Made by a program: the position numbers and the translations under genes
From: Nitrosomonas supralitoralis
Lineage (GTDB): Bacteria > Pseudomonadota > Gammaproteobacteria > Burkholderiales > Nitrosomonadaceae
Length of the DNA: 64,000 nucleotides
NCBI RefSeq assembly: GCF_003011925.2
Contig: NZ_PXXU01000002.1
Location: 1-64,000, forward strand
Reading direction: 5' to 3'
In this document: positions 1 through 64,000 of the stretch, piece by piece
Layout of the letters: each line of letters starts with the position of its first letter
Numbering within the stretch: the first letter of the stretch is position 1
Notes under the pieces: generated by a model
The model's database searches: none
What the model was told of the DNA's origin: nothing
The model's input: only the letters and a program-made list of their open reading frames with translations

Positions 1-20
1 AGTGTAACTCTCACTTCATC

Positions 21-3000
21 TCATGCAACATTCGAGCTAGGCTTATGAAAAGACATTTCTTTTAAAACAACACAAGCGGCTGGAACCAGAAATAAAGTGA
101 CCAAAGACGAAAACAATATGCCAAACGCAAGAGTAACTGCCATTGGCATAATCTTTTCCGCGTCTGAGCTTTGCGCATTTATTAGGGGCATCAATCCCAT
201 GAAGGTGGTAGTCGTCGTGAGAAATATCGCACGAAAACGGGCTTTGCTGGCAGCGATCACAGCATTATAAGTTGATGCATTTTCTTGTAAAATATCATTG
301 ATCTTTGCAACTAATATCAGACTATCGTTGATTACTATCCCCCCTACCGCAAACAATGCCAGATACGATTCCAGCGATAGCGGTATACTCATTAGCAAAT
401 GACCCAGTACTGCACCGATGAAACCAAAAGGAATCGCTGACATAATAATTAGTGGTTGGGCGTAGGAACGCAAAGGAACCGCCAGAAGTGCATAGATCGC
501 TAGTAAAGCAAATATCCCATACCCCCACAACGCCGACATCGCTTCTTCCTGCTTTTGCCTAGACTGACCTGGTGCAATTTTGAGTCCTGGATATTGCGCT
601 TCAAGTCTGGGAATTTCAGTCGTACGCAAGTCCGCAATAATAGCTTCAACACTCGCTTTATCTTTATACACTTCCGCACTAACAAGCTGTATCCGCTCAC
701 GATCCTGACGGGCAATGCTAACAAAACCTGGCAAGTATTCTGCCTCTGCAACAGTAAAAAAAGGAACGGTATTACCATTAGCTAGTTTTATCGGCATACG
801 ATTCAAATCAGCCAGAGAACGACGATGTTCGGAAGGAAAGCGCAACATAACCCGGATTTCATCTCGGTCAAGAAAGAATCGCTGCACTTCAAGCCCCAGA
901 AAGCCACTGCGCACTTGCTCTCCCAGATTTTTCATTGTTAGCCCGTGAAGTGCAGCTTCAGGCTTTAGTTTAAAGTTCAACTCAGGCTTTCCTATCTGCA
1001 TAGAACCCGTTACGCTATGAACCCCCGCATAAGAAGAAAGCCTGGCTTTAAGTATCTCACTGGCAGCACTTTGGCTTGCAGTATCAGGAGCGATCAATTT
1101 CAATTCGATTGCACTTCCCGATTGCGCTGCTGGTATCCCAAGATTCCTTGGCCAGAAAGTCTGGATAGATAAAGTTCCGCCAACTGGAGGTTCACCGAAA
1201 CGCTCCTGCCATTTATGTTTGATACTGTCGACCCGAGAACGAATACGCTCGTCAATAGCTATTTCGATATCTACATAACCCGAATTGTCATTAATCACTG
1301 TAATAATATGCTGGAAACTGTCTTTTAATTGGGTCGTGGCATCAATCCCGAGTTCTGCGTTTAATTCAAGCCGAATCTCATTGGCTATTCGTTCTAGCCG
1401 CATCATTTCATGATTAACTACTTCAAACGGAGTACCGGGGGCTAACTGAAGAATAGCAAACAAGTAATAATCATTCACCGGCATATCCATAACGCTCTGA
1501 ATACGTCCGGAAGAAACTAACGTAATAGTAATCAACAGAACAAAAGCGAATGCTGATAACGTGATGTAACGAAAACGTAGCAGTATTTCAAGTATCGGAA
1601 TATATACGCTGTTAATTAACCAGTGCAGCCCTGCATTGACCTTTCTTCGAAGCACGTTAAAATAAGCTGTGAAACCAGTCTGAGCCTGATCGGCAGTCTG
1701 GCTATAGTGTGCCACCGCATGAGCAGGCAATATTAGTAGCGCTTCTAACATAGAAAACATCAACGTTATAATAACTACTGCTGATACGTTATACATCAAA
1801 TGGCCACTCAGCCCGGGTAAAAAAATACCGGGTATAAATGCAATTATTGTCGATAGCACCATAATGATCACTAACGGGGCAATTTCCACCGTTCCATTGA
1901 TTGCGCCAGACAAGCCGATATATCCTTGCTGTTGATGCGCATAAATATTTTCACCGACCACAATAGCGTCATCCACCACAATGCCTAGTACTAGAATCAA
2001 CGCTGCGATTGAATAGGTGTTCAATGAAATCCCCAGCATCGGCATGATCCAGAAAGCACCCATGACTGATATCAGAATCCCGCTGCTTACCCACAGCGCG
2101 AGATGAAATTGCAAAGTTAATGCCAATATCAGAAAGATCAAACAAAAACCGAATAAAGCTGAATGCATGAGCATCGACATATTTTGCTCATAGTATTTCG
2201 ACCAATCATCCCAGGTCGATATACCGATACCATCAGGCAATCCAGGACGGAATGCGGCTATAACCTCATTAACCGCTTCCACTGTTGTCGTGATCCGGTC
2301 TTTTGACATGACGTATACTGACACCGCTGGTTTGCCATCAATTCTTGCCAAGAAATCTCGTTCATCGACTGTTTCACGAATTTGCGCAATATCACCAAGC
2401 AAAAAACGCATGCCATCCTGATCAGATCGCAGAGTAATCGCAGCATAATCTGCCACAGTCATCGCTTGGTTTATACTTCTTAGCAATAATTTTCCATCCG
2501 TTTTTTTAAGTTCTCCTGCCGAAATATTATTGGAAGTAGATCGAATAGCTTCAGCGATCTCTTCAAAACTTAATTCATATCGACGCAAATCAGATTCCGT
2601 AATTTCAATCGAAATTTCATAAGGGAACTCTGGCCACGCAAAGAGTTTTCCTATGTCGGGATGTTTTCTTAACATGACTTGTAATTGATCGCGTTGGCGC
2701 ATCAGAGTGCGTATATCGACTTCACCATGCACCATGATTGTCACTGCGTTCATATCAGCAGCACTTAATTCCTGAATTTTTAGCTTCTCAGCTCCTTTCG
2801 GAAAAACTGTAATGCGATCTATTCTAGCTTGTACATTTGCCTGGAAACGTGCAGCCTCAATTCCCGGATCAAACTCCACAATCACATCACACTCAGCCTG
2901 ATCGGCAACCGAATTGATATGTCGAATACCCTCCAGATCGTGGATAGCCGCTTCAATTGGAATACATAACGCTTGCTCCACTTCTGCAGGACTCGCGCCT

Positions 3001-3155
3001 GGATAAGCAATTTCTATCTTTAATTGATTCTGAGGTGCAGGAGGAATCGTATATCGTTTAGAAATCGTTAAGCCCAGAACGCCGCCCGCGATAATAATCA
3101 GCATGAGGAAATTGGCGGCAATCGGATTTCTGGCGAACCTAACAATCAAACTCAT
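21..3155 (-). CDS. RND-family efflux permease (inner-membrane pump)
   Basis: This 1044-residue protein has the usual length and layout of an AcrB/MexB-type proton-driven pump: an N-terminal membrane helix, two large periplasmic loops and two helical bundles. The fourth-helix motif VDDAIVVGEN carries the acidic pair at Asp395-Asp396, which matches the proton-relay pair of AcrB. The second half has GGIVINDSLILVAKIND. The gene overlaps the upstream adaptor gene by 4 bases (ATGA), so the two are translationally coupled, and it is the last gene of a run of same-strand siderophore genes starting near 11628. By analogy with PvdRT-OpmQ it could move finished siderophore from the periplasm to the outside. 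That role is inference; a general drug pump is the alternative. It is complete, with its stop at 21-23. Confidence 0.93.
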   Translation of the reverse strand: MSLIVRFARNPIAANFLMLIIIAGGVLGLTISKRYTIPPAPQNQLKIEIAYPGASPAEVEQALCIPIEAAIHDLEGIRHINSVADQAECDVIVEFDPGIEAARFQANVQARIDRITVFPKGAEKLKIQELSAADMNAVTIMVHGEVDIRTLMRQRDQLQVMLRKHPDIGKLFAWPEFPYEISIEITESDLRRYELSFEEIAEAIRSTSNNISAGELKKTDGKLLLRSINQAMTVADYAAITLRSDQDGMRFLLGDIAQIRETVDERDFLARIDGKPAVSVYVMSKDRITTTVEAVNEVIAAFRPGLPDGIGISTWDDWSKYYEQNMSMLMHSALFGFCLIFLILALTLQFHLALWVSSGILISVMGAFWIMPMLGISLNTYSIAALILVLGIVVDDAIVVGENIYAHQQQGYIGLSGAINGTVEIAPLVIIMVLSTIIAFIPGIFLPGLSGHLMYNVSAVVIITLMFSMLEALLILPAHAVAHYSQTADQAQTGFTAYFNVLRRKVNAGLHWLINSVYIPILEILLRFRYITLSAFAFVLLITITLVSSGRIQSVMDMPVNDYYLFAILQLAPGTPFEVVNHEMMRLERIANEIRLELNAELGIDATTQLKDSFQHIITVINDNSGYVDIEIAIDERIRSRVDSIKHKWQERFGEPPVGGTLSIQTFWPRNLGIPAAQSGSAIELKLIAPDTASQSAASEILKARLSSYAGVHSVTGSMQIGKPELNFKLKPEAALHGLTMKNLGEQVRSGFLGLEVQRFFLDRDEIRVMLRFPSEHRRSLADLNRMPIKLANGNTVPFFTVAEAEYLPGFVSIARQDRERIQLVSAEVYKDKASVEAIIADLRTTEIPRLEAQYPGLKIAPGQSRQKQEEAMSALWGYGIFALLAIYALLAVPLRSYAQPLIIMSAIPFGFIGAVLGHLLMSIPLSLESYLALFAVGGIVINDSLILVAKINDILQENASTYNAVIAASKARFRAIFLTTTTTFMGLMPLINAQSSDAEKIMPMAVTLAFGILFSSLVTLFLVPAACVVLKEMSFHKPSSNVA

Positions 3156-4342
3156 CGAATAAACTCAGCAGGTGTAACTTCCATCTCTTCAACCGGATGA
3201 TGAAATCCGGCTGTAAGTATTCGCTCGCCCTCATTGAGCCCCCCCTTAATAATTACCTGTTCACGCTCCCGCTTGAATACCACCACACTGCGGAATCGCA
3301 ATCGATTCTCAGGATCGATGATCACAACATACTGATCCTTGTGCAGCGCACCGGACGGTAAAACGACCAAATCATCAAACCAGCGTCCTTCAATAGTAGC
3401 TTCTACAAATAAACCGACCGGTAAAATGGCGGTGGGCGATTTTTCATCGACAGCTTGATTGTTCAGGATTGTTAAACCAAACGGATCAGCAACTTGTGCA
3501 ATGACGATTATCATTCCGGTGTCTTGATCGATAACGCCTTCGCTGCGCACAATATGTCCAAGCCAGGTTTGCTGTTGTCCTTGGTAATTAGCAGTGAGTT
3601 GCACCGTGGTTTTTGGGGTTGCTTGGTTCTGATTGAGTAAATCAGGAATATTAATAAAGGCCAGTTCCTGCGTGCTGATAGGTAACCGCACCTCGGCCAT
3701 ATCGCTGCTGTAAATCCTACCCAATATCCTGCCCTCATCGATATATTGCCCCAGTCCGATTTCCTTGTTGCGCACCCGGCCGTTGAAAGGCGCTCTTATA
3801 TCTGTACGTTGGCGTAACAGGCGTGCATTCCTCAGCTCTTCCTGCTCGGCTGCGAGCTTTGCTCGCTTTTCCTTCAGTTGTGGAATCCGCAGACTCAACG
3901 GATTCGGATCTCCCTGCCCTAATTGTTGCCACTCATCATGGGCTTGCTCTGCTTCAGCTTCTTCCCGTGTCAATTGATATTGCGCTTCCATCACTCTGGC
4001 TTGCGCTTGCGCTACCCGTAAATCGTATTCCGCAGGGTCGATAGAAACCAATAAATCGCCTTTTTTAAAAAAACCGCCGCTGACAAATTGAGGTGAGACC
4101 TTGACGATGTTGCCCGAAACCCCCGTCACCAAATCTATTTCAGTTTGCGCCATTACGCGGCCTTGCGAGCGCACATCCATACGTCGCCTTTCTGGCTTTA
4201 CCTGAATGTATTGTACTGAAAGCGGTTTAACAATGTTTTCCTGCTGATCAGCTTGAGGAGGCAAGCTGATGATAGTAATGGCTGCCGATACTCCAGCAAT
4301 CGCAAGCAGGAATGCGATGAATAATTGGCGTCGCGTGCTCAT
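3152..4342 (-). CDS. RND efflux periplasmic adaptor (membrane fusion protein)
   Basis: This 396-residue HlyD/AcrA-type adaptor links the inner-membrane pump to the outer-membrane channel. It starts with a single membrane anchor (about residues 7-27, RQLFIAFLLAIAGVSAAITI). A lipoyl-like half motif follows (VKVSPQFVSGGFFKKGDLLVS), then a Glu/Gln/Ala-rich coiled-coil hairpin, the second lipoyl half (IRAPFNGRVRNKEIGLGQYI) and beta-barrel domains. The C-terminal segment GGLNEGERILTAG is typical of the family. The start codon lies 48 bases after the stop of the outer-membrane factor gene and the gene overlaps the pump start by 4 bases, so the three genes form one operon. No substrate can be read from the sequence; the siderophore context suggests siderophore export or recycling. 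Confidence 0.92.
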   Translation of the reverse strand: MSTRRQLFIAFLLAIAGVSAAITIISLPPQADQQENIVKPLSVQYIQVKPERRRMDVRSQGRVMAQTEIDLVTGVSGNIVKVSPQFVSGGFFKKGDLLVSIDPAEYDLRVAQAQARVMEAQYQLTREEAEAEQAHDEWQQLGQGDPNPLSLRIPQLKEKRAKLAAEQEELRNARLLRQRTDIRAPFNGRVRNKEIGLGQYIDEGRILGRIYSSDMAEVRLPISTQELAFINIPDLLNQNQATPKTTVQLTANYQGQQQTWLGHIVRSEGVIDQDTGMIIVIAQVADPFGLTILNNQAVDEKSPTAILPVGLFVEATIEGRWFDDLVVLPSGALHKDQYVVIIDPENRLRFRSVVVFKREREQVIIKGGLNEGERILTAGFHHPVEEMEVTPAEFIR

Positions 4343-4390
4343 GCGTCGGTGGCCATAAAGTTGTGTTTTACGATCACTGCGTCGCCCTCA

Positions 4391-5761
4391 CTACACATGC
4401 CCGCCCAAAGCTAGATACAGATTGATGCGGTTGCTGAGTAATTGCCGGGTAATCGATAGATGTGCGCTTTGCGCCACGAGTGTGCTGCGATAACTATCGA
4501 GCAGCGTGAGAATCTGAATCAAACCATTGCGATAGGAATAAACCGCCAGTTTCTGGCTCGCTTCAGTTTGTTCAACAGCCTTTCTGAGCGAAGTTTCTTG
4601 TTCCCGCAACCATTCTTCAGCGGCTAAGGCTTGTTCCACTTCACGAAAAGCATTGAGCGCGGTATTCTTGTAGAGATTCAGCGATTCCTCTGCGCGTGCC
4701 TGATTGCGAAAGATTTCGCCTGCGATGCGTCCACCGGCAAATAGTGGCTGCATAAGCCCTGCAAACACATTCCACGCCACCGATCTGGGGTCGACCAGTT
4801 CAGTCAGATCGGGACTGCGTGTACCGCCTGCGGCAGTGAGTGTAATGCGCGGCAGACGCAGCTTACTTGAGCTGGTTGCCCGAAAATCCGCCGCTTGCAA
4901 ACGACTGAATGCGGCAACAACATCGGGTCTGCGTTCCAGCAGTTCAGCGGGCAATCCGGCTGTAATGACATCAGGTAAAGATGGCAGAGTCGTAGCTTGC
5001 AATTTGTCTCCTTCTGGATAACGGCCCAGCAAAATCTCTAAGCGGCGCGCAGCACCTTGAATTCGATTATGAGTTTCTTTAAGTTCTGCTTCCGCATTAG
5101 CCAGGTCGGTCAGTGCTAAGCGTAGATCCAGTCCACGCACAAGGCCACGCTGAAAGCGTCCACGTACCAAATTGGCTATGATGGCGCGATCCTTGATTGA
5201 TTGCTCTACTATCGCTGCCTGCAATTTTGCTTCGACCAATTCAAAATAGCTTTGTGCTACGCGCGCGGCCAAGGATAGCCGTGCGCCATAATAATCGGTG
5301 TTGGTGGCATCGGCTTCCGACATCGCCGCTTGCTGGAAATCACGTATCCGCCCCCATACATCGACTTCCCAGCTAACACCAAACAACGCTTCAAACACAC
5401 CAAATCTCGACGAACCAAAACCCGCCTCGCGTATCTGAACTTGTTGGTGATCGGCAGTAAAGTAAACTTGCGGCCAGCGTCCTGATCCATCAATTCGTGC
5501 TTGTGCAATTGCCGCATCAACTCGTGCCGCCGCCGCCTTCAATTCATAATTATTGGCCAAAGCAGCTTCAATCAATTCTCGCAGTTGCGAATCATTAAAA
5601 ATTTCCACCCATTGTTCAGGTATCGGTTGATTGATCGCTTGCTGTCTGACATTCCACTGCTCTGGAAGCTTCGCACCAATCTCTTGCAGGTCTCGCTGAG
5701 GTAGCATATTGCATCCCGTCAGGACAAGAAATAATGTCAAACGAATAAGAATCCCAATCAC
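4391..5761 (-). CDS. Outer-membrane efflux lipoprotein, NodT/OprM type
   Basis: This 456-residue TolC-like channel completes the tripartite pump. The N-terminus is a lipoprotein signal ending in the lipobox Leu-Thr-Gly-Cys17, so the mature protein should be lipid-anchored at Cys17, as in OprM and other NodT-family proteins. Two repeats of the outer-membrane efflux domain are visible. The first begins near LRELIEAALANNYELKAAAARV. The second contains PAELLERRPDVVAAFSRLQAADF, the conserved signature of this family. It is first in the pump gene trio and lies 62 bases downstream of the hydrolase gene on the same strand. Most siderophore and multidrug systems of this layout use such a factor, so substrate identity is open. 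Confidence 0.92.
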   Translation of the reverse strand: MIGILIRLTLFLVLTGCNMLPQRDLQEIGAKLPEQWNVRQQAINQPIPEQWVEIFNDSQLRELIEAALANNYELKAAAARVDAAIAQARIDGSGRWPQVYFTADHQQVQIREAGFGSSRFGVFEALFGVSWEVDVWGRIRDFQQAAMSEADATNTDYYGARLSLAARVAQSYFELVEAKLQAAIVEQSIKDRAIIANLVRGRFQRGLVRGLDLRLALTDLANAEAELKETHNRIQGAARRLEILLGRYPEGDKLQATTLPSLPDVITAGLPAELLERRPDVVAAFSRLQAADFRATSSSKLRLPRITLTAAGGTRSPDLTELVDPRSVAWNVFAGLMQPLFAGGRIAGEIFRNQARAEESLNLYKNTALNAFREVEQALAAEEWLREQETSLRKAVEQTEASQKLAVYSYRNGLIQILTLLDSYRSTLVAQSAHLSITRQLLSNRINLYLALGGHV

Positions 5762-5823
5762 CTAAGCTGATCCAATCTTTTAAATAGAGAATAATTAAAT
5801 AAACTTCTTCATTATTTTTATCT

Positions 5824-6789
5824 CTAGTTCGGGTAAAACGTACGAGCGAGAACATCGGCAATATCTTTTCGCACCTGCTGGGCCTCATTCACAATGTTTC
5901 CAAGGCGAGCAAAATCATGAATCATTCCAGGATAAATTTTGACACGAGTAGAGACACCCGCAGCTTTCATTTTATTAGCATACTCGATTCCTTCGTCCAG
6001 CAAAGGATCAAATTCTGCCAAAATCAGAAGAGCCGGAGCAAGGTTACACAAATTGCCTGCTTGTAGCGGTGCAAAACGCCAATCGGTTCGATCAGCCTCA
6101 TTGCGAAGATAATTCATAAACATCCATTGCAGCGTTTTTTCTTCAAGCAAATACCCCTGTGCAAAACGCCGATGCGATTCAGTGTTCTGCCAAGCACCCG
6201 TGCAGGGATAAAGTAATATCTGACAGACCGGTTGTGGCCACATTTCTTCACGAGCTGTAATTGTCAATCCTGTGGCCAATGTCCCTCCTGCGCTATCTCC
6301 ACCTACTGCCAACCGTGTTGGATCCAAAGAATATTCGGCTCCGGTTGATAATAGCCATTGATAGGCATCCTGTGCATCCTGTACTGCCGTAGGAAAACGA
6401 TATTCTGGCGCCAAGCGATAAGCCACATTTAGTACATAACAAGGTGTCAACGCTGCGAAAGACCGACATAGAGAATCGTGCGACTCAAGCCCGCCAATGC
6501 AGTACCCTCCTCCGTGAAAATAGAGTAACACCGGGCAGGGATCTGTAACATGCGCGAACTCGATTGGTTTATATAGCCGCGCATTAACTGCTCCTCCGTC
6601 ACGACACGATATAGAAACTTCAGTCACGTTTGCAACGGTCGGTCCGGAAACATCCAGTATTTGTGTTGAAAGGTCATAATCTAATCGCGCTTTCTCGGGC
6701 GCCAGCATATGCATCACAGTTTTTTCCCCGCAAATTATGCTTTTCTCAACAAGCTCAAGAAATGCCGCCAAATCCTCATCAAGTGGCAT
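5824..6789 (-). CDS. Alpha/beta hydrolase, hormone-sensitive-lipase family
   Basis: This 321-residue cytosolic esterase or amidase-like enzyme has the HSL oxyanion motif His92-Gly-Gly-Gly95. The nucleophile is Ser166 in Gly-Asp-Ser-Ala-Gly-Gly, with Asp261 (in AEFDPL) and His291 (in MIHDF) completing the triad. There is no signal peptide. A GGAG ribosome site lies about 6 bases before the ATG. It sits between a ferric-siderophore receptor and an export pump, in line with both, which suggests a siderophore-related role such as cleaving an ester in the imported ferric siderophore to release iron. That is inference from context; HSL enzymes have a wide substrate range and Fes/IroE proteins belong to other families. 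It might instead trim a biosynthetic intermediate. Confidence 0.85.
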   Translation of the reverse strand: MPLDEDLAAFLELVEKSIICGEKTVMHMLAPEKARLDYDLSTQILDVSGPTVANVTEVSISCRDGGAVNARLYKPIEFAHVTDPCPVLLYFHGGGYCIGGLESHDSLCRSFAALTPCYVLNVAYRLAPEYRFPTAVQDAQDAYQWLLSTGAEYSLDPTRLAVGGDSAGGTLATGLTITAREEMWPQPVCQILLYPCTGAWQNTESHRRFAQGYLLEEKTLQWMFMNYLRNEADRTDWRFAPLQAGNLCNLAPALLILAEFDPLLDEGIEYANKMKAAGVSTRVKIYPGMIHDFARLGNIVNEAQQVRKDIADVLARTFYPN

Positions 6790-6824
6790 GAATACTCCAA
6801 AGAAAAAAAGAAATGAGATAGATT

Positions 6825-6863
6825 GTGCGTAAATACAAAAAACCTTTGCGTGTATTTACGCAC
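6825..6863. repeat. Intergenic hairpin with 12-bp perfect arms
   Basis: Arms GTGCGTAAATAC (6825-6836) and GTATTTACGCAC (6852-6863) are perfect inverted repeats with a 15-base loop. An extra TGCGT at 6847-6851 can pair with ACGCA at 6858-6862, giving a second, competing hairpin. It lies in the 116-base gap between the receptor stop and the hydrolase start. A T-rich tract follows about 15 bases later on the minus strand, so it may act as a leaky terminator or mRNA-stability hairpin in the operon. Confidence 0.6.
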
Positions 6864-6905
6864 GAATGTGCACAGTACTCTTAATACAAATCCAGCGGAC
6901 GTTAC

Positions 6906-9158
6906 CTAGAATCTAAAGGTCAGCGTACCGATCACTGTGCGCTCGGTACCTAGATAGTGTCTACCGAAAAATGTTGAGGCAATATATCTATTATCAAAGA
7001 TATTGCTGGCATTGATGGAAAAAAGCATGGGACCTCTTTCATAACGCAGCGTTGCATCGAACAATGTAAATGCTGGCGTTGAACTTATATTTGTTTCCTC
7101 ATTAAAAACTCTACCCACATAGCGCACCCCGCCACCCAACCCAAACCCTCGCAACCAGTCAATACCTAATCCGCCGAAAGAATAGTCCAGCCACCCGGAT
7201 GTCATCGTCGTTGGAACTTGCACAGGCATTTTGCCCTTGAAATCAGTATCCTTGACATTCTCCACATCTTGATAAGTAAAAGAACCGATCATATTCAAGC
7301 CACGCAACAATTCTGCACGTGCTTCCAGTTCAACCCCACGTGATCTCACTTCGCCCAATTGCATAAAGCGAAAACCCGTTTCATCGGTTGGATCCCGTGA
7401 CAATACATTTGTTTTGGTGAGATCAAAAAATGCTACAGTGTAAAGACTTCTTCCTCTCACAGGCTGATACTTGATACCCGCCTCAAATTGTTCGCCGCGT
7501 GTGGGATCAAAAGGCTTGTTGCTGGAGTCAAAACCTGCTTGTGGCAGGAATGATTGCGAATAACTAAAATAAGGCGCAATACCATTCGAGTACAAGTAGG
7601 TCAAACCCACTCGTCCGGTAAATGCGCTATCTTTAACATTTGTTGTTGAATCATTTAAAAAATCATTATCTTTAGAAATAATTCGGTCATACCGCCCGCT
7701 CAGTGTCAGAATCCAATTTTCGTTATAACGTATTTGATCCTGAATATAAAAACCCAATTGATCAATCCTTTGTTTTGCATTTATCCCAAGCGCATCCGGC
7801 CTCGGAATTGGCACACCATATACAGGATTCAAAATATCAATACCGGGTGGAATGAAGCCATTATTGTAACCTCCAAAATACCTGAGAGATGCATTGGTCT
7901 GATTCCAATCTGCGCCCAACAACACGGTATGATTGAATGGACCGGTATCAAGCCTGGCTTGCAAATGAGTATCTAGAACAATCTGGTTCAACCTCTCGTT
8001 GGTAGCATAAGCGCCCCTGTCGGCGAATGTGGGTTGATCAACCGTATTAAATCCATTCGAAAACAAATCCTGGAAACGCCCGGTTTGCTGTGTATAGCGA
8101 AAATTCTGGCGCGCAGTCAAGACTTCATTGAAATGATGTTCAATTTGATAACTGAACGAGGATTGATTGGTATTGTATCGTGCAAATTTCGGATCACTTT
8201 GTAATACATTTGAAAAACCACCATCGGGCGCAGCAATGTAAAAAGGGGATGATCCGCTACGATTATGAAGTATGTCACCCATCAATGTGATAGAGGTAGC
8301 ATTTGTCGGGCGCCAAGTTATTGATGGAGCAATGTAAAAACGCTCATTATGCGCACGTTCACCGCCAGTGTTGGGATATCTGACTTGCGTATCACTATCC
8401 AGTGCTGTCGTGACTAATCGGAACATTATGGTTCCATCCTTATTGACAGCACCTACATCAGCCGCAATTCGCTTACGATCAAAATTGCCATACTGGAATT
8501 CAATTTCACGAACTGGATTTGCATTCGGTCTTTTAGTAACACGATTTACAATACCACCGGCGTCACCACGACCAAACATCACTGAAGAAGGACCCCGCAA
8601 TACATCGACTCGTTCTAGGCCATAGGTATCTGTAATAAATGAATTAAAAAGCAACCCTTGCGCCGCATTACTCAAGCCATCACGGAAATTAGCAGTGGTA
8701 AGCGCGTTAAAACCTCTCATTAACAGATATTCAAAACCACGACCATCAAATCCAAACTGATCAACAGTAACTCCAGGAACATAGCGTAAGGCTTCGGTAA
8801 AATTTTGAACACTTCGCATGTCCATTTCATTACGCGTTACCACAGAAATCGATTGTGGGATCTCCAGAATGGGTGTATCCGTCTTTGTTGCGGTGATGCT
8901 ACGCTTGGCAACATATCCGATGATATCTTCGGGACCTTTTCCCTCGATTGTAACCATGGGGAAAACTGTTGGATCCGATTCCTCGGATTCTGCTTTGGAT
9001 GCAGTAGCGGGGGTTATTTGCTGTTTTTTTGATTGATCTGCAGGCTCTTGCTTCGGCTGAGCATAACTTTCCATAGATAGCGGAAGAATTATCAGCTGTG
9101 AAACAAAAAACATGAACGAATATTTCAGATGGATTTTAAGTATACTCAAGAGCTTCAT
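6906..9158 (-). CDS. TonB-dependent ferric-siderophore outer-membrane receptor
   Basis: This 750-residue receptor has a signal peptide of about 34 residues ending near SYA/Q and a likely TonB box within PTVFPMVTIEGKG. The plug domain contains EIPQSISVVTRNEM and the RGFNALTTANFRDG region. A 22-strand barrel follows and ends in Phe (LTFRF), as outer-membrane porins and receptors do. No N-terminal STN signalling domain is present, so it should not act as a FecA-type transmembrane signaller; this fits a PvdS-like rather than a FecI/FecR circuit. It is closest in style to FhuA/FpvA/FoxA-like siderophore receptors. The gene is 51 bases after the ornithine monooxygenase gene on the same strand. No clear Shine-Dalgarno sequence precedes the ATG. 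The likely ligand is the siderophore made by this locus. Confidence 0.93.
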   Translation of the reverse strand: MKLLSILKIHLKYSFMFFVSQLIILPLSMESYAQPKQEPADQSKKQQITPATASKAESEESDPTVFPMVTIEGKGPEDIIGYVAKRSITATKTDTPILEIPQSISVVTRNEMDMRSVQNFTEALRYVPGVTVDQFGFDGRGFEYLLMRGFNALTTANFRDGLSNAAQGLLFNSFITDTYGLERVDVLRGPSSVMFGRGDAGGIVNRVTKRPNANPVREIEFQYGNFDRKRIAADVGAVNKDGTIMFRLVTTALDSDTQVRYPNTGGERAHNERFYIAPSITWRPTNATSITLMGDILHNRSGSSPFYIAAPDGGFSNVLQSDPKFARYNTNQSSFSYQIEHHFNEVLTARQNFRYTQQTGRFQDLFSNGFNTVDQPTFADRGAYATNERLNQIVLDTHLQARLDTGPFNHTVLLGADWNQTNASLRYFGGYNNGFIPPGIDILNPVYGVPIPRPDALGINAKQRIDQLGFYIQDQIRYNENWILTLSGRYDRIISKDNDFLNDSTTNVKDSAFTGRVGLTYLYSNGIAPYFSYSQSFLPQAGFDSSNKPFDPTRGEQFEAGIKYQPVRGRSLYTVAFFDLTKTNVLSRDPTDETGFRFMQLGEVRSRGVELEARAELLRGLNMIGSFTYQDVENVKDTDFKGKMPVQVPTTMTSGWLDYSFGGLGIDWLRGFGLGGGVRYVGRVFNEETNISSTPAFTLFDATLRYERGPMLFSINASNIFDNRYIASTFFGRHYLGTERTVIGTLTFRF

Positions 9159-9176
9159 ATTATTATTTATATATTA

Positions 9177-9198
9177 GAAATAATTAGTTAATTATTTC
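9177..9198. promoter_or_regulatory. AT-rich palindrome upstream of the receptor gene
   Basis: The perfect arms GAAATAATTA (9177-9186) and TAATTATTTC (9189-9198) are separated by GT. The site fills most of the gap between the monooxygenase stop and the receptor start, ending 19 bases before the receptor ATG. It resembles an operator, and part of it can be aligned with the Fur hexamer pattern. There is no strong GC stem, so an intrinsic terminator is unlikely. Confidence 0.4.
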
Positions 9199-9209
9199 TA
9201 CATAACCAA

Positions 9210-10511
9210 CTAAGTTAGCGCAGAAGTCACTGAGCGCTGTGATTGATTGTTTTTTGATTGATTGATGACATTCATCAATTCTTGCGCTATTTCAGCGGTA
9301 CGCACCGCTGTCACTGACAGCAAGGTATCGCTTAAGCCATGGCTGCCCTCACAAGCGCCTTGAAGAAAAATTGCCGGCTTAAACGACGGTACGCTGTTTA
9401 TCCGATATTGACGATTAACCGAGCAATCCTTCAAATAAGGCATGAGCGGTGCCAATAATGATTTGTAATGATCGCGGTGATATCCTGTTGCCAGCACCAC
9501 AGCATCATAGATTAAGGTTTTCTCGCAATCGTTATTCAAGTCATGAAGGGTGAACTGAATACCATCTGATTGAGCTTTAGTCTTTCTAACTGCATGACGT
9601 CGTAAAAAACGATGTTGATTAATGCCAGCAACTTTCTGTTGATAAAACACATTATAAATCTGCTCGATCAAAACCAGGTCTGGTGCTGCATAGTTGGTAT
9701 GCCAAAACTCTCCGAGTATTGTTTCTCGCTCCTGTACCGGTGTATTAAAAACAAAATCGGTAAAATCAGTATTAAAAATTTCATTGACAAAGGGACTATC
9801 ATCCGATGGTTTGATTGAACGAGCACGCATAATCAAATCAATTTGTATGCTGTTAAATCGTTGATGCAAATCCATAAAAATTTCGGATGCGCTTTGTCCC
9901 GCACCAACTACAGCAATTTTTCTTACATGCGCATGCTGTTTAATCCGCTTCAGATAGTCATTTGAATGAAGAACTCGCGCATCTTCTCGTATCGGTACAA
10001 AACAATCCGGAATTCTGGGCTGACCACCAATACTGACCACCAAGCTTCGGGTTAATCGCTCATGTACGACTTGCCATTTATCGCGGGAACGAACTCGTAG
10101 TAACGCAATCTCATCACCCAATTTTTCCGGTAAAACTTCAATTACCTCTTCACCATAGGCGCAGCAATGATCAAAATGAGCCGCGGCCCACGCAAGGTAA
10201 TCATTAAACTCACGACGACTCGGAAAAAAAGTTTTTAGGTTAATGAAATCCTGCAGCCTTCTCTTTTCATGCAAATAATTAATAAACGTGAAATGACTAG
10301 CCGGATTTCGCGTCGTGACCAAATCTTTGAGGAAAGAAACTTGCATATGTGCGTTATCCAGCATCATGTTTGCGTGCCACGCGAAGCTAGGCTGCTTCTC
10401 AATAAAAAAAAACTCAGCGGGACAATCAACCTGTTTCTTCTCTTCAAGAGTTATAGCAAGCGCTATATTGGATGGACCAAAACCAATACCGATCAAATCA
10501 AAAATTTTCAT
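9210..10511 (-). CDS. L-ornithine N5-monooxygenase (siderophore hydroxylase)
   Basis: This 433-residue flavoenzyme of the PvdA/SidA/IucD family should convert L-ornithine to N5-hydroxyornithine using FAD, NADPH and O2, the first step to a hydroxamate iron ligand. The N-terminal FAD motif is Gly-Ile-Gly-Phe-Gly-Pro-Ser-Asn (residues 8-15). The NADPH-binding motif VVGAGQSASEIF sits mid-protein and the conserved ATGYHRD is near the C-terminus. I chose the ATG at 10511 because the FAD fold starts there and AAGGA lies 8-10 bases upstream; the open frame extends 42 further residues without family similarity. It begins 10 bases after the acyltransferase stop. Lysine as substrate (IucD-like) cannot be excluded from sequence alone, but the NRPS context favours ornithine. 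Confidence 0.93.
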   Translation of the reverse strand: MKIFDLIGIGFGPSNIALAITLEEKKQVDCPAEFFFIEKQPSFAWHANMMLDNAHMQVSFLKDLVTTRNPASHFTFINYLHEKRRLQDFINLKTFFPSRREFNDYLAWAAAHFDHCCAYGEEVIEVLPEKLGDEIALLRVRSRDKWQVVHERLTRSLVVSIGGQPRIPDCFVPIREDARVLHSNDYLKRIKQHAHVRKIAVVGAGQSASEIFMDLHQRFNSIQIDLIMRARSIKPSDDSPFVNEIFNTDFTDFVFNTPVQERETILGEFWHTNYAAPDLVLIEQIYNVFYQQKVAGINQHRFLRRHAVRKTKAQSDGIQFTLHDLNNDCEKTLIYDAVVLATGYHRDHYKSLLAPLMPYLKDCSVNRQYRINSVPSFKPAIFLQGACEGSHGLSDTLLSVTAVRTAEIAQELMNVINQSKNNQSQRSVTSALT

Positions 10512-10521
10512 GACGCAATCC

Positions 10522-11628
10522 TTAGGATATTGAAACAGACTGAGATAACGAATTAAGATGCGGAACCCACATTTGTTCAGCAAAAAAATGTTCACGTGAC
10601 AACATGCCAAGCATCGCGCGCTTATGAGGAAATGCAAATTCCTTTACGTTTTCATAGCCACACTGCGTAAGGTTCCGTATCATCTTGTAGTTATCTGTAC
10701 GAGGCTCAATCACAAGGCGCCGCGTTCTATGATCATCAAGAAATAAAAAATGCGAAATAGATGGAAGCCAGGCTGTAACAAAAGGCTTACCACGCATATG
10801 TGGCTCTCCAATTAATACGTGCCAGCCTCGATCGAAATCATTTACATCATAATGTGGCGAGATCCGGTCTTCTTTTGCCCAATAAATTTCAAAATAACCA
10901 AATGGTTCATCATCAAAACAACCAATCAAGCTGATTACATGTGGGTCTGCTTCGATAGCTGCGAGATAAGCAAGATGCTTAGATAAATCACCTTCTTGTT
11001 GCCAGAATTCTGCTACAACTGGATCGTTCATCCAGCGATTGAAACAACTTAGGTCAGCTGCAGGATCGATTGCTCGAAAAGACAAGGTACGACCCAGCCA
11101 CGAAATATATCGTTGATAAACTTTCCCCATAGGTTTTGGCGGTCGAAGTGGATGTCGGCGCCCATGACTGACGACATAGTGAATAGGAAAATCCCGAACA
11201 GAGTTTGAGGGGCACCATACTCTGGCTTGCTGCCAAAACAGATCTACATAAACTGTAATCTGATTATCCTCATCCATAAACAAAACACCAGAATCAAATA
11301 GCTCCTTTAATTGACCACAGGGAATAAATAGAGATAATTTTTTCTGGTGGGGATAGTTCACTATTGAAGCCTCTATGGCTGCCAGCAATTCAGTCACATC
11401 AGGATAGTCAAAAGAAGGATCCGCCCATTCCAATCTCAGCTGATCAAATTGTTTATATAAATGCCAGAGAGTTTCTTTCCCATTTTTAATTTCTTTGACA
11501 CGCAGCATTTGATCTTGATACGTAATACCAAAGCAAACTTGATCCGGGCCGGATATCAAGCGAACCGGAAGTATCTTTTGCTCCATCAACAACTCATAAG
11601 ATTGATCATTTAATTGAAATTGCTTCAT
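10522..11628 (-). CDS. Siderophore GNAT acyltransferase (IucB/AlcB/PvdY type)
   Basis: This 368-residue protein has a C-terminal GNAT domain of the siderophore class, with signature stretches YFEIYWAKEDRI, GWHVLIGEPHMRGK and RLVIEPRTDNYKMI as in IucB, RhbD and AlcB. The N-terminal half is the poorly conserved extension found in several of these proteins. The expected reaction is transfer of an acyl group, usually acetyl, from CoA to the N-hydroxyl-amine of the hydroxylated side chain, forming the hydroxamate. The gene precedes the N5-monooxygenase with a 10-base gap, so the pair supplies acyl-hydroxyornithine to the NRPS. GGGA lies about 8 bases upstream of the ATG. The acyl donor (acetyl, hydroxybutyryl or longer) is not determined. 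No formyltransferase gene is in the window, which argues against formyl-hydroxyornithine. Confidence 0.9.
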   Translation of the reverse strand: MKQFQLNDQSYELLMEQKILPVRLISGPDQVCFGITYQDQMLRVKEIKNGKETLWHLYKQFDQLRLEWADPSFDYPDVTELLAAIEASIVNYPHQKKLSLFIPCGQLKELFDSGVLFMDEDNQITVYVDLFWQQARVWCPSNSVRDFPIHYVVSHGRRHPLRPPKPMGKVYQRYISWLGRTLSFRAIDPAADLSCFNRWMNDPVVAEFWQQEGDLSKHLAYLAAIEADPHVISLIGCFDDEPFGYFEIYWAKEDRISPHYDVNDFDRGWHVLIGEPHMRGKPFVTAWLPSISHFLFLDDHRTRRLVIEPRTDNYKMIRNLTQCGYENVKEFAFPHKRAMLGMLSREHFFAEQMWVPHLNSLSQSVSIS

Positions 11629-11689
11629 TCATTCCCAATAAAAAAGATTATTTTTGTATTTTGCGATTTCCTTAATTGTTGAAGACGAA

Positions 11690-11704
11690 TGAGAAGTATT
11701 ATTA
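11690..11704. promoter_or_regulatory. Possible Fur box between divergent siderophore arms
   Basis: The stretch TGAGAAG-T-ATTATTA matches the 7-1-7 Fur consensus (TGATAAT-N-ATTATCA) at 11 of 14 positions. It is 62 bases upstream of the acyltransferase start in the 298-base divergent gap, a sensible place for iron control of the left arm. The match is moderate and was found by eye. Confidence 0.4.
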
Positions 11705-11926
11705 TTTATATTTTTCGTTCATATTGAGATTTATCACTACCTTATAAGCGCAGAAATAAAGCTGTAAAGCGGCCATGCTATTGGAAAGTAGCGACAAACT
11801 ACTGGACATGAATACTCTGCGAGTAACCGCTAATTTACTGAAAATTGCTGCAGACAGTGTCGTGGTAGAGTAAATATTTGTCTTCACCATTCGTCATTAT
11901 TGATATCTTTTCCAAATGGATAAACA

Positions 11927-13597
11927 ATGCTGAAGTATCTTATTAAACAATCCAAATCCTTACTTGTAAGTGCGTCAATTGCCAGCATAGTGCATGGAGT
12001 TTGCAGTGTGCTGCTGCTTGCACAAATCAGCGCCGCACTGACAACCGCCGAAGCGGATAACGGAAAAATGGCATTCATATTCGCGGCGACAGCATTCTGC
12101 GTCATGGTGAGTTATGTGGTGGCTGCCATTTTGTTTGAACGGCTAGGACAGCGCGCGCACGCCGAGCTTCGCGGTTTTATTGCAAAACGTGTGATTGCCG
12201 CTGATTACCGACAACTCGAATTACTGGGCGCTGCGCGTATACAGTCCGCACTTTCCGAACATTGCACTCGTGTAGCCGAATTTTTCGTTAGTTTTCCTGT
12301 AATCCTGACAAATGCTGTCGTAGTTGCCGGTTGCTTGGTTTACATGGCTTTTCTGTCTTGGCAGGTTTTCTTATTAGCGCTCCTTGTTATCGGATTTGGT
12401 TCGCTTGGATACCATCTTGCCCACCTTCGCGCCATACGGCACCTGGATATTGCCGCCGAGGAACAGGACAACTTATTCGCTTATTTTCGTTCACTCACGG
12501 ACGGCGCAAAGGAATTACGTCTTAATCGAGACAAACGCACTGCTTTCTATAATGATGTGCTTGGGCAATCAATTGAGAAAGTGCGTAAAGAACGGACGCT
12601 TGGCATGTCCATTTTTGTAGCCTCAGCAGGCTGGGGGAATTTTCTGATTTATGCATTTATTGGCATGGTGCTATTCATGCTGGTCGGCGATATTCCCGAT
12701 CGAACATTGATCATGACGGGATATGCGCTGGTATTTGTTTATATGTTGGGACCGCTCGAAGCTCTGTTATTGAATATTCCCCGCGCAAATCTGGCACAAG
12801 TCTCGGCTGAACGCATCGATGAAATTACTCGCTCCATGTCTTCTTCCGAATCGCAAACCCATAAAGTCGAATTGCCGCCATTGCAATCCATTAGACTCGA
12901 AAGTGTATTACACCGCTACTATCATGAACAGAAAGATGAAATGTTTACGCTAGGACCAGTAGATTTGGAATTTCATCCTGGAGAAATTACTTTCCTGGTT
13001 GGAGGTAATGGCAGCGGCAAAACAACTTTAGCAAAATTGCTGGTAGGCCTCTATTCACCGGAAGAAGGAAAGATCATTCTTAATGGTGTAATTATCGATG
13101 ATATGAATCGTGATTATTACAGGCAGTTATTTTCGACAATTTTTTCCGATTTTCATCTCTTTGATCGATTGCTTGAAACAAGGCATGAGAGTGATCTGGA
13201 TAAAAAGGGAAACGAGCTTTTAACAAAATTGCACTTACAGCATAAAGTAAAAATCCAGAATGGTGCCTTTACTACGCTTACGTTATCTCAAGGACAGCGC
13301 AAACGCTTGGCTCTTGCGATCTCTTATCTTGAAAATCGTCCATTTCTGGTATTTGATGAATGGGCCGCTGATCAGGATCCTGTTTTTAAGGAAATCTTCT
13401 ATCATGAATTGCTCCCTGAGTTACGTGCAATGGGCAAAACAATATTAGTAATTTCCCACGATGATCGTTATTTTCACTTAGCCGATCGCCTTATACGCAT
13501 GGAAAACGGCCGTTTGACTCAGGTTAATGCATGGCCTTCAGAAACCGAATCTGAAACAATCGCCTCATCGCTGATATTAGCTCATGGCGTAGTTTAA
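11927..13597 (+). CDS. Cyclic-peptide/siderophore ABC exporter, PvdE/SyrD family
   Basis: This 556-residue half-transporter has about six N-terminal membrane helices fused to one ATPase domain. It shows Walker A Gly-Gly-Asn-Gly-Ser-Gly-Lys-Thr-Thr near residue 360, the signature LSQGQRKRLAL near 452 and Walker B LVFDEWAADQDP near 474. The Phe-Asp-Glu-Trp-Ala variant and overall length are those of the SyrD/PvdE cyclic-peptide exporter family. In pyoverdine producers PvdE carries the acylated precursor to the periplasm, where it is matured. Here the gene heads a plus-strand operon with a PepSY protein 4 bases later and then the acyl ligase and the acylase. This supports an equivalent role for the lipopeptide made at 19647-44846. 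A weak GGA site precedes the ATG. Confidence 0.9.
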   Translation: MLKYLIKQSKSLLVSASIASIVHGVCSVLLLAQISAALTTAEADNGKMAFIFAATAFCVMVSYVVAAILFERLGQRAHAELRGFIAKRVIAADYRQLELLGAARIQSALSEHCTRVAEFFVSFPVILTNAVVVAGCLVYMAFLSWQVFLLALLVIGFGSLGYHLAHLRAIRHLDIAAEEQDNLFAYFRSLTDGAKELRLNRDKRTAFYNDVLGQSIEKVRKERTLGMSIFVASAGWGNFLIYAFIGMVLFMLVGDIPDRTLIMTGYALVFVYMLGPLEALLLNIPRANLAQVSAERIDEITRSMSSSESQTHKVELPPLQSIRLESVLHRYYHEQKDEMFTLGPVDLEFHPGEITFLVGGNGSGKTTLAKLLVGLYSPEEGKIILNGVIIDDMNRDYYRQLFSTIFSDFHLFDRLLETRHESDLDKKGNELLTKLHLQHKVKIQNGAFTTLTLSQGQRKRLALAISYLENRPFLVFDEWAADQDPVFKEIFYHELLPELRAMGKTILVISHDDRYFHLADRLIRMENGRLTQVNAWPSETESETIASSLILAHGVV

Positions 13598-13601
13598 CAT
13601 T

Positions 13602-14852
13602 ATGAAAAAATTCGTTGATTCTACAATACTAACTGCGACTGGACAGCAAGGTAAACAATCCGGGAAATCCAGAGTAAATCGTCAAATTCTAACCCTATTA
13701 CATCGCTGGACTGGTCTTTTTCTAGCTGTCTTCCTCTTTATTTCGGGTCTTACCGGAGCAATCATTTCATGGGATCATGAACTCGATGAATGGTTAAATC
13801 CGCAATTATTCGACAGACAAAGCGAGGGGGATTCGCTTCCTCCAACTATGCTTGCGGATCAACTTGAAGCAGCTGATCCCAGAATACTCGTCACTTGGTT
13901 ACCGCTAACGATCGAACCTGATGAAAACTTGGGGCTGGGTGTGAAAGGACGCATAGATCCGAGTACAGGCAAGGCATTTGATTTGGGATTCAATCAAATC
14001 GCACTGGACCCAGCTAGTGGCGAATTACGTGGCTCCCGCATGTGGGGCGAGATCTCGCTTACCCGGGAGAACTTCATTCCTTTTCTGTATAAACTGCACT
14101 ATAGCATGCACATCCCGGATGCTTTTGGCATTGAATTAGGTATTGTATTAATGGGAATTTTGGCAATTGTGTGGTGTATCGATTGCTGCATCGCATTATG
14201 GATTGCATTTCCCAATTTTGAAGTCTGGCGAAAATCATTTGCTTTCCGCTGGCAGCAAGGCGGTTATAAACTGAATTTTGATCTGCATCGTTCCGGTGGG
14301 GTATGGCTATGGGGGTTATTATTGATACTCGCCGTGACTGCAGTCTCGATGAATCTTAAATTGGAAATCACCCGCCCCATCGTCTCAATTTTTTCCACAC
14401 TTACCCCCGATCCCTTTGCAATACGTACCCCCAACCCACATGATGAGCCCATCGAGCCCATGATTGGTCGCAGCGAAATAATCGAATTAGCCCTTGCGGA
14501 AGCTCAAAAAAGGAATTGGAGAATCCCGCTAGGAGGCATGTTTTATGATCCGGAGTATGGCATTTATGGTGTTACATTTCACGAACCGGGACAAGATCAT
14601 GCAGAATTTGGTCTTGGCAATCCATGGATTTATTTCGATGGTCAGGATGGCTCCTTATTAGGAGAAAAAATACCGGGAGCCGGGAGTGCAGGTGATATCT
14701 TTCTGGACGCTCAATTTCCTTTGCACTCCGGTAGAATCCTTGGTCTGCCTGGACGTATCATGATTTCTATACTGGGATTACTCGTTGCAATGCTTTCAGT
14801 AACGGGCGTGATTATTTGGCAAAGGAAACGCTGGGCTCACGCTCAAAAATGA
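13602..14852 (+). CDS. PepSY-associated membrane protein (PiuB/FoxB-like)
   Basis: This 416-residue inner-membrane protein has about four membrane helices (near residues 35-60, 185-210, 235-255 and 385-405). Two PepSY-type periplasmic regions are visible, the first with ALDPASGELRGSRMWG and the second with YFDGQDGSLLGEK. The first helix follows HRWTGLFLAVFLFISGLTG and the second region begins LHRSGGVWLWGLLL, both conserved in the PepSY_TM family, with His residues placed as possible haem ligands. Relatives next to siderophore genes (PiuB, FoxB, FiuB) take part in iron release by reducing the ferric siderophore in the periplasm or membrane. It begins 4 bases after the exporter stop with no clear ribosome site, so translational coupling is likely. 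The reductase role here is inference. Confidence 0.88.
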   Translation: MKKFVDSTILTATGQQGKQSGKSRVNRQILTLLHRWTGLFLAVFLFISGLTGAIISWDHELDEWLNPQLFDRQSEGDSLPPTMLADQLEAADPRILVTWLPLTIEPDENLGLGVKGRIDPSTGKAFDLGFNQIALDPASGELRGSRMWGEISLTRENFIPFLYKLHYSMHIPDAFGIELGIVLMGILAIVWCIDCCIALWIAFPNFEVWRKSFAFRWQQGGYKLNFDLHRSGGVWLWGLLLILAVTAVSMNLKLEITRPIVSIFSTLTPDPFAIRTPNPHDEPIEPMIGRSEIIELALAEAQKRNWRIPLGGMFYDPEYGIYGVTFHEPGQDHAEFGLGNPWIYFDGQDGSLLGEKIPGAGSAGDIFLDAQFPLHSGRILGLPGRIMISILGLLVAMLSVTGVIIWQRKRWAHAQK

Positions 14853-14968
14853 TCAAACTATACTCTCTTGAGTAATCATATCTCAGAACCCATTGAAAGA
14901 TGAATTATATTTGATGCACGGCATTTTTATATGATACAACCCGCTACGGGCTTGGCGCTAAAATAAAT

Positions 14969-16582
14969 ATGACATCATATCCACTGTTACTGAAGCAGCT
15001 TTGGCATACACCGTTGGCGAACGCAGCCGATCAGGAAATTATCTATCGCGATCGATTACGCTTGAGTTACTACCAAGTATATACCCGGATTGAACAGTTC
15101 TGTGCCGCACTAGCAACTTATGGCTTGCAGCAGAACGACGTGATTGCGGTTATGGATCATGACAGTCATCGCTATCTCGAATGCTATTTCGCCATACCAA
15201 TGTATGGCGCGACGATGATGACAGTCAACACCAAACTGACACCGACACAGATTGCCTATACTTTGAATCATTCCCGCGCTTCGATGTTGCTGTTGCATGC
15301 GGATTTCATTCCGATCATCGAAAGCATCCATGCAGAATTACCTGGAATACAAAAGTATATTGTCATGGCGGACGGAACGGCAGTGCCACAAACTATTTTG
15401 CAATTTGATGATGAATACGAATGCTGGCTGGCAAATCAGAAAGGCGGCTTTAATTTTAGTGATTTCGATGAAAATACCCGGGCAACAATTTTCTATACCA
15501 CAGGAACGACGGGTATGCCTAAAGGTGTTTATTACACACATAGGCAATTGGTGCTGCACACACTCGCGGCAGGCATGGCGTTAACTGCGCCGGCAGCGCG
15601 GCAACGTTTTCATTCCGAAGATATTTATATGCCGCTGACACCGATGTTTCATGTACACGCCTGGGGTATTCCTTACATCGTTACATTGCTTGGTTTAAAG
15701 CAAGTTTATCCGGGGCGGTATGCGCCCGATATGTTGCTGCAATTAATTCGTGAAGAACAGGTTACGTGTTCGCATTGTGTGCCAACTTTATTGAAAATGA
15801 TACTGACTGCAGCGCGAGCATCCGCCGTGGACCTTCGCGGCTGGAAAGTCGTCGTTGGCGGATCCGCACTGCCTCAAGCACTGGCCAGACAAGCATTGGA
15901 AATGGGCGTCGATTGCTTTGCCGGATATGGTTTATCGGAAACTGCACCGATACTGACGCTGGCTCAATTAAACACTACCGCGCAAGACTCGGTAACGGGC
16001 GATTCATTGGCAAGATTATGCTGTGCCGGGCGCGCAATACCTTTAGTGGATTTGCAGATTATCGATCAAGCAATGCAGTTGCAAGCTCATGATGGTCAAA
16101 GCAGCGGTGAAATCGTCGTGCGCGCGCCTTGGTTGACGCAAGGCTATCTCGATGATACTGAGGCCAGTGTAGCACTTTGGCATCATGATTACTTGCATAC
16201 GCAGGATATCGGCATCATGGATCCAAATGGTTATTTGTACATTACCGACCGTTTGAAGGACGTCATCAAAGTCGCTGGCGAATGGGTATCCTCCCTGGAA
16301 CTGGAAAATACCCTAACTCAGGTCGCCGGTGTCAATGAAGTTGCAGTCATCGGTGTTCCGGACAAACGCTGGGGAGAGCGCCCCCTGGCATTACTGATCG
16401 TGGATAACAGACTGTTCAAGGAGTCTGCTGCGCAAGAACAAGTGCGTTTATTTGTCGAGCACGGATCGATCTCAAAACATGCGTTACTTACGCGATTCAA
16501 ACAAGTTGAAAAAATCACAAAAACCAGTGTTGGCAAAATTGATAAGAAAGCTCTGCGCGCCGAACACGCTGCTACGCAATAA
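14969..16582 (+). CDS. Stand-alone acyl-CoA/acyl-AMP ligase (AlkK/FadD-like)
   Basis: This 537-residue ANL-superfamily enzyme activates a carboxylic acid, most likely a medium- or long-chain fatty acid, through an acyl-AMP to the CoA ester. The P-loop is YTTGTTGMPKG near residue 180, the A5-like motif is GYGLSETAPI near 320 and the hinge region contains YITDRLKDVIKVAGEW. The C-terminal catalytic lysine lies in TSVGKIDKKALR. It has no fused carrier domain and differs from the FAAL at the start of the NRPS. Lying between the exporter/PepSY pair and the acylase, it may prepare the acyl chain for loading or salvage the fatty acid released by the acylase. Both are inference. A 116-base gap before it could hold its own promoter. 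Confidence 0.88.
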   Translation: MTSYPLLLKQLWHTPLANAADQEIIYRDRLRLSYYQVYTRIEQFCAALATYGLQQNDVIAVMDHDSHRYLECYFAIPMYGATMMTVNTKLTPTQIAYTLNHSRASMLLLHADFIPIIESIHAELPGIQKYIVMADGTAVPQTILQFDDEYECWLANQKGGFNFSDFDENTRATIFYTTGTTGMPKGVYYTHRQLVLHTLAAGMALTAPAARQRFHSEDIYMPLTPMFHVHAWGIPYIVTLLGLKQVYPGRYAPDMLLQLIREEQVTCSHCVPTLLKMILTAARASAVDLRGWKVVVGGSALPQALARQALEMGVDCFAGYGLSETAPILTLAQLNTTAQDSVTGDSLARLCCAGRAIPLVDLQIIDQAMQLQAHDGQSSGEIVVRAPWLTQGYLDDTEASVALWHHDYLHTQDIGIMDPNGYLYITDRLKDVIKVAGEWVSSLELENTLTQVAGVNEVAVIGVPDKRWGERPLALLIVDNRLFKESAAQEQVRLFVEHGSISKHALLTRFKQVEKITKTSVGKIDKKALRAEHAATQ

Positions 16583-16662
16583 ATCACAAATGTTTTTAAG
16601 TCCTCAGTTGGTTTAACCGGATTTACATCAACAGGCAATCAGCTTCAATTGGGAAAATCAAT

Positions 16663-18888
16663 ATGAAAAACCGATTCCAGCACTATTCATCACAGTGCAT
16701 CATACTATTGGCCGTCTTATTTCTAAGCACTTGTCAATATGTTCAGCCACCCGAAAAGATTCATGATGGTGCAGAAATTTTGTGGGATACCTGGGGTATT
16801 CCGCATATTGTCGCTCGCCAGGACAGTGATGCCTTTTATGCTTTCGGCTGGGCGCAAATGCGGAGTCATGGTGATTTGCTGCTCAAACTTTATGCTGTGG
16901 CGCGTGGACGGGGCGCTGAGTTTTTTGGTGAGGATTACCTAGCAGCTGACCGCTCCACACGCTTGCTCGGCATTCCGAATTTAGCGCAAGAATGGTATGA
17001 ACGGCAAGAAGCGGATTTTAAGAAAAACCTGGCGGAATTTTCTACCGGAATTAACGATTTTGCACAACAACACCCGGAGTTAATTTCCGATGCCGTGAAA
17101 GCCGTATTGCCGGTTACCCCACAAGATGTCATTGCTCACACCACGCGAGTAATGACTGTCTTTGTTGCCGGCATATCAGAATGCGGCGCAGTGTTGCCTG
17201 GCTTTGATTTTTATGATCAACCAGTTGCTTCAAACGGTTGGGCATTGGGTGCAAACTATTCCAGTAGTGAAAATACCATGCTATTGGTTAATCCTCATCT
17301 CGACTGGGGTGGATTGGAAACATTCTATGAAGCTCACATCGTGCTGCCTGAAGTAAATCTTTATGGAGCAGCCCTAGTGGGCTCTCCGGTATTGCAAATT
17401 GCATTTAACGATCACCTGGGTTGGACGCATACTGTCAACTCCTTGGATGGATGTGATCTCTATCATCTGAAATTGGTCAGCGGCGTGCTGGACGATGGCT
17501 ATTGGATGGATGGAGTAAAGCAAAATTTTACAGTGACTACTGAAACTATTCAGATTCGCCAGCCGGATAATAGTACAGAAAGCGAATCTTTCTTAATCCG
17601 AAGGGCAAGACAGGGGCCAACGATTAACCATGAAGGACAAATTTTAGCGGTACGTCTGGCATTACTGGAAACACCGTTACTGACCAATATGAACCAGCAA
17701 TGGTGGAAAATGGGACATGCCGTTAATTTAGATGCATTCCAGAAAATCTTACAAGGCGGTCATTTACCGCTGTTCAATATAATTTATGCGGATGCTGATA
17801 AGCATATAATGCTGGCTTTCAATGGCATTATTCCGATCCGAGGAACCGGAGATACAGCTTTCTGGCGCAAACCTGTGACAGGAGATGATTCACGTCTGAT
17901 CTGGACGGAAACACACAGCTACCACGATTTGCCCAAATCAATCGATCCCGCGTCAGGTTGGGTACAAAATAGTAACGGTGCGCCATGGTACATGACTATG
18001 CCTTTTCTCGACAAAGCTCGCTATCCTTCCAACATTACAACCGATGTAACCAATAATCGTGAACTACGGGGATTGCAGATGCTGAGCGCGCATCAACGCA
18101 TGAGTTATGCAGAATTGGCTGCTGCCAAACATTCGACGCGCGCACTGGTAGCCGATCAATTGCTCGATGATCTGATGGCAGCTGCGCATGCGAGTGGTGA
18201 GCCGTCATTACAACAAGCCATCGAAGTACTGAATCACTGGGATCGACAGTATCTGGCGGAAAGCCGTGGCGCACTGCTTTTTAGTGTTTGGTTCGAGAAA
18301 TGGGTCGAACGAACCATTGCCAAAGCTATCGAAGTTGACGCGGATTTTGTATTTCTCCCTGAGCAGTTACTGGGTGACCTTTTTTATGCACAGCCATTTA
18401 CTCCATCGGAACCACTGACTTCGCCTCGCGGCTTGGCTGACGTGTCATTGGCTTTATCGGCTTTGCACGATGCCGTCAATGAATTGCAAGCTAACGCAAA
18501 TAAGCTCGACATGCCATGGGGGGATATTGCTCGCCTGCGTCGTAACGGAGTTGACTTACCCGGTAACGGCTCTAGTACTGAGCTAGGTGTTTTCCGTGAA
18601 ATTGTCTATGAAAAAGATGAAGATGGGAAGCTTAAGTCCTCTTCCGGTGATAGTTATATTGCAATAGTTGAGTTCTCACAGCCTGTTCGTGCTCAAGTAC
18701 TAACAACTTATGGAAACGCCACCCAGGATAATATTTTCAAAATGAACAACCAATTGCAATTGACTGCAGATCAGAAACTGCGCCCGGCTTGGCGCACACT
18801 AAAAGAGATTGAAGGAAATTTAGCAATGCACGAGCATTTAGTACTAAACTCCTCGATTAGCCAGGAGCGAAAACCTGCTGCAAGATGA
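16663..18888 (+). CDS. Penicillin-acylase-family Ntn hydrolase, PvdQ-like
   Basis: This 741-residue precursor belongs to the self-cleaving Ntn amidohydrolases (penicillin G acylase, PvdQ, AHL acylases). The N-terminal hydrophobic segment ends LSTC at Cys24, either a weak lipobox or an ordinary signal, so the enzyme should act in the periplasm. The alpha-chain start has WDTWGIPHIVA. The beta chain should begin at Ser190 in VASNGWALG, giving the nucleophilic N-terminal serine. Downstream NPHLDWGG, FNDHLGWTHTVN and the late PGNGSS segment fit the beta-chain scaffold. PvdQ removes the myristoyl chain from the pyoverdine precursor. Next to a PvdE-type exporter and an acyl-chain-initiated NRPS, the simplest reading is that it removes the acyl chain from the exported lipopeptide. 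Quorum-signal degradation is the main alternative. Confidence 0.88.
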   Translation: MKNRFQHYSSQCIILLAVLFLSTCQYVQPPEKIHDGAEILWDTWGIPHIVARQDSDAFYAFGWAQMRSHGDLLLKLYAVARGRGAEFFGEDYLAADRSTRLLGIPNLAQEWYERQEADFKKNLAEFSTGINDFAQQHPELISDAVKAVLPVTPQDVIAHTTRVMTVFVAGISECGAVLPGFDFYDQPVASNGWALGANYSSSENTMLLVNPHLDWGGLETFYEAHIVLPEVNLYGAALVGSPVLQIAFNDHLGWTHTVNSLDGCDLYHLKLVSGVLDDGYWMDGVKQNFTVTTETIQIRQPDNSTESESFLIRRARQGPTINHEGQILAVRLALLETPLLTNMNQQWWKMGHAVNLDAFQKILQGGHLPLFNIIYADADKHIMLAFNGIIPIRGTGDTAFWRKPVTGDDSRLIWTETHSYHDLPKSIDPASGWVQNSNGAPWYMTMPFLDKARYPSNITTDVTNNRELRGLQMLSAHQRMSYAELAAAKHSTRALVADQLLDDLMAAAHASGEPSLQQAIEVLNHWDRQYLAESRGALLFSVWFEKWVERTIAKAIEVDADFVFLPEQLLGDLFYAQPFTPSEPLTSPRGLADVSLALSALHDAVNELQANANKLDMPWGDIARLRRNGVDLPGNGSSTELGVFREIVYEKDEDGKLKSSSGDSYIAIVEFSQPVRAQVLTTYGNATQDNIFKMNNQLQLTADQKLRPAWRTLKEIEGNLAMHEHLVLNSSISQERKPAAR

Positions 18889-19031
18889 ATGGACTCAATC
18901 AGATCGCGTATTACTGCTTACAAAGCATCGCTCTAAAGTACAGCCATCTGATTGATCTGGTGGATAATAATCCCTTACTTACCCCCTGTTAATTTCGCTT
19001 TTAACAAGTACTTGCCTGAGCAGTTTTTTAT

Positions 19032-19412
19032 TTATTTTATTACTTGACGGGCGATTCCCAAATAGCGAAGACCTTGATTCTTTACTGTTTCCATGTCGGC
19101 GGTTTCTGAAGCTATATGTACCTTTTCAAGTATTTCTGCAAGCTCTAAAAATTCTTCATTAATTTTATTCAATGCATTTTCTAAAGTATAGGTCCACTCA
19201 TGCACGATATGCAACTCCTCGGGAGTCAAACTCTCTTTGGCTAATATTTCTTCTAATTTAGCATTGTGTTCAGAAAAATTAATCACCGCCTGCTTCAATG
19301 TGTTTGCTGACTTACCTTTAAAATGACCTGGTCGTTCATCCGCCGACACAAATGTCGTAAAACCTAAAATAAGTATACTTGCTGCAAAAAATGCCGATCT
19401 TTTCATATTCAT
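19032..19412 (-). CDS. Small periplasmic helical protein, DUF6746-like
   Basis: This 126-residue protein has a clear signal peptide (about residues 1-24, ending VSA/DERPG) and an all-helical mature part rich in Glu, Leu and Lys. The mature start ADERPGHFKGK and the segment HIVHEWTYTLENALNKI match my recollection of the DUF6746 family, whose function is unknown. It converges with the acylase gene (143 bases between the stops) and lies downstream of the last NRPS gene on the same strand with a 234-base gap, so it probably has its own promoter there. There is no cysteine pair, haem motif or metal site that I can see. A link to siderophore function is not shown. Confidence 0.75.
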   Translation of the reverse strand: MNMKRSAFFAASILILGFTTFVSADERPGHFKGKSANTLKQAVINFSEHNAKLEEILAKESLTPEELHIVHEWTYTLENALNKINEEFLELAEILEKVHIASETADMETVKNQGLRYLGIARQVIK

Positions 19413-19646
19413 ATTTAACCCTCTTAAGTAATATTTGCAAGATTAATTAACATCAAATTTTTTGATAACTACAAACGTATTCAGTCATGTTTTATCCTGA
19501 TCTTTCGATCACTTTGATTTTTCCAGAATTTTCATTAAACCGAATACTTGCAAAGCTAAAAGATTTCTCAGAATTGAGTAAATACTGCTCATACTGGCAA
19601 CGTCATATGTCATTCCTGAATGAATTCCAGATAGCCTAAATTTTTC

Positions 19647-22600
19647 TTATATAGAAACAGTAACTTGATCATCCTTATCACGATCAATTGAATCCCCCAT
19701 CAATAGTAGCTTAATTTCTGAGAGCAATGTTTCAGCACGCACAATATCAAAATGATCTGCGTTGATCTCCATCGAACGTATCACAGTTGGCGTAATTTGA
19801 CGCTCGAGCGCATGTCGGTCATCTACATCGCGTGTCGCCGCCCACCAGCAAATTGCTTCGGTATTCAATGATCTTAATGCACCGGCTTGCAAAGAAAGTG
19901 TTTTCAAATGACGTGCAATAAAAAAGACATGCGCCAATTCTTCTGTGCCTAGATCAGCGTAATCCTGAATTTCGGCGGATCCGCTGGCACGAAGAACCTG
20001 AGGCTGTCGAATGGACAACACTTTCTCCAGTAAATCTACGATCGCTTGCTTTGATTCTATCACTACAGATTGACTAAAAAGCACATTCTCCAAGTCATCA
20101 TCGGATTCAGCCCAGGGAATCGCTACGGAAACGAATTCAATAAAATCCTGCCGCCAATCATCCGATTGCGGTAGTTCCACTCCAGGAACATAGGGATCAA
20201 TCAGTCCAAGAAATGCAACTGTCTGATTATCCGCTTCCAGCATTGTGGCCATCATGGCGACTAAAGTACCTCCCAATGACCAACCCAGCAAATAGTAAGG
20301 CCCCACCGGTTGGATAACTCGAATCATTTTGCAATAATCTTCCGCCATCTGTTCCAAAGATACATCACGATGCGAAGAGTCAGCGAGCATTCGACAAGGC
20401 AATCCATAAACAGCCTGAATACCCTGCAATTGCCGCGCCAGTGGATGATAATCAAATACGGTTCCTAACCCGGCATGAATACAGAACAGTGGCTTAACAA
20501 TCTCATCTCCACTAGTTTGATTAAGCGCCAGTAAGCCACACGCATTTGCGGAAGTTCGTTTATCCAACCCAAGCAAACCAGCGATAGTTGGTCGTTGTAT
20601 CAAATCTCTTAGTTTGAAATCTAATTTAACATCCGTTAGATTGCGTATCCGGGCCATCACTTTTAGGCTTGATAATGAATCACCGCCTAACGCAAAAAAA
20701 TTATCTGTTTCTCCGATTCGTTCCACGCCCAACACCTCCCGCCAGATACTTGCAAGTATCTTGGCATCAGGAGTGGATGGCTCCTGATAGGCATCACTCG
20801 CTAAAAAATCAGGCTCTGGTAATGCCCTACGGTCGAGCTTTCCGCTTGTCAAACGAGGCAATGCGGTCATTAATACAAAGTACGCTGGCAGCATGTACTC
20901 AGGCAATCGTTTACCAAGCGTTTGTTTCAGCTGAGTTAACAAATCCTTTTCTGATTGCTCCGTGACAGGAACAACATAAGCTGCCAGTTGCGCCCCAGCT
21001 GCACCCTGATACACAACAACAGCAGCATCGGCTACACCACTGACTTCACGGACGCGAGCTTCGACCTCACCCAACTCTATACGGAACCCCCGTATTTTTA
21101 CCTGATAATCGGCACGGCCGACATACTCGATATTACCGTCATTCATCCACCTGACCAGATCACCCGTACGGTAAAGGCGATTGCCATTTTCGTTAAATGG
21201 ATCTGCAATAAAGCGTTCAGCAGTCAAGCCAGATCGCCCTAAATAGCCTCGCGCCAAACCATATCCACCAATATACAGCTCACCAACTATACCTATTGGC
21301 GCCAATTGCATATCAACATCTAACACATACACAACACGTTCGCCCACAGGACGTCCAATCGGTGCATAAGCGCAGTCAAAACTTCCGCTCGCTTGTGTTT
21401 TCCAGATCAGTGGGGTCACTACGGTTTCAGTGGGCCCATAACCATTAATCAACGTGCGCGGCCGCAAAGTTTGACGAATCAAGTCATACGAAGCTTTGGG
21501 CATAGCTTCGCCACCAAACACATAGAGCTCCACCGGCGGCGGATCATTGCGAGGCATCGCCCACTCAGCAATCTGCCCCAGATAGGCTGGCGGGAATGCG
21601 GCGTTAGTAATGCTATAATGGCGCAACGCGTCATAGGTCTGCTCGGCAGTCCACAATTCCTGGTCCCGCACCGCCAAACCGGCCCCGACCGTCAGCGCGG
21701 TCAACCAACGTTCATGCGCACCGTCGAATGAAAAAGACATAAACAGCAATTCACAAGAATTGGGATGCATTTCGTAAATCCGTGCTGTTGCCTGGCAATG
21801 CATGGCAAGCGGACCATGCGTCACCGCCACACCTTTTGGCAAACCGGTCGAGCCGGATGTGTATATAACATAAGCAATATTATGTTCGTGAACGGGTAAT
21901 TCTGGATTACATGCTGACTCAATCTCGAGCTCGATGGTATCCACGATTAGTTTAGGTACAGCGGCATCCAACTCGAGCTTCGACAGTACTTTACTTTGCG
22001 TAATTAATAGCAATATCGCACTGTCTTTTATCATGAATGCAAGTCGATCATCCGGATAATCAAGATCCAGAGGAATATAAGCTGCGCCAGACTTAAGAAT
22101 GGCCAACAGCGTTACTATAATATCCAGAGAGCGTTCCATCGCAACACCCACACGCATTTCCGGGCCAACTCCCAACTGTATGAGCCGATGAGCTAGCTTG
22201 TTCGCTCGCGCATTCAGCTCAGCATAGGATATTTCCTGTTCGCCCATCAAAAGCGCGATGGAATCGGGTTGCTGTACCGCATTCTGTTCGATTAGATGAT
22301 GAACCGGCCGAAAAGCGCGAGATAATGCAGCACTCGAATCTGTATGTCCACGCAGCAGAAATAGTTGATCAAGCTGATGTTTTCCTAGCCACTTTAATTC
22401 CCCGACCACTCGTTGCGGATAAGTCATCATTTCCCTCATCAGGCCTTCCATTTCACTACGCAAACTGATCACAAATTCGTCGGTAAAATCGTTGCGTCCA
22501 TAGGAATATTCGATTTCCAACGTATCTCCAACAATAACTTGCAAATCCATTGCGTAACCGGTCAATCCCTTACCTGCTACTTCACCGAAACGAAGGCCAT

Positions 22601-25600
22601 ACAATTCTTTACCCCGCAAAGCAGCATCGATTGGAAAACTTTCAAAAACAACAATACTGTCGAATAGCGGTTGACCTGAGGAACCTGCCCAGTGCTGGAT
22701 ATCAGCTAGCGATGTATGCTCAAAATCACGCAATCTGGCATTCTTTTCCTGTAATAAGCTTAAATATTCACTAACCGTCAGCTCGCTACGTCGCTCAACC
22801 GGAACAGGAATCGTATTGATAAACAAACCGAGAATCTCATCAGCTTGCGGTAGATTCGGTGGACGACCCGCAACTGTCGCTCCAAAGATAATCGTCTGCT
22901 TTCCTGTGTAGCGTTGTAACAATAGCGCCCATGCTGCTTGAACAATCGTATTCAGGGTAATGCGCGCCTGTTGAGCAAAAGCTTGCAAGCGACGCGTTTC
23001 CTCCACATTCAGATGCGTATAGATTTGAGCAAAATCGGGCCGATTATCTTGTTTTACCGCCTTGCTGACCGAATGCGCTAATAGCGTCGGACCGTCAGTA
23101 TTCGCCAGCTCAGCTTGCCAGAAATGCTGAGCTGCCTGCTTATCCTGTTTCTCCAGCCATCGCACATAGACACTATAGTCCGGCCCGGGCTGCGCAAGCA
23201 TTTCGCCGTTATAGCAACGCAACCAATCACTGATCAATATAGAATCACCCCAACCATCCAGCAGTATGTGGTGTTTAGTCCATATCAACTGATGACAATC
23301 TTCGTCTATCCGAATCAGAATCAATCGAGCCAGTGGAGGATTAAGAAAATCGAATTCGCTTTTGAGTTCCTGATCGGCATAAGCAATGATCTGTTCTTCC
23401 AGGCAATCTTTTTCTCGCCAATCCAACTGGATGACGGGTGCCTCGATTTGTTTAAATATAATCTGTAATGGACGAGCAAGCCCATCTTGCCATAGAAACC
23501 CTGTGCGTAACACGGCATGCCGAGCAATCATTTCTTGCCAGGCATGCGCTAACCGTTCGGCATCAAGTCCCTCAACTTCTACGCTGATCTGACTGATATA
23601 AAGCCCGGTACCAGGTGCTTCAAGCGTATGGAATAACATACCTTCTTGGGTCGGCGACAATGGATAGATGTCTTCGATCTCATTATTTCCGAACGACAGC
23701 GAGGCTATTACTGCAGCATCAAGATAATCTTCCAGGCAAGCATGTTCAGGTTGAAGCTCCTCAATCGCAGATTCCGACACGATTTCTGTCACTTTAGCCA
23801 GCGCAGCAATTGTCTGTTGTTCAAACAATTGTCGCGGCGTGATTTTACAGCCCATCCGACGTGCTTTGGCGACAATCTGCAAACTGATGATAGAGTCTCC
23901 ACCCAGTTCGAAGAAGTTATCGTTGCGCCCTATCGAGTTAAGTTCTAGCACTTTCTCCCAAATTTTAGTTAGTGCTGCTTCCACTTCGCCTTGGGGTGCT
24001 TCATATTGGTCTGCAATAACAAATTCCGGCTCGGGAAGCAATTTACGATCCACTTTACTGTTTGCATTTAGGGGCAGGCTCTTCAAAATGACAATCGCCG
24101 ATGGCATCATATAATCTGGCAAAACCTTTCCTATCGATTCCCGCAACATGGCAACATCCAGTGTACTGCATGCATGTAACGAGATATAAGCCACCAGTCT
24201 CGCCCCGCTTGGCCCTTCTTTAGCGATCACCACGGCCTCTCTTACTTCTGGATGTAATAATAGCTGCGTTTCTATCTCTCCGAGTTCGATGCGAAATCCT
24301 CTCACCTTAACCTGATGATCCAGACGACCCAGATATTCTATTTGTCCGTCCGAACGCCATTTTGCAAGATCTCCGGTGCGGTAAAGCCGCCCTCCATGAT
24401 CATCAAAAGGATCTGCAATAAACCGGTCCGCAGTTAACTCCGGCCGATTCAGATATCCGCGTGCTAGCAGTTCCCCGCCGATGCAGAGTTCACCGGGAAT
24501 TCCAGACATCACCGGCGCTAAGTTGGAGTCTAGTAAATAAATTCGACGTGCTGGGAGTGGCTTGCCGATAGTGACTTGTGGCGATGCTGCATCATGATCC
24601 AAGTCATTTCCATCGCAATTAGCGACTGTAGCGGTAACAATTGCCTCTGTCGGTCCATAGGTATTCAACAGAGCAATCCCATTCATACCAGCTTGCCTCC
24701 AGGCTTTGATTCCTTCCGGTGACATGGCTTCACCGCCTGCATGTACTTGCCGCAACAAACCGTAATCGCGCGGCCCCTGTCTGGCAAAATCCTGTACCAG
24801 CAAAAACCAATAGGCTGTCGTGAGATCGGCAACTGTTATTCGCTTATCCATCAATTCCCAATAGAACGTTTCACTGTCCCATAACGTGGTACCGCGTAAA
24901 ACTATGGCTGCACCTGCGCATAAGGGAGGGAAAAGCTGCTCAATGAAACCATCGAAATTAATGGTAGAGAATTGCAACATCCGGTCTGTGCTTTGCAATT
25001 TAAAGAAATCAATGGCAATGTATGTATGCTCAACGAGTGCACGATGAGCGACTCCAACGCCTTTAGGTTTGCCGGTAGAACCTGATGTATAAATGATATA
25101 AGCTAGATTCTCACCATGCAATCTCACATCCGGATTAATATCCGGACAGCCTGACAAATCCAGTGCGTCCAATTCCAATACATGACAAGTTGCACAATGC
25201 GGAATTCGCCCCCGTAGCATGCTTTGTGTCAATAGCAATTCAATCGCGCTGTCAATTACCATATGATTCAGCCGTTCGCTTGGATAGTCTGGATCCAGCG
25301 GCACGTATGCGCCGCCTGCCTTGAGTGTCGCCAACAACCCAACCACCATGTCGATCGAACGTTCCATCGCAATCCCCACTCGGCTCTCGGGTTTCACCCC
25401 TAAAGCAATCAGTTGGTGCGCCAGTTGGTTTGCCCGTCGATTTAGCTCTGCATAACTGAGTTTTGTCTCACCAAAAATGAGTGCAATCGCTTCAGCGTGC
25501 TCATTAACCTTTCGCTCGATCAGCCGGTGCGCCGGTTCTACATTGAGATAGCGCAGATCGTTAATTCCCCAGTCTTTTAGTTGTTCCCATTCTGTTGCGC

Positions 25601-28600
25601 TTAGTCGCGTGATGTCACCTAAACATTTGACTTCGCTTCGCGTGATCTCACGTAACAATTGTTCAATTTGTGCTGCGATACAACTGACAGTTGCTGCTGA
25701 AAAATCTTTGTAGGTATATCCATAATGTAAGGTAAATCCATTATTTTCCACGACCGATACGGTCATCGGATAATTGGTTGCTTCCCGGCATTTGACGCCG
25801 GAGAAAACAAGTCCGCCCGGCATATGCTGTTTGAATGCTTGGTCAACCGGATAATTTTCAAAGACTAAAATACTATCAAATAGTCCCGGCCGGCTTTGCC
25901 CTGCCCAGCGTTGAATTTCATAAAGTGGAGTATGTTCATGTTCGCGTGAAGCCAAGTTTTGTATTTGTACTTCGCGCAACCACTCACCAACTGTCAATTC
26001 AGGTTTCAATGCGATACTCACCGGCAATGTGTTGATGAAGAGTCCGAGTATCTGGTCAGATCTCGGCAAATCTGCAGGCCTGCCAGCAACAGTCACGCCA
26101 AAGGTAACTGTTTGCTGACCCGTATAATGACCCAGCAGCAAAGCCCATGCAGCTTGTATCAAGGTATTGATCGTAATGTGTTCGCGTTTGCAGAAATTGA
26201 TTAAATCATCGGTCAAGGCCTGGTCGAGTGGATAAATGGATTCTCCATAACCCTCATGTGTTGCTGGGGCTGAAAACACATCTGATAATCGGGTAGTTTC
26301 AGTGGTATGGCATAAACGCTCCAGCCAATACGCTTTCGCTACTTGATGATCACGATCGTGCAGCCATTCAATAAAATCCCGGTAGCGAATACGGGGAGGC
26401 AGCAGTGTCGCGCCACCATACTGTCGCAACACTTCACCCAGCAATTGAGAAGTACTCCATCCATCCAACAGAAGATGATGAATCGTCATAATGAAGTGAT
26501 ATCGTTCATCGGCGAGGCGCACTACGGCAATTCGAATCAATGGTGGATTTTTCAGATCGACGCCCGACCTGTGCTCTGATTGAGCAAGTGCTTCAAGCTC
26601 CCGCTGCTGATCAGCCAAAGGATGGGTATTCTGATTGCGCCAGTCATGCACGACAAAAGGTAATTCAACCGCTTTCGCTACCCATTGCAGCGGTATTTTT
26701 CCTTCCTGTACGAAACCGGTACGTAATATCTCATGGCGATCGACCGCAGCCTGCCAGACAGCCTTGAATCGCTCAACCGACAAATACTCGATATCAGCGC
26801 TCAGCTGATTGAGATACATCGCGCCATCCCTGTCAAACACACTATGAAACAGCATGCCGGTTTGCATCGGCGAAAGCGGATAAAGATCCTCAAGTTGCTC
26901 AATCGGAATGGGTAACCGATCCAATTCACTCTGATTCATCTGAATCAGAGGAAAATCAGAAGGCGTAACGCCGCGAGCACAAAATCTGCAATGAGTGATT
27001 ACTAATTCAAGTTCGGTCAGGAAAATCTGAACGAATGCTGCGATGGTTGTTTCGCTATATCGAGCTTCACTGTAATTGACTTCCAGGCAAAGCTCACCTT
27101 TGTAAATGTGACTATTAATAGATAGATCATGCTGCTGTATTACATCGCGAGCCATCAAATCACCTAGCGGTTCGTCTGCTAACACCCAAGGGGCTTGTTC
27201 ACCAAAACTGGTATCAAATTGCCCCAAATAATTAAATACAACTTGCGCTTTGGGAAGATCGTGGATAACTTGTCGTTGCGCCGACGTACCATAATATTTG
27301 AATAAACCAAAGCCCAATCCTCTATTGGGCATTTGTCGCAGGCTTTCTTTAATATGTTTGACTCTTTGCGGCATGTCACCTGATGGATCCAGAATTACCG
27401 GAAACAGCGCAGTAAACCATCCAATTGTTCTGGATAGATCGATATCAGGATAAAGATCTTCGCGCCCATGGCCTTCAAGATCCACCAGAATCTTCTGATG
27501 TCCGCTCCATTGACATAACGCGCCACCCAGCGCGGCAAGCAGCAAATCGTTGACTTGCGTGCGATATGCTGCTGGGGCATCTTTAATCAACGCATGAGTT
27601 TGCGTTTGACCAAGCCTAGCAGTTATACGAGTGAAGTTAAATGTACTATTGGAACCTTTGGGGAAATCATAAGGAAGGGAAACAGGCACATCCATCCACC
27701 TTTGCCAATAGTCAAACTCAGCCTCATGGCTATTAGGATATTGTTGCAGTTGATGAGTCCAGACAGGATAGCCAGTAGTAGCTTCAGGCAAGATAATGGT
27801 TTCATGGTTCTCTGTCTGGTGATAGGCAGTTTCAAGATCTTCAATTAGAATGCGCCAGGAAACACCGTCAATCACCAGATGATGAATAACCAACAGCAAA
27901 CGCTGGGTTTGATCCGTCATATTTATCAGCATCGCCCTTACCAGCGATCCCTGTTGCAGATTCAAACTGCGCTGAGCTTCATTGCAGAGTGCCAATAATT
28001 GCTCAGCAGTCGCTGCATTTCGCACCCACAAAATATCTTGGGCAATGGATTTAGTGGCAATCTGCTCCCATTGACCGTTCGTTTCCCTGTAACAGAAACG
28101 CAACGCGTCATGACGCTGCACAACAGCTTTTAATGCTTGATTCAATCGAATTGCGTCAAAAAACCGGCGATTTTTCAAAAACACCGCCTGATTCCAATAG
28201 TGCCTCATGGGTATGACTTGTGCAAAAAAATCCAGTTGAATCGGCAACATGGGAATTGGCATGGCAATATCCAGCGAATCACTCTGAACATGAATCGTTT
28301 TAGCAGTCTCCTCCAGGGGCTTAGTAATACCTGCGAGTGCGGCAACTGTTTGCCGTTCAAACAATTGCCGCGGCGTAATCTTCCAGCCCGCACGGCGCGC
28401 TTTGGTCACAATCTGCAGACTGAGAATCGAGTCCCCCCCCAGTTCAAAGAAATTATCGTTGCGCCCAACTTGGCCGATTCTCAATACCTCTCTCCAAATC
28501 GCAGCCAATCGCTCTTCCACTTCTCCTTGTGGCGCTTCATAGCCACCCACACCTGCAAATTCCGGCTCAGGCAGCAGTTTGCGGTCCACTTTGCCATTCG

Positions 28601-31577
28601 CATTCAGCGGCAGACTCTCCAGCACCACAATCGCAGCTGGGATCATATAGTCGGGCAAGGATTGCCCCAGTGACCCGCGCAGCTCAGCAATATCCACCTC
28701 ATTCCCCGCATGCAGCACAATATAGGCGACCAACCTCGCACCACCTGGCCCTTCCTTCGCCACCACTACCGTTTCTCTGATTTCCTGTTGAAACAATATT
28801 TGTGTTTCGATCTCACCCAATTCAATTCGAAAGCCTCTTATTTTGACCTGATGATCGAGCCTTCCCAGATATTCTATTTGTCCATCTGATCGCCATCTCG
28901 CCAAATCTCCCGTACGGTAGAGCCGACCTCCGTTCTCGTCAAACGGGTCCGCCACAAACCGTTCCGCTGTCAATTCCGACCGGTTCAGATAACCTCGCGC
29001 CAACCCCGTCCCACCGAGATATAGTTCTCCGGTCACGCCCTGCGCAACCGGATTCATTTCGGCATCCACAATATAAGCGGCGCGGTCGCCAACCGGTGAA
29101 CCGATTGGCAAATAATCCGAATCAAACTGAGTGCCGGAGTATGCCTTGAAAATTAGCGGAGTTATTACTGCTTCGGTAGGGCCGTAGCCATTGATAATAC
29201 GCGGCGAATGTAGTGTCTGCTGCACAAAGTCAAAACCAGTACGACTCATTGCCTCACCACCTACCGTATAGGAACGGATCGGCAAATCCCGGCCAGCTTT
29301 GCCGGTGAATTCTGCCAGTTGCTGCAAATAGCCTGGGGTAAAGCAGGCAATCGTAATGCCGTGCTTAGTTATCTCAGCAGCTGTATGGTCAACCGACCAT
29401 AATTCGTTGTCACGTGGCATCAATGCAGCACCAAAGGCCAATGGCACAAGCCAACGTTCATGTGCACCATCAAAATTGATTGAGGCAAACTGTAGTTCAC
29501 GATCCGCCGCTGTCATGCCGTAAAGCTCACCAATTGATTGCACATGCATTGCCAGCGGCCCATGCGCCACCCCCACTCCCTTAGGTTTTCCGGTGGAACC
29601 GGAGGTATAGATGATGTAAGCCAGATGTTCTCCGTGCAGATGCACTACCGGATTATTCTCCGACCAATCTGCCAGATCGAGGGTATCCAGTTCCACAACA
29701 TGACGCTCTTCGGCATACGGAATTCGTTTCCTGACATGACTTTGTGTCAGCAATAGTTCAATTGCGCTGTCTGTTATCATGTGATTCAGCCGCTCCCACG
29801 GATACGCCGGGTCCAGCGGTACATACGCACCGCCTGCCTTCAGCGTCGCCAACAACCCAACCACCATGTCAATCGAGCGTTCTACCGCAATCCCCACTCT
29901 GCTCTCGGGTTTCACTCCCAAAGCAATCAGTTGATGCGCCAACTGGTTCGCCCGCCGGTTCAGCTCCCCATAACTAAGTTCCGTATCGCCAAAAATAAGT
30001 GCAATTGCACCCGGACGATCGTTGACCTGCCGTTCGATCAAGCGATGTACCGGTTCCGTATTGACGTAGTGCCGTTCGTTGATTCCCCAGACTTTTAGCT
30101 GATGCCATTCCGCTGCACTTAGTAACGTGATGTCGCCCACACATTGCTGCGGAGTTTCAGCCAATTGTTCCAGCACCCTGAGATAGTGCTCACTCAACCG
30201 CGTGATTGTACTCGGCTCAAACAGTTCGACAACATAGGTGAAACGTGCGTCAATCCTTCCATCCGGCCTTTCTACGGTATCCAGCGTCAACTCAAACTGC
30301 GCGCTACGTTCGCCGAGCTCATATTCTTCGACAGTCAGTTCGGGCAATTGCCCCAGTGCGCGATAGTCCTCACGCAAGTGATTGAACATGACCTGGAACA
30401 GCGGATTTTGATGTAGGTTGCGCTCTGGCTGCAGCGCTTCGACCAGTTGCTCAAATGGCAGATCTTGATACGTCTGCATACCCAACGCGGCTTCATGAGT
30501 TTGATCAAGTGCAACACTCAACGGCATGCGGCTGTCGATACGGTTACATAGTACCTGGGTATTTACGAACAAACCGACAATGTTTTCTGTCTCTATCCGA
30601 TGACGGTTGGCAGTCGGCACTCCCACCCGCATATCGCTTTGCCCGGTATAGCGATATAACAATACCTGAAAACCTGTCAGAAACATCATGAACAGCGTCA
30701 TTCCCCGATCCTGCGCTTGGCACTGCAAGCGAGATATCAATGACCCGGGTAAAGTAAAATCATGCTGTCCCGCTCGGTAATGCGCTGTCGATGCGCGAGG
30801 GCGATCAGTGGGCAGTTGCAATACCGGGTGCGCTTCTCCTAATTGATTGCGCCAGTATGTTAATTGCCGCTCTTTTTCTCCCGCTTCTAACCAATTGCGC
30901 TGCCATAAGGCATAATCTGCGTACTGAATCGCAAGCGGTGGTAACGAAAATTCCAATTTTTCCACCTCGGCGCGGTAGCGTGCAGAGAATTCGTCGATAA
31001 TGATGCGGTTGGACCAGGCATCTGAAATGATATGGTGCATCACCACCACCAGATGATGCTCTTCCGCCGCCACCCGGATAAGCGCGACACGCAGTAGCGG
31101 TCCTTGTGTCAGATCGAATGGCGTGGTGTTGATCCGCATCGCTTCTTCATGTGCATGTTGAGTACGTTGCACAACCGGCAAATCGCACAAATCAATCCGA
31201 ATCAGCTCGAATTTACCTTCCGCATCGATTTTCTGCTGCGGTAAACCTGCTTCATTCATCTGAAAAACTGTGCGCAACGATTCATGCCGTGCTATCAGCC
31301 CTTGGAAACTTGCACGCAAAGCTTCAATATCCAGTTCCCCAAGCAAACGCAGCGCGCCGCCCAAATGATACGCTGTACTCTGCGGATCCAATTGCCATAA
31401 AAACCAGTGCCGCTGCTGCGCGTAAGAAAGAATCTGACGGCTTTCCGAAGATTGTCGAACAATGGGCAGCAAAGCGAAATCAATTCCACGTTCTTTCAAT
31501 GAGTTAAGGAATGTCTTTTGCTTTCCGGAAGAAAGCACGGAAAATCGCTCGGCAATATCTTGCTTATTCAGTTCCAA
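19647..31577 (-). CDS. Three-module NRPS: C-A-T-E / C-A-T / C-A-T-TE
   Basis: This 3976-residue synthetase adds the last three residues and releases the product. Module 1: C domain with HHIISDA at 181-187, A core near 657, T at Ser1050, then an epimerisation domain (His1232 in HHLVIDGVSW; FNYLGQFD). Module 2: a D-L-type C domain (YPLSPMQTGMLFH; HH at 1700), A core near 2163, T at Ser2562. Module 3: a C domain of the same class (HH at 2769), A core near 3239, T at Ser3634. The thioesterase has Ser3767 in GWSLGG and His3942. Residues aligned to the GrsA pocket read DGECTGGIT, DGEDHGTVT and DGEAVGGVT. The first and third resemble codes I recall for hydroxyornithine derivatives (unverified). The start is TTG directly after the previous stop, with GGAG 8 bases upstream. 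The first 1.86 kb of shared sequence repeats in the preceding gene. Confidence 0.94.
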   Translation of the reverse strand: MELNKQDIAERFSVLSSGKQKTFLNSLKERGIDFALLPIVRQSSESRQILSYAQQRHWFLWQLDPQSTAYHLGGALRLLGELDIEALRASFQGLIARHESLRTVFQMNEAGLPQQKIDAEGKFELIRIDLCDLPVVQRTQHAHEEAMRINTTPFDLTQGPLLRVALIRVAAEEHHLVVVMHHIISDAWSNRIIIDEFSARYRAEVEKLEFSLPPLAIQYADYALWQRNWLEAGEKERQLTYWRNQLGEAHPVLQLPTDRPRASTAHYRAGQHDFTLPGSLISRLQCQAQDRGMTLFMMFLTGFQVLLYRYTGQSDMRVGVPTANRHRIETENIVGLFVNTQVLCNRIDSRMPLSVALDQTHEAALGMQTYQDLPFEQLVEALQPERNLHQNPLFQVMFNHLREDYRALGQLPELTVEEYELGERSAQFELTLDTVERPDGRIDARFTYVVELFEPSTITRLSEHYLRVLEQLAETPQQCVGDITLLSAAEWHQLKVWGINERHYVNTEPVHRLIERQVNDRPGAIALIFGDTELSYGELNRRANQLAHQLIALGVKPESRVGIAVERSIDMVVGLLATLKAGGAYVPLDPAYPWERLNHMITDSAIELLLTQSHVRKRIPYAEERHVVELDTLDLADWSENNPVVHLHGEHLAYIIYTSGSTGKPKGVGVAHGPLAMHVQSIGELYGMTAADRELQFASINFDGAHERWLVPLAFGAALMPRDNELWSVDHTAAEITKHGITIACFTPGYLQQLAEFTGKAGRDLPIRSYTVGGEAMSRTGFDFVQQTLHSPRIINGYGPTEAVITPLIFKAYSGTQFDSDYLPIGSPVGDRAAYIVDAEMNPVAQGVTGELYLGGTGLARGYLNRSELTAERFVADPFDENGGRLYRTGDLARWRSDGQIEYLGRLDHQVKIRGFRIELGEIETQILFQQEIRETVVVAKEGPGGARLVAYIVLHAGNEVDIAELRGSLGQSLPDYMIPAAIVVLESLPLNANGKVDRKLLPEPEFAGVGGYEAPQGEVEERLAAIWREVLRIGQVGRNDNFFELGGDSILSLQIVTKARRAGWKITPRQLFERQTVAALAGITKPLEETAKTIHVQSDSLDIAMPIPMLPIQLDFFAQVIPMRHYWNQAVFLKNRRFFDAIRLNQALKAVVQRHDALRFCYRETNGQWEQIATKSIAQDILWVRNAATAEQLLALCNEAQRSLNLQQGSLVRAMLINMTDQTQRLLLVIHHLVIDGVSWRILIEDLETAYHQTENHETIILPEATTGYPVWTHQLQQYPNSHEAEFDYWQRWMDVPVSLPYDFPKGSNSTFNFTRITARLGQTQTHALIKDAPAAYRTQVNDLLLAALGGALCQWSGHQKILVDLEGHGREDLYPDIDLSRTIGWFTALFPVILDPSGDMPQRVKHIKESLRQMPNRGLGFGLFKYYGTSAQRQVIHDLPKAQVVFNYLGQFDTSFGEQAPWVLADEPLGDLMARDVIQQHDLSINSHIYKGELCLEVNYSEARYSETTIAAFVQIFLTELELVITHCRFCARGVTPSDFPLIQMNQSELDRLPIPIEQLEDLYPLSPMQTGMLFHSVFDRDGAMYLNQLSADIEYLSVERFKAVWQAAVDRHEILRTGFVQEGKIPLQWVAKAVELPFVVHDWRNQNTHPLADQQRELEALAQSEHRSGVDLKNPPLIRIAVVRLADERYHFIMTIHHLLLDGWSTSQLLGEVLRQYGGATLLPPRIRYRDFIEWLHDRDHQVAKAYWLERLCHTTETTRLSDVFSAPATHEGYGESIYPLDQALTDDLINFCKREHITINTLIQAAWALLLGHYTGQQTVTFGVTVAGRPADLPRSDQILGLFINTLPVSIALKPELTVGEWLREVQIQNLASREHEHTPLYEIQRWAGQSRPGLFDSILVFENYPVDQAFKQHMPGGLVFSGVKCREATNYPMTVSVVENNGFTLHYGYTYKDFSAATVSCIAAQIEQLLREITRSEVKCLGDITRLSATEWEQLKDWGINDLRYLNVEPAHRLIERKVNEHAEAIALIFGETKLSYAELNRRANQLAHQLIALGVKPESRVGIAMERSIDMVVGLLATLKAGGAYVPLDPDYPSERLNHMVIDSAIELLLTQSMLRGRIPHCATCHVLELDALDLSGCPDINPDVRLHGENLAYIIYTSGSTGKPKGVGVAHRALVEHTYIAIDFFKLQSTDRMLQFSTINFDGFIEQLFPPLCAGAAIVLRGTTLWDSETFYWELMDKRITVADLTTAYWFLLVQDFARQGPRDYGLLRQVHAGGEAMSPEGIKAWRQAGMNGIALLNTYGPTEAIVTATVANCDGNDLDHDAASPQVTIGKPLPARRIYLLDSNLAPVMSGIPGELCIGGELLARGYLNRPELTADRFIADPFDDHGGRLYRTGDLAKWRSDGQIEYLGRLDHQVKVRGFRIELGEIETQLLLHPEVREAVVIAKEGPSGARLVAYISLHACSTLDVAMLRESIGKVLPDYMMPSAIVILKSLPLNANSKVDRKLLPEPEFVIADQYEAPQGEVEAALTKIWEKVLELNSIGRNDNFFELGGDSIISLQIVAKARRMGCKITPRQLFEQQTIAALAKVTEIVSESAIEELQPEHACLEDYLDAAVIASLSFGNNEIEDIYPLSPTQEGMLFHTLEAPGTGLYISQISVEVEGLDAERLAHAWQEMIARHAVLRTGFLWQDGLARPLQIIFKQIEAPVIQLDWREKDCLEEQIIAYADQELKSEFDFLNPPLARLILIRIDEDCHQLIWTKHHILLDGWGDSILISDWLRCYNGEMLAQPGPDYSVYVRWLEKQDKQAAQHFWQAELANTDGPTLLAHSVSKAVKQDNRPDFAQIYTHLNVEETRRLQAFAQQARITLNTIVQAAWALLLQRYTGKQTIIFGATVAGRPPNLPQADEILGLFINTIPVPVERRSELTVSEYLSLLQEKNARLRDFEHTSLADIQHWAGSSGQPLFDSIVVFESFPIDAALRGKELYGLRFGEVAGKGLTGYAMDLQVIVGDTLEIEYSYGRNDFTDEFVISLRSEMEGLMREMMTYPQRVVGELKWLGKHQLDQLFLLRGHTDSSAALSRAFRPVHHLIEQNAVQQPDSIALLMGEQEISYAELNARANKLAHRLIQLGVGPEMRVGVAMERSLDIIVTLLAILKSGAAYIPLDLDYPDDRLAFMIKDSAILLLITQSKVLSKLELDAAVPKLIVDTIELEIESACNPELPVHEHNIAYVIYTSGSTGLPKGVAVTHGPLAMHCQATARIYEMHPNSCELLFMSFSFDGAHERWLTALTVGAGLAVRDQELWTAEQTYDALRHYSITNAAFPPAYLGQIAEWAMPRNDPPPVELYVFGGEAMPKASYDLIRQTLRPRTLINGYGPTETVVTPLIWKTQASGSFDCAYAPIGRPVGERVVYVLDVDMQLAPIGIVGELYIGGYGLARGYLGRSGLTAERFIADPFNENGNRLYRTGDLVRWMNDGNIEYVGRADYQVKIRGFRIELGEVEARVREVSGVADAAVVVYQGAAGAQLAAYVVPVTEQSEKDLLTQLKQTLGKRLPEYMLPAYFVLMTALPRLTSGKLDRRALPEPDFLASDAYQEPSTPDAKILASIWREVLGVERIGETDNFFALGGDSLSSLKVMARIRNLTDVKLDFKLRDLIQRPTIAGLLGLDKRTSANACGLLALNQTSGDEIVKPLFCIHAGLGTVFDYHPLARQLQGIQAVYGLPCRMLADSSHRDVSLEQMAEDYCKMIRVIQPVGPYYLLGWSLGGTLVAMMATMLEADNQTVAFLGLIDPYVPGVELPQSDDWRQDFIEFVSVAIPWAESDDDLENVLFSQSVVIESKQAIVDLLEKVLSIRQPQVLRASGSAEIQDYADLGTEELAHVFFIARHLKTLSLQAGALRSLNTEAICWWAATRDVDDRHALERQITPTVIRSMEINADHFDIVRAETLLSEIKLLLMGDSIDRDKDDQVTVSI
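29576..31431. repeat. Direct repeat copy 1 (1,856 bp) inside the NRPS
   Basis: This block and 32903-34758 show no difference in the stretches compared line by line, and all overlapping reading frames match. The offset is 3327 bases. It covers the C domain from LSYAQQRHW and the A domain up to the GSTGKPKG core. Outside the block the two genes diverge at once on both sides. Confidence 0.93.
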
Positions 31578-34500
31578 TCAACTCTCCAATAAATCAAGTA
31601 ACTCAGACATTTCAGATAATTCATCGCGCTCATCGGAAGCCAAAGAGCTTGTTTTTATCATCGCGGCGATTTCATGCAAAACAGGGTATTCAAAATACAT
31701 TCGCAGTGGCACTGAAACAGATCTATTGCGTAGTAATTTCTGTTGAACTTGCAGAATCAAGAGAGAATGCCCTCCCAATTCAAAGAAATGATCATTTCGC
31801 CCCACTCGATTAAGATTCAACACCTCCATCCAGATCGCCCCCAACGCTTCTTCCACTTCGCCTTGCGGTGCTTCGTATTGATTCGCACTGATAAATTTTG
31901 GTACGGGCAGCAGTTTGCGTTCCACCTTACCGTTCGCATTCAGTGGCAGGTTCTCCAGTATCACGATCGCCGACGGAATCATGTAGTCGGGCAAGGACTG
32001 CCCCAGTGACCCGCGCAGTTCAGCTGTATCCACTTCGTTTCCCACATGCAATGCAATATAGGCAACAAGCCTTGTGCTCCCTGATCCTTCTTTTGCCACC
32101 ACCACTGCTTCTCTGATCCCCGGTTGCAACAGCAATTGTGTTTCGATTTCACCCAGTTCAATTCGAAAGCCTCTTATTTTGACCTGATAATCGAGCCGCC
32201 CCAGATATTCTATTTGCCCATCTGATCGCCATCTCGTCAGATCCCCCGTGCGATAAAGCCGCTCTCCGTACTTATCAAACGGATTCGCCACAAACCGCTC
32301 CGCCGTCAGAGTCGGCCGATTCAGATAACCGCGAGCAAGTCCAACGCCGCCGAGATACAGCTCTCCTGCCACCCCTTGTAGGGCAGGATTAAGATTGGCA
32401 TCCAGAATGTAGGTTTTGGTAGCAGTTATCGGCTGTCCGATGGGGATATTAGTAGACACCTCATCGCGACAGGTCCAATGGGTTACGTCGATAGCCGATT
32501 CTGTCGGTCCATAAAGATTGTAAAGCTTGACTTTGGGAAGTTGCTTGAATACCGCCTCCTGCATCTCCAATTGCAACGCTTCTCCGCTGCAGATAATTTG
32601 TTTTAAGCTGCTACAGGTCGCAACTCCGTCATCTGCCATAAAGGCCCGCAACATAGAAGGGACAAAATGCAGCGTCGTTACTTTGTGTCGTTCAATCAAT
32701 GTAATTAGCCACGCGGCATCACGCTGATCGCCGGGATTAGCGATAGCTAGGCGCGCTCCATACATTAATGGCCAGAAAAATTCCCAAACTGACACATCAA
32801 AACTGAAAGGTGTTTTTTGCAACACAGTATCATCATGGTTCAGGAGGTAGGCTTCCTGCATCCAGACTAACCTGTTATATAGCGCACCATGGCGGTTAGC
32901 AGCTCCCTTAGGTTTTCCGGTGGAACCGGAGGTATAGATGATGTAAGCCAGATGTTCTCCGTGCAGATGCACTACCGGATTATTCTCCGACCAATCTGCC
33001 AGATCGAGGGTATCCAGTTCCACAACATGACGCTCTTCGGCATACGGAATTCGTTTCCTGACATGACTTTGTGTCAGCAATAGTTCAATTGCGCTGTCTG
33101 TTATCATGTGATTCAGCCGCTCCCACGGATACGCCGGGTCCAGCGGTACATACGCACCGCCTGCCTTCAGCGTCGCCAACAACCCAACCACCATGTCAAT
33201 CGAGCGTTCTACCGCAATCCCCACTCTGCTCTCGGGTTTCACTCCCAAAGCAATCAGTTGATGCGCCAACTGGTTCGCCCGCCGGTTCAGCTCCCCATAA
33301 CTAAGTTCCGTATCGCCAAAAATAAGTGCAATTGCACCCGGACGATCGTTGACCTGCCGTTCGATCAAGCGATGTACCGGTTCCGTATTGACGTAGTGCC
33401 GTTCGTTGATTCCCCAGACTTTTAGCTGATGCCATTCCGCTGCACTTAGTAACGTGATGTCGCCCACACATTGCTGCGGAGTTTCAGCCAATTGTTCCAG
33501 CACCCTGAGATAGTGCTCACTCAACCGCGTGATTGTACTCGGCTCAAACAGTTCGACAACATAGGTGAAACGTGCGTCAATCCTTCCATCCGGCCTTTCT
33601 ACGGTATCCAGCGTCAACTCAAACTGCGCGCTACGTTCGCCGAGCTCATATTCTTCGACAGTCAGTTCGGGCAATTGCCCCAGTGCGCGATAGTCCTCAC
33701 GCAAGTGATTGAACATGACCTGGAACAGCGGATTTTGATGTAGGTTGCGCTCTGGCTGCAGCGCTTCGACCAGTTGCTCAAATGGCAGATCTTGATACGT
33801 CTGCATACCCAACGCGGCTTCATGAGTTTGATCAAGTGCAACACTCAACGGCATGCGGCTGTCGATACGGTTACATAGTACCTGGGTATTTACGAACAAA
33901 CCGACAATGTTTTCTGTCTCTATCCGATGACGGTTGGCAGTCGGCACTCCCACCCGCATATCGCTTTGCCCGGTATAGCGATATAACAATACCTGAAAAC
34001 CTGTCAGAAACATCATGAACAGCGTCATTCCCCGATCCTGCGCTTGGCACTGCAAGCGAGATATCAATGACCCGGGTAAAGTAAAATCATGCTGTCCCGC
34101 TCGGTAATGCGCTGTCGATGCGCGAGGGCGATCAGTGGGCAGTTGCAATACCGGGTGCGCTTCTCCTAATTGATTGCGCCAGTATGTTAATTGCCGCTCT
34201 TTTTCTCCCGCTTCTAACCAATTGCGCTGCCATAAGGCATAATCTGCGTACTGAATCGCAAGCGGTGGTAACGAAAATTCCAATTTTTCCACCTCGGCGC
34301 GGTAGCGTGCAGAGAATTCGTCGATAATGATGCGGTTGGACCAGGCATCTGAAATGATATGGTGCATCACCACCACCAGATGATGCTCTTCCGCCGCCAC
34401 CCGGATAAGCGCGACACGCAGTAGCGGTCCTTGTGTCAGATCGAATGGCGTGGTGTTGATCCGCATCGCTTCTTCATGTGCATGTTGAGTACGTTGCACA

Positions 34501-34904
34501 ACCGGCAAATCGCACAAATCAATCCGAATCAGCTCGAATTTACCTTCCGCATCGATTTTCTGCTGCGGTAAACCTGCTTCATTCATCTGAAAAACTGTGC
34601 GCAACGATTCATGCCGTGCTATCAGCCCTTGGAAACTTGCACGCAAAGCTTCAATATCCAGTTCCCCAAGCAAACGCAGCGCGCCGCCCAAATGATACGC
34701 TGTACTCTGCGGATCCAATTGCCATAAAAACCAGTGCCGCTGCTGCGCGTAAGAAAGATGTGCAAATTCACTGATCGACCGCCGAGGAATAGAGATTGTT
34801 TGACGTAATGCATCAGTGCTTGCCTGAAACCGTTGTGTTAGTCGCTGACGCTGCTCTGGTGTCAAGCGCGCTCGTCGTCGCGCAAGATCGTCATTATCTG
34901 CCAT
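31578..34904 (-). CDS. Single-module NRPS, C-A(Ser)-T
   Basis: This 1108-residue protein has a C domain (HHIISDA at 181-187, with Ala instead of the usual final Gly), an A domain (GSTGKPKG core near 660) and a T domain with the phosphopantetheine Ser1047 in LGGHSLL. Pocket residues aligned to GrsA (from FSFDVSVWEFF onward) read DVWHISLID, the well-established serine code, so it should load L-Ser. There is no epimerase. It follows the PKS gene by 76 bases and its stop abuts the start of the next synthetase. GGGA precedes the ATG. From residue 49 to the middle of the A domain it is the same as the first module of the next protein, at DNA level. This suggests recent duplication or gene conversion, with the specificity-determining half of the A domain left distinct. 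Confidence 0.94.
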   Translation of the reverse strand: MADNDDLARRRARLTPEQRQRLTQRFQASTDALRQTISIPRRSISEFAHLSYAQQRHWFLWQLDPQSTAYHLGGALRLLGELDIEALRASFQGLIARHESLRTVFQMNEAGLPQQKIDAEGKFELIRIDLCDLPVVQRTQHAHEEAMRINTTPFDLTQGPLLRVALIRVAAEEHHLVVVMHHIISDAWSNRIIIDEFSARYRAEVEKLEFSLPPLAIQYADYALWQRNWLEAGEKERQLTYWRNQLGEAHPVLQLPTDRPRASTAHYRAGQHDFTLPGSLISRLQCQAQDRGMTLFMMFLTGFQVLLYRYTGQSDMRVGVPTANRHRIETENIVGLFVNTQVLCNRIDSRMPLSVALDQTHEAALGMQTYQDLPFEQLVEALQPERNLHQNPLFQVMFNHLREDYRALGQLPELTVEEYELGERSAQFELTLDTVERPDGRIDARFTYVVELFEPSTITRLSEHYLRVLEQLAETPQQCVGDITLLSAAEWHQLKVWGINERHYVNTEPVHRLIERQVNDRPGAIALIFGDTELSYGELNRRANQLAHQLIALGVKPESRVGIAVERSIDMVVGLLATLKAGGAYVPLDPAYPWERLNHMITDSAIELLLTQSHVRKRIPYAEERHVVELDTLDLADWSENNPVVHLHGEHLAYIIYTSGSTGKPKGAANRHGALYNRLVWMQEAYLLNHDDTVLQKTPFSFDVSVWEFFWPLMYGARLAIANPGDQRDAAWLITLIERHKVTTLHFVPSMLRAFMADDGVATCSSLKQIICSGEALQLEMQEAVFKQLPKVKLYNLYGPTESAIDVTHWTCRDEVSTNIPIGQPITATKTYILDANLNPALQGVAGELYLGGVGLARGYLNRPTLTAERFVANPFDKYGERLYRTGDLTRWRSDGQIEYLGRLDYQVKIRGFRIELGEIETQLLLQPGIREAVVVAKEGSGSTRLVAYIALHVGNEVDTAELRGSLGQSLPDYMIPSAIVILENLPLNANGKVERKLLPVPKFISANQYEAPQGEVEEALGAIWMEVLNLNRVGRNDHFFELGGHSLLILQVQQKLLRNRSVSVPLRMYFEYPVLHEIAAMIKTSSLASDERDELSEMSELLDLLES
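32903..34758. repeat. Direct repeat copy 2 (1,856 bp) inside the Ser module
   Basis: This is the partner of 29576-31431. The right edge falls just inside the C-domain start and the left edge at the A3 core of the A domain. The 3327-base spacing equals 1109 codons, so recombination between the copies would stay in frame. Confidence 0.93.
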
Positions 34905-34980
34905 AAGAAATCCCTAATTTATCTTCAATACGATAGCCTGATCACAAGGTAATTGCGTTCATCAAATTAAATCAATTACA

Positions 34981-37900
34981 TTATGAGCATTCAATTTCAT
35001 CGAGCAATTTTGCCTCAACCAATGCTGCTAAACCCGTAATAGTAGGTAATCTAAAGAAATCCGCCGGATGTAAATCAACAGAAAAACCTGCTCTCACTCT
35101 GGATAACAACTGTACTCCCAACAGCGAATCACCACCCAATTCAAATAAATTATCATCTACCCCCACAGATTCTATTCCCAGCAAATTCTGCCAAATTTCT
35201 GCAATACTTATTTCCAATTCACTTTCTGGTGATTTAAAAATTGTTTGTAGTACAGGTCTTGAGAATCTTGCTGCTTTGTGCGTAGGTGGTGTAAAGGCTA
35301 AAGGTAGAGCAAGGAGATCTTGCTGCGCTTGACTCAATCGAGCTTGCAAATCGAGAGTTGAAACGATAACTTGAGGAACATTCGGTCCATTCACAATACG
35401 CTCAAATATCTCTGCGCCTTCTTTTGGCGCAATCCCTATATCATCAGGCATCTCCATATTTGCAGCCATGCCGACTTCGCGCCAACTGTCCCAGTTAATC
35501 GAAATGACAGGATATGAATGTTCACGGTAGGCAAAATGAGCGACTGCATCCAAATAGGCGTTGGCCGCACAATAATCAACTTTACTAAGGCCGCCCGCCA
35601 TCGTTGCCAGTGAAGAACATAACAACATGAAGTCCAGCGAATCTTCCTTAAATATTGCTTGCAATGCTTGCGTCCCCTGCACTTTAGGCTCCAGCACTCG
35701 CGCAATCGCCTCCTTTGTTTTTAAGGACATTAACCCATTGCTCACTTCACCCGCAGTATGAATAACACCATTGATGTTGCCAAAGTTATGCTTTGCTTGC
35801 GTTACAGCCGCCTTCAATTCCTTTAAATTTGCAACATCCGCATTTAGCACGAGCACTTCAGCGCCCAGCCCCTCAAGTTTAATGATGTTTTCTATTTTGT
35901 GATGCACGGCACTGTCTTTATTGTTTGCAGCCAAAGCTTCTGGCCAACTCTCCCGAGGTGGAATCGGAGAACGCCCCAATAACACCAATTTAGCCTGAAA
36001 CTTTCGCGCCAAGTATTCCGCCAGCGTCAAACCGATGCCCCCTAATCCGCCCGTAATAAAATAAACTCCGCCAGATTTAAATCGGTTAATTACTGATGTG
36101 GGATATTGAGCTGATTCAAAAAATTGAATCCAGCGGTGCGGACCTCGATAAGCAGTCATCGAATTATCGTTATTCTTTTGTGATTCGGCGAGGATCTGCT
36201 TAATCAGGCGCGATTCGGCAACACTGCCCGACACCGGCAATTCAACATCAATCAGGCGGCAATTCAGATACGAATGCTCTTGCGGAATGACCTTACATGG
36301 CCCTGTTAACAATGCTTTCTCCGGACATAATGTTTCATTACCCGTAATATCCGAAAACTGATTGGTCACGATAGTAATTTCCGTTCGCTCACCCGAAAGT
36401 ACATTGGATTGGTGTTTTTCTAATGCATTTACAAGGTAAAGCAGGCTGAAGAAATATCTCGTCAAGCTTTCTCTCTGAGTCAAAACCTCATCGTTCAAGC
36501 TTAAGCTCCAACAATAAAAAATGTATTGAATTGACTTGTTTTCAGCACGAATATCCTGAAGCAGCCGATCAAAATCATTTTTATCATCAGGACGTATGAT
36601 GTAGCTTTGCTCATTTTTGCGATGAAATTCAGAGCCAGCAGAAACCGTGATGGGCTTAACGCCATAAGCCAATAGTTGCTCTACCAAAGCAGCACCCAGC
36701 GTATTCTCATTCTTAAGAATCAGACAATATCCCGCAACCTCAGAGAAAATATTTCTAAATTCAAGCTTCTCAGCACGCCGCCATGAAGGCACATAAAACC
36801 AATCATTGATTGAGCGGGTATGCGCTTTTATGGTATGCGTGACTTGCCCTTGTCCCTCCTGTTTAACTGGTTTAATCCAATAGGATTGCCGTTCAAATGG
36901 ATATGTCGGCAATGAGACACGGCGGCGGCGTTCATGGGCATAGTAGCTCTCCCAATCAATGGTTAATCCGTTTAACCAAAGCTTGCCAAGACTGAGATAC
37001 AAGTGTTTCTGGGCATCATGATTTTTGTTCGGGTGGGGTAACGAGGAAACCATCAGTTGCTTAGGCTTTGCCAAAGGATGCCGTTGAGCTAATGCAATCA
37101 ATGTTTCTCCAGGGCCCACTTCGAGAAAAATTTGCTCCTGATTACTCAGCAATTGCTGCAGACCTTTATTAAAACGCACGGTTCCACGCAAATGTCGCCC
37201 CCAGTAGCCGGGATCTGTTGCTTCTTGGTCAGTAATCCAATCCCCGCTTACGTTTGAGAAAAATGGAATTGTGGGGCGACGCAATTTAACTTTGACCATC
37301 AGATCAACAAAATCCGGAATTATGGGCTCCACCATGCTGGAATGAAAAGCATGCGAAACATGTAATCTCCGGTATCCGATCTCTTGTTCGGACAGCCTCT
37401 TTTCAGCTGCATCAATGGCAGCCGTAGAGCCCGATAAAACACAAAGATCCGGTCCATTGACCGCTGCCAAATCGCAGCCTTCAATCATCAACGCCATAAG
37501 TTCGTCTTCGGGCAGCATAACAGCCAGCATTGCCCCCTTTTTCATTTGCTGTAACAAGCGTCCACGCATTGCCACTAACTGTATCGCGTCTTCCAGGGAA
37601 AATACTTCTGCTACACAAGCTGCAACGTATTCACCCACGCTATGACCTATCATCGACGTGGGCTGAACGCCCCATGACATCCATAATTTCGCCAAGGCAT
37701 ATTCAATAACAAATAATGCAGGTTGTGTGACTTCGGTTTGCTCAAGTCTCGCTGCAGCTAAAGCACGGCCATCTTCTTCAGCATTAGGAAAAAGTATGGT
37801 GAATAGATCGAAATCAAGACGCGGTTTAAGCAAATCAATGCAACGATCAAGCTCTTGACGAAAAACGAACTCATTTTGATAGAGATCACGAGCCATATCG

Positions 37901-39555
37901 ACATATTGCGCACCTTGCCCAGGAAAAAGAAAAGTAACCGGACGGTTTTCAAATGCCACTTGTTGAGTTATGAAGCGATCTCCGGGCTGATTCCGTAGCA
38001 ACATCACCGCATCTTCACAATTCCGGCATAATGCAATTGCCCGATAAGAAAAATTCTTTCTCCCGACCTGAAGGGTATAGGCAACGTCAGCTAATGCTTG
38101 CTCTGGGTGAGTAATCAGATGGTTTTGCAAGTGAATCATCGCTGTTTCCAATGCACTTGGACTTCTGGCCGAAACCATCAACGTTTGCCAGTCACGCGAA
38201 GCCCCCGGTGGATTGCTCGCTGGCGCTTCTTCAATCACCACGTGCACATTGGTTCCGCCGATACCAAACGAACTGACGCCCGCTCGACGCGGAGTTGAAC
38301 CATCCGGCCAAGCTTTATTCTCGGTATTGACATAAAACGGACTCGAAGAAAAATCTATTTGTGAATTGGGCTGCTCGAAATTCAAACTAGGAGGAAGAAT
38401 CCGATATTTCAGAGCGAGTGTTGTTTTAATCAAACCTGCGATACCTGCAGCTGCATCCAGATGACCTACATTCGTCTTGACTGAGCCGATACCGCAAAAA
38501 CCGCGCTTGTCGGTACTCTCCCGGAAAGCCTGCGTCAATGCTGCAATCTCTATCGGATCACCGATCGTAGTCCCAGTGCCATGCGCTTCAATATAGCTGA
38601 TGGTATCCGCAGAGATGCCTGCATTGGCCTGAGCCGCAAGTATGACCTCCGCCTGTCCTGCAATGCTGGGGGCGGTATAACCAGCTTTAGCCGAGCCATC
38701 ATTATTAATCGCCGAGCCTTTTATCACCGCGTGAATGGTATCACCATCAGCCAAGGCATCCGTCAATCGCTTAAGTACCACCACACCCACACCACTCCCT
38801 ATCACTGTCCCCGCAGCCTTAGCATCAAAAGCACGACAATGGCCATCCGGTGAGAGAATGGCACCCGGTTGATAATGATAACCCACCTCGTCATGCAATA
38901 AATTTACCCATGCTCCACCCGCAAGGGCCATATCGGCCTCATGATTGAGTAAGCCGCGGCAAGCTACATGAGTTGCGGCAAGAGAAGTAGAGCACGCTGT
39001 CTGAACGGTAATGCCCGGTCCGCGCAAGTTAAGTTTATAGGCGACGGTGGTAGTCATGGAATCCTTATTATTGCCATTCATGAGTCCCTGTAATGCAGAG
39101 ATATCCTGCATATCTGACATGCTTCCGCCGGACATTAGATTCATTAACAGATAAGTGTTTACACCACACCCCGCATATACGCCAATTGGATTGGCGTACC
39201 TCGATGGATCGTAGCCTGCATCTTCCAAGGCTTGCCACGCCACTTCAAGAAAAATCCGATGCTGCGGATCTGTTTCTGCTGCTTCACGCGGAGTATAGCC
39301 AAAAAAAGAAGCATCGAAGAGATCTACATCCTTGAGTTGTGCACCTGCCTTTATGTAGAGAGGGTCTTTAAGCACCTCGGGAGACACGCCGCGAACGAGC
39401 AATTCTTCATCGGTAAAGAAATTGATGGATTCAACTCCTTCGTGCAAATTACACCAAAAGGACTCGATATCACTCGCACCGGGAAAGCGGCATGCCATGC
39501 CAATGATTGCAATATCAAGCTCTGTATTTTCTGGCAATTCTTCAGGACTGGCCAT
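34981..39555 (-). CDS. Type I polyketide synthase module, KS-AT-KR-ACP
   Basis: This 1524-residue module extends the upstream aminoacyl chain by two carbons. The KS has Cys188 in TACSTSLAA, His325 in EAHGTGT and a third active-site His in KTNVGHLD. The AT has Ser639 in GHSVGEY and the HAFH motif at 735-738, which indicates malonyl-CoA. The KR has GGLGGIG near 1170 and the catalytic Tyr/Asn set in VDYCAANAYLD. The ACP attaches its cofactor at Ser1477 (GGDSLLG). No DH, ER or methyltransferase domain is visible, so the predicted output is a beta-hydroxy, gamma-amino (statine-like) unit. I took the ATG at 39555, whose A is shared with the TGA stop of the upstream gene (TGATG), with AGAGGA upstream; a TTG one codon earlier is possible. 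Confidence 0.93.
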   Translation of the reverse strand: MASPEELPENTELDIAIIGMACRFPGASDIESFWCNLHEGVESINFFTDEELLVRGVSPEVLKDPLYIKAGAQLKDVDLFDASFFGYTPREAAETDPQHRIFLEVAWQALEDAGYDPSRYANPIGVYAGCGVNTYLLMNLMSGGSMSDMQDISALQGLMNGNNKDSMTTTVAYKLNLRGPGITVQTACSTSLAATHVACRGLLNHEADMALAGGAWVNLLHDEVGYHYQPGAILSPDGHCRAFDAKAAGTVIGSGVGVVVLKRLTDALADGDTIHAVIKGSAINNDGSAKAGYTAPSIAGQAEVILAAQANAGISADTISYIEAHGTGTTIGDPIEIAALTQAFRESTDKRGFCGIGSVKTNVGHLDAAAGIAGLIKTTLALKYRILPPSLNFEQPNSQIDFSSSPFYVNTENKAWPDGSTPRRAGVSSFGIGGTNVHVVIEEAPASNPPGASRDWQTLMVSARSPSALETAMIHLQNHLITHPEQALADVAYTLQVGRKNFSYRAIALCRNCEDAVMLLRNQPGDRFITQQVAFENRPVTFLFPGQGAQYVDMARDLYQNEFVFRQELDRCIDLLKPRLDFDLFTILFPNAEEDGRALAAARLEQTEVTQPALFVIEYALAKLWMSWGVQPTSMIGHSVGEYVAACVAEVFSLEDAIQLVAMRGRLLQQMKKGAMLAVMLPEDELMALMIEGCDLAAVNGPDLCVLSGSTAAIDAAEKRLSEQEIGYRRLHVSHAFHSSMVEPIIPDFVDLMVKVKLRRPTIPFFSNVSGDWITDQEATDPGYWGRHLRGTVRFNKGLQQLLSNQEQIFLEVGPGETLIALAQRHPLAKPKQLMVSSLPHPNKNHDAQKHLYLSLGKLWLNGLTIDWESYYAHERRRRVSLPTYPFERQSYWIKPVKQEGQGQVTHTIKAHTRSINDWFYVPSWRRAEKLEFRNIFSEVAGYCLILKNENTLGAALVEQLLAYGVKPITVSAGSEFHRKNEQSYIIRPDDKNDFDRLLQDIRAENKSIQYIFYCWSLSLNDEVLTQRESLTRYFFSLLYLVNALEKHQSNVLSGERTEITIVTNQFSDITGNETLCPEKALLTGPCKVIPQEHSYLNCRLIDVELPVSGSVAESRLIKQILAESQKNNDNSMTAYRGPHRWIQFFESAQYPTSVINRFKSGGVYFITGGLGGIGLTLAEYLARKFQAKLVLLGRSPIPPRESWPEALAANNKDSAVHHKIENIIKLEGLGAEVLVLNADVANLKELKAAVTQAKHNFGNINGVIHTAGEVSNGLMSLKTKEAIARVLEPKVQGTQALQAIFKEDSLDFMLLCSSLATMAGGLSKVDYCAANAYLDAVAHFAYREHSYPVISINWDSWREVGMAANMEMPDDIGIAPKEGAEIFERIVNGPNVPQVIVSTLDLQARLSQAQQDLLALPLAFTPPTHKAARFSRPVLQTIFKSPESELEISIAEIWQNLLGIESVGVDDNLFELGGDSLLGVQLLSRVRAGFSVDLHPADFFRLPTITGLAALVEAKLLDEIECS

Positions 39556-42500
39556 CAATGGATCCTCTTTGCTTTCTGTTTTGGTTGAATATAAGTGCTA
39601 CGTTGCCGTTGCGCCCGATCCAGGTGACGTTGTAAGGATGCATTGCCGGCATCTCCTTGATTTACAAATTTTGCCAAGCTTGCCACGGTGGTATATTTAA
39701 AAAGATCTATGATGGCCATATGAATATTCAAGCGTTCTTCTAGTTTTTGTTTGACTTTGATCAACAATAACGAATGACCTCCCAGATCAAAAAAGTTGTT
39801 TTGTAATCCAACCGGATGAATTTCCAGTACGTCCGACCAGATTTCAGCTATAGCCTTTTCCAGTTCGTTAACCGGCGGGACGTAATCGGTTTTGTCATAT
39901 TGCTCTGGAGAAGGCAGCGCTTTTCGGTCTATTTTCCCGTTAGGATTAAGCGGCAAGATATCCAGAAAAACAAATAAATTGGGGATCATATATTCAGGAA
40001 GCGTTGCCGCTAACGATGTTTTTAACAACGCCGAGCTCAACTGAACCCCGTCATGCGGAGCTAAATAAGCGACTAACCGCAAGCCGCCGAGTCCCTCTTG
40101 AGCCAGCACGGCCACCTCACGCACACCGGTCTGGGCGAGCAGTTGCGCCTCAATCTCGCCCAGTTCAACACGAAAACCCCGAATCTTGATCTGCTGATCG
40201 ACACGACCCAGGTATTCCAGCTGACCTTCATCACGCCAGCGCACCCAATCACCCGTTCGATACAGGCGACCACCCATTGAATCAAATGGATTCGGCACAA
40301 AACGCTCGCTAGTCAAAGCAGTCTGATCAAGATAACCACGCGCTAACCCTTCTCCACCCACATAGAGTTCGCCTATCGCACCTAGCGGCACAAGATTGAG
40401 TTGCGTATCCAGTACATATAAGTTGCGTGCACCAACCGGTCTTCCAATTGGTACATACTCGCCCTCGAAACAAATCCGGTCATCGCTATCAGTATGGCTA
40501 AGCCATGCCGTAGGTGTTATCACGGCTTCAGTTGGACCATATGCATTCACTAGCCGGGCATTCTGGAATGCATCCCGAACAGCTGTCACGTCAGTGACAT
40601 ACCATGCTTCCCCACCTGCGATACAAGTACGAACCGTATGAGCTTTTCCATGCATCAACGGCAGCAGCATTCTCAGATAGGCTGGAGGAAGATGCAGCGT
40701 CGTTATTTGGTGTTTCTCAATCAAGCCCACGAAACCATCTCCTGCCAAATCACTTGTTGAGGAAAGCACCAATGCAGTGCCATGTGTCAGCGGAGTGATC
40801 CATTGCTCGGCAGCCGCATCAAAATTCATGGAGAAAAACATCAATTCACGATCGCCTGGCCGAACATCGTAAATATTCCCAATGGCGTTCAGATGCATGG
40901 ACAGTGGGCCATGCGCAACTGCAACGCCTTTAGGCCGACCGGTTGAACCCGAAGTATAAATAACATAAGCCAAATTATGCTCATGCAGAGCAACCTCGGG
41001 GTTGGTTTCCATCTCAACACTCAGATCAAGCGCATCAAGCGCCAGTATTTCCATACCTTCTTTATGAGGAATCCTTGATTTTATATGCGCTTGTGTCAGC
41101 AGAAATTTAATCCCGCTATTTACAAGCATATAATCTAATCGTTCTTTCGGATATTCCGGGTCAAGCGGAACGTAACCCCCTCCCGCTTTTAGAATGGCCA
41201 AAAGACCTATGATCAATTCAATAGAATTACGCTCGACTGCAATGCCAACGCTCATTTCAGGCTTAACGCCAAGACCGATCAGTCGATGCGCCAGTTGATT
41301 TGATCTGTGATTGAGTTCCGCATAACGCAACTCAATTTGGCCCGAAATCACAGCCACCCTGTGGGGATTACTGTCTGCCTGATGCTCAATCAATTGATGA
41401 ACAGGATGAAACACTGAAACATCAGACTGATTGGTTCCCAAAATTTCAAGCTGCTGTTTATCTTTTTCGCTCAACAGATCAATGTCACCGATTGTCGTGT
41501 TCTGACAACTTGCCAATGCTTCCAGAATGCGCAGGTAATGAGACGCCAATCGTTCAACCCATGAAGAATTGAAAAGTTCGGAAGCATAAATAAAGCTGGC
41601 ATTTACACTACCGTCGGGCAATTCAATCGTTTCTAGTCTAAATTCAAGTTGCGCAGACTGCTCAGGTAGCGAGTAATCGGTAACGGTAAGCCCTGAAAAT
41701 TCCTGAAAATAACGGTAATCCTTCAATAAATGATTGATAGTCACCTGAAATAACGGGCTATGCCGTAAATCACGCTGAGGATGCAATGACTCTACCAATT
41801 GTTCGAAGGGAAGATCCTGATGACTTTGCGCATTAATCGCAGCCTCCCGGGTTTGAATCAGGAGTTCATCAAGCAGCATACGGCCATCCAACTGGCTTCG
41901 CAAAACCTGTGTATTGACAAAAAATCCAATTAAACCCGCTGTCTCAACCCGGTTGCGATTAGCGACTGGAATGCCAACGCGAATATCCTGTTGTCCCGTA
42001 TACCGAAATAAAAAAGCTTGGAAGGCTGTCAGTAAGGTTATAAAGAGTGTTGCTCCATGACGCAACGCCAACTGACGCAACTGGTTCAGCACATCGAGAG
42101 GAATGTCGAAACTATAGCGTCCAGCTTGATAGCTTGTAACCGGTTGTCTAACGCGATTGGTTGGAAGTTGTAGAATCGGATGTTCGTCACCTAAGTGATC
42201 ACGCCAGTATGCAAGCTGCCTATCTTTCTCACCCTCTTCCAGCCATTCCAGCTGCCAAAGTGCGTAATCTACATATTGGATTGGTAAATTATCGAGACAG
42301 GCTGATTTCCCTTGTACATGCGCCTGATAAAAAGAGGCGAGCTCATTCAGTAAGATTTGCACGGAAACCCCATCCGAAACGATGTGATGCATGACGATTA
42401 CAAAAATAATCTCGTTCTCATTTACCTGAATTAAGGCAATGCGCAGTAATGGGCCTTGTGTTAAATCGAAAGGAGCCGAGATGATCTGCTGCATTTCTTT

Positions 42501-44846
42501 TACAACTCTTGCCTCACGTTCTAGCATGGCGATATCACGTAAATCGATATCAGTAATTATGTTAAGTGTTTTCGGATGAATGACTTGTTCAACCGCACCA
42601 TCAGCACCGGCGCGAAAAATCGTGCGCAATGATTCATGTCGCGCGATCAAGTCCTCAATACTTGCATTGAATGCTTGCTTATTCAGCGCGCCTGCCAGTC
42701 GCAATGCATGCTGCACGTTATAGGCGTTGCTTAATGGATCAAGTAGCCAAAGAAACCATAATCGCCGCTGCCCGAAAGATAGAGGTAGCACATTGGCTTT
42801 GCTTCGTATGGGTAAGATGCGGTTTTCAAAAGCTGGCTGAGATGAGCCTGACGTCAAAAGGCATTTGATTTCAGCTGCACATTCATTTAGTCGAGGATTA
42901 TGAAACAAGCTACGCGGAAAAAATTGAATAGACCAATGTTCTGAAATTCGCGCTGCAACCTGGACAGCGGTTAATGAATTACCGCCAATTGCAAAAAAAT
43001 GATCTTCACGTGCCAACACGGCGCGATTTAACACAGATTCCCAAACCGCTGCCAGCGCGATTTCTGTTTCATCAATCAGTGTCTGAGGTAAGCAATTATC
43101 CTTACCGAGAACGACATAACCATGTTCATAAATTGCATATGCATCCAGCGTGCGCTTGAGCCACCCCTGGCGGCAGGCAGCTCGCTGCAGCTTGCCACTT
43201 GATGTCTTGGGCAGGGCACCTGGATTTAACAAAATAACTACAGACAAAGATTCGTGACAGCTTGCACTGACTACTTCACTAAGCGTCTTAATCAATGCCT
43301 CGGCAGAAATCAATTTTTGCGTATTACGAGATACTTCAACGGCTACACCAATGCCTTCACCTTCATTATTTTCCACTGAAAATGCAGCGACTCGTCCTTT
43401 GCGAACAGCTTCCACTTCTTCTTCAATAGTCAACTCAATATCCTGAGGGTAGATATTTTGACCACGGATAATAATGAGATCTTTACATCGCCCCATGATG
43501 TACAACTGCCGGGCATGAATAAAACCAAGATCTCCTGTTCGCAACCAGTATTTTCCTTCGTTATGCACAAAAGCTTGCGCAGTCTCTTGGGAGTGTTGCC
43601 AGTAGCCGCAAGCCAGGCTTGGGCCATCCGTCCATATTTCACCGACACAGCCATCCGCCAATGTAACCCGCTTTTCCGGATCTACAATTTTTATCGAATG
43701 ATTGGATGCCGGGAAGCCACACGCCACGATCGACGCTCCTTCTGCAGCCAATTTTGCGCATCCTAGCGCAAGTGCTTCAGAAGAGAACTGATGGGTTTGC
43801 ATGCCCTCTCCTCGCACCCCTCCGGTCACAAACAACGTGGCCTCCGCTAAGCCATAACAGGGATAAATCGCATCTGATGAAAACCCTACATGGTTAAAGC
43901 ATTCAATAAATGCCTGCATCGTTTTGCTACGCACCGGCTCCGCTCCTGAAAATGCAACACGCCAGGAAGATAAATCGATATCCATTAACTGCGAGCTTCT
44001 AACACGATCGACACAGAGCTGGAAAGCAAAATTGGGAGCGCCACTGACCGTGGCACGATAACGCGAAATAATTTCCAACCAGCGCACAGGTTTTTCGATA
44101 AAAAGGTTGGGAGACATTAATATCGCCGGAATGCCACGATGTATCGGCTGCAATAGCCCACCAATCAAGCCCATATCATGGTAGAGAGGCAACCAACTGA
44201 CAAATATGTCATCTGCGTTGATCGACATTCCCTCTTCAAACGCTTTGGCATTCATCATCAGATTATGATGACTAACCATCACCCCTTTAGGTGTTGAGGT
44301 TGAGCCCGATGTATATTGAAGAAATGCAATCTCGCCTCCCTTCGGAGCATAAGCATGCCATCGTGATGCACTACCCTGATCTATCGTATCTACGGTCAGT
44401 ATAATTGCTTCGGAAAACTGCGTTGTCGTCACATTGGCGATCAGCGGCAGAATCTTGCTGCTGGTAAGAATACAACCTGCCTTTGCATCATCGGCAATCG
44501 CGACCAGTCTCGCAAAATGCCTTTCCCGTAGAGACTCCGGTGGAAAAATCGGTACAGCAATGATGCCTGTATACAGGCACGCCAGGAAACTAATTACATA
44601 GTGTTCATCGTTGTTTAATAGCAATAGTGCTCGCTCACCGGGTGAGAAATGATTTTGCAGTACTGCAGCCAGCGCCCTGACTTGCAAATCAAGTGATGCA
44701 TAATCAAATTTCTTATCAACGAGTATTTCGTTTTGTGCACTAACAACAATCAACGCGGTATCAGTTGGTCGATCGCGCGCCAGTATTTGCATATGCGCAA
44801 CGAAATTATCGGGATAACTGCGAGATGAAATTAATCTTGTATTCAT
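39555..44846 (-). CDS. Lipo-initiation NRPS: FAAL-ACP-C-A-T
   Basis: This 1763-residue protein starts the assembly line. Residues 1 to about 590 are a fatty acyl-AMP ligase (QYTSGST core at 177-183; SWLPLYHDMGLIGG is characteristic of FAALs). A carrier domain follows with Ser624 in IGGNSL. The C domain has HHIVSDG at 820-826, the A domain has its YTSGST core at 1297, and the last carrier has Ser1692 in LGGHSLL. It should activate a free fatty acid, load it on the first carrier and condense it with residue 1. Pocket residues read DAEHIGAIT, for which I cannot name a substrate. The FAAL start marks a lipopeptide product, as in the betaproteobacterial taiwachelin, cupriachelin and variochelin family (recollection). 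It begins 140 bases after the Sfp gene, with AGGT before the ATG. Confidence 0.94.
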   Translation of the reverse strand: MNTRLISSRSYPDNFVAHMQILARDRPTDTALIVVSAQNEILVDKKFDYASLDLQVRALAAVLQNHFSPGERALLLLNNDEHYVISFLACLYTGIIAVPIFPPESLRERHFARLVAIADDAKAGCILTSSKILPLIANVTTTQFSEAIILTVDTIDQGSASRWHAYAPKGGEIAFLQYTSGSTSTPKGVMVSHHNLMMNAKAFEEGMSINADDIFVSWLPLYHDMGLIGGLLQPIHRGIPAILMSPNLFIEKPVRWLEIISRYRATVSGAPNFAFQLCVDRVRSSQLMDIDLSSWRVAFSGAEPVRSKTMQAFIECFNHVGFSSDAIYPCYGLAEATLFVTGGVRGEGMQTHQFSSEALALGCAKLAAEGASIVACGFPASNHSIKIVDPEKRVTLADGCVGEIWTDGPSLACGYWQHSQETAQAFVHNEGKYWLRTGDLGFIHARQLYIMGRCKDLIIIRGQNIYPQDIELTIEEEVEAVRKGRVAAFSVENNEGEGIGVAVEVSRNTQKLISAEALIKTLSEVVSASCHESLSVVILLNPGALPKTSSGKLQRAACRQGWLKRTLDAYAIYEHGYVVLGKDNCLPQTLIDETEIALAAVWESVLNRAVLAREDHFFAIGGNSLTAVQVAARISEHWSIQFFPRSLFHNPRLNECAAEIKCLLTSGSSQPAFENRILPIRSKANVLPLSFGQRRLWFLWLLDPLSNAYNVQHALRLAGALNKQAFNASIEDLIARHESLRTIFRAGADGAVEQVIHPKTLNIITDIDLRDIAMLEREARVVKEMQQIISAPFDLTQGPLLRIALIQVNENEIIFVIVMHHIVSDGVSVQILLNELASFYQAHVQGKSACLDNLPIQYVDYALWQLEWLEEGEKDRQLAYWRDHLGDEHPILQLPTNRVRQPVTSYQAGRYSFDIPLDVLNQLRQLALRHGATLFITLLTAFQAFLFRYTGQQDIRVGIPVANRNRVETAGLIGFFVNTQVLRSQLDGRMLLDELLIQTREAAINAQSHQDLPFEQLVESLHPQRDLRHSPLFQVTINHLLKDYRYFQEFSGLTVTDYSLPEQSAQLEFRLETIELPDGSVNASFIYASELFNSSWVERLASHYLRILEALASCQNTTIGDIDLLSEKDKQQLEILGTNQSDVSVFHPVHQLIEHQADSNPHRVAVISGQIELRYAELNHRSNQLAHRLIGLGVKPEMSVGIAVERNSIELIIGLLAILKAGGGYVPLDPEYPKERLDYMLVNSGIKFLLTQAHIKSRIPHKEGMEILALDALDLSVEMETNPEVALHEHNLAYVIYTSGSTGRPKGVAVAHGPLSMHLNAIGNIYDVRPGDRELMFFSMNFDAAAEQWITPLTHGTALVLSSTSDLAGDGFVGLIEKHQITTLHLPPAYLRMLLPLMHGKAHTVRTCIAGGEAWYVTDVTAVRDAFQNARLVNAYGPTEAVITPTAWLSHTDSDDRICFEGEYVPIGRPVGARNLYVLDTQLNLVPLGAIGELYVGGEGLARGYLDQTALTSERFVPNPFDSMGGRLYRTGDWVRWRDEGQLEYLGRVDQQIKIRGFRVELGEIEAQLLAQTGVREVAVLAQEGLGGLRLVAYLAPHDGVQLSSALLKTSLAATLPEYMIPNLFVFLDILPLNPNGKIDRKALPSPEQYDKTDYVPPVNELEKAIAEIWSDVLEIHPVGLQNNFFDLGGHSLLLIKVKQKLEERLNIHMAIIDLFKYTTVASLAKFVNQGDAGNASLQRHLDRAQRQRSTYIQPKQKAKRIH

Positions 44847-44985
44847 TTTTATACCTAATCAATTTGTATTTATTGACACAAATAAAAGATTTTATAATCC
44901 AAACCTGTATTCAATGGTTGATCGCTTGCCCGCGACCCGGCTTTCAATCGGGTCATGTTGCTTCTTGAAAACAAAGTGGTAAGAA

Positions 44986-45660
44986 TTAATTATGTATTCG
45001 ATGGTTACGCTGATTCGTCAACGCAAGAGCGGCCACATAGTGAAGAGGCGCTTCGATGGACCAGGCCTTGATTTTCGCCCATTCGGGATGGTCATGCGCA
45101 ACGTGATAACTTCCATCATTATTGGTCAGCACAGTAATAGCTGGCAGGTATTCAGCAATCCCGAATCCTAATGCTTTCAATACAGATTCTTTGATGACCC
45201 AGAGATCAATGAAATTTTTATTTGACCAAATCCCCTGGGCACGCTCCTCTGCAGAAAGTACATGAACCCACAGATCCTCGACATCTTTATGGCAATATTC
45301 GATATCAACCCCAATCTCACCTTTTGCAGATAATGCTATCAATGCAAAGTCGCCTGTATGAGAAACATTAAACTCTATGTCGTAATAGGCCGGCAGACGA
45401 GGTTTACCAAACTCGTTCATTTCAATCTGTATTCTATGGGGAGGTAACGCCAAATATTTTGCCAGTAAGCGACGCACAGTTGCGCGTGTCACAATCCCGC
45501 GCACACGATCCTCATGTTGACGAAAGCATTGCAAATGAATCTGTTCACCCACACTCAGCAAAGACCAGTCATTTATCAGTTGCTTCGAATCAAAATCAAA
45601 TTCGAGCAACCAAACCTCAATCTCAGCAGGCACCATTTCAGGCAGATGCAATCGCTTCAC
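44986..45660 (-). CDS. 4'-phosphopantetheinyl transferase, Sfp type
   Basis: This 224-residue enzyme transfers phosphopantetheine from CoA to the carrier-domain serines of the synthases encoded downstream. The two diagnostic motifs are present: Ile-Gly-Val-Asp-Ile-Glu (magnesium site) and LWVIKESVLKALG, the W-x-x-K-E-x-x-x-K signature. The N-terminal FNVSHTGDFALIA also fits. Length is typical of Sfp/EntD proteins. Its start lies 23 bases inside the end of the thioesterase gene, so the two are coupled. At least eight carrier domains in this locus (six T or ACP in the peptide line, the PKS ACP and the loading ACP) need this modification. Confidence 0.93.
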   Translation of the reverse strand: MKRLHLPEMVPAEIEVWLLEFDFDSKQLINDWSLLSVGEQIHLQCFRQHEDRVRGIVTRATVRRLLAKYLALPPHRIQIEMNEFGKPRLPAYYDIEFNVSHTGDFALIALSAKGEIGVDIEYCHKDVEDLWVHVLSAEERAQGIWSNKNFIDLWVIKESVLKALGFGIAEYLPAITVLTNNDGSYHVAHDHPEWAKIKAWSIEAPLHYVAALALTNQRNHRIHN

Positions 45661-46375
45661 GCGGCACCTCCCTATGGCTTTGAAGCAGACGTTTTTTTAA
45701 CATAAACAAAAACCAGTCTTCAGATTGCCGCAGAAAGAAATGCCCTCCATCAAACCAATCCAACGTAAATATTTGAGTGCTTTCCAATCGCCAGTCATTT
45801 AGCTTCGTAGCATTAATCTCATCTGAGCGCCCGGCAAAGCAATGGATAGGAATAGGTAAAGGTGTCAATTGAGAGTATTCAAAGCTCCCACAAACGCGGT
45901 AGTCCATTCTTAACAAATCCAATGTCATTGCCAGAAATTCTTGATTTCCAAACACTTCTTTGGGTGTGCCGCCCTGTTTGCCTAAATCCGCTATTAATGC
46001 AGCATCACTCTGTATATTGCGGTAACGCCGGCTATCCTGATGAGACGGTGCCGCGCAACCCGATACTAGCAAAGCTTTGGGTGGATATGCTTGTCTGGTG
46101 CATAAGCACTGGGCGATACCATAAGCAAGCAAAGCACCCATACTGTGACCAAAAAGTACATATTGCGCAGGCAAAGTAGATGCAAGTTCATCGCACAAAC
46201 TTTGGGTCAATTCTATGTAGCTCTCTTTAGGAAATTCACCCATCCTATTGCCACGACCTGGTAACTCAATCGGCACCAATTTAACCCAGGAAGGCAATAA
46301 CCGCCGCCAGCGAATATACATTGCTGCACTTGCGCCTGCGCATGGTAAACAAAAAAGTGTTAGTGGATTTTGCAT
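45638..46375 (-). CDS. Type II (editing) thioesterase, GrsT/RifR family
   Basis: This 245-residue alpha/beta hydrolase removes wrongly loaded acyl groups from carrier domains and so keeps the assembly line moving. The nucleophile is in GHSMGALLAYG, an acid residue lies in FAGRSDEINA and the histidine in FDGGHFFL. The N-terminus LFCLPCAGASAAMYIRWRR is typical of the family. It sits between the MbtH gene (12-base gap) and the Sfp gene (23-base overlap), a standard NRPS accessory set. It is distinct from the release thioesterase fused to the last NRPS. Confidence 0.93.
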   Translation of the reverse strand: MQNPLTLFCLPCAGASAAMYIRWRRLLPSWVKLVPIELPGRGNRMGEFPKESYIELTQSLCDELASTLPAQYVLFGHSMGALLAYGIAQCLCTRQAYPPKALLVSGCAAPSHQDSRRYRNIQSDAALIADLGKQGGTPKEVFGNQEFLAMTLDLLRMDYRVCGSFEYSQLTPLPIPIHCFAGRSDEINATKLNDWRLESTQIFTLDWFDGGHFFLRQSEDWFLFMLKKRLLQSHREVPREAIASA

Positions 46376-46387
46376 TGGTACATCGCA

Positions 46388-46603
46388 CTAAATTTGATTG
46401 TCCATGAACAATCTCAAGCTCAGCGGACGCATATCAGTCCAGACTTTATCAATGTAATCCAAGCAAGTTTTTTTGTCGCCCAATACGCCAGTATCTTTCC
46501 AGCCGCCTGGAACAGCTTTCCATTCCGGCCAAATAGAATATTGTTCTTCATGATTAACCAGCACACGGAACACGCCATCTTCACGATCAAAGCAACTAGT
46601 CAT
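46388..46603 (-). CDS. MbtH-like NRPS chaperone
   Basis: This 71-residue protein binds NRPS adenylation domains and supports their folding and activity. The family pattern is complete: an N-terminal [10 protein letters not shown], then [12 protein letters not shown], the PGGW turn, CLDYI and the terminal [11 protein letters not shown] chose the ATG at 46603 because the family starts there and GAGG lies about 9 bases upstream; the frame opens 9 bases earlier at a GTG that would overlap that site. It is the first small gene after the sigma factor gene, with a 150-base gap that likely carries a promoter for the synthase operon. Confidence 0.95.
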
Positions 46604-46649
46604 ATCCAACACCTCAAATTTACAAATAAGTAAGTTTTAAATTTTCTTC

Positions 46650-46668
46650 AATAAGAATGCTTCTTATT
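46650..46668. promoter_or_regulatory. Palindrome upstream of mbtH, candidate operator
   Basis: Perfect 8-base arms AATAAGAA (46650-46657) and TTCTTATT (46661-46668) flank TGC. The site is 47 bases upstream of the MbtH start codon, where an operator or promoter element of the 27-kb synthase operon is expected. It only weakly fits the Fur consensus, so another regulator is possible. Confidence 0.4.
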
Positions 46669-46753
46669 TAGATTAGACGAACCGAATCATGAAGAATACA
46701 AAAAAAAGCAAAAAAATTGAGTGTGATTTAATTCCGTGGAGAACAATTTGATA

Positions 46754-47335
46754 TCACTTGTGATTTTTCCTGGTGGTGTTATTGCCAGTCTGTTTCAATA
46801 GAACGCTTTTACAATGCTCTGTAGCCTCATGAATAAGAATATTTGTCAATGAGGTTGAGATATTCAGTTCATCTGCAATCATTCGATGTGTGTATCCATC
46901 TAATCGATAAAGCATAAAGACCCGCTTCGTGCGTTCTGGGAGCTTAGCTAAAGCTTGCGCCATCAATGTTAGATGTTGACGATTGATTGCATTGGTTTCT
47001 GGCATTCCTATCAAAGTCTGAACGAGCAATCCGTCCTCCTCTGACCTAAATAACTCTGTCTCAAATACCCCTCTTCGGTATCGATCAATAGCTAAGTTAC
47101 GTACGATTTGAAATAGATAGGCTAGTGGCTGCTTGACATTCTGCATCGCCGGTATTTCGGTAGCCTTAATATAAGCATCTTGTATGATGTCATCTGAAAG
47201 ATCCCAATCTCCTAAAATTTTGTATGCAGCTCGACGCAATTGCATACGGTTAATAATGAACAAAGCGCTCAGTTCTTGAGTCCAGTTTTCTACAGCTATC
47301 ATCATATTTACATTAATAATTATTATCAGAAACAT
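46754..47335 (-). CDS. ECF sigma factor, PvdS/FecI iron-starvation type
   Basis: This protein (up to 193 residues) has sigma region 2 (RAAYKILGDWDLSDDIIQDAYIK, then FQIVRNLAIDRYRR) and region 4 (LPERTKRVFMLYRLDGYTHRMIADELNIS, a helix-turn-helix). This is the arrangement of iron-starvation sigma factors such as PvdS, PbrA and FecI. No FecR-like anti-sigma gene is adjacent and the local receptor lacks a signalling domain, so control is probably by Fur at the promoter, as for PvdS. A strong Fur box overlaps the first codons of the longest frame, so the real start may be the ATG at 47305 or 47302 (starting MMIAVENW). Neither option has a clear ribosome site. It should direct transcription of the siderophore genes. 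Confidence 0.9.
   Translation of the reverse strand: MFLIIIINVNMMIAVENWTQELSALFIINRMQLRRAAYKILGDWDLSDDIIQDAYIKATEIPAMQNVKQPLAYLFQIVRNLAIDRYRRGVFETELFRSEEDGLLVQTLIGMPETNAINRQHLTLMAQALAKLPERTKRVFMLYRLDGYTHRMIADELNISTSLTNILIHEATEHCKSVLLKQTGNNTTRKNHK
47314..47328 (-). promoter_or_regulatory. Fur box at the sigma-factor gene
   Basis: On the minus strand TGATAATAATTATTA matches the 7-1-7 Fur consensus TGATAAT-N-ATTATCA at 13 of 14 defined positions. It lies within the first ten codons of the longest sigma-factor reading frame, or 9-12 bases before the internal ATG codons. This implies iron repression of the sigma gene and hence of the whole locus. Confidence 0.75.
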
Positions 47336-47466
47336 TTACTTGATATGTCGCATCAAAACCTCACACTTATGTAAAGTTTATTTTCAAAGATTTTGTGTTC
47401 GCGAATATTCGGTTACAAAACTTACTCCACCAGCCATTCAATAAATTTATATAGATAGCTCAGAGA

Positions 47467-47959
47467 CTAAACCTCCGCTTCCTTCAATAACCCAATAGCA
47501 AAGTAGACACCCGCTAATTTAGGTGAGCCGTCGTGCTGATTGATAAGACCAGTGCGGGAAATACGATAACGTAGGAAAAAATTCATACCCAGTGGGGTGC
47601 CAGTATTTGGCAAACGAAAGTTCTTATCTAGGCACACTGACTATGGGATCCTTTGAGGGAAGGATTTTGATCTTGTCTTGCTTGTCAATCCTGTAGAGAA
47701 GTTCGGATACAACTAAACTAAAGCTAGCTCGGTATTCGCCAAACATAGCAAGACTATGACGTTGATCACGAGCAAGGATCTGCTCGTTAGAAATGTGCCC
47801 TACAACCGGTAATTCAGAAGTTGAATCACCGGTAGCAGAAAATTTTGAAGATTTATATTTGATTACATAAACAGCATACAAAATTAAAATTCCGCACAGG
47901 TTCGAAACCCATCGCGGGAAACATTTTTTATTCTGTAGAAATTCCTTTCTCACACGCAC
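47467..47959 (-). pseudogene. Frameshifted gene of unknown function
   Basis: A 111-residue frame (47959 to 47624) has a basic N-terminus, one membrane helix (NLCGILILYAVYVI) and then a polar part ending SKDPIVSVPR. In the next frame, directly after, 57 codons continue as CLDKNFRLPNTGTPLGMN and on to a stop at 47467-47469. The second part has coding-like composition and no start of its own. Loss of one base near 47631 would join both into a protein of about 168 residues. I do not recognise the family. It lies between the sigma factor gene and the IS21-family insertion, on the same strand as the siderophore genes, and may be a relic of the locus. Confidence 0.45.
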
Positions 47960-48145
47960 CGAACCATCTCCTAATTATTAAGTGATGGCTGGCTGACAAA
48001 ATTTGTTGGCTGGCTATAACATGTCTCATTACGATGTCAAATATACAAATAACTCTGTTATTTCATGCAACTTCACCCCACTCCATATTGCTTTAGGGGC
48101 AGTCGCATTACATGTCAAAAACGAGAGCATACTTTACCTAACAAA

Positions 48146-48160
48146 TGATAATGATTATCG
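48146..48160. promoter_or_regulatory. Orphan Fur box
   Basis: TGATAATGATTATCG matches the 7-1-7 Fur consensus at 13 of 14 defined positions. It is 187 bases upstream of the broken minus-strand gene at 47467-47959 and 57 bases before the left end of the IS21-family element. The element has probably separated it from any plus-strand gene it once controlled. The rest of 47960-48217 shows no gene. Confidence 0.7.
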
Positions 48161-48334
48161 TTCTCGATGTAAATAGTGAAAAGTGTAAACTTGTGATTCT
48201 CCGCGCTCTTGAATCAGTTGTTGACACCGGTCGAAAATTGACCAGAAAAGGCTAGTTGTAACGGTTGAAAATTGACCAGGTAATTTCCGTATCCTGCTTA
48301 AATTTTAGGCAGGATAATTTAAGAGGTGATTACC

Positions 48335-49835
48335 ATGGTTATGTATGCAAAGATACGACGGATTTTTTACCGTGAACATCTGTCGATTAATCGAGATTCA
48401 ACGAAGAACGAGCCTGTCACGGAACACGATCAAGAAGTGGTTGAAAGTGCCAAGCGACAGCGCGGTTAAATATCAAAGGGCGAAGAAGCCTGGCAAGTTG
48501 ACACCGTTTGAATCCAGGTTAGTGTTGGCGCTGGAAGCGGATGCGCGTCGTCCGAAGAAGGACCGGCGCACCGCGTTGATGTTGTTCAAAGAGATATTGA
48601 ACGAGGGTTATACAGGCGGTTATACGATTGTATGTGACTTTGTTCGCAACTGGCGCAATCAAGGAAGTCAGAGTAAATCGGCGTATGTGCCGCTGAAGTT
48701 TGCGCTGGGTGAAGCATTCCAGTTTGACTGAAGCGAAGAGTAGCTGGTGATCGGCGGTATCCACCGCAAGGTACTGGCAGCCCATACCAAGCTATGCGCC
48801 AGCCGTACTTTCATGTTGTCGGCTTATCCGTCACAAAGTCACGAAATGCTGTTTGATGCGCATACCCGGGCATTCACTACTTTTGGTGGTGTGCCGAAAC
48901 GCGGTATTTACGACAACATGAAGACGGCCGTGGACAAGGTGTCCAAAGGCAACGGGCGTGTGGTGAATACGCGCTTTTTTGCAATGACGGCGCATTACCT
49001 GTTCGATCCTGATTTCTGCAATGTGGCTTCCGGCTGGGGAAAGGGTGTTGTCGAGAAGAATGTTCAGGATATGCGCCGCCGCATATGGAATGAAGCCAAA
49101 CAACAACAGTTTGGCTCATTCGATGACTTAAACAGATGGCTTGAAACGCGCTGTCGCGAGCTGTGGTCTGAAATCGAGCATCCTGATTATGCAGGCATTA
49201 CCCTTGCCGATGCACTGGAACAAGAACAACTGTATCTGATGCCGATGCCGGCGCCGTTCGATGGCTATATCGAAGTATTGGCACGGGTATCCAGCACGTG
49301 TCTGGTTACATTACTGCGCAACCGGTATTCCGTTCCCTGTCATCTGGTCAAACAGGTGGTGGCCGTTCATCAGTATGCAGACCGTATCGAGATCGTCCAT
49401 GACAATGCCGTAGCAGCCGGTCATAGTCGTCTGATGGATAGCGACCAGGTCAGCTATAACTGGCAGCACTATATTCCGGTCATTGAGAAGAAACCGGGAG
49501 CCTTGCGCAACGGTGCGCCATTCGCCGAACTACCGGCACCTTTGCTGCAACTGCAGATTGCACTGAGGCGCAGAGAACGCCAGCAGGCTGATCGAATCAT
49601 GGCAAAAGTGCTCAGCCTGGTGCCGACGCATGGGCTGGAAGCTGTGCTGGTCGCTGTTGAACTGGTGCTGGAATCCGGCTTGCCCAGTGCCGAGCATGTC
49701 TCCAATGTATTGGCACGGCTGAAACACACCGACGTACCAGCGTCAGTGGAAACAACACTGAAACTTAATGAAGAACCGCAGGCCGATACGGCGCGCTATG
49801 ATCGTTTGAACACCAAAGAGGTGCCGCATGTCTGA
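48335..49835 (+). pseudogene. istA: IS21-family transposase istA, disrupted
   Basis: This gene should encode the roughly 500-residue DDE transposase, but it has three lesions. The ATG at 48335 opens MVMYAKIRRIFYREHLSIN, and an extra C near 48392 shifts the frame so the natural continuation EIQRRTSLSRN is read one frame over. Further on, two in-frame stops, TGA at 48729-48731 and TAG at 48741-48743, replace what should be the two tryptophans in FDWSEEWLVIGG, right at the first catalytic Asp. Both are explained by single G-to-A changes in TGG. The rest (48747-49835) is open and ends 8 bases inside istB. The N-terminal helix-turn-helix and the C-terminal domain are otherwise intact. Confidence 0.9.
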
Positions 49836-50637
49836 CATACTTGCGCAATTCAAAGCGCTGAAATTATATGGCATGGCCAGCTCCTATGCTGAACTGAGGC
49901 AACAGAATGCGCCCGATGTCGCTGATAGTTTTAATTTCGCAGACACACTGCTAAACCAGTTACCCCAGGCTGAAACAACCGAACGCAAACTCCGTTCCAT
50001 TCGCTATCAGACACAAGCTGCCAGATTCCCGGTGCAGCGCCACTTACAGGGCTTCGACTTCAGTCAGTCCAAAGTCGATCAGCAACTGATTCATCAGCTG
50101 GCTACATTGGAATTTACAGCCGCTGCACAGAACCTGGTGTTGGTCGGCGGCACCGGTACTGGCAAAACACACCTAGCCATTGCCATCGGCACTTCAGGCA
50201 TCCAGCATCACAATAAAAAGGTACGCTTCTTCAGCGCCATCGAACTGGCCAATAGTCTGGAACAAGAAAAATCAGCGGGTAAACAAGGCAGGCTTGCCTT
50301 GCGGCTGTTGCAGATCGACCTGGTCATTCTCGACGAACTGGGCTATCTGCCATTCTCACAAGCCGGTGGCGCACTATTGTTTCATCTACTCTCCAGGTTG
50401 TATGAACGTACCAGTGTCATTAACACCACCAACCTCGCATTCGCAGAATGGAGCAACGTATTCATCGACGCCAAAATGACTACAGCGCTGCTGGATCGAC
50501 TCACACAACATTGCCACATCATCGAAACCGGCAACGAGTCTTTCCGCTACAAACAAAGTACAGCCAATGCAAAGATCAGAATACAGCAGCGAGAAAAAGA
50601 AAAATACTCACCAGAAGAAAATCTGGTCGATTCGTAG
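49828..50637 (+). CDS. istB: IS21-family helper ATPase IstB
   Basis: This 269-residue AAA+ ATPase assists IS21 transposition by choosing the target and activating IstA. It shows Walker [16 protein letters not shown], Walker [13 protein letters not shown] and the C-terminal [18 protein letters not shown] typical of IstB. The start overlaps the istA end by 8 bases, the usual arrangement. It appears intact, but with istA broken the element should not move unless an intact copy elsewhere supplies transposase. Confidence 0.94.
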
Positions 50638-50920
50638 TCAATTACAACAAACTAAAACATCAACAGGAGGCAAATTACCAACCCAGTCTGGTCGACTTAT
50701 CCACAGATGCGTAGTATCCTGCGCTCTATTTTCCCCTGGTCAAATTTCAACCGTAATGGGTGGTCAATTTTAAACCGGCATCAACAAATCAGGCTATTTT
50801 GTCCAACTTTTGCTGACGGGATACATACTGTGCGGATACTTTCATTAACGTAAAAGGTAGCAATATGGTAGCAATTAGTTTCTTACATTAGACATTAAAA
50901 TCCATAACTCTTTGTTTTAT

Positions 50921-50965
50921 TGGTTCCGACACCAAGAATCGAACTCGGGACCTTCTAATTACAAA
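50921..50965 (-). repeat. tRNA-Thr 3'-end fragment (left attachment-site repeat)
   Basis: These 45 bases repeat the 3' half of the tRNA-Thr at 54902-54977, from the CCA end through the T arm into the anticodon stem, in the same orientation with two mismatches. The similarity stops abruptly in the anticodon arm, so it cannot be a functional tRNA. This is the usual signature of a tyrosine-integrase element that entered the tRNA 3' end. Just outside it (50846-50868) the motif GGTAGCAAT occurs twice in tandem. No other gene is seen in 50788-51147. Confidence 0.8.
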
Positions 50966-51147
50966 ACTTATTTACAAATTCCAGTTACATATAAATCAAT
51001 CACTTACAATGCTTGCCCAGCATAAAAACTGTCTCACACAACCACAAACGGTGACACTTGCAGAGTAGCTTGGCACAGTCAATTCCGCATCTTATTTCGT
51101 TCTCGCATAACGATGTTCCTTTGATAACTACCATTAACACAAAATAC

Positions 51148-51573
51148 CTAAGAGCATTCTTCCCAAGGATTGATGACAGGCACTCCGGCAGCGACAAAAG
51201 GCGCAGTATCTCGCGTCGCTATGGTGAATCCATGTACGACCGCGATTGCGGCAATCTGGCCGTCTGCCACAGAGATGAGGCGACCATTAGTCCTAGCTCG
51301 ACCGACTATAGACGCATATGCTATCGCAGCCTGTTGATCGAATGATAGTATGCGCGCTCCAAAAAGCCTCTCCATCAGTTTCCTCAAAGCAGCATCAAGC
51401 CCTTCTTTACGCTTTCCATCTGGCAGGATTTCAATGCCGACCAGCAATTCGGAAAGGCATGTTGCTGTCAGATACAGTGTCTCGGCTGTTTGCCGATCAA
51501 GCCAAGCTTGAACGGCGGGATTGCCGTTGGGTTTCATTGGCTCGGATATGACATTCGTATCCAGAACGATCAT
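51148..51573 (-). CDS. PIN-domain toxin of a FitAB/VapBC pair
   Basis: This 141-residue PIN-domain ribonuclease has the acidic metal-binding residues in the usual places: Asp5 in MIVLDTNVISEP, Glu in LSELLVGIE, Asp in VADGQIAAIA and Asp in ATRDTAPF. The NPW ending is typical of FitB-like toxins. VapC-type toxins cut RNA, often initiator tRNA, when freed from the antitoxin; the target here is unknown. Its start overlaps the antitoxin stop by 4 bases (ATGA), so the two are co-translated. It lies on the tRNA-Thr-bounded island. Confidence 0.92.
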   Translation of the reverse strand: MIVLDTNVISEPMKPNGNPAVQAWLDRQTAETLYLTATCLSELLVGIEILPDGKRKEGLDAALRKLMERLFGARILSFDQQAAIAYASIVGRARTNGRLISVADGQIAAIAVVHGFTIATRDTAPFVAAGVPVINPWEECS

Positions 51574-51809
51574 TCGAACACTGCTGGTTCAGTCGGCGTC
51601 TGATCACGAGTGTCATTAAAATCAAGCCCCCCAAAGGATTGCCCAAAAGCAGCGAGTTCAGATCCGATTTTGACACGCGTCCTAGGACGCACTGCCTCTT
51701 CCAGAATTTCCCGGATTTCAGCTTCGGTGCTACGTCCATGCTGAGCAGCACGCAGCTTAAGCGCGCGATGCGTTTCTTCGGGCAAATTGCGAACAGTAAC
51801 AACAGACAT
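51570..51809 (-). CDS. Antitoxin, FitA-like ribbon-helix-helix
   Basis: This 79-residue antitoxin pairs with the PIN toxin. The N-terminal MSVVTVRNLPEETHRALK and the segment HGRSTEAEIREILEEAV form the ribbon-helix-helix DNA-binding fold of FitA/StbC proteins. The C-terminal tail (residues about 45-79) should wrap the toxin. I place the start at 51809 because AAGGAG lies 8 bases upstream; the frame opens 13 codons earlier without family match. Such pairs repress their own promoter, which would lie in 51810-51900. Confidence 0.88.
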   Translation of the reverse strand: MSVVTVRNLPEETHRALKLRAAQHGRSTEAEIREILEEAVRPRTRVKIGSELAAFGQSFGGLDFNDTRDQTPTEPAVFE

Positions 51810-51848
51810 TTGATTTCGCTCCTTATTATGTGAAATCAATGATAGCAT

Positions 51849-52213
51849 ATATTAACAAATGACATCAATTCTTGATATGCGCTGTCAAAAATTATGAATT
51901 TCTTATATGCGACGGATTCAAAATCAGCCACGACGTCCCTTTGCTAAGCTAAGGCTATAACCATCATCTCTCGGGCAATCCCTTTGCCTGTTCGCCGCAA
52001 TCGGGTACTTGACCTAGCAAGGTAAAACCAAATCCCGAATAATTTCTTCCTGACACTTACCTTGCAATATGAACTTTCCAAGCAATTTGCAGGTCGGGAG
52101 AAAAAACCAACTCCGGAGCTTCGTCCGTGGTTGCAATGCCTTCCTCAAATTGACATGGTCTAATAGACTCGGACAACCCAGTTAAGAGAAAATAATCTTA
52201 ATTGGAGGAATAA
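51849..52213. other. Gap without a gene; IS3 left end
   Basis: I see no convincing reading frame in these 365 bases. The first part should carry the toxin-antitoxin promoter. The stretch from about 52155 (TCTAATAGACTCGGACAACC) looks like the left terminal repeat region of the IS3-family element, and GGAGGAA before 52214 is the orfA ribosome site. Confidence 0.5.
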
Positions 52214-53182
52214 ATGGAAACGAGGAAACAATATACAAAGGAATTCAAACTGGATGCAATCAGTCTGGTTCTGGATCAGGGATTTACGATAGCAGAAGCG
52301 GCCAGAAGCCTAGAAATCAGGGCTAACATGCTTGGGCGATGGATCAAGGAGAACGAAGCGGATAATAATGGCCAGGCATTCCGGGGTAATGGGAAACTGA
52401 CGCCGGATCAGGAAGAAATTCGGCGACTTAAGCTAGAAAACAAACAATTAAAGCTTGAGCGACAAATATTAAAGGAGGCGGCGGTCTTTTTCGCGAAAGA
52501 AACGAAGTGAAGTATTCGTTCATCACCCAAAAGAAAAAGACCTGCCCGGTCGGCCTAATGTGCCGGCTATTGGGTGTCAGTCGCAGTGCTTACTATGACT
52601 ATGAACAACGCCGCCGCAATTGCCCGGATGATCTGCACCACAGACAACTGCTTGATGCTGTGAAGAATATTGCAAAGTCATGCGATTACACCTATGGCAG
52701 CCGCCGAATGAAACAAGCACTAAATGCCTTAGGTTATTCGATTAGCCGCTGGAAGACGAGAAAACTAATGCGTGAGGCTTTCGTCACTGTCAGGCATCGG
52801 AAGAAATACAAGGTGACGACGGACAGCAATCACCAGTTGCCGGTGTTTGAAAACCAATTGAATCGGCGATTTACTGTTGCCAAACCGGATCAAGTTTATG
52901 TCAGCGATATTACATACATCTGGACACAGGAAGGCTGGCTGTATCTGGCAATCGTAATAGACTTGTTTTCCAGAAAGGTGGTCGGTTGGAGCATGAGCTC
53001 ACGGATGAAAGCAGCACTGGTTTGTGATGCATTGCGAATGACTATCTGGTTGCGTCGGCCACCGTCTGGCCTGATCGTGCATTCGGATCGCGGGTCGCAG
53101 TATGCCGGCAAAGCATACCGCAGTCTACTGAAAGCATATGGTTTTATTGATAGCATGAACCGCCTGGGAAATTGTTGGGATA
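52150..53182 (+). mobile_element. Truncated IS3-family insertion sequence
   Basis: The element has orfA and orfB in the standard order with a 4-base overlap. It ends abruptly in orfB near 53182, so the right end and its inverted repeat are missing. The left boundary is approximate. Confidence 0.7.
52214..52510 (+). CDS. IS3-family OrfA (transposase DNA-binding subunit)
   Basis: This 98-residue protein has an N-terminal helix-turn-helix (RKQYTKEFKLDAISLVLDQG then IAEAARSLEIRANMLGRWI) and a C-terminal leucine-zipper-like helix (EEIRRLKLENKQLKLERQIL). Both are characteristic of OrfA in the IS3 group, where the protein binds the element ends and is fused to OrfB by programmed frameshifting. A strong ribosome site (GGAGGAA) precedes the ATG. 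It looks intact but its partner is truncated. Confidence 0.92.
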   Translation: METRKQYTKEFKLDAISLVLDQGFTIAEAARSLEIRANMLGRWIKENEADNNGQAFRGNGKLTPDQEEIRRLKLENKQLKLERQILKEAAVFFAKETK

Positions 53183-53211
53183 CTCAGTTTAATATGTCAT
53201 GGAATGCCTGA
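52507..53211 (+). pseudogene. IS3-family OrfB transposase, 3' truncated
   Basis: The catalytic subunit is represented by 234 codons against about 270-290 in intact relatives. The integrase fold carries two catalytic acids: Asp in VYVSDITYIWT and Asp in IVHSDRGSQYAG. The sequence is normal up to GNCWD, then the frame runs into foreign codons (TQFNMSWNA) and a stop, so the third catalytic acid (Glu of the DDE triad) and the C-terminus are lost. It cannot be active. The break near 53182 probably marks where later rearrangement or the IS110-family insertion removed the end. Confidence 0.9.
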
Positions 53212-53397
53212 CTTGATTTGACCCGTGCTGGGATTGGCGAAGTGCCTTTGCATTGACCTGTCGATCTAGTCCAGATATTCCCCGAGCGTTACTGGGCCCA
53301 ATACTTGTGACCTAATAGGAGCTTTGTCTTGTACCGTGAGTGTCCTGTCCGGTAAGTGGGATTGGTAATGCGCCAATCTTGACTGAGGAGTATAGAT
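53212..53397 (+). other. 5' flank of the IS110 element, possible bridge-RNA region
   Basis: This 186-base non-coding stretch precedes the IS110-family transposase. IS110 elements are known to encode a guide (bridge) RNA in a non-coding end, often upstream of the transposase. A hairpin GATTGG-N7-CCAATC lies at 53360-53378. I cannot identify the loops, and the element end may be missing. Confidence 0.35.
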
Positions 53398-54365
53398 ATG
53401 GACGGCACATCGATTCAAAATGAAGTTATTCTTGGCGTTGATACCCATTTAGATACACATGTTGGCGTAGTCATTAACCGTCACGGTAAAGTGATAGGCA
53501 CACTTGCTTCCGTACCCACGAATGCAGCAGGTTATCTAAAATTACTGACATGGGCGCGATCTCTCGGAAACGTGCGGCGCGCAGGTGTTGAAGGAACAGG
53601 CACATATGGCGCGGGTCTTGCCCGTTTATTGCATGAGCATGGCATTGAAGTATGGGAAATAAATCGTCCTGATCGTGCCAAGCGCAGACTTAGGGGAAAA
53701 TCAGATCCAACCGATGCTGAAAGTGCAGCTCGAACGGTACTTTCTGGTGAAGCAGTGGCAACGCCAAAGTTACAATCCGGTGTAGCTGAGGCACTGCGCA
53801 CGTTATCGGTTGCCAGACGTAGCGCGGTCAAAGCAAGAACACAAGCAATCAACCAACTGAGATCGCTACTGATCGGTGCGCCAGACGCTATGCGCGAACG
53901 GCTCTGGAAAACCAAACCGGAACAGTGTGTAGCTGGCTGTGCACGGCTTCGGAATGTAGAAGGCAATGTTTTGCTTAAAACATTAACTGCAACGCTTCGT
54001 TTGCTGGCTAAGCGCTGGTTAATGCTATCAACAGAACTAAAAGAGCTTGATGCGACGCTTGATCGTTTGACAAGTCAATCAGCTAAACGTCTTCGGAGTC
54101 AATTCGGAGTCGGGCCACAAACACCTGCGATACTTATTGCTGTAGCAGGAGATAATCCGGAACGTTTAAGGAATGAAGCAGCTTTAGCTGCGTTATGTGG
54201 AACAAGTCCACTCGGGAAAGACTACTCGCCATCGATTAAATCGAGGAGGTGACCGATCTGCAAACAATGCGCTGTGGACAATAGCAATGGTGCGCATGCG
54301 CAGTGAGCCGAGAACCCAAGCCTATGTGATGCGACGTACAGCACAAGGAATGTCAAATAAAGAAC
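53398..54365 (+). pseudogene. IS110-family transposase, frameshifted and 3' interrupted
   Basis: The gene starts with a good site (GAGGAG before the ATG) and encodes the DEDD-type N-terminal catalytic domain: Asp in GVDTHLDTHVG, Glu in GVEGTGTYG and two Asp in KSDPTDAESA. The C-terminal Transposase_20 domain follows with GPQTPAILIAVAGDN. Near 54205, after LCGTSPL, the frame shifts: the expected SGKTTRHRLNRGGDR continues in the +1 frame from about 54207 and runs through NNALWTIAMVRMRS to GMSNKE. There it meets the hairpin end of an IS200-type element at 54365. The gene is therefore broken twice and should be inactive. Confidence 0.88.
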
Positions 54366-54866
54366 CCCGCCGCAAGCAGCGGGGTATTCGTGCTCAGAAC
54401 AACGCAAGCTGATAATCCGAGTGTAATTTCTGATACGTTTTACCTTGATTTTGTACATACTTGCCAATCATCTGCTCATCTCCATGCTTGCCAACTGTAC
54501 TTGCAAAATAACCATCAGTCCAAAATTCTCCACCCCAGAGCTTCTTCTTAACTTGAGGGCATCGTCTGAAAATTTCTCGTGCGGTTATGCTCTTAATGAG
54601 CGCCACAAGCTTGGTCACGCTATATGTCGGCACTGACTGTACCAAGAAATGAACATGATCCTTATCCGTACCAATCTCTAAAAACTTCACTTGATAGCGC
54701 TCTGCCACCCCAAGACAGACATCATTGAGGACAGCTTCAACCTGCTCATCAAAGATTACCCGCCTATATTTTGCCGGAAATACTAAGTGATACATCAAAA
54801 CCGTAACATTTGGACTCTTATGAATATATTCGCTCATCCATATATTCTACGCCGCAAGCGGCGGGG
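54365..54866 (-). mobile_element. IS200-type insertion sequence
   Basis: This short element of about 500 bp carries a single Y1 transposase gene flanked by GC-rich hairpins: CCCCGC/GCGGGG at 54365-54384 and GCCGC-AA-GCGGC at 54851-54862. Subterminal hairpins instead of inverted repeats are the hallmark of IS200/IS605 elements. It sits at the 3' end of the IS110-family gene. The exact cleavage positions are not resolved. Confidence 0.75.
54394..54837 (-). CDS. tnpA: IS200/IS605-family Y1 transposase TnpA
   Basis: This 147-residue HUH single-strand transposase has the metal-binding His-x-His in KDHVHFLVQ. The catalytic tyrosine should be in MIGKYVQNQG, within a C-terminal helix that follows FWTDGYFASTVGKHGD. 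Length is normal for TnpA and the gene appears intact. It acts on single-stranded DNA by recognising the hairpins at the element ends. No tnpB accompanies it, so the element is IS200-like. It is nested in the tail of the IS110 remnant, which makes it the later arrival. Confidence 0.93.
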   Translation of the reverse strand: MSEYIHKSPNVTVLMYHLVFPAKYRRVIFDEQVEAVLNDVCLGVAERYQVKFLEIGTDKDHVHFLVQSVPTYSVTKLVALIKSITAREIFRRCPQVKKKLWGGEFWTDGYFASTVGKHGDEQMIGKYVQNQGKTYQKLHSDYQLALF

Positions 54867-54901
54867 AATATAACCCGAAGAGATTTAATAGTGATACTTT
54901 A

Positions 54902-54977
54902 TGGTGCCGACACCAAGAATCGAACTCGGGACCTTCTGATTACAAATCAGCTGCTCTACCATCTGAGCTATGCCGGC
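54902..54977 (-). tRNA. tRNA-Thr (anticodon TGT)
   Basis: The minus strand begins GCCGGCATAGCTC and ends GTGTCGGCACCA. It has a 7-bp acceptor stem (one G-T wobble), a D arm, an anticodon loop TTTGTAA with anticodon TGT, and a TTCGATTC T loop. The CCA end is encoded. It lies 32 bases before the end of sspB. Its 3' half is repeated at 50921-50965, so it was probably used as an integration site. Confidence 0.95.
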
Positions 54978-55009
54978 AATTGGGTAAGAATAACTTCAAA
55001 TTAGTAAAT

Positions 55010-55432
55010 TTATTTGATTATCCTAAGTTTTGGCTTACGTATTTTTTTTTCCTGATATATCTTAGAACTTCGATTTAAATTACTATTTTCGATCGTACTC
55101 ATAGTTATATGATTGTCTTCCTTTTCACCAGAAAAGGAGATACCTTGATTCACTTCTTTGGCAAAGATACTATTTATAGCAATGATTGGTATCTCCAGTT
55201 TTCTTGCCACACCGTTAAATCTTGCGGCAAAACTCATAATATCATTATTAATGACGAGTTCTTGCACGGCGCTTACGCTTATATTAAAAATAATTTCATT
55301 ATTTTTAATATATTCTTTTGGGATATCCAATTCTGGAAACGCTTGCACAGAAACATAAGGCGTAAAGCCACCGTCTAAGCACCAATCATAAATTGAACGA
55401 ACTAAATAAGGCTTTGTTGAGTTAATCGTCAT
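55010..55432 (-). CDS. sspB: ClpXP adaptor SspB
   Basis: This 140-residue adaptor binds ssrA-tagged peptides and delivers them to ClpXP. The N-terminal substrate-binding fold is recognisable from KPYLVRSIYDWCLDGGFTPYV, then IIFNISVSAVQEL and MSFAARFNGVARKLEIPI. The variable linker leads to a basic C-terminal tail (KIRKPKLRIIK) that ends in the short ClpX-binding peptide. The start overlaps the sspA stop by 4 bases, the common sspA-sspB arrangement. Confidence 0.93.
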   Translation of the reverse strand: MTINSTKPYLVRSIYDWCLDGGFTPYVSVQAFPELDIPKEYIKNNEIIFNISVSAVQELVINNDIMSFAARFNGVARKLEIPIIAINSIFAKEVNQGISFSGEKEDNHITMSTIENSNLNRSSKIYQEKKIRKPKLRIIK

Positions 55433-56028
55433 TTTCGCATTATTTTTTCTGAAGCTGATAAAGCATCAATGAATAACGGGCGACTAAATAATCTTTCAGA
55501 ATATTTCAGCAATGGCGCTGCTTGTTTGGGAAGACGAATTCCAAAATGCTCTAGGCGCCATAGCAAGGGTGCTATCGCAACATCAAGCATGGAAAATTCA
55601 TCACCCAGCATGAATTTTTGCTTTTCAAAAATCGGAGAAATGATCGTAAGATTATCGGCTATGACAGTTCGAGCTTTGTCCATTACCTTCTGGTCATTAC
55701 CTTCAAAAGCGTCAATATGGCAAAATAGTTCTTCTTCAAAACGATACAGCAATAATCGTGCACGAGCACGCATAACCGGATCAGCTGGCATCAATTGTGG
55801 ATGTGGAAAACGATCATCAATGTACTCATTAATAATGTTTGATTCATACAATACCAGATCGCGCTCCACGAGCACTGGCGCCTTTCCGTATGGACTCATT
55901 ACTGCCAAGTCCTCGGATTTATTATTAGGATCGACATCAATTACCTGGAAATCCATATCTTTCTCGTGCAATACAATCCTGCAACGATGGCTGTACGGGC
56001 ACGTAATTGTTGAATATAACGTCATCAT
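55429..56028 (-). CDS. sspA: Stringent starvation protein A (GST fold)
   Basis: This 199-residue protein has an N-terminal thioredoxin-like domain (LYSTITCPYSHRCRIVLHEK, then GKAPVLVERDLVLYESNIINEYID) and a C-terminal helical glutathione-S-transferase-like domain. SspA binds RNA polymerase and alters promoter choice under starvation and acid stress. The C-terminal PLFIDALSASEKIMR fits the family. It sits 47 bases downstream of petC, a linkage conserved in many betaproteobacteria. Confidence 0.93.
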   Translation of the reverse strand: MMTLYSTITCPYSHRCRIVLHEKDMDFQVIDVDPNNKSEDLAVMSPYGKAPVLVERDLVLYESNIINEYIDDRFPHPQLMPADPVMRARARLLLYRFEEELFCHIDAFEGNDQKVMDKARTVIADNLTIISPIFEKQKFMLGDEFSMLDVAIAPLLWRLEHFGIRLPKQAAPLLKYSERLFSRPLFIDALSASEKIMRK

Positions 56029-56075
56029 AACTATTATTCTCTGACTCTAAGCAATTTATATATTTAACAACGATG

Positions 56076-56786
56076 TCAGTGAATATCTCTCCAATATTCT
56101 TTCTTCAATAAATAAGTCAATACCAACATACCCAACAAGAAAAGCATGACTTTAATGCCTAATTCTTTCCGTTCATTGGCGTGCGGTTCACCCAAATAAA
56201 CCAGGTAATTTACTAAATCACCCACAAATTTATCAAATTCGGCACTCGTCATTTGACCTGGCTTGTCCAGCGACAAACTCTTCTGATCGCCTTTTACTAC
56301 TAGTATTTGTTCACCTTGCAATTGATAAAGCACGTGAGGCATTGCTACGCGATCATATACCAAATTATTCCATCCGGTTCCAGTTGTATCGTCACGATAA
56401 AATGCTTTCAAATAGGTATACAGCCAATCGCTTCCTCTTGACCGAGCTATGACCGACAAATCAGGCGGAGCCACACCGAACCACACCTCACCTTCCTCCT
56501 TACGCATAGCAGACAGCATCAAATCGCCAACTTTCTGGTCTGTGTGAATCATTTTTTCAAGAATTTCTTCATTCGTATACCCAATATCACGATGACGGTT
56601 ATAACGCATATAACTCGCACCATGGCATGTCAAACAATAATTAACAAAGCTTTCTGCACCGCGCTGCAAAGAATCATTGTCAGTTATATCTACTGGAGCT
56701 CGCTCCAGCGGCATGCCAGATTCAGCAGCAAACACGCCAAATGGAGCTATGCATAAGATTAATATAGCTATGGTTAGTTTCTTCAT
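56076..56786 (-). CDS. petC: Cytochrome c1 of the bc1 complex
   Basis: This 236-residue membrane-anchored c-type cytochrome carries electrons from the Rieske centre to a soluble cytochrome c. I start it at the ATG at 56786, which gives a proper signal peptide (MKKLTIAILILCIAPFGVFA); the frame opens 15 codons earlier, inside the petB end. The haem motif Cys-Leu-Thr-Cys-His is at residues 51-55 and the axial Met lies in VAMPHVLYQ. The C-terminal helix LFLLGMLVLTYLL anchors it, followed by KKEYWRDIH. It is the third gene of the petABC operon. Confidence 0.95.
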   Translation of the reverse strand: MKKLTIAILILCIAPFGVFAAESGMPLERAPVDITDNDSLQRGAESFVNYCLTCHGASYMRYNRHRDIGYTNEEILEKMIHTDQKVGDLMLSAMRKEEGEVWFGVAPPDLSVIARSRGSDWLYTYLKAFYRDDTTGTGWNNLVYDRVAMPHVLYQLQGEQILVVKGDQKSLSLDKPGQMTSAEFDKFVGDLVNYLVYLGEPHANERKELGIKVMLFLLGMLVLTYLLKKEYWRDIH

Positions 56787-56796
56787 TTTTATACTC

Positions 56797-58038
56797 TTAT
56801 AGTCTTTTTGGCTCAGGTTTGGTTTTATCAATCTTGCTATACCATGGCATCAAAATAAAGAATGCAAAATATATCACGGTAAAGATTTGCGCTAAGAAAG
56901 TATACATAGGAGTTGGTGATTTCGTTCCCAACCAGCCCAATACGAAAAAGCTAATAACAAATAGTGTTAGGGCAATTTTGAAATAAGGTCCTTTATAGCG
57001 TACCGATTTAACAGGACTTCTATCCAGCCACGGCAAAAAACAAAAAATCACAACTGATCCCGCCATCAATATTACACCCCATAATTTCGCGTCCACTCCC
57101 AGGAAGTTGACTGTAACAGCTCGAAGCATTGAGTAATAAGGCGTGAAATACCAAACGGGCGCAATGTGGTCAGGTGTTTGTAGCGTATTGGCTGGTATGA
57201 AATTGTTATATTCTAAGAAATACCCACCCATTTCAGGAGCGAAGAAAATAATCCCGCAAAACACAATCAAGAATACTACAACACCTACTATATCCTTAAC
57301 CGTGTAATAAGGATGGAATGGTATACCGTCAACAGGAATCCCAGTTGATGGATTTTTATTTTCTTTTATTTCAATTCCATCTGGGTTATTTGATCCAGTT
57401 TCATGCAAAGCAAGAATGTGCACAAATACCAATACCAACAACACCAATGGTAACGTCACGACATGATAAGCAAAAAAGCGATTCAGCGCTGCGTCTGAAA
57501 GAGTGAAATCACCCAGAAGCCATTGTTGAAGCGTATCCCCGATTGCCGGAATGGCTCCAAACATGCTGACAATTACTTGCGCGCCCCAGTAAGACATTTG
57601 TCCCCATGGCAAAATATATCCAGTAAAAGCTAAAGCCATCAGCACAAAGAACAAACACATACCCACTAACCACAGGAGCTCCCGCGGTTTTCGATATGAC
57701 CCATACAGCATTCCGCGAAACATATGAAGATAAACTACGACAAAGAACATCGATGCACCAGTAGAATGCATGTATCGAATTAGCCAGCCGTAATCCACAT
57801 CGCGCATAATATATTCTACCGATGCAAAAGCCTGATTAGCATCCGGTTTATAATTCATAGTCAGAAAAATACCGGTAATCAGTTGATTAACCAAAACCAG
57901 CAAGGCTAATGAGCCAAAGAAATACCAGAAATTAAAGTTCTTTGGGGCATAATATTCGGAAAGATGTGCTTTCCAGGTAGATGTCAATGGAAAACGTTTA
58001 TCAATCCATTCGATCATGGAGTTAAATAAATTACTCAT
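56797..58038 (-). CDS. petB: Cytochrome b of the bc1 complex
   Basis: This 413-residue integral membrane subunit with eight helices holds haems bL and bH and both quinone sites. The haem-ligand histidines are in RYMHSTGASMFFVVVYLHMF and in FAYHVVTLPLVLLVLVFVHIL. The Qo-site motif reads Pro294-Val-Trp-Tyr297 instead of the more common PEWY. The length includes both the N-terminal b6-like and C-terminal subunit-IV-like parts. It overlaps the Rieske gene by one base and is followed by petC after 10 bases. Confidence 0.96.
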   Translation of the reverse strand: MSNLFNSMIEWIDKRFPLTSTWKAHLSEYYAPKNFNFWYFFGSLALLVLVNQLITGIFLTMNYKPDANQAFASVEYIMRDVDYGWLIRYMHSTGASMFFVVVYLHMFRGMLYGSYRKPRELLWLVGMCLFFVLMALAFTGYILPWGQMSYWGAQVIVSMFGAIPAIGDTLQQWLLGDFTLSDAALNRFFAYHVVTLPLVLLVLVFVHILALHETGSNNPDGIEIKENKNPSTGIPVDGIPFHPYYTVKDIVGVVVFLIVFCGIIFFAPEMGGYFLEYNNFIPANTLQTPDHIAPVWYFTPYYSMLRAVTVNFLGVDAKLWGVILMAGSVVIFCFLPWLDRSPVKSVRYKGPYFKIALTLFVISFFVLGWLGTKSPTPMYTFLAQIFTVIYFAFFILMPWYSKIDKTKPEPKRL

Positions 58039-58664
58039 TACGCAGATCCCTCGCTTTCAGATCCAATTAAAAGACGGCTATCGTCCAAATATACATGAGG
58101 AGGCACAACCAAATTCGTTGGAGCCGGGACATGTTTATAAACGCGGCCCGCCAAATCAAATTTTGAGCCATGGCACGGACAGAAAAAACCACCCAGCCAA
58201 TCAGGCCCCAGATCTGCAGGTGCAATATCTTTTCTGAATACGGGAGAGCAACCCAAATGTGTACAAACGCCTTCGGTAACAAATATTTCAGGTTTAATTG
58301 ATCGTGTGTGATTTTTCGCATATTCCGGCTGTTGATTCTTCTCTGAATTCGGATCTGCCAGAACATCTTCCTCTTCTATTTTTACCAGCGATTCCAGCAT
58401 TTCTGGCGTACGATTCAGCACCCACACAACCCTTCCCCGCCACTCAACCATTAAGAGCATACCAGGTTCAAGCTTTGATATATTTACCTCTACCGGCGCG
58501 CCTGCTGCTTTAGCACGTTCACTCGGCATCATACTTAACAAAAAAGGAGTTGCTATCGCAGCGCCCGCAACACCACCAGCCACAGAAGTTGCAGCGACTA
58601 GAAACTTTCTTCTGCCGCTCATCTTCTCATCCATGCTGAAACTATCTGCCATCATAATGTTCAA
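58038..58664 (-). CDS. petA: Rieske iron-sulfur subunit of the bc1 complex
   Basis: This 208-residue protein carries the [2Fe-2S] cluster that takes electrons from quinol at the Qo site. The cluster motifs are CTHLGCSP and CPCHGSKF, with all Cys and His ligands present. The N-terminus has a twin-arginine signal (SGRRKFLVAA) that stays as the membrane anchor. The true start may be the ATG at residue 4 or 5. It heads the petABC operon, with the promoter expected in the 209-base gap 58665-58873. Confidence 0.95.
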   Translation of the reverse strand: MNIMMADSFSMDEKMSGRRKFLVAATSVAGGVAGAAIATPFLLSMMPSERAKAAGAPVEVNISKLEPGMLLMVEWRGRVVWVLNRTPEMLESLVKIEEEDVLADPNSEKNQQPEYAKNHTRSIKPEIFVTEGVCTHLGCSPVFRKDIAPADLGPDWLGGFFCPCHGSKFDLAGRVYKHVPAPTNLVVPPHVYLDDSRLLIGSESEGSA

Positions 58665-58873
58665 TCATTCCATCAGTAATTTTTTACGTAAGCCTATCAA
58701 CAAAAAGGCAATTCTTATCTGATTCCCACAACTTAGACTAGTTTATTCGCTAATGCTTGCCACAAAAGCGCGCAGTATACCACAATCGTTTTAAGGATTA
58801 TAGAAACTCAGTGCAGATTGTATTGACGACAAATCAAGTAAAGAAAATTGTAAGTGTATTATTTATAATCTAT

Positions 58874-61606
58874 TTACTTAACTTTTCCGTGACATTGCTT
58901 ATATTTTTTTCCAGAACCACAAGGACATGGTTGATTTCGTCCTATTTTATCGTTATTGCGTACGAAGGGTTGATTCTTTTCTTCTTGAACTCCGCTTCGG
59001 TTCGATTCCTCATCTGACATCCCACCATAATTATCATGACGATATTGCACATTCTCTGGCGATCGCATTGTCTCGGTGACCGCCTCCACCTGTTGTTCAC
59101 TTTTTATTTGAACCGTCAGTAATATCTTTGTTACTTCAGTTTTGACTTCTTCAAGCAAATTGGTAAATAGACCAAAAGCTTCTCGTTTATATTCTTGTTT
59201 CGGATTCTTTTGTGCATAACCGCGCAGATGTATACCTTGACGTAATTGATCCAATGCCGCCAAATGCTCTCGCCAATGAGAATCTAATATTTGCAACATA
59301 ACAACACGCTCATAGTGATGCATAATTTCAGCACCAACCGCATCAACTTTCTCCTGGTATTTTTCATTGGTTAGCTCAATGATCCGTTGACTCAGGTTTT
59401 CTTCATGCAAATCAGGCTGTTGCTCAAGCCATTCTTTTACTGGAAAGTGTAGCTGAAAATCTGTTGCAAGTGCTTTCTCAAGACCGGCTACATCCCATTG
59501 TTCTTCCACGCTCTGGGGGGGAATATACACACTGATTAAATCGCTTAAAACGTTTTCACGAATTGCTGAGATAGTCTCCGAAATATTCTTTTCCGCCTCT
59601 AATAATTCATTGCGTTGCTGATAAATCACTTGCCGCTGATCATTTGCAACATCATCGTATTCCAGTAATTGCTTACGCATATCAAAATTTCGTGCTTCGA
59701 CTTTGCGTTGCGCATTCTCAATTGCGCGTGTAACCCAGGGATGCTCGATAGCCTCTCCTTCGGGCATATTAAGACGCGTCATGATATTTGCGACACGATC
59801 TGAGGCAAATATGCGAAGCAGTGGGTCTTCCAGCGATAGAAAAAAACGACTGGAACCTGGGTCACCCTGTCTGCCCGATCGTCCGCGCAATTGATTATCC
59901 ACCCTACGCGACTCATGCCGCTCGGTACCGATGATATGCAATCCTCCTTTTCTCAAAACTTCTTCATGAGTTACCTTCCATTTCTCATAAACTTCATTGA
60001 TTTGCTTTAGTTTGGCGTCCTCACTTAATTTTTCATCATGTCGTATACGCTCAATTTCCGGCTCTGGATTCCCTCCCAGTACAATATCAGTTCCACGACC
60101 TGCCATATTGGTAGCAATCGTAACCATTTTAGGACGCCCAGCTTGAACAACGATATTCGCTTCACTCGCATGTTGTTTTGCATTCAGGACTTGATGCGGC
60201 AACTTTTCTCGCTCCAGCAGTCTGGATAACAATTCATTACTTTCAATGGATGTCGTACCCACCAGGACCGGTTGTCCTTGCTCATAGCATTCTTTGATTT
60301 CATGTATGATGGCTTCATTTTTCTCTTTCGCAGTTCGAAACACCAGATCCATCCGATCATCACGAATCATTGGCTTATGCGTCGGAATGATAACTGTCTC
60401 CAACCCATAGATTTGTTGAAATTCGGCTGCTTCCGTGTCGGCCGTTCCAGTCATACCGGATAGCTTCTGATACATACGAAAATAATTCTGAAAGGTAATT
60501 GAAGCGAGTGTCTGATTCTCTTTTTGAATCACAACCCCTTCTTTGGCTTCTACTGCTTGATGCAATCCATCGGACCAACGGCGACCAGACATCAAGCGTC
60601 CGGTAAACTCATCAACGATAACCACTTCACCATTTTGCACAACATAATTTTGATCCAGCAAATATAAATTATGGGCACGCAAACCTGCATTTACATGATG
60701 GATCAAGTTGATATTAGCAGGATCATAAAGACTGGTTCCGGATTTAAGTAATCCAGCGGATGCTAATAATTTTTCAGCGTGTTCAAAACCAGATTCACTC
60801 AGTGTGACCTGATGAGATTTCTCATCAACACTATAATCACCTGGACTGTCTTCCGCTTCTTGACGCACAAGTTTAGGAATCAGTGCATTGATACGCACAT
60901 AGATTTCTGTGTCACCTTCCGCCTGCCCTGAAATGATTAATGGCGTGCGTGCTTCGTCAATCAGGATTGAATCTACTTCATCTACGATCGCAAAATTAAG
61001 TACGCGTTGCACGCGTTCATTTGTGTGCGCCACCATATTGTCGCGCAAATAATCAAACCCATATTCATTATTGGTGCCATAGGTGATATCGGCAGCATAC
61101 GCTGCCTGTTTATCACTATGTGACATCTGTCCATAAATAACACCGACGTTCAATCCGAGAAACTGATATATTTTTCCCATCCAATCGGCATCACGTTTTG
61201 CCAGATAATCATTCACCGTAACAACGTGCACACCATTACCTGATAAGGCATTCAGGTATGCCGGCAGAGTTGCCATCAGAGTTTTACCCTCACCAGTGCG
61301 CATCTCTGCAATATTACCTTCGTTTAACACCATCCCGCCGATAAGCTGCACATCAAAATGACGCATTTGCAGCACCCGCTTGCCGGTTTCACGCACTACT
61401 GCGAATGCCTCCGGAAGTAGATCATTCAATTCTTCACCATTTTGAATGCGTTGCTTGAATTTATCCGTCTGAGCACGCAGCTCAGTATCTGATAATTCTG
61501 CTATAGCCGATTCCATTTCATTAATAGCACGCACGATCTGAGAATACTGTTTGATCATCCGGTCGTTGCGACTACCGAAAATTTTCTTGAGTAGATTACC
61601 TAACAT
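58874..61606 (-). CDS. secA: Preprotein translocase ATPase SecA
   Basis: This 910-residue motor drives proteins through SecYEG. It has the Walker A motif [11 protein letters not shown] near residue 105, the [15 protein letters not shown] motif, the GRQGDPGSS helicase element, and a C-terminal zinc-binding tail [15 protein letters not shown] that binds SecB. Length and motif order are standard for betaproteobacteria. The gap to the M23 gene upstream (61607-61839, 233 bases) shows no gene and should hold the promoter. Confidence 0.97.
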
Positions 61607-61839
61607 AAGTCGTCTCTAATGGTTCCGTGTTTGAACAATCTGTTTAAAAAACAAAGGAAAACTTCTCACCCATCCGGCAAATACCTGAAGAATTAAACTG
61701 GCTACTGTTAAGCTATCTGAGCTGGCGTTAAAAACGGGCTCAGAGCGCTCTATTATCAAATATAAAGCGCTCTTACGCCCGTCATTATCTCGTATTGACT
61801 GTCACAATAACATTTTTTAACAGTCTATTAAATCTCAAT

Positions 61840-62763
61840 TTAACTCGACTTATTCAGAAATTTGGCTGGATTCTGCGGCTTATTTTTGTGTCGAATCTCA
61901 AAATGCAAATGCGGACCGGTAGAACGCCCCGTACTGCCAACTTCAGCTATTTTCTGCCCTTGCAATACAACTTCCCCAAGCTTTACCATACGTTTCGATG
62001 CATGCGCATATCGACTCACTAAATCATCGCCATGATCAATCTCAACCATATTACCATATTCAGGATGACGATCCGAATAGATCACCACTCCACTTGCCGC
62101 AGCTTTTATCGGCGTGCCCGTTTCTGCGGCAAAATCGACGCCTTCATGAAATGCTCTCTTTCCTGTAAATGGATCAATTCGATAACCATAGCCAGAAGAA
62201 TACCAATCTGTTTCAACCGGCATCTCAGAAGGCAAAACAAATTTGGTTATTCTGCCATAGCGCAACAACGAATCGAGTGCACCGAGCTTATCAGCTCTTT
62301 CATCAAGCATACTGGACAGATCATGAAGCATATCGTCAAACTCCCCAAAAGTTAACTCCTCAGTTGAAAGATCACGTTCACTTCTTGCCCCACCTTGTCC
62401 TGGTGTTTCTTTAAACAAAAAGTCGCGTGATTTGATTCCAGAGGATTCCGCCAAACGCTCGCCCAGTGCATCCAGACGAATTAATTGTGCTTGCATATGC
62501 CCAAGTTTACTGGCCATAATATTGAGATTATCTTGTAGATGGGTTTGAATCTTTTGATGTCTTTCCTCTTGCGGATTTACCAAAACTGCTCTTAATAGCG
62601 GCGCGTCTATTTTGTCAGCGTAACGTAGCGAAAAAAAATTCAATCCCAAAGCCACTATCATAACCATGACAAAAAAAATGCCAAATAGTAATACAATACT
62701 TGATCTTGTAAGATTCAGCTTACGCGTTCGTTCCGTATTATTGGAAATAAAAATAATATTCAT
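61840..62763 (-). CDS. M23-family (LytM) metallopeptidase
   Basis: This 307-residue membrane-anchored protein has one N-terminal helix (about residues 20-45), a coiled-coil region (roughly 65-120) and a C-terminal peptidase domain. The zinc-binding residues are complete: His and Asp in HEGVDFAAE and the HLHFE motif near the end. So it should be a true peptidoglycan endopeptidase rather than a degenerate activator. The secA-M23-dciA neighbourhood is common in betaproteobacteria. It is divergent from the dciA-like gene with only 33 bases between the start codons. Confidence 0.93.
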   Translation of the reverse strand: MNIIFISNNTERTRKLNLTRSSIVLLFGIFFVMVMIVALGLNFFSLRYADKIDAPLLRAVLVNPQEERHQKIQTHLQDNLNIMASKLGHMQAQLIRLDALGERLAESSGIKSRDFLFKETPGQGGARSERDLSTEELTFGEFDDMLHDLSSMLDERADKLGALDSLLRYGRITKFVLPSEMPVETDWYSSGYGYRIDPFTGKRAFHEGVDFAAETGTPIKAAASGVVIYSDRHPEYGNMVEIDHGDDLVSRYAHASKRMVKLGEVVLQGQKIAEVGSTGRSTGPHLHFEIRHKNKPQNPAKFLNKSS

Positions 62764-62796
62764 GCTTTATTTTCACAGGATATTTCTTAAATAACC

Positions 62797-63288
62797 ATGC
62801 GCCCTCATAAAGTTGATTCATATCTCGATCTTCTGGAAAAAACACCTGAGTACGCAAGCTTGTTTTCATCGGCTCGACAATTACATGAAGCTCAATCAAC
62901 GTTCCTTAAATTCATCCCAGAACAGTTAACGCAATATTGCCGTCTGGGTCGAATTTCGGACGGCAAGTTGACTGTCCTGGTAGAAAATGGCGCTGTTGCT
63001 TCAAAACTCAAGCAAATTTCACCATCGTTGCTACTTAAACTACAGCAGCGAGGTTGGGAAGTTACTTCATTTCAAATATTGGTGCAAGCACATAACTCAG
63101 CAAAAAATCCAAGACCATTTAAAAAGCAAGGACATAGTAATAAAAAATTGAAATTAAGCTCGACAGCCAAAACATGTTTAGCTCAACTTGCCGCAACGAT
63201 GCCAGACTCAGAACTCAAAAACACCATTCAATTATTTGTGAATCAACATCAGAACGATTCAACTGATCCCAATTCATCAGAGCAGTAA
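62797..63288 (+). CDS. DciA-like protein (DUF721)
   Basis: This 163-residue protein has the DUF721 core: LHEAQSTFLKFIPEQLTQYCRLG, then ISDGKLTVLVENGAVASKLKQISPSLL. DciA is the ancestral loader of the replicative helicase DnaB, and many bacteria without DnaC use it. The C-terminal third is basic and low in complexity. The short divergent gap with the M23 gene means its promoter must overlap that gene's start. No close ribosome site is visible. Confidence 0.85.
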   Translation: MRPHKVDSYLDLLEKTPEYASLFSSARQLHEAQSTFLKFIPEQLTQYCRLGRISDGKLTVLVENGAVASKLKQISPSLLLKLQQRGWEVTSFQILVQAHNSAKNPRPFKKQGHSNKKLKLSSTAKTCLAQLAATMPDSELKNTIQLFVNQHQNDSTDPNSSEQ

Positions 63289-63583
63289 AGTAAAGAAATC
63301 TCTCCTCATAGGTCGAGACTCCTCATTCTGATGCAACCTGTTTACCAATCAATCGATTCAGCAACCGTCCTAGTGAAATTGGCACTATTCTTGCCGACAA
63401 TTGTCTACTTCATTTTTATTTTCTGTAACTGACTCGTATATAATGCAGATATTGACCAGGTTTATACATGACAAAACAATCTGCTCCAGTTGTATGTTGA
63501 AACCTATATTTTCCGATGATGATTTACTCTCAAAGCAATGCGTCAGCTTATTCTAATTACCCGGCTTGCCGTATAAAAACCCT
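63289..63583. other. Non-coding gap before the RNB-family gene
   Basis: I see no gene in these 295 bases. TATAAT at 63439-63444 is a possible -10 box about 140 bases upstream of the next start codon, with no good -35 partner. Confidence 0.3.
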
Positions 63584-64000
63584 ATGAATGTTTTTTATGA
63601 AGAAGCTGGAACCTTCAAGATAGGAACCATACTGACTGACAACAACACCTCGTTACAAATAGAGGCTATTCATGGTAAGCGTTCAAAGATTAAGGCCGCT
63701 TCCGTGTTATTTAAATTCGATGCACCACCTTTATCTGAATTCATGCACCATGTTCAGAAAGTTACTGAAGAAATGGATCCGAATTTTTTGTGGGAATGCT
63801 GCACTCAGGAAGTAGAGTTTACCAGCAGTGCGCTTGCTGCCGATTACTTTGGACACTCACCCAGTCCAGTTGAAGCTGCTGCGACATTGATGCTACTTCA
63901 AAATGCTCCGATGTATTTTTACAAGAAAGGTTCAGGACGCTACAAAGCAGCACCACCCAATGCACTCAAAGCAGCTCTAGCCAGTCAGGAAAGAAAGCGT
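63584..64000 (+). CDS. RNB-family exoribonuclease, N-terminal part (cut by window)
   Basis: The frame opens at ATG 63584 and stays open to the window edge for 139 codons. The start MNVFYEEAGTFKIGTIL, then SLQIEAIHGKRSKIKAASVLF, matches the N-terminal region I recall for the betaproteobacterial RNase II/RNB-type proteins, which degrade RNA in the 3'-to-5' direction. The catalytic RNB domain lies beyond the window, so this assignment rests on the N-terminus only. Confidence 0.65.
   Translation, partial: MNVFYEEAGTFKIGTILTDNNTSLQIEAIHGKRSKIKAASVLFKFDAPPLSEFMHHVQKVTEEMDPNFLWECCTQEVEFTSSALAADYFGHSPSPVEAAATLMLLQNAPMYFYKKGSGRYKAAPPNALKAALASQERKR

Follow-up and report, generated by a model that had tools for sequence, protein, structure and literature searches.

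The window analysed here is a 64,000-nucleotide stretch of Nitrosomonas supralitoralis contig NZ_PXXU01000002.1, and a siderophore gene set spans positions 21–47335 of it (Table 1). The host genus, Nitrosomonas, is ammonia-oxidising, which agrees with the sequence-only reading of the host as a probable ammonia oxidiser. That reading placed the locus at 5824–47335 and named a FAAL line, hydroxylase, GNAT, exporter, acylase, pump, receptor, and sigma factor. Profile scans recovered all of these parts and the set is real, but the RND pump genes (21–5761) lie outside those bounds. The pump is counted as part of the cluster because its gene order recurs in Nitrosomonas relatives. Parts beyond those named earlier are the MbtH-like protein, PPTase, type II thioesterase, PepSY protein, acyl-CoA ligase, and two sigma boxes.

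Table 1. Features of the siderophore locus, in window coordinates
Feature	Position	Strand	Evidence
RND inner-membrane pump (ACR_tran)	21..3155	-	PF00873 449 bits; gap of -1 bp to MFP
Periplasmic adaptor (MFP)	3152..4342	-	TIGR01730 123 bits, cut-off 94.9
Outer-membrane channel (NodT family)	4391..5761	-	TIGR01845 287 bits, cut-off 210
HSL-type alpha/beta hydrolase (esterase)	5824..6789	-	PF07859 236 bits
TonB-dependent siderophore receptor, hydroxamate-receptor-like	6906..9158	-	TIGR01783 315 bits, cut-off 223.5
L-ornithine N5-hydroxylase	9210..10637	-	PF13434 402 bits
GNAT, probable N-hydroxyornithine acyltransferase	10522..11628	-	PF13523 191 bits
Candidate iron-starvation sigma box TAAAT-N16-CGTC, towards GNAT	11684..11708	-	motif search
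Candidate iron-starvation sigma box TAAAT-N16-CGTC, towards exporter	11871..11895	+	motif search
PvdE/SyrD-type cyclic peptide ABC exporter	11927..13597	+	TIGR01194 434 bits, cut-off 286
PepSY_TM protein	13602..14852	+	PF03929 196 bits
Fatty acyl-CoA ligase	14969..16582	+	NF004837 561 bits, cut-off 476
Ntn acylase, GL-7-ACA-acylase-like, probable lipoprotein, nucleophile Ser190	16663..18888	+	PF01804 385 bits; PDB 1keh 449 bits
DUF6746 small protein, cluster membership uncertain	19032..19412	-	PF20531 148 bits
NRPS C-A-T-E-C-A-T-C-A-T-TE, three ornithine-type A domains	19647..31577	-	domain scan
NRPS C-A-T, serine code DVWHISLIDK	31578..34904	-	domain scan, A code
Type I PKS KS-AT-KR-ACP	34981..39558	-	domain scan; AT motif HAFH
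FAAL-ACP-C-A-T, A code DAEHIGAITK (arginine-like)	39555..44846	-	domain scan, A code
Phosphopantetheinyl transferase (PPTase)	44986..45660	-	
Type II thioesterase	45638..46375	-	
MbtH-like protein	46388..46612	-	PF03621 81.5 bits
ECF sigma factor, iron-starvation type inferred	46754..47335	-	PF08281/PF04542

In the domain scan, the assembly line starts with FAAL-ACP-C-A and continues with a PKS and then NRPS modules; the E domain of the 19647–31577 NRPS is a motif-based call. The HAFH motif of the PKS acyltransferase is presumably malonyl-type. Ornithine hydroxylase and acyltransferase genes for iron chelation are present, the GNAT being assumed from its family (PF13523) to act as the N-hydroxyornithine acyltransferase, and we take the PepSY_TM protein to be a possible ferrisiderophore reductase. 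The hydroxylase reading frame overlaps GNAT, so its true start probably lies further in, and that of the sigma factor is probably internal, since orthologues align over 0.82–0.87 of its length. The best NCBIfam match of the receptor is FhuA, at 503 bits below its cut-off of 803, and a Pfam scan of the receptor found no STN domain. An esterase lies 3' of the receptor in most loci read in Nitrosomonas (g1) and in another genus of the same family (g3). The A-domain code of the second module of NRPS4 was read by hand, with D at position 278 and the final Lys assumed. In excerpts of one published paper, DGECTGGITK is placed among modified-ornithine codes and DGEDHGTVTK is an ornithine code, whereas neither DGEAVGGVTK nor DAEHIGAITK appears there. 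The genes thus support the reading of a lipopeptide siderophore line in Nitrosomonas that is started by FAAL and accompanied by an exporter of the PvdE type and an Ntn acylase.

The cluster shows signs of common iron-starvation control. TAAAT-N16-CGTC, with 0.41 matches expected, occurs twice in the window, and the two boxes flank the divide between the exporter and biosynthesis sides. Across 38 orthologous regions, both boxes were found in 26, one in 9, and none in 3. A TAAAY-N16-CGTC box heads the acylase-terminated operon in 17 of the 18 genomes tested with the gene in place, the exception being G036 (G052 lies outside this set). We take TAAAT-N16-CGT(C) to be a PvdS/OrbS-type iron-starvation sigma box. 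The sigma factor had also been described as Fur-linked; an ECF sigma factor is present, and the Fur link comes down to one weak Fur-like site at its gene (5 mismatches in 19, with 3 of 200 shuffles as good). The corresponding sites of four relatives have 6–9 mismatches, and 24–193 of 200 shuffles were as good.

The acylase had been called PvdQ-like, which is true of its kind and not of its family. Its nearest solved sequences are GL-7-ACA acylases at 449 bits, compared with 127 for PvdQ and 92 for MacQ, and its model gives a Z of 53 against a GL-7-ACA acylase and 36 against PvdQ. Identity to the GL-7-ACA acylases is 35–36%, and the modelled fold is shared over 672 residues at 1.8 Å. Orthology with PvdQ was rejected, as NF051460 scores 175.5 bits against a cut-off of 950 and the GL-7-ACA acylases are closer in sequence and model. 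Judged by whole-chain best match, the acylase belongs to the GL-7-ACA-like sequence and fold family. The N-terminal Ser of an Ntn acylase is borne out by Ser190, which alignment to solved structures places first in the beta chain.

The catalytic Ser, His, Asn, and Arg named in PMC8197700 were mapped onto the acylase by hand. C24, S190, H212, N438, and R466 are invariant in all 19 aligned orthologues, which are 66–85% identical to the acylase of the window (the set omits a broken copy in G011 and the second of two copies in G036). This conservation argues against an inactive or marginal acylase with a siderophore that stays acylated as in other betaproteobacteria, a reading that is decidedly improbable even with its points in favour: the acylase is absent from 7 of 24 PKS-bearing Nitrosomonas genomes, and broken copies or remnants occur in G011, G036 (second copy), and G078. 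The invariant Cys24 lies in a lipobox in 19/19 orthologues, and the acylase is a probable lipid-anchored lipoprotein. The residue at position +2 after the lipobox Cys bears on the outer-membrane destination of lipoproteins; it is Gln in 17 orthologues and His in 2.

The acyl pocket differs from that of the GL-7-ACA acylases. Phe167, Leu238, and Gln245 replace Tyr178, Gln248, and Arg255 (PMC8197700 numbering) in 19/19 orthologues, and the four apolar of the seven pocket residues in the PMC8197700 list are kept. Since three polar acyl-pocket residues are replaced, the acylase was not filed as a glutaryl-specific enzyme. A GL-7-ACA acylase became active on acyl-homoserine lactones when that pocket Arg, whose place is taken by Gln in the Nitrosomonas acylase, was replaced with Ala or Gly (PMC8197700). 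A single change is thus enough for such activity, and PvdQ also cleaves homoserine lactones (PMC5474475 and PMC6206403, in excerpt), which favours the view that the acylase acts on other substrates, such as homoserine lactones or lipopeptides of foreign origin, and is tied to the siderophore through the iron regulon only. In the same direction, none of 75 relatives outside Nitrosomonas had receptor, exporter, or hydroxylase relatives in its flanks (at most 10 kb, often shorter; E<=1e-15; best 80 of 572 confirmed loci). However, in either gene arrangement the acylase is the last gene of an operon with a box at its head, and in the 125 family genomes its close form was found only where the siderophore line is at least partial, so that a role on other substrates alone is improbable. 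A second pairing of PvdE with an acylase was seen among relatives at loci L074–L079. In the three loci scanned, the neighbours were a carbamoyl- and a glycosyltransferase (L074), sulfotransferases (L076), and a methyltransferase with an NRPS bearing a terminal reductase domain (L077); this pairing was judged to make a different, prodrug-like product.

The close acylase is present in 20 of the 125 family genomes, several of them drafts. The PKS accompanies it in 17 of these, and NRPS pieces in the other three (G036, G040, and G069). N. nitrosa Nm90 carries the gene (locus L096). Among PKS-bearing genomes, 17/24 of Nitrosomonas and 0/18 of g3 carry the close acylase; therefore, tail removal is likely but optional. 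As a class-wide gene it was rejected, because only 4 of 369 sampled genomes match at E<=1e-30, its own included, and the three non-self matches have 28–31% identity to it. Acylase and cluster distances are correlated (Mantel r 0.78, 0/9999 permutations as high, 18 genomes; besides the two copies omitted from the alignment, G052 is left out). The distribution would best be explained by gain no later than in the ancestor of the species that have the acylase, followed by repeated loss, read by eye from one FastTree of 38 genomes in which G031 and G082 could be primary absences. The g3 genome G109 carries a distant acylase. Some PF01804 protein is found in 107/125 genomes and in all g1 and g3 genomes searched except G054. 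A further, unlinked penicillin-amidase family protein is present in all 20 close-acylase genomes except G052 and could act instead of the close acylase; in G000, the nearest solved relatives of this second PF01804 protein (C136) differ from those of the acylase.

The position of the acylase bears on when the tail would be removed. The gene ends a GNAT-to-RND operon in 15 of the 20 genomes and a PvdE-PepSY-ligase operon in 4, the window included, and it lies apart from the cluster in one (G051). The acyl-CoA ligase directly precedes it in 18/20. A close ligase is also found in five genomes that lack the close acylase (G023, G024, G045, G063, and G076), and G051 has two copies. Pump and exporter likewise occur where the acylase is missing, and neither therefore depends on a substrate that has lost its tail. 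A possible but unlikely alternative is that the secreted primary product is acylated and that the acylase trims it after secretion or ferric uptake, either as a switch from a membrane-bound to a diffusible form or as recycling with the PepSY protein and esterase. In the 15 genomes of the first layout, the acylase shares its operon with the receptor and, mostly, the esterase, which lie ahead of it, and the +2 residues would suit an outer-membrane lipoprotein. Such trimming was proposed for marinobactins, which Marinobacter acylases, named as PvdQ homologues, are reported to trim (PMC6562741 and PMC11800396, in excerpt). Variochelins, from a Variovorax line of similar design, were isolated with their tail (PMC10999976). 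On a Variovorax plasmid, a related FAAL line has an acylase of the MacQ/PvdQ type next to it, and the FAAL-NRPS of the window is 51% identical to its counterpart in Variovorax sp. PDNC026. An adjoining acylase therefore need not mean a tail-less product, and the combination, which had been thought an unusual hybrid, is not unique. In contrast, the RND gene lies immediately upstream of the ligase-acylase pair in 13/20 genomes, and in 2 more it is followed by the acylase with no ligase between them, which fits processing before release, as does the joint absence of pump and acylase beside the cluster, where pump presence was judged, in 11 of 12 g3 loci read.

The preferred reading, with a probability of about 0.5, is that the Nitrosomonas cluster makes an acylated hydroxamate lipopeptide whose tail is cut by the periplasmic acylase as an optional step. 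FAAL would load a fatty acid, and the line would add Arg, one malonate unit, Ser, and three ornithine-type residues, which the hydroxylase and GNAT may convert into hydroxamates. The PvdE-type exporter, as its family suggests, would carry the acylated product across the inner membrane. In the periplasm, the lipid-anchored acylase, its pocket remade for an apolar chain, may cleave the amide linking the fatty acid to the first residue. The headgroup would then leave through the RND pump, and the freed fatty acid might be salvaged by the acyl-CoA ligase encoded next to the acylase. The motif predicts control of the two divergent operons by the iron-starvation sigma factor. The acylase step would be a Nitrosomonas add-on. 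The tail had been proposed as a temporary, pyoverdine-like anchor; its removal is likely, but obligatory pyoverdine-style maturation is unlikely, as the line occurs without the close acylase. There is an even chance that an outer-membrane GL-7-ACA-related lipoprotein independently took the job of PvdQ in Nitrosomonas, giving this enzyme group a physiological substrate in a lipid siderophore, and that species switch between keeping and removing the tail through gain and loss of the two-gene acylase/acyl-CoA-ligase module.

Deacylation of lipid siderophores is already known for pyoverdine and marinobactins. What is new is the apparently independent recruitment of a non-PvdQ enzyme, together with a natural with/without comparison; among the matches listed from the open-licence literature, no title or abstract opening concerned siderophore deacylation in Nitrosomonas. 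Genes for making and exporting siderophores are noted for N. communis in a genome paper (PMC4714114, in excerpt), while according to a 2022 review no ammonia oxidiser had been tested in vitro for siderophore production (PMC9693385, in excerpt). A pyoverdine review treats as open the question why ferribactins are given an acyl group that is later removed (PMC6206403, in excerpt). Because related species have the line without the acylase, its role can be compared between species: Nitrosomonadaceae offer closely related lines that have exporter and receptor and differ in whether they carry the acylase, so that the consequence of tail removal is comparable. If true, the reading suggests a natural substrate class for the GL-7-ACA-type acylases, an industrially used group.

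The Pseudomonas pyoverdine system is alike in its acylated NRPS siderophore precursor, PvdE-type exporter, and Ntn acylase expected in the periplasm, and the PvdS-type sigma box is presumably shared. However, the Nitrosomonas acylase is of another family, is probably lipid-anchored, accompanies a FAAL/PKS line, and is not found in many of the species with that line; no PvdN/O/P-type families were found among the cluster ORFs scanned. As the Nitrosomonas acylase would, Marinobacter BntA, MhtA, and MhtB (on marinobactins) are reported to remove the tail of the host's own lipopeptide siderophore, but they are described as PvdQ homologues (PMC6562741, in excerpt). Variochelins and other FAAL-started lipopeptide siderophores share the FAAL-ACP-C-A(Arg-like)-PKS-NRPS order with Ser and ornithine-type modules. 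The Nitrosomonas line differs in that its AT motif was read as malonate-type and that the cluster ORFs scanned gave neither an Asp-type A code nor a TauD hydroxylase. The Variovorax acylase is MacQ/PvdQ-like, whereas that of Nitrosomonas is GL-7-ACA-like. With the cephalosporin (GL-7-ACA) acylases, the Nitrosomonas enzyme shares the fold and the catalytic Ser/His/Asn/Arg, but it is set apart by its lipobox, three replaced pocket residues, and siderophore operon setting.

The acylase carries the hallmarks of serine Ntn hydrolases, and its closest solved relatives are the GL-7-ACA acylases (449 bits for structure 1keh vs 127 for the Pseudomonas pyoverdine acylase PvdQ and 92 for MacQ). Membership of the PvdQ family was rejected on these scores, with the PvdQ equivalog model reaching 175.5 bits under a cut-off of 950. 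An AlphaFold2 model from 48 sequences (mean pLDDT 90) matched 1keh with Z 53.4 over 672 residues at 1.8 A, vs Z 40.0 for MacQ and 36.2 for PvdQ, the last over the beta chain. Lipobox residue Cys24 is invariant across 19 aligned orthologues; the window acylase has the less typical LSTC, and 11 other displayed orthologues have L(S/N/G/Q)AC. The available part of PMC8197700 names four catalytic residues for GL-7-ACA acylase and seven for its pocket; these were transferred by hand via sequence alignment with solved structures. All four catalytic and four apolar pocket residues are retained, and the polar Tyr178, Gln248 and Arg255 become Phe167, Leu238 and Gln245 in 19 of 19 orthologues. According to the same excerpts of PMC8197700, acyl-homoserine lactones become substrates of the Arg255Ala and Arg255Gly mutants. 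These replacements and the mutant activity make the pocket look suited to an acyl chain without charge. In 46 remoter relatives from outside Nitrosomonas (identity at least 33%), the residue at the Arg position is A in 19, G in 9, V, S, T and R in 4 each, and E and L in 1 each.

The window corresponds to contig C113 in a genome of 3.75 Mb, and the host is assigned to Nitrosomonas because the named acylase relatives at 66-77% identity (five loci) all belong to that genus. The siderophore genes form a single coherent region, and this gene set is real and well supported. The first block comprises, in order, an RND pump, adaptor, outer-membrane channel, esterase, TonB receptor, ornithine hydroxylase and GNAT. 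Divergent from it are a PvdE-type exporter, PepSY protein, acyl-CoA ligase and the acylase. The third block, on the minus strand, contains a DUF6746 protein, the NRPS/PKS line, PPTase, type II thioesterase, MbtH and an ECF sigma factor, beyond which lie transposase and housekeeping genes. The DUF6746 gene has an 80% relative in the G091 stretch examined. In G089 and G091 a distance of about 0.2-0.3 Mb separates the synthase block from the transport block. The inverted repeat between the esterase and receptor genes could be an operator; its region gave a better fold than most shuffled versions (z -2.7, 3/200 equally good).

Features of the siderophore region and its surroundings in the window
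Feature	Position	Strand	Remark
Siderophore region	21-47335
RND/adaptor/channel pump	21-5761
Inverted repeat	within 6790-6905		perfect, 13 bp, GTGCGTAAATACA/TGTATTTACGCAC; between esterase and receptor genes
Acylase	16663-18888	+	Ntn acylase
DUF6746 protein	19032-19412	-	between acylase and NRPS
Second A-domain module	31578-34904	-	variable between species
Type I PKS	34981-39558	-
Transposase genes	48747-54252		IS21-type IstB, rve, IS110; just past sigma factor

GNAT and the exporter diverge from a 298-bp gap in which two TAAAT-N16-CGTC boxes point outwards. The window has no others (0.41 expected; 10/100 shuffles reached two), and we take them to match the PvdS iron-starvation box. With the pattern TAAA[TC]-N15-17-CGTC, both boxes were found in 26 of 38 orthologous regions, one in 9 and none in 3 (G094, G101, G105). 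The box on the acylase-leading side is present in 17 of the 18 tested genomes with the acylase in place, G036 being the exception; G052, whose exporter lies far away, was left out. Upstream of MbtH, five of the seven genomes read have the variant TGTAT-N16-CGTC, whereas G089 has TGCAT and G035 has neither form. A Fur site is only weakly supported at the sigma gene. In 15 genomes the acylase lies downstream of the RND gene, separated from it by the ligase in 13 (not in G037 and G069), and in four (the window's own, G089, G091, G053) downstream of PvdE-PepSY-ligase; in G051 it lies elsewhere, together with the ligase.

The family sample comprised 125 genomes: 85 Nitrosomonas, 23 of another genus (g3) and 17 from two other genera. 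A close acylase occurs in 20, all Nitrosomonas, and the PKS (E<=1e-200) in 42 (24 Nitrosomonas, 18 g3); 17 genomes have both. Seven Nitrosomonas genomes have the PKS without a close acylase (G018, G024, G031, G077, G078, G082, G090), and G078 retains a 42-residue remnant. Three acylase genomes lack a PKS match and have NRPS pieces (G036, G040, G069). None of the 18 g3 PKS genomes has a close acylase; G109 has a distant one, 30% identical. Exporter, PepSY, GNAT, hydroxylase, receptor and esterase are present in 11 of 12 g3 loci (G094, G096-G101, G103, G105, G107, G109), with no pump, ligase or acylase adjoining; the twelfth, G112, is rearranged, with channel and adaptor relatives. The pump is kept in the acylase-free Nitrosomonas loci that reach far enough (G024, G031, G078, G082, G090). 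In two of these genomes, G031 and G082 (L174, L177), GNAT and exporter are separated by a second TonB receptor, a distant one (29%). Close ligase copies occur in 23 genomes, 18 beside the acylase; the five without a close acylase indicate a ligase paralogue. Acylase and cluster distances track each other in 18 genomes (Mantel r 0.78, 0/9999 permutations). A FastTree built for 38 genomes from the exporter, hydroxylase and GNAT places acylase-bearing genomes on both main Nitrosomonas branches, and absences are scattered; read by eye, the history would be an early gain and about six losses.

In a named-genome scan, 75 of the best 80 loci (572 confirmed) were outside Nitrosomonas, in Acidobacteria, Gemmatimonadota, Cyanobacteria, Bacteroidota and others. 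No relatives of the receptor, exporter, hydroxylase, GNAT, PepSY, esterase, adaptor or channel were found in the flanks examined (E<=1e-15) at any of the 75. Single matches were an RND gene (L097), an NRPS piece (L101), a PKS piece (L159) and acyl-CoA ligases (L104). At L104, a Gemmatimonadetes contig, a ligase precedes tandem acylase copies (6.1-12 kb), with no siderophore-gene relatives seen in the flanks examined; the ligase-acylase pairing may therefore be older than the siderophore link.

Together, distribution, linkage, box and pocket make the siderophore the strongest association of the acylase and point to an apolar acyl substrate. Deacylation is described in the available parts of the sources for pyoverdine (PMC6206403, PMC5474475), marinobactins (PMC6562741, PMC11800396) and, among lipopeptides, glidonin and, by citation, telomycin (PMC10587159). 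Trimming of the tail in the periplasm before release is favoured, because pump, ligase and acylase adjoin in most acylase genomes and because 11 of 12 g3 loci lack both pump and acylase next to the cluster. A close rival is trimming of the marinobactin kind, which would act on the siderophore after secretion or on its return. The sequence-only reading had compared the locus with pyoverdine maturation. The analogy holds, but the acylase is GL-7-ACA-like, and obligatory maturation is unlikely, given the PKS genomes without a close acylase (7/24 Nitrosomonas, 18/18 g3).

Six family genomes (L074-L079; G066, G036, G033, G042, G069, G068) have a second NRPS region with a distant PvdE (38-43%), beside which lies a full-length acylase-family ORF in five and a fragment in G068. 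The three loci scanned contain transferases for carbamoyl and glycosyl (L074), sulfate (L076) and methyl (L077) groups, and the L077 NRPS ends in a terminal reductase domain. This region looks like a prodrug-type pathway that would also remove an acyl tail.

The line reads FAAL-ACP-C-A-T / KS-AT-KR-ACP / C-A-T / C-A-T-E-C-A-T-C-A-T-TE. Hand mapping of its A domains, with Lys assumed at the final position, gives the codes DAEHIGAITK, DVWHISLIDK, DGECTGGITK, DGEDHGTVTK and DGEAVGGVTK. The second is presumably the usual serine code; it recurs in two of six readable relatives (G010, G035), and the other four (G081, G011, G089, G077) have DILQLGMIWK, which we take to be a glycine code, so that the siderophore probably differs between species in this one residue. 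In the available part of PMC12283262, the Arg pattern fits the first code at 8/9 read positions (His replaces Asp at 278), the third and fourth are modified-ornithine and ornithine codes, and the fifth resembles DGEACGGVTK. Neither an Asp-type code nor a TauD hydroxylase was found among the ORFs scanned. The predicted product is acyl-[Arg + malonate]-Ser/Gly-hydroxamate-ornithines. A FAAL line with an acylase is not unique to Nitrosomonas, because Variovorax sp. PDNC026 has on a plasmid a related, variochelin-like line (FAAL-NRPS 51%); hand reading of the first A code in that line gives DAEDLGAITK, which fits the Arg pattern. About 2.2 kb upstream of the FAAL-NRPS lies a MacQ-type acylase (L205:15250-17763; closest to MacQ, 705 bits), with an MFS transporter and AHSA1 protein among its further-upstream neighbours. 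The different acylase families (GL-7-ACA-like vs MacQ-type) suggest independent recruitment in Nitrosomonas and Variovorax. The predicted Nitrosomonas product is similar to variochelin, which consists, in the available part of PMC10999976, of an acyl chain, Arg plus methylmalonate, hydroxy-Asp, Ser, Pro and two hydroxamate ornithines.
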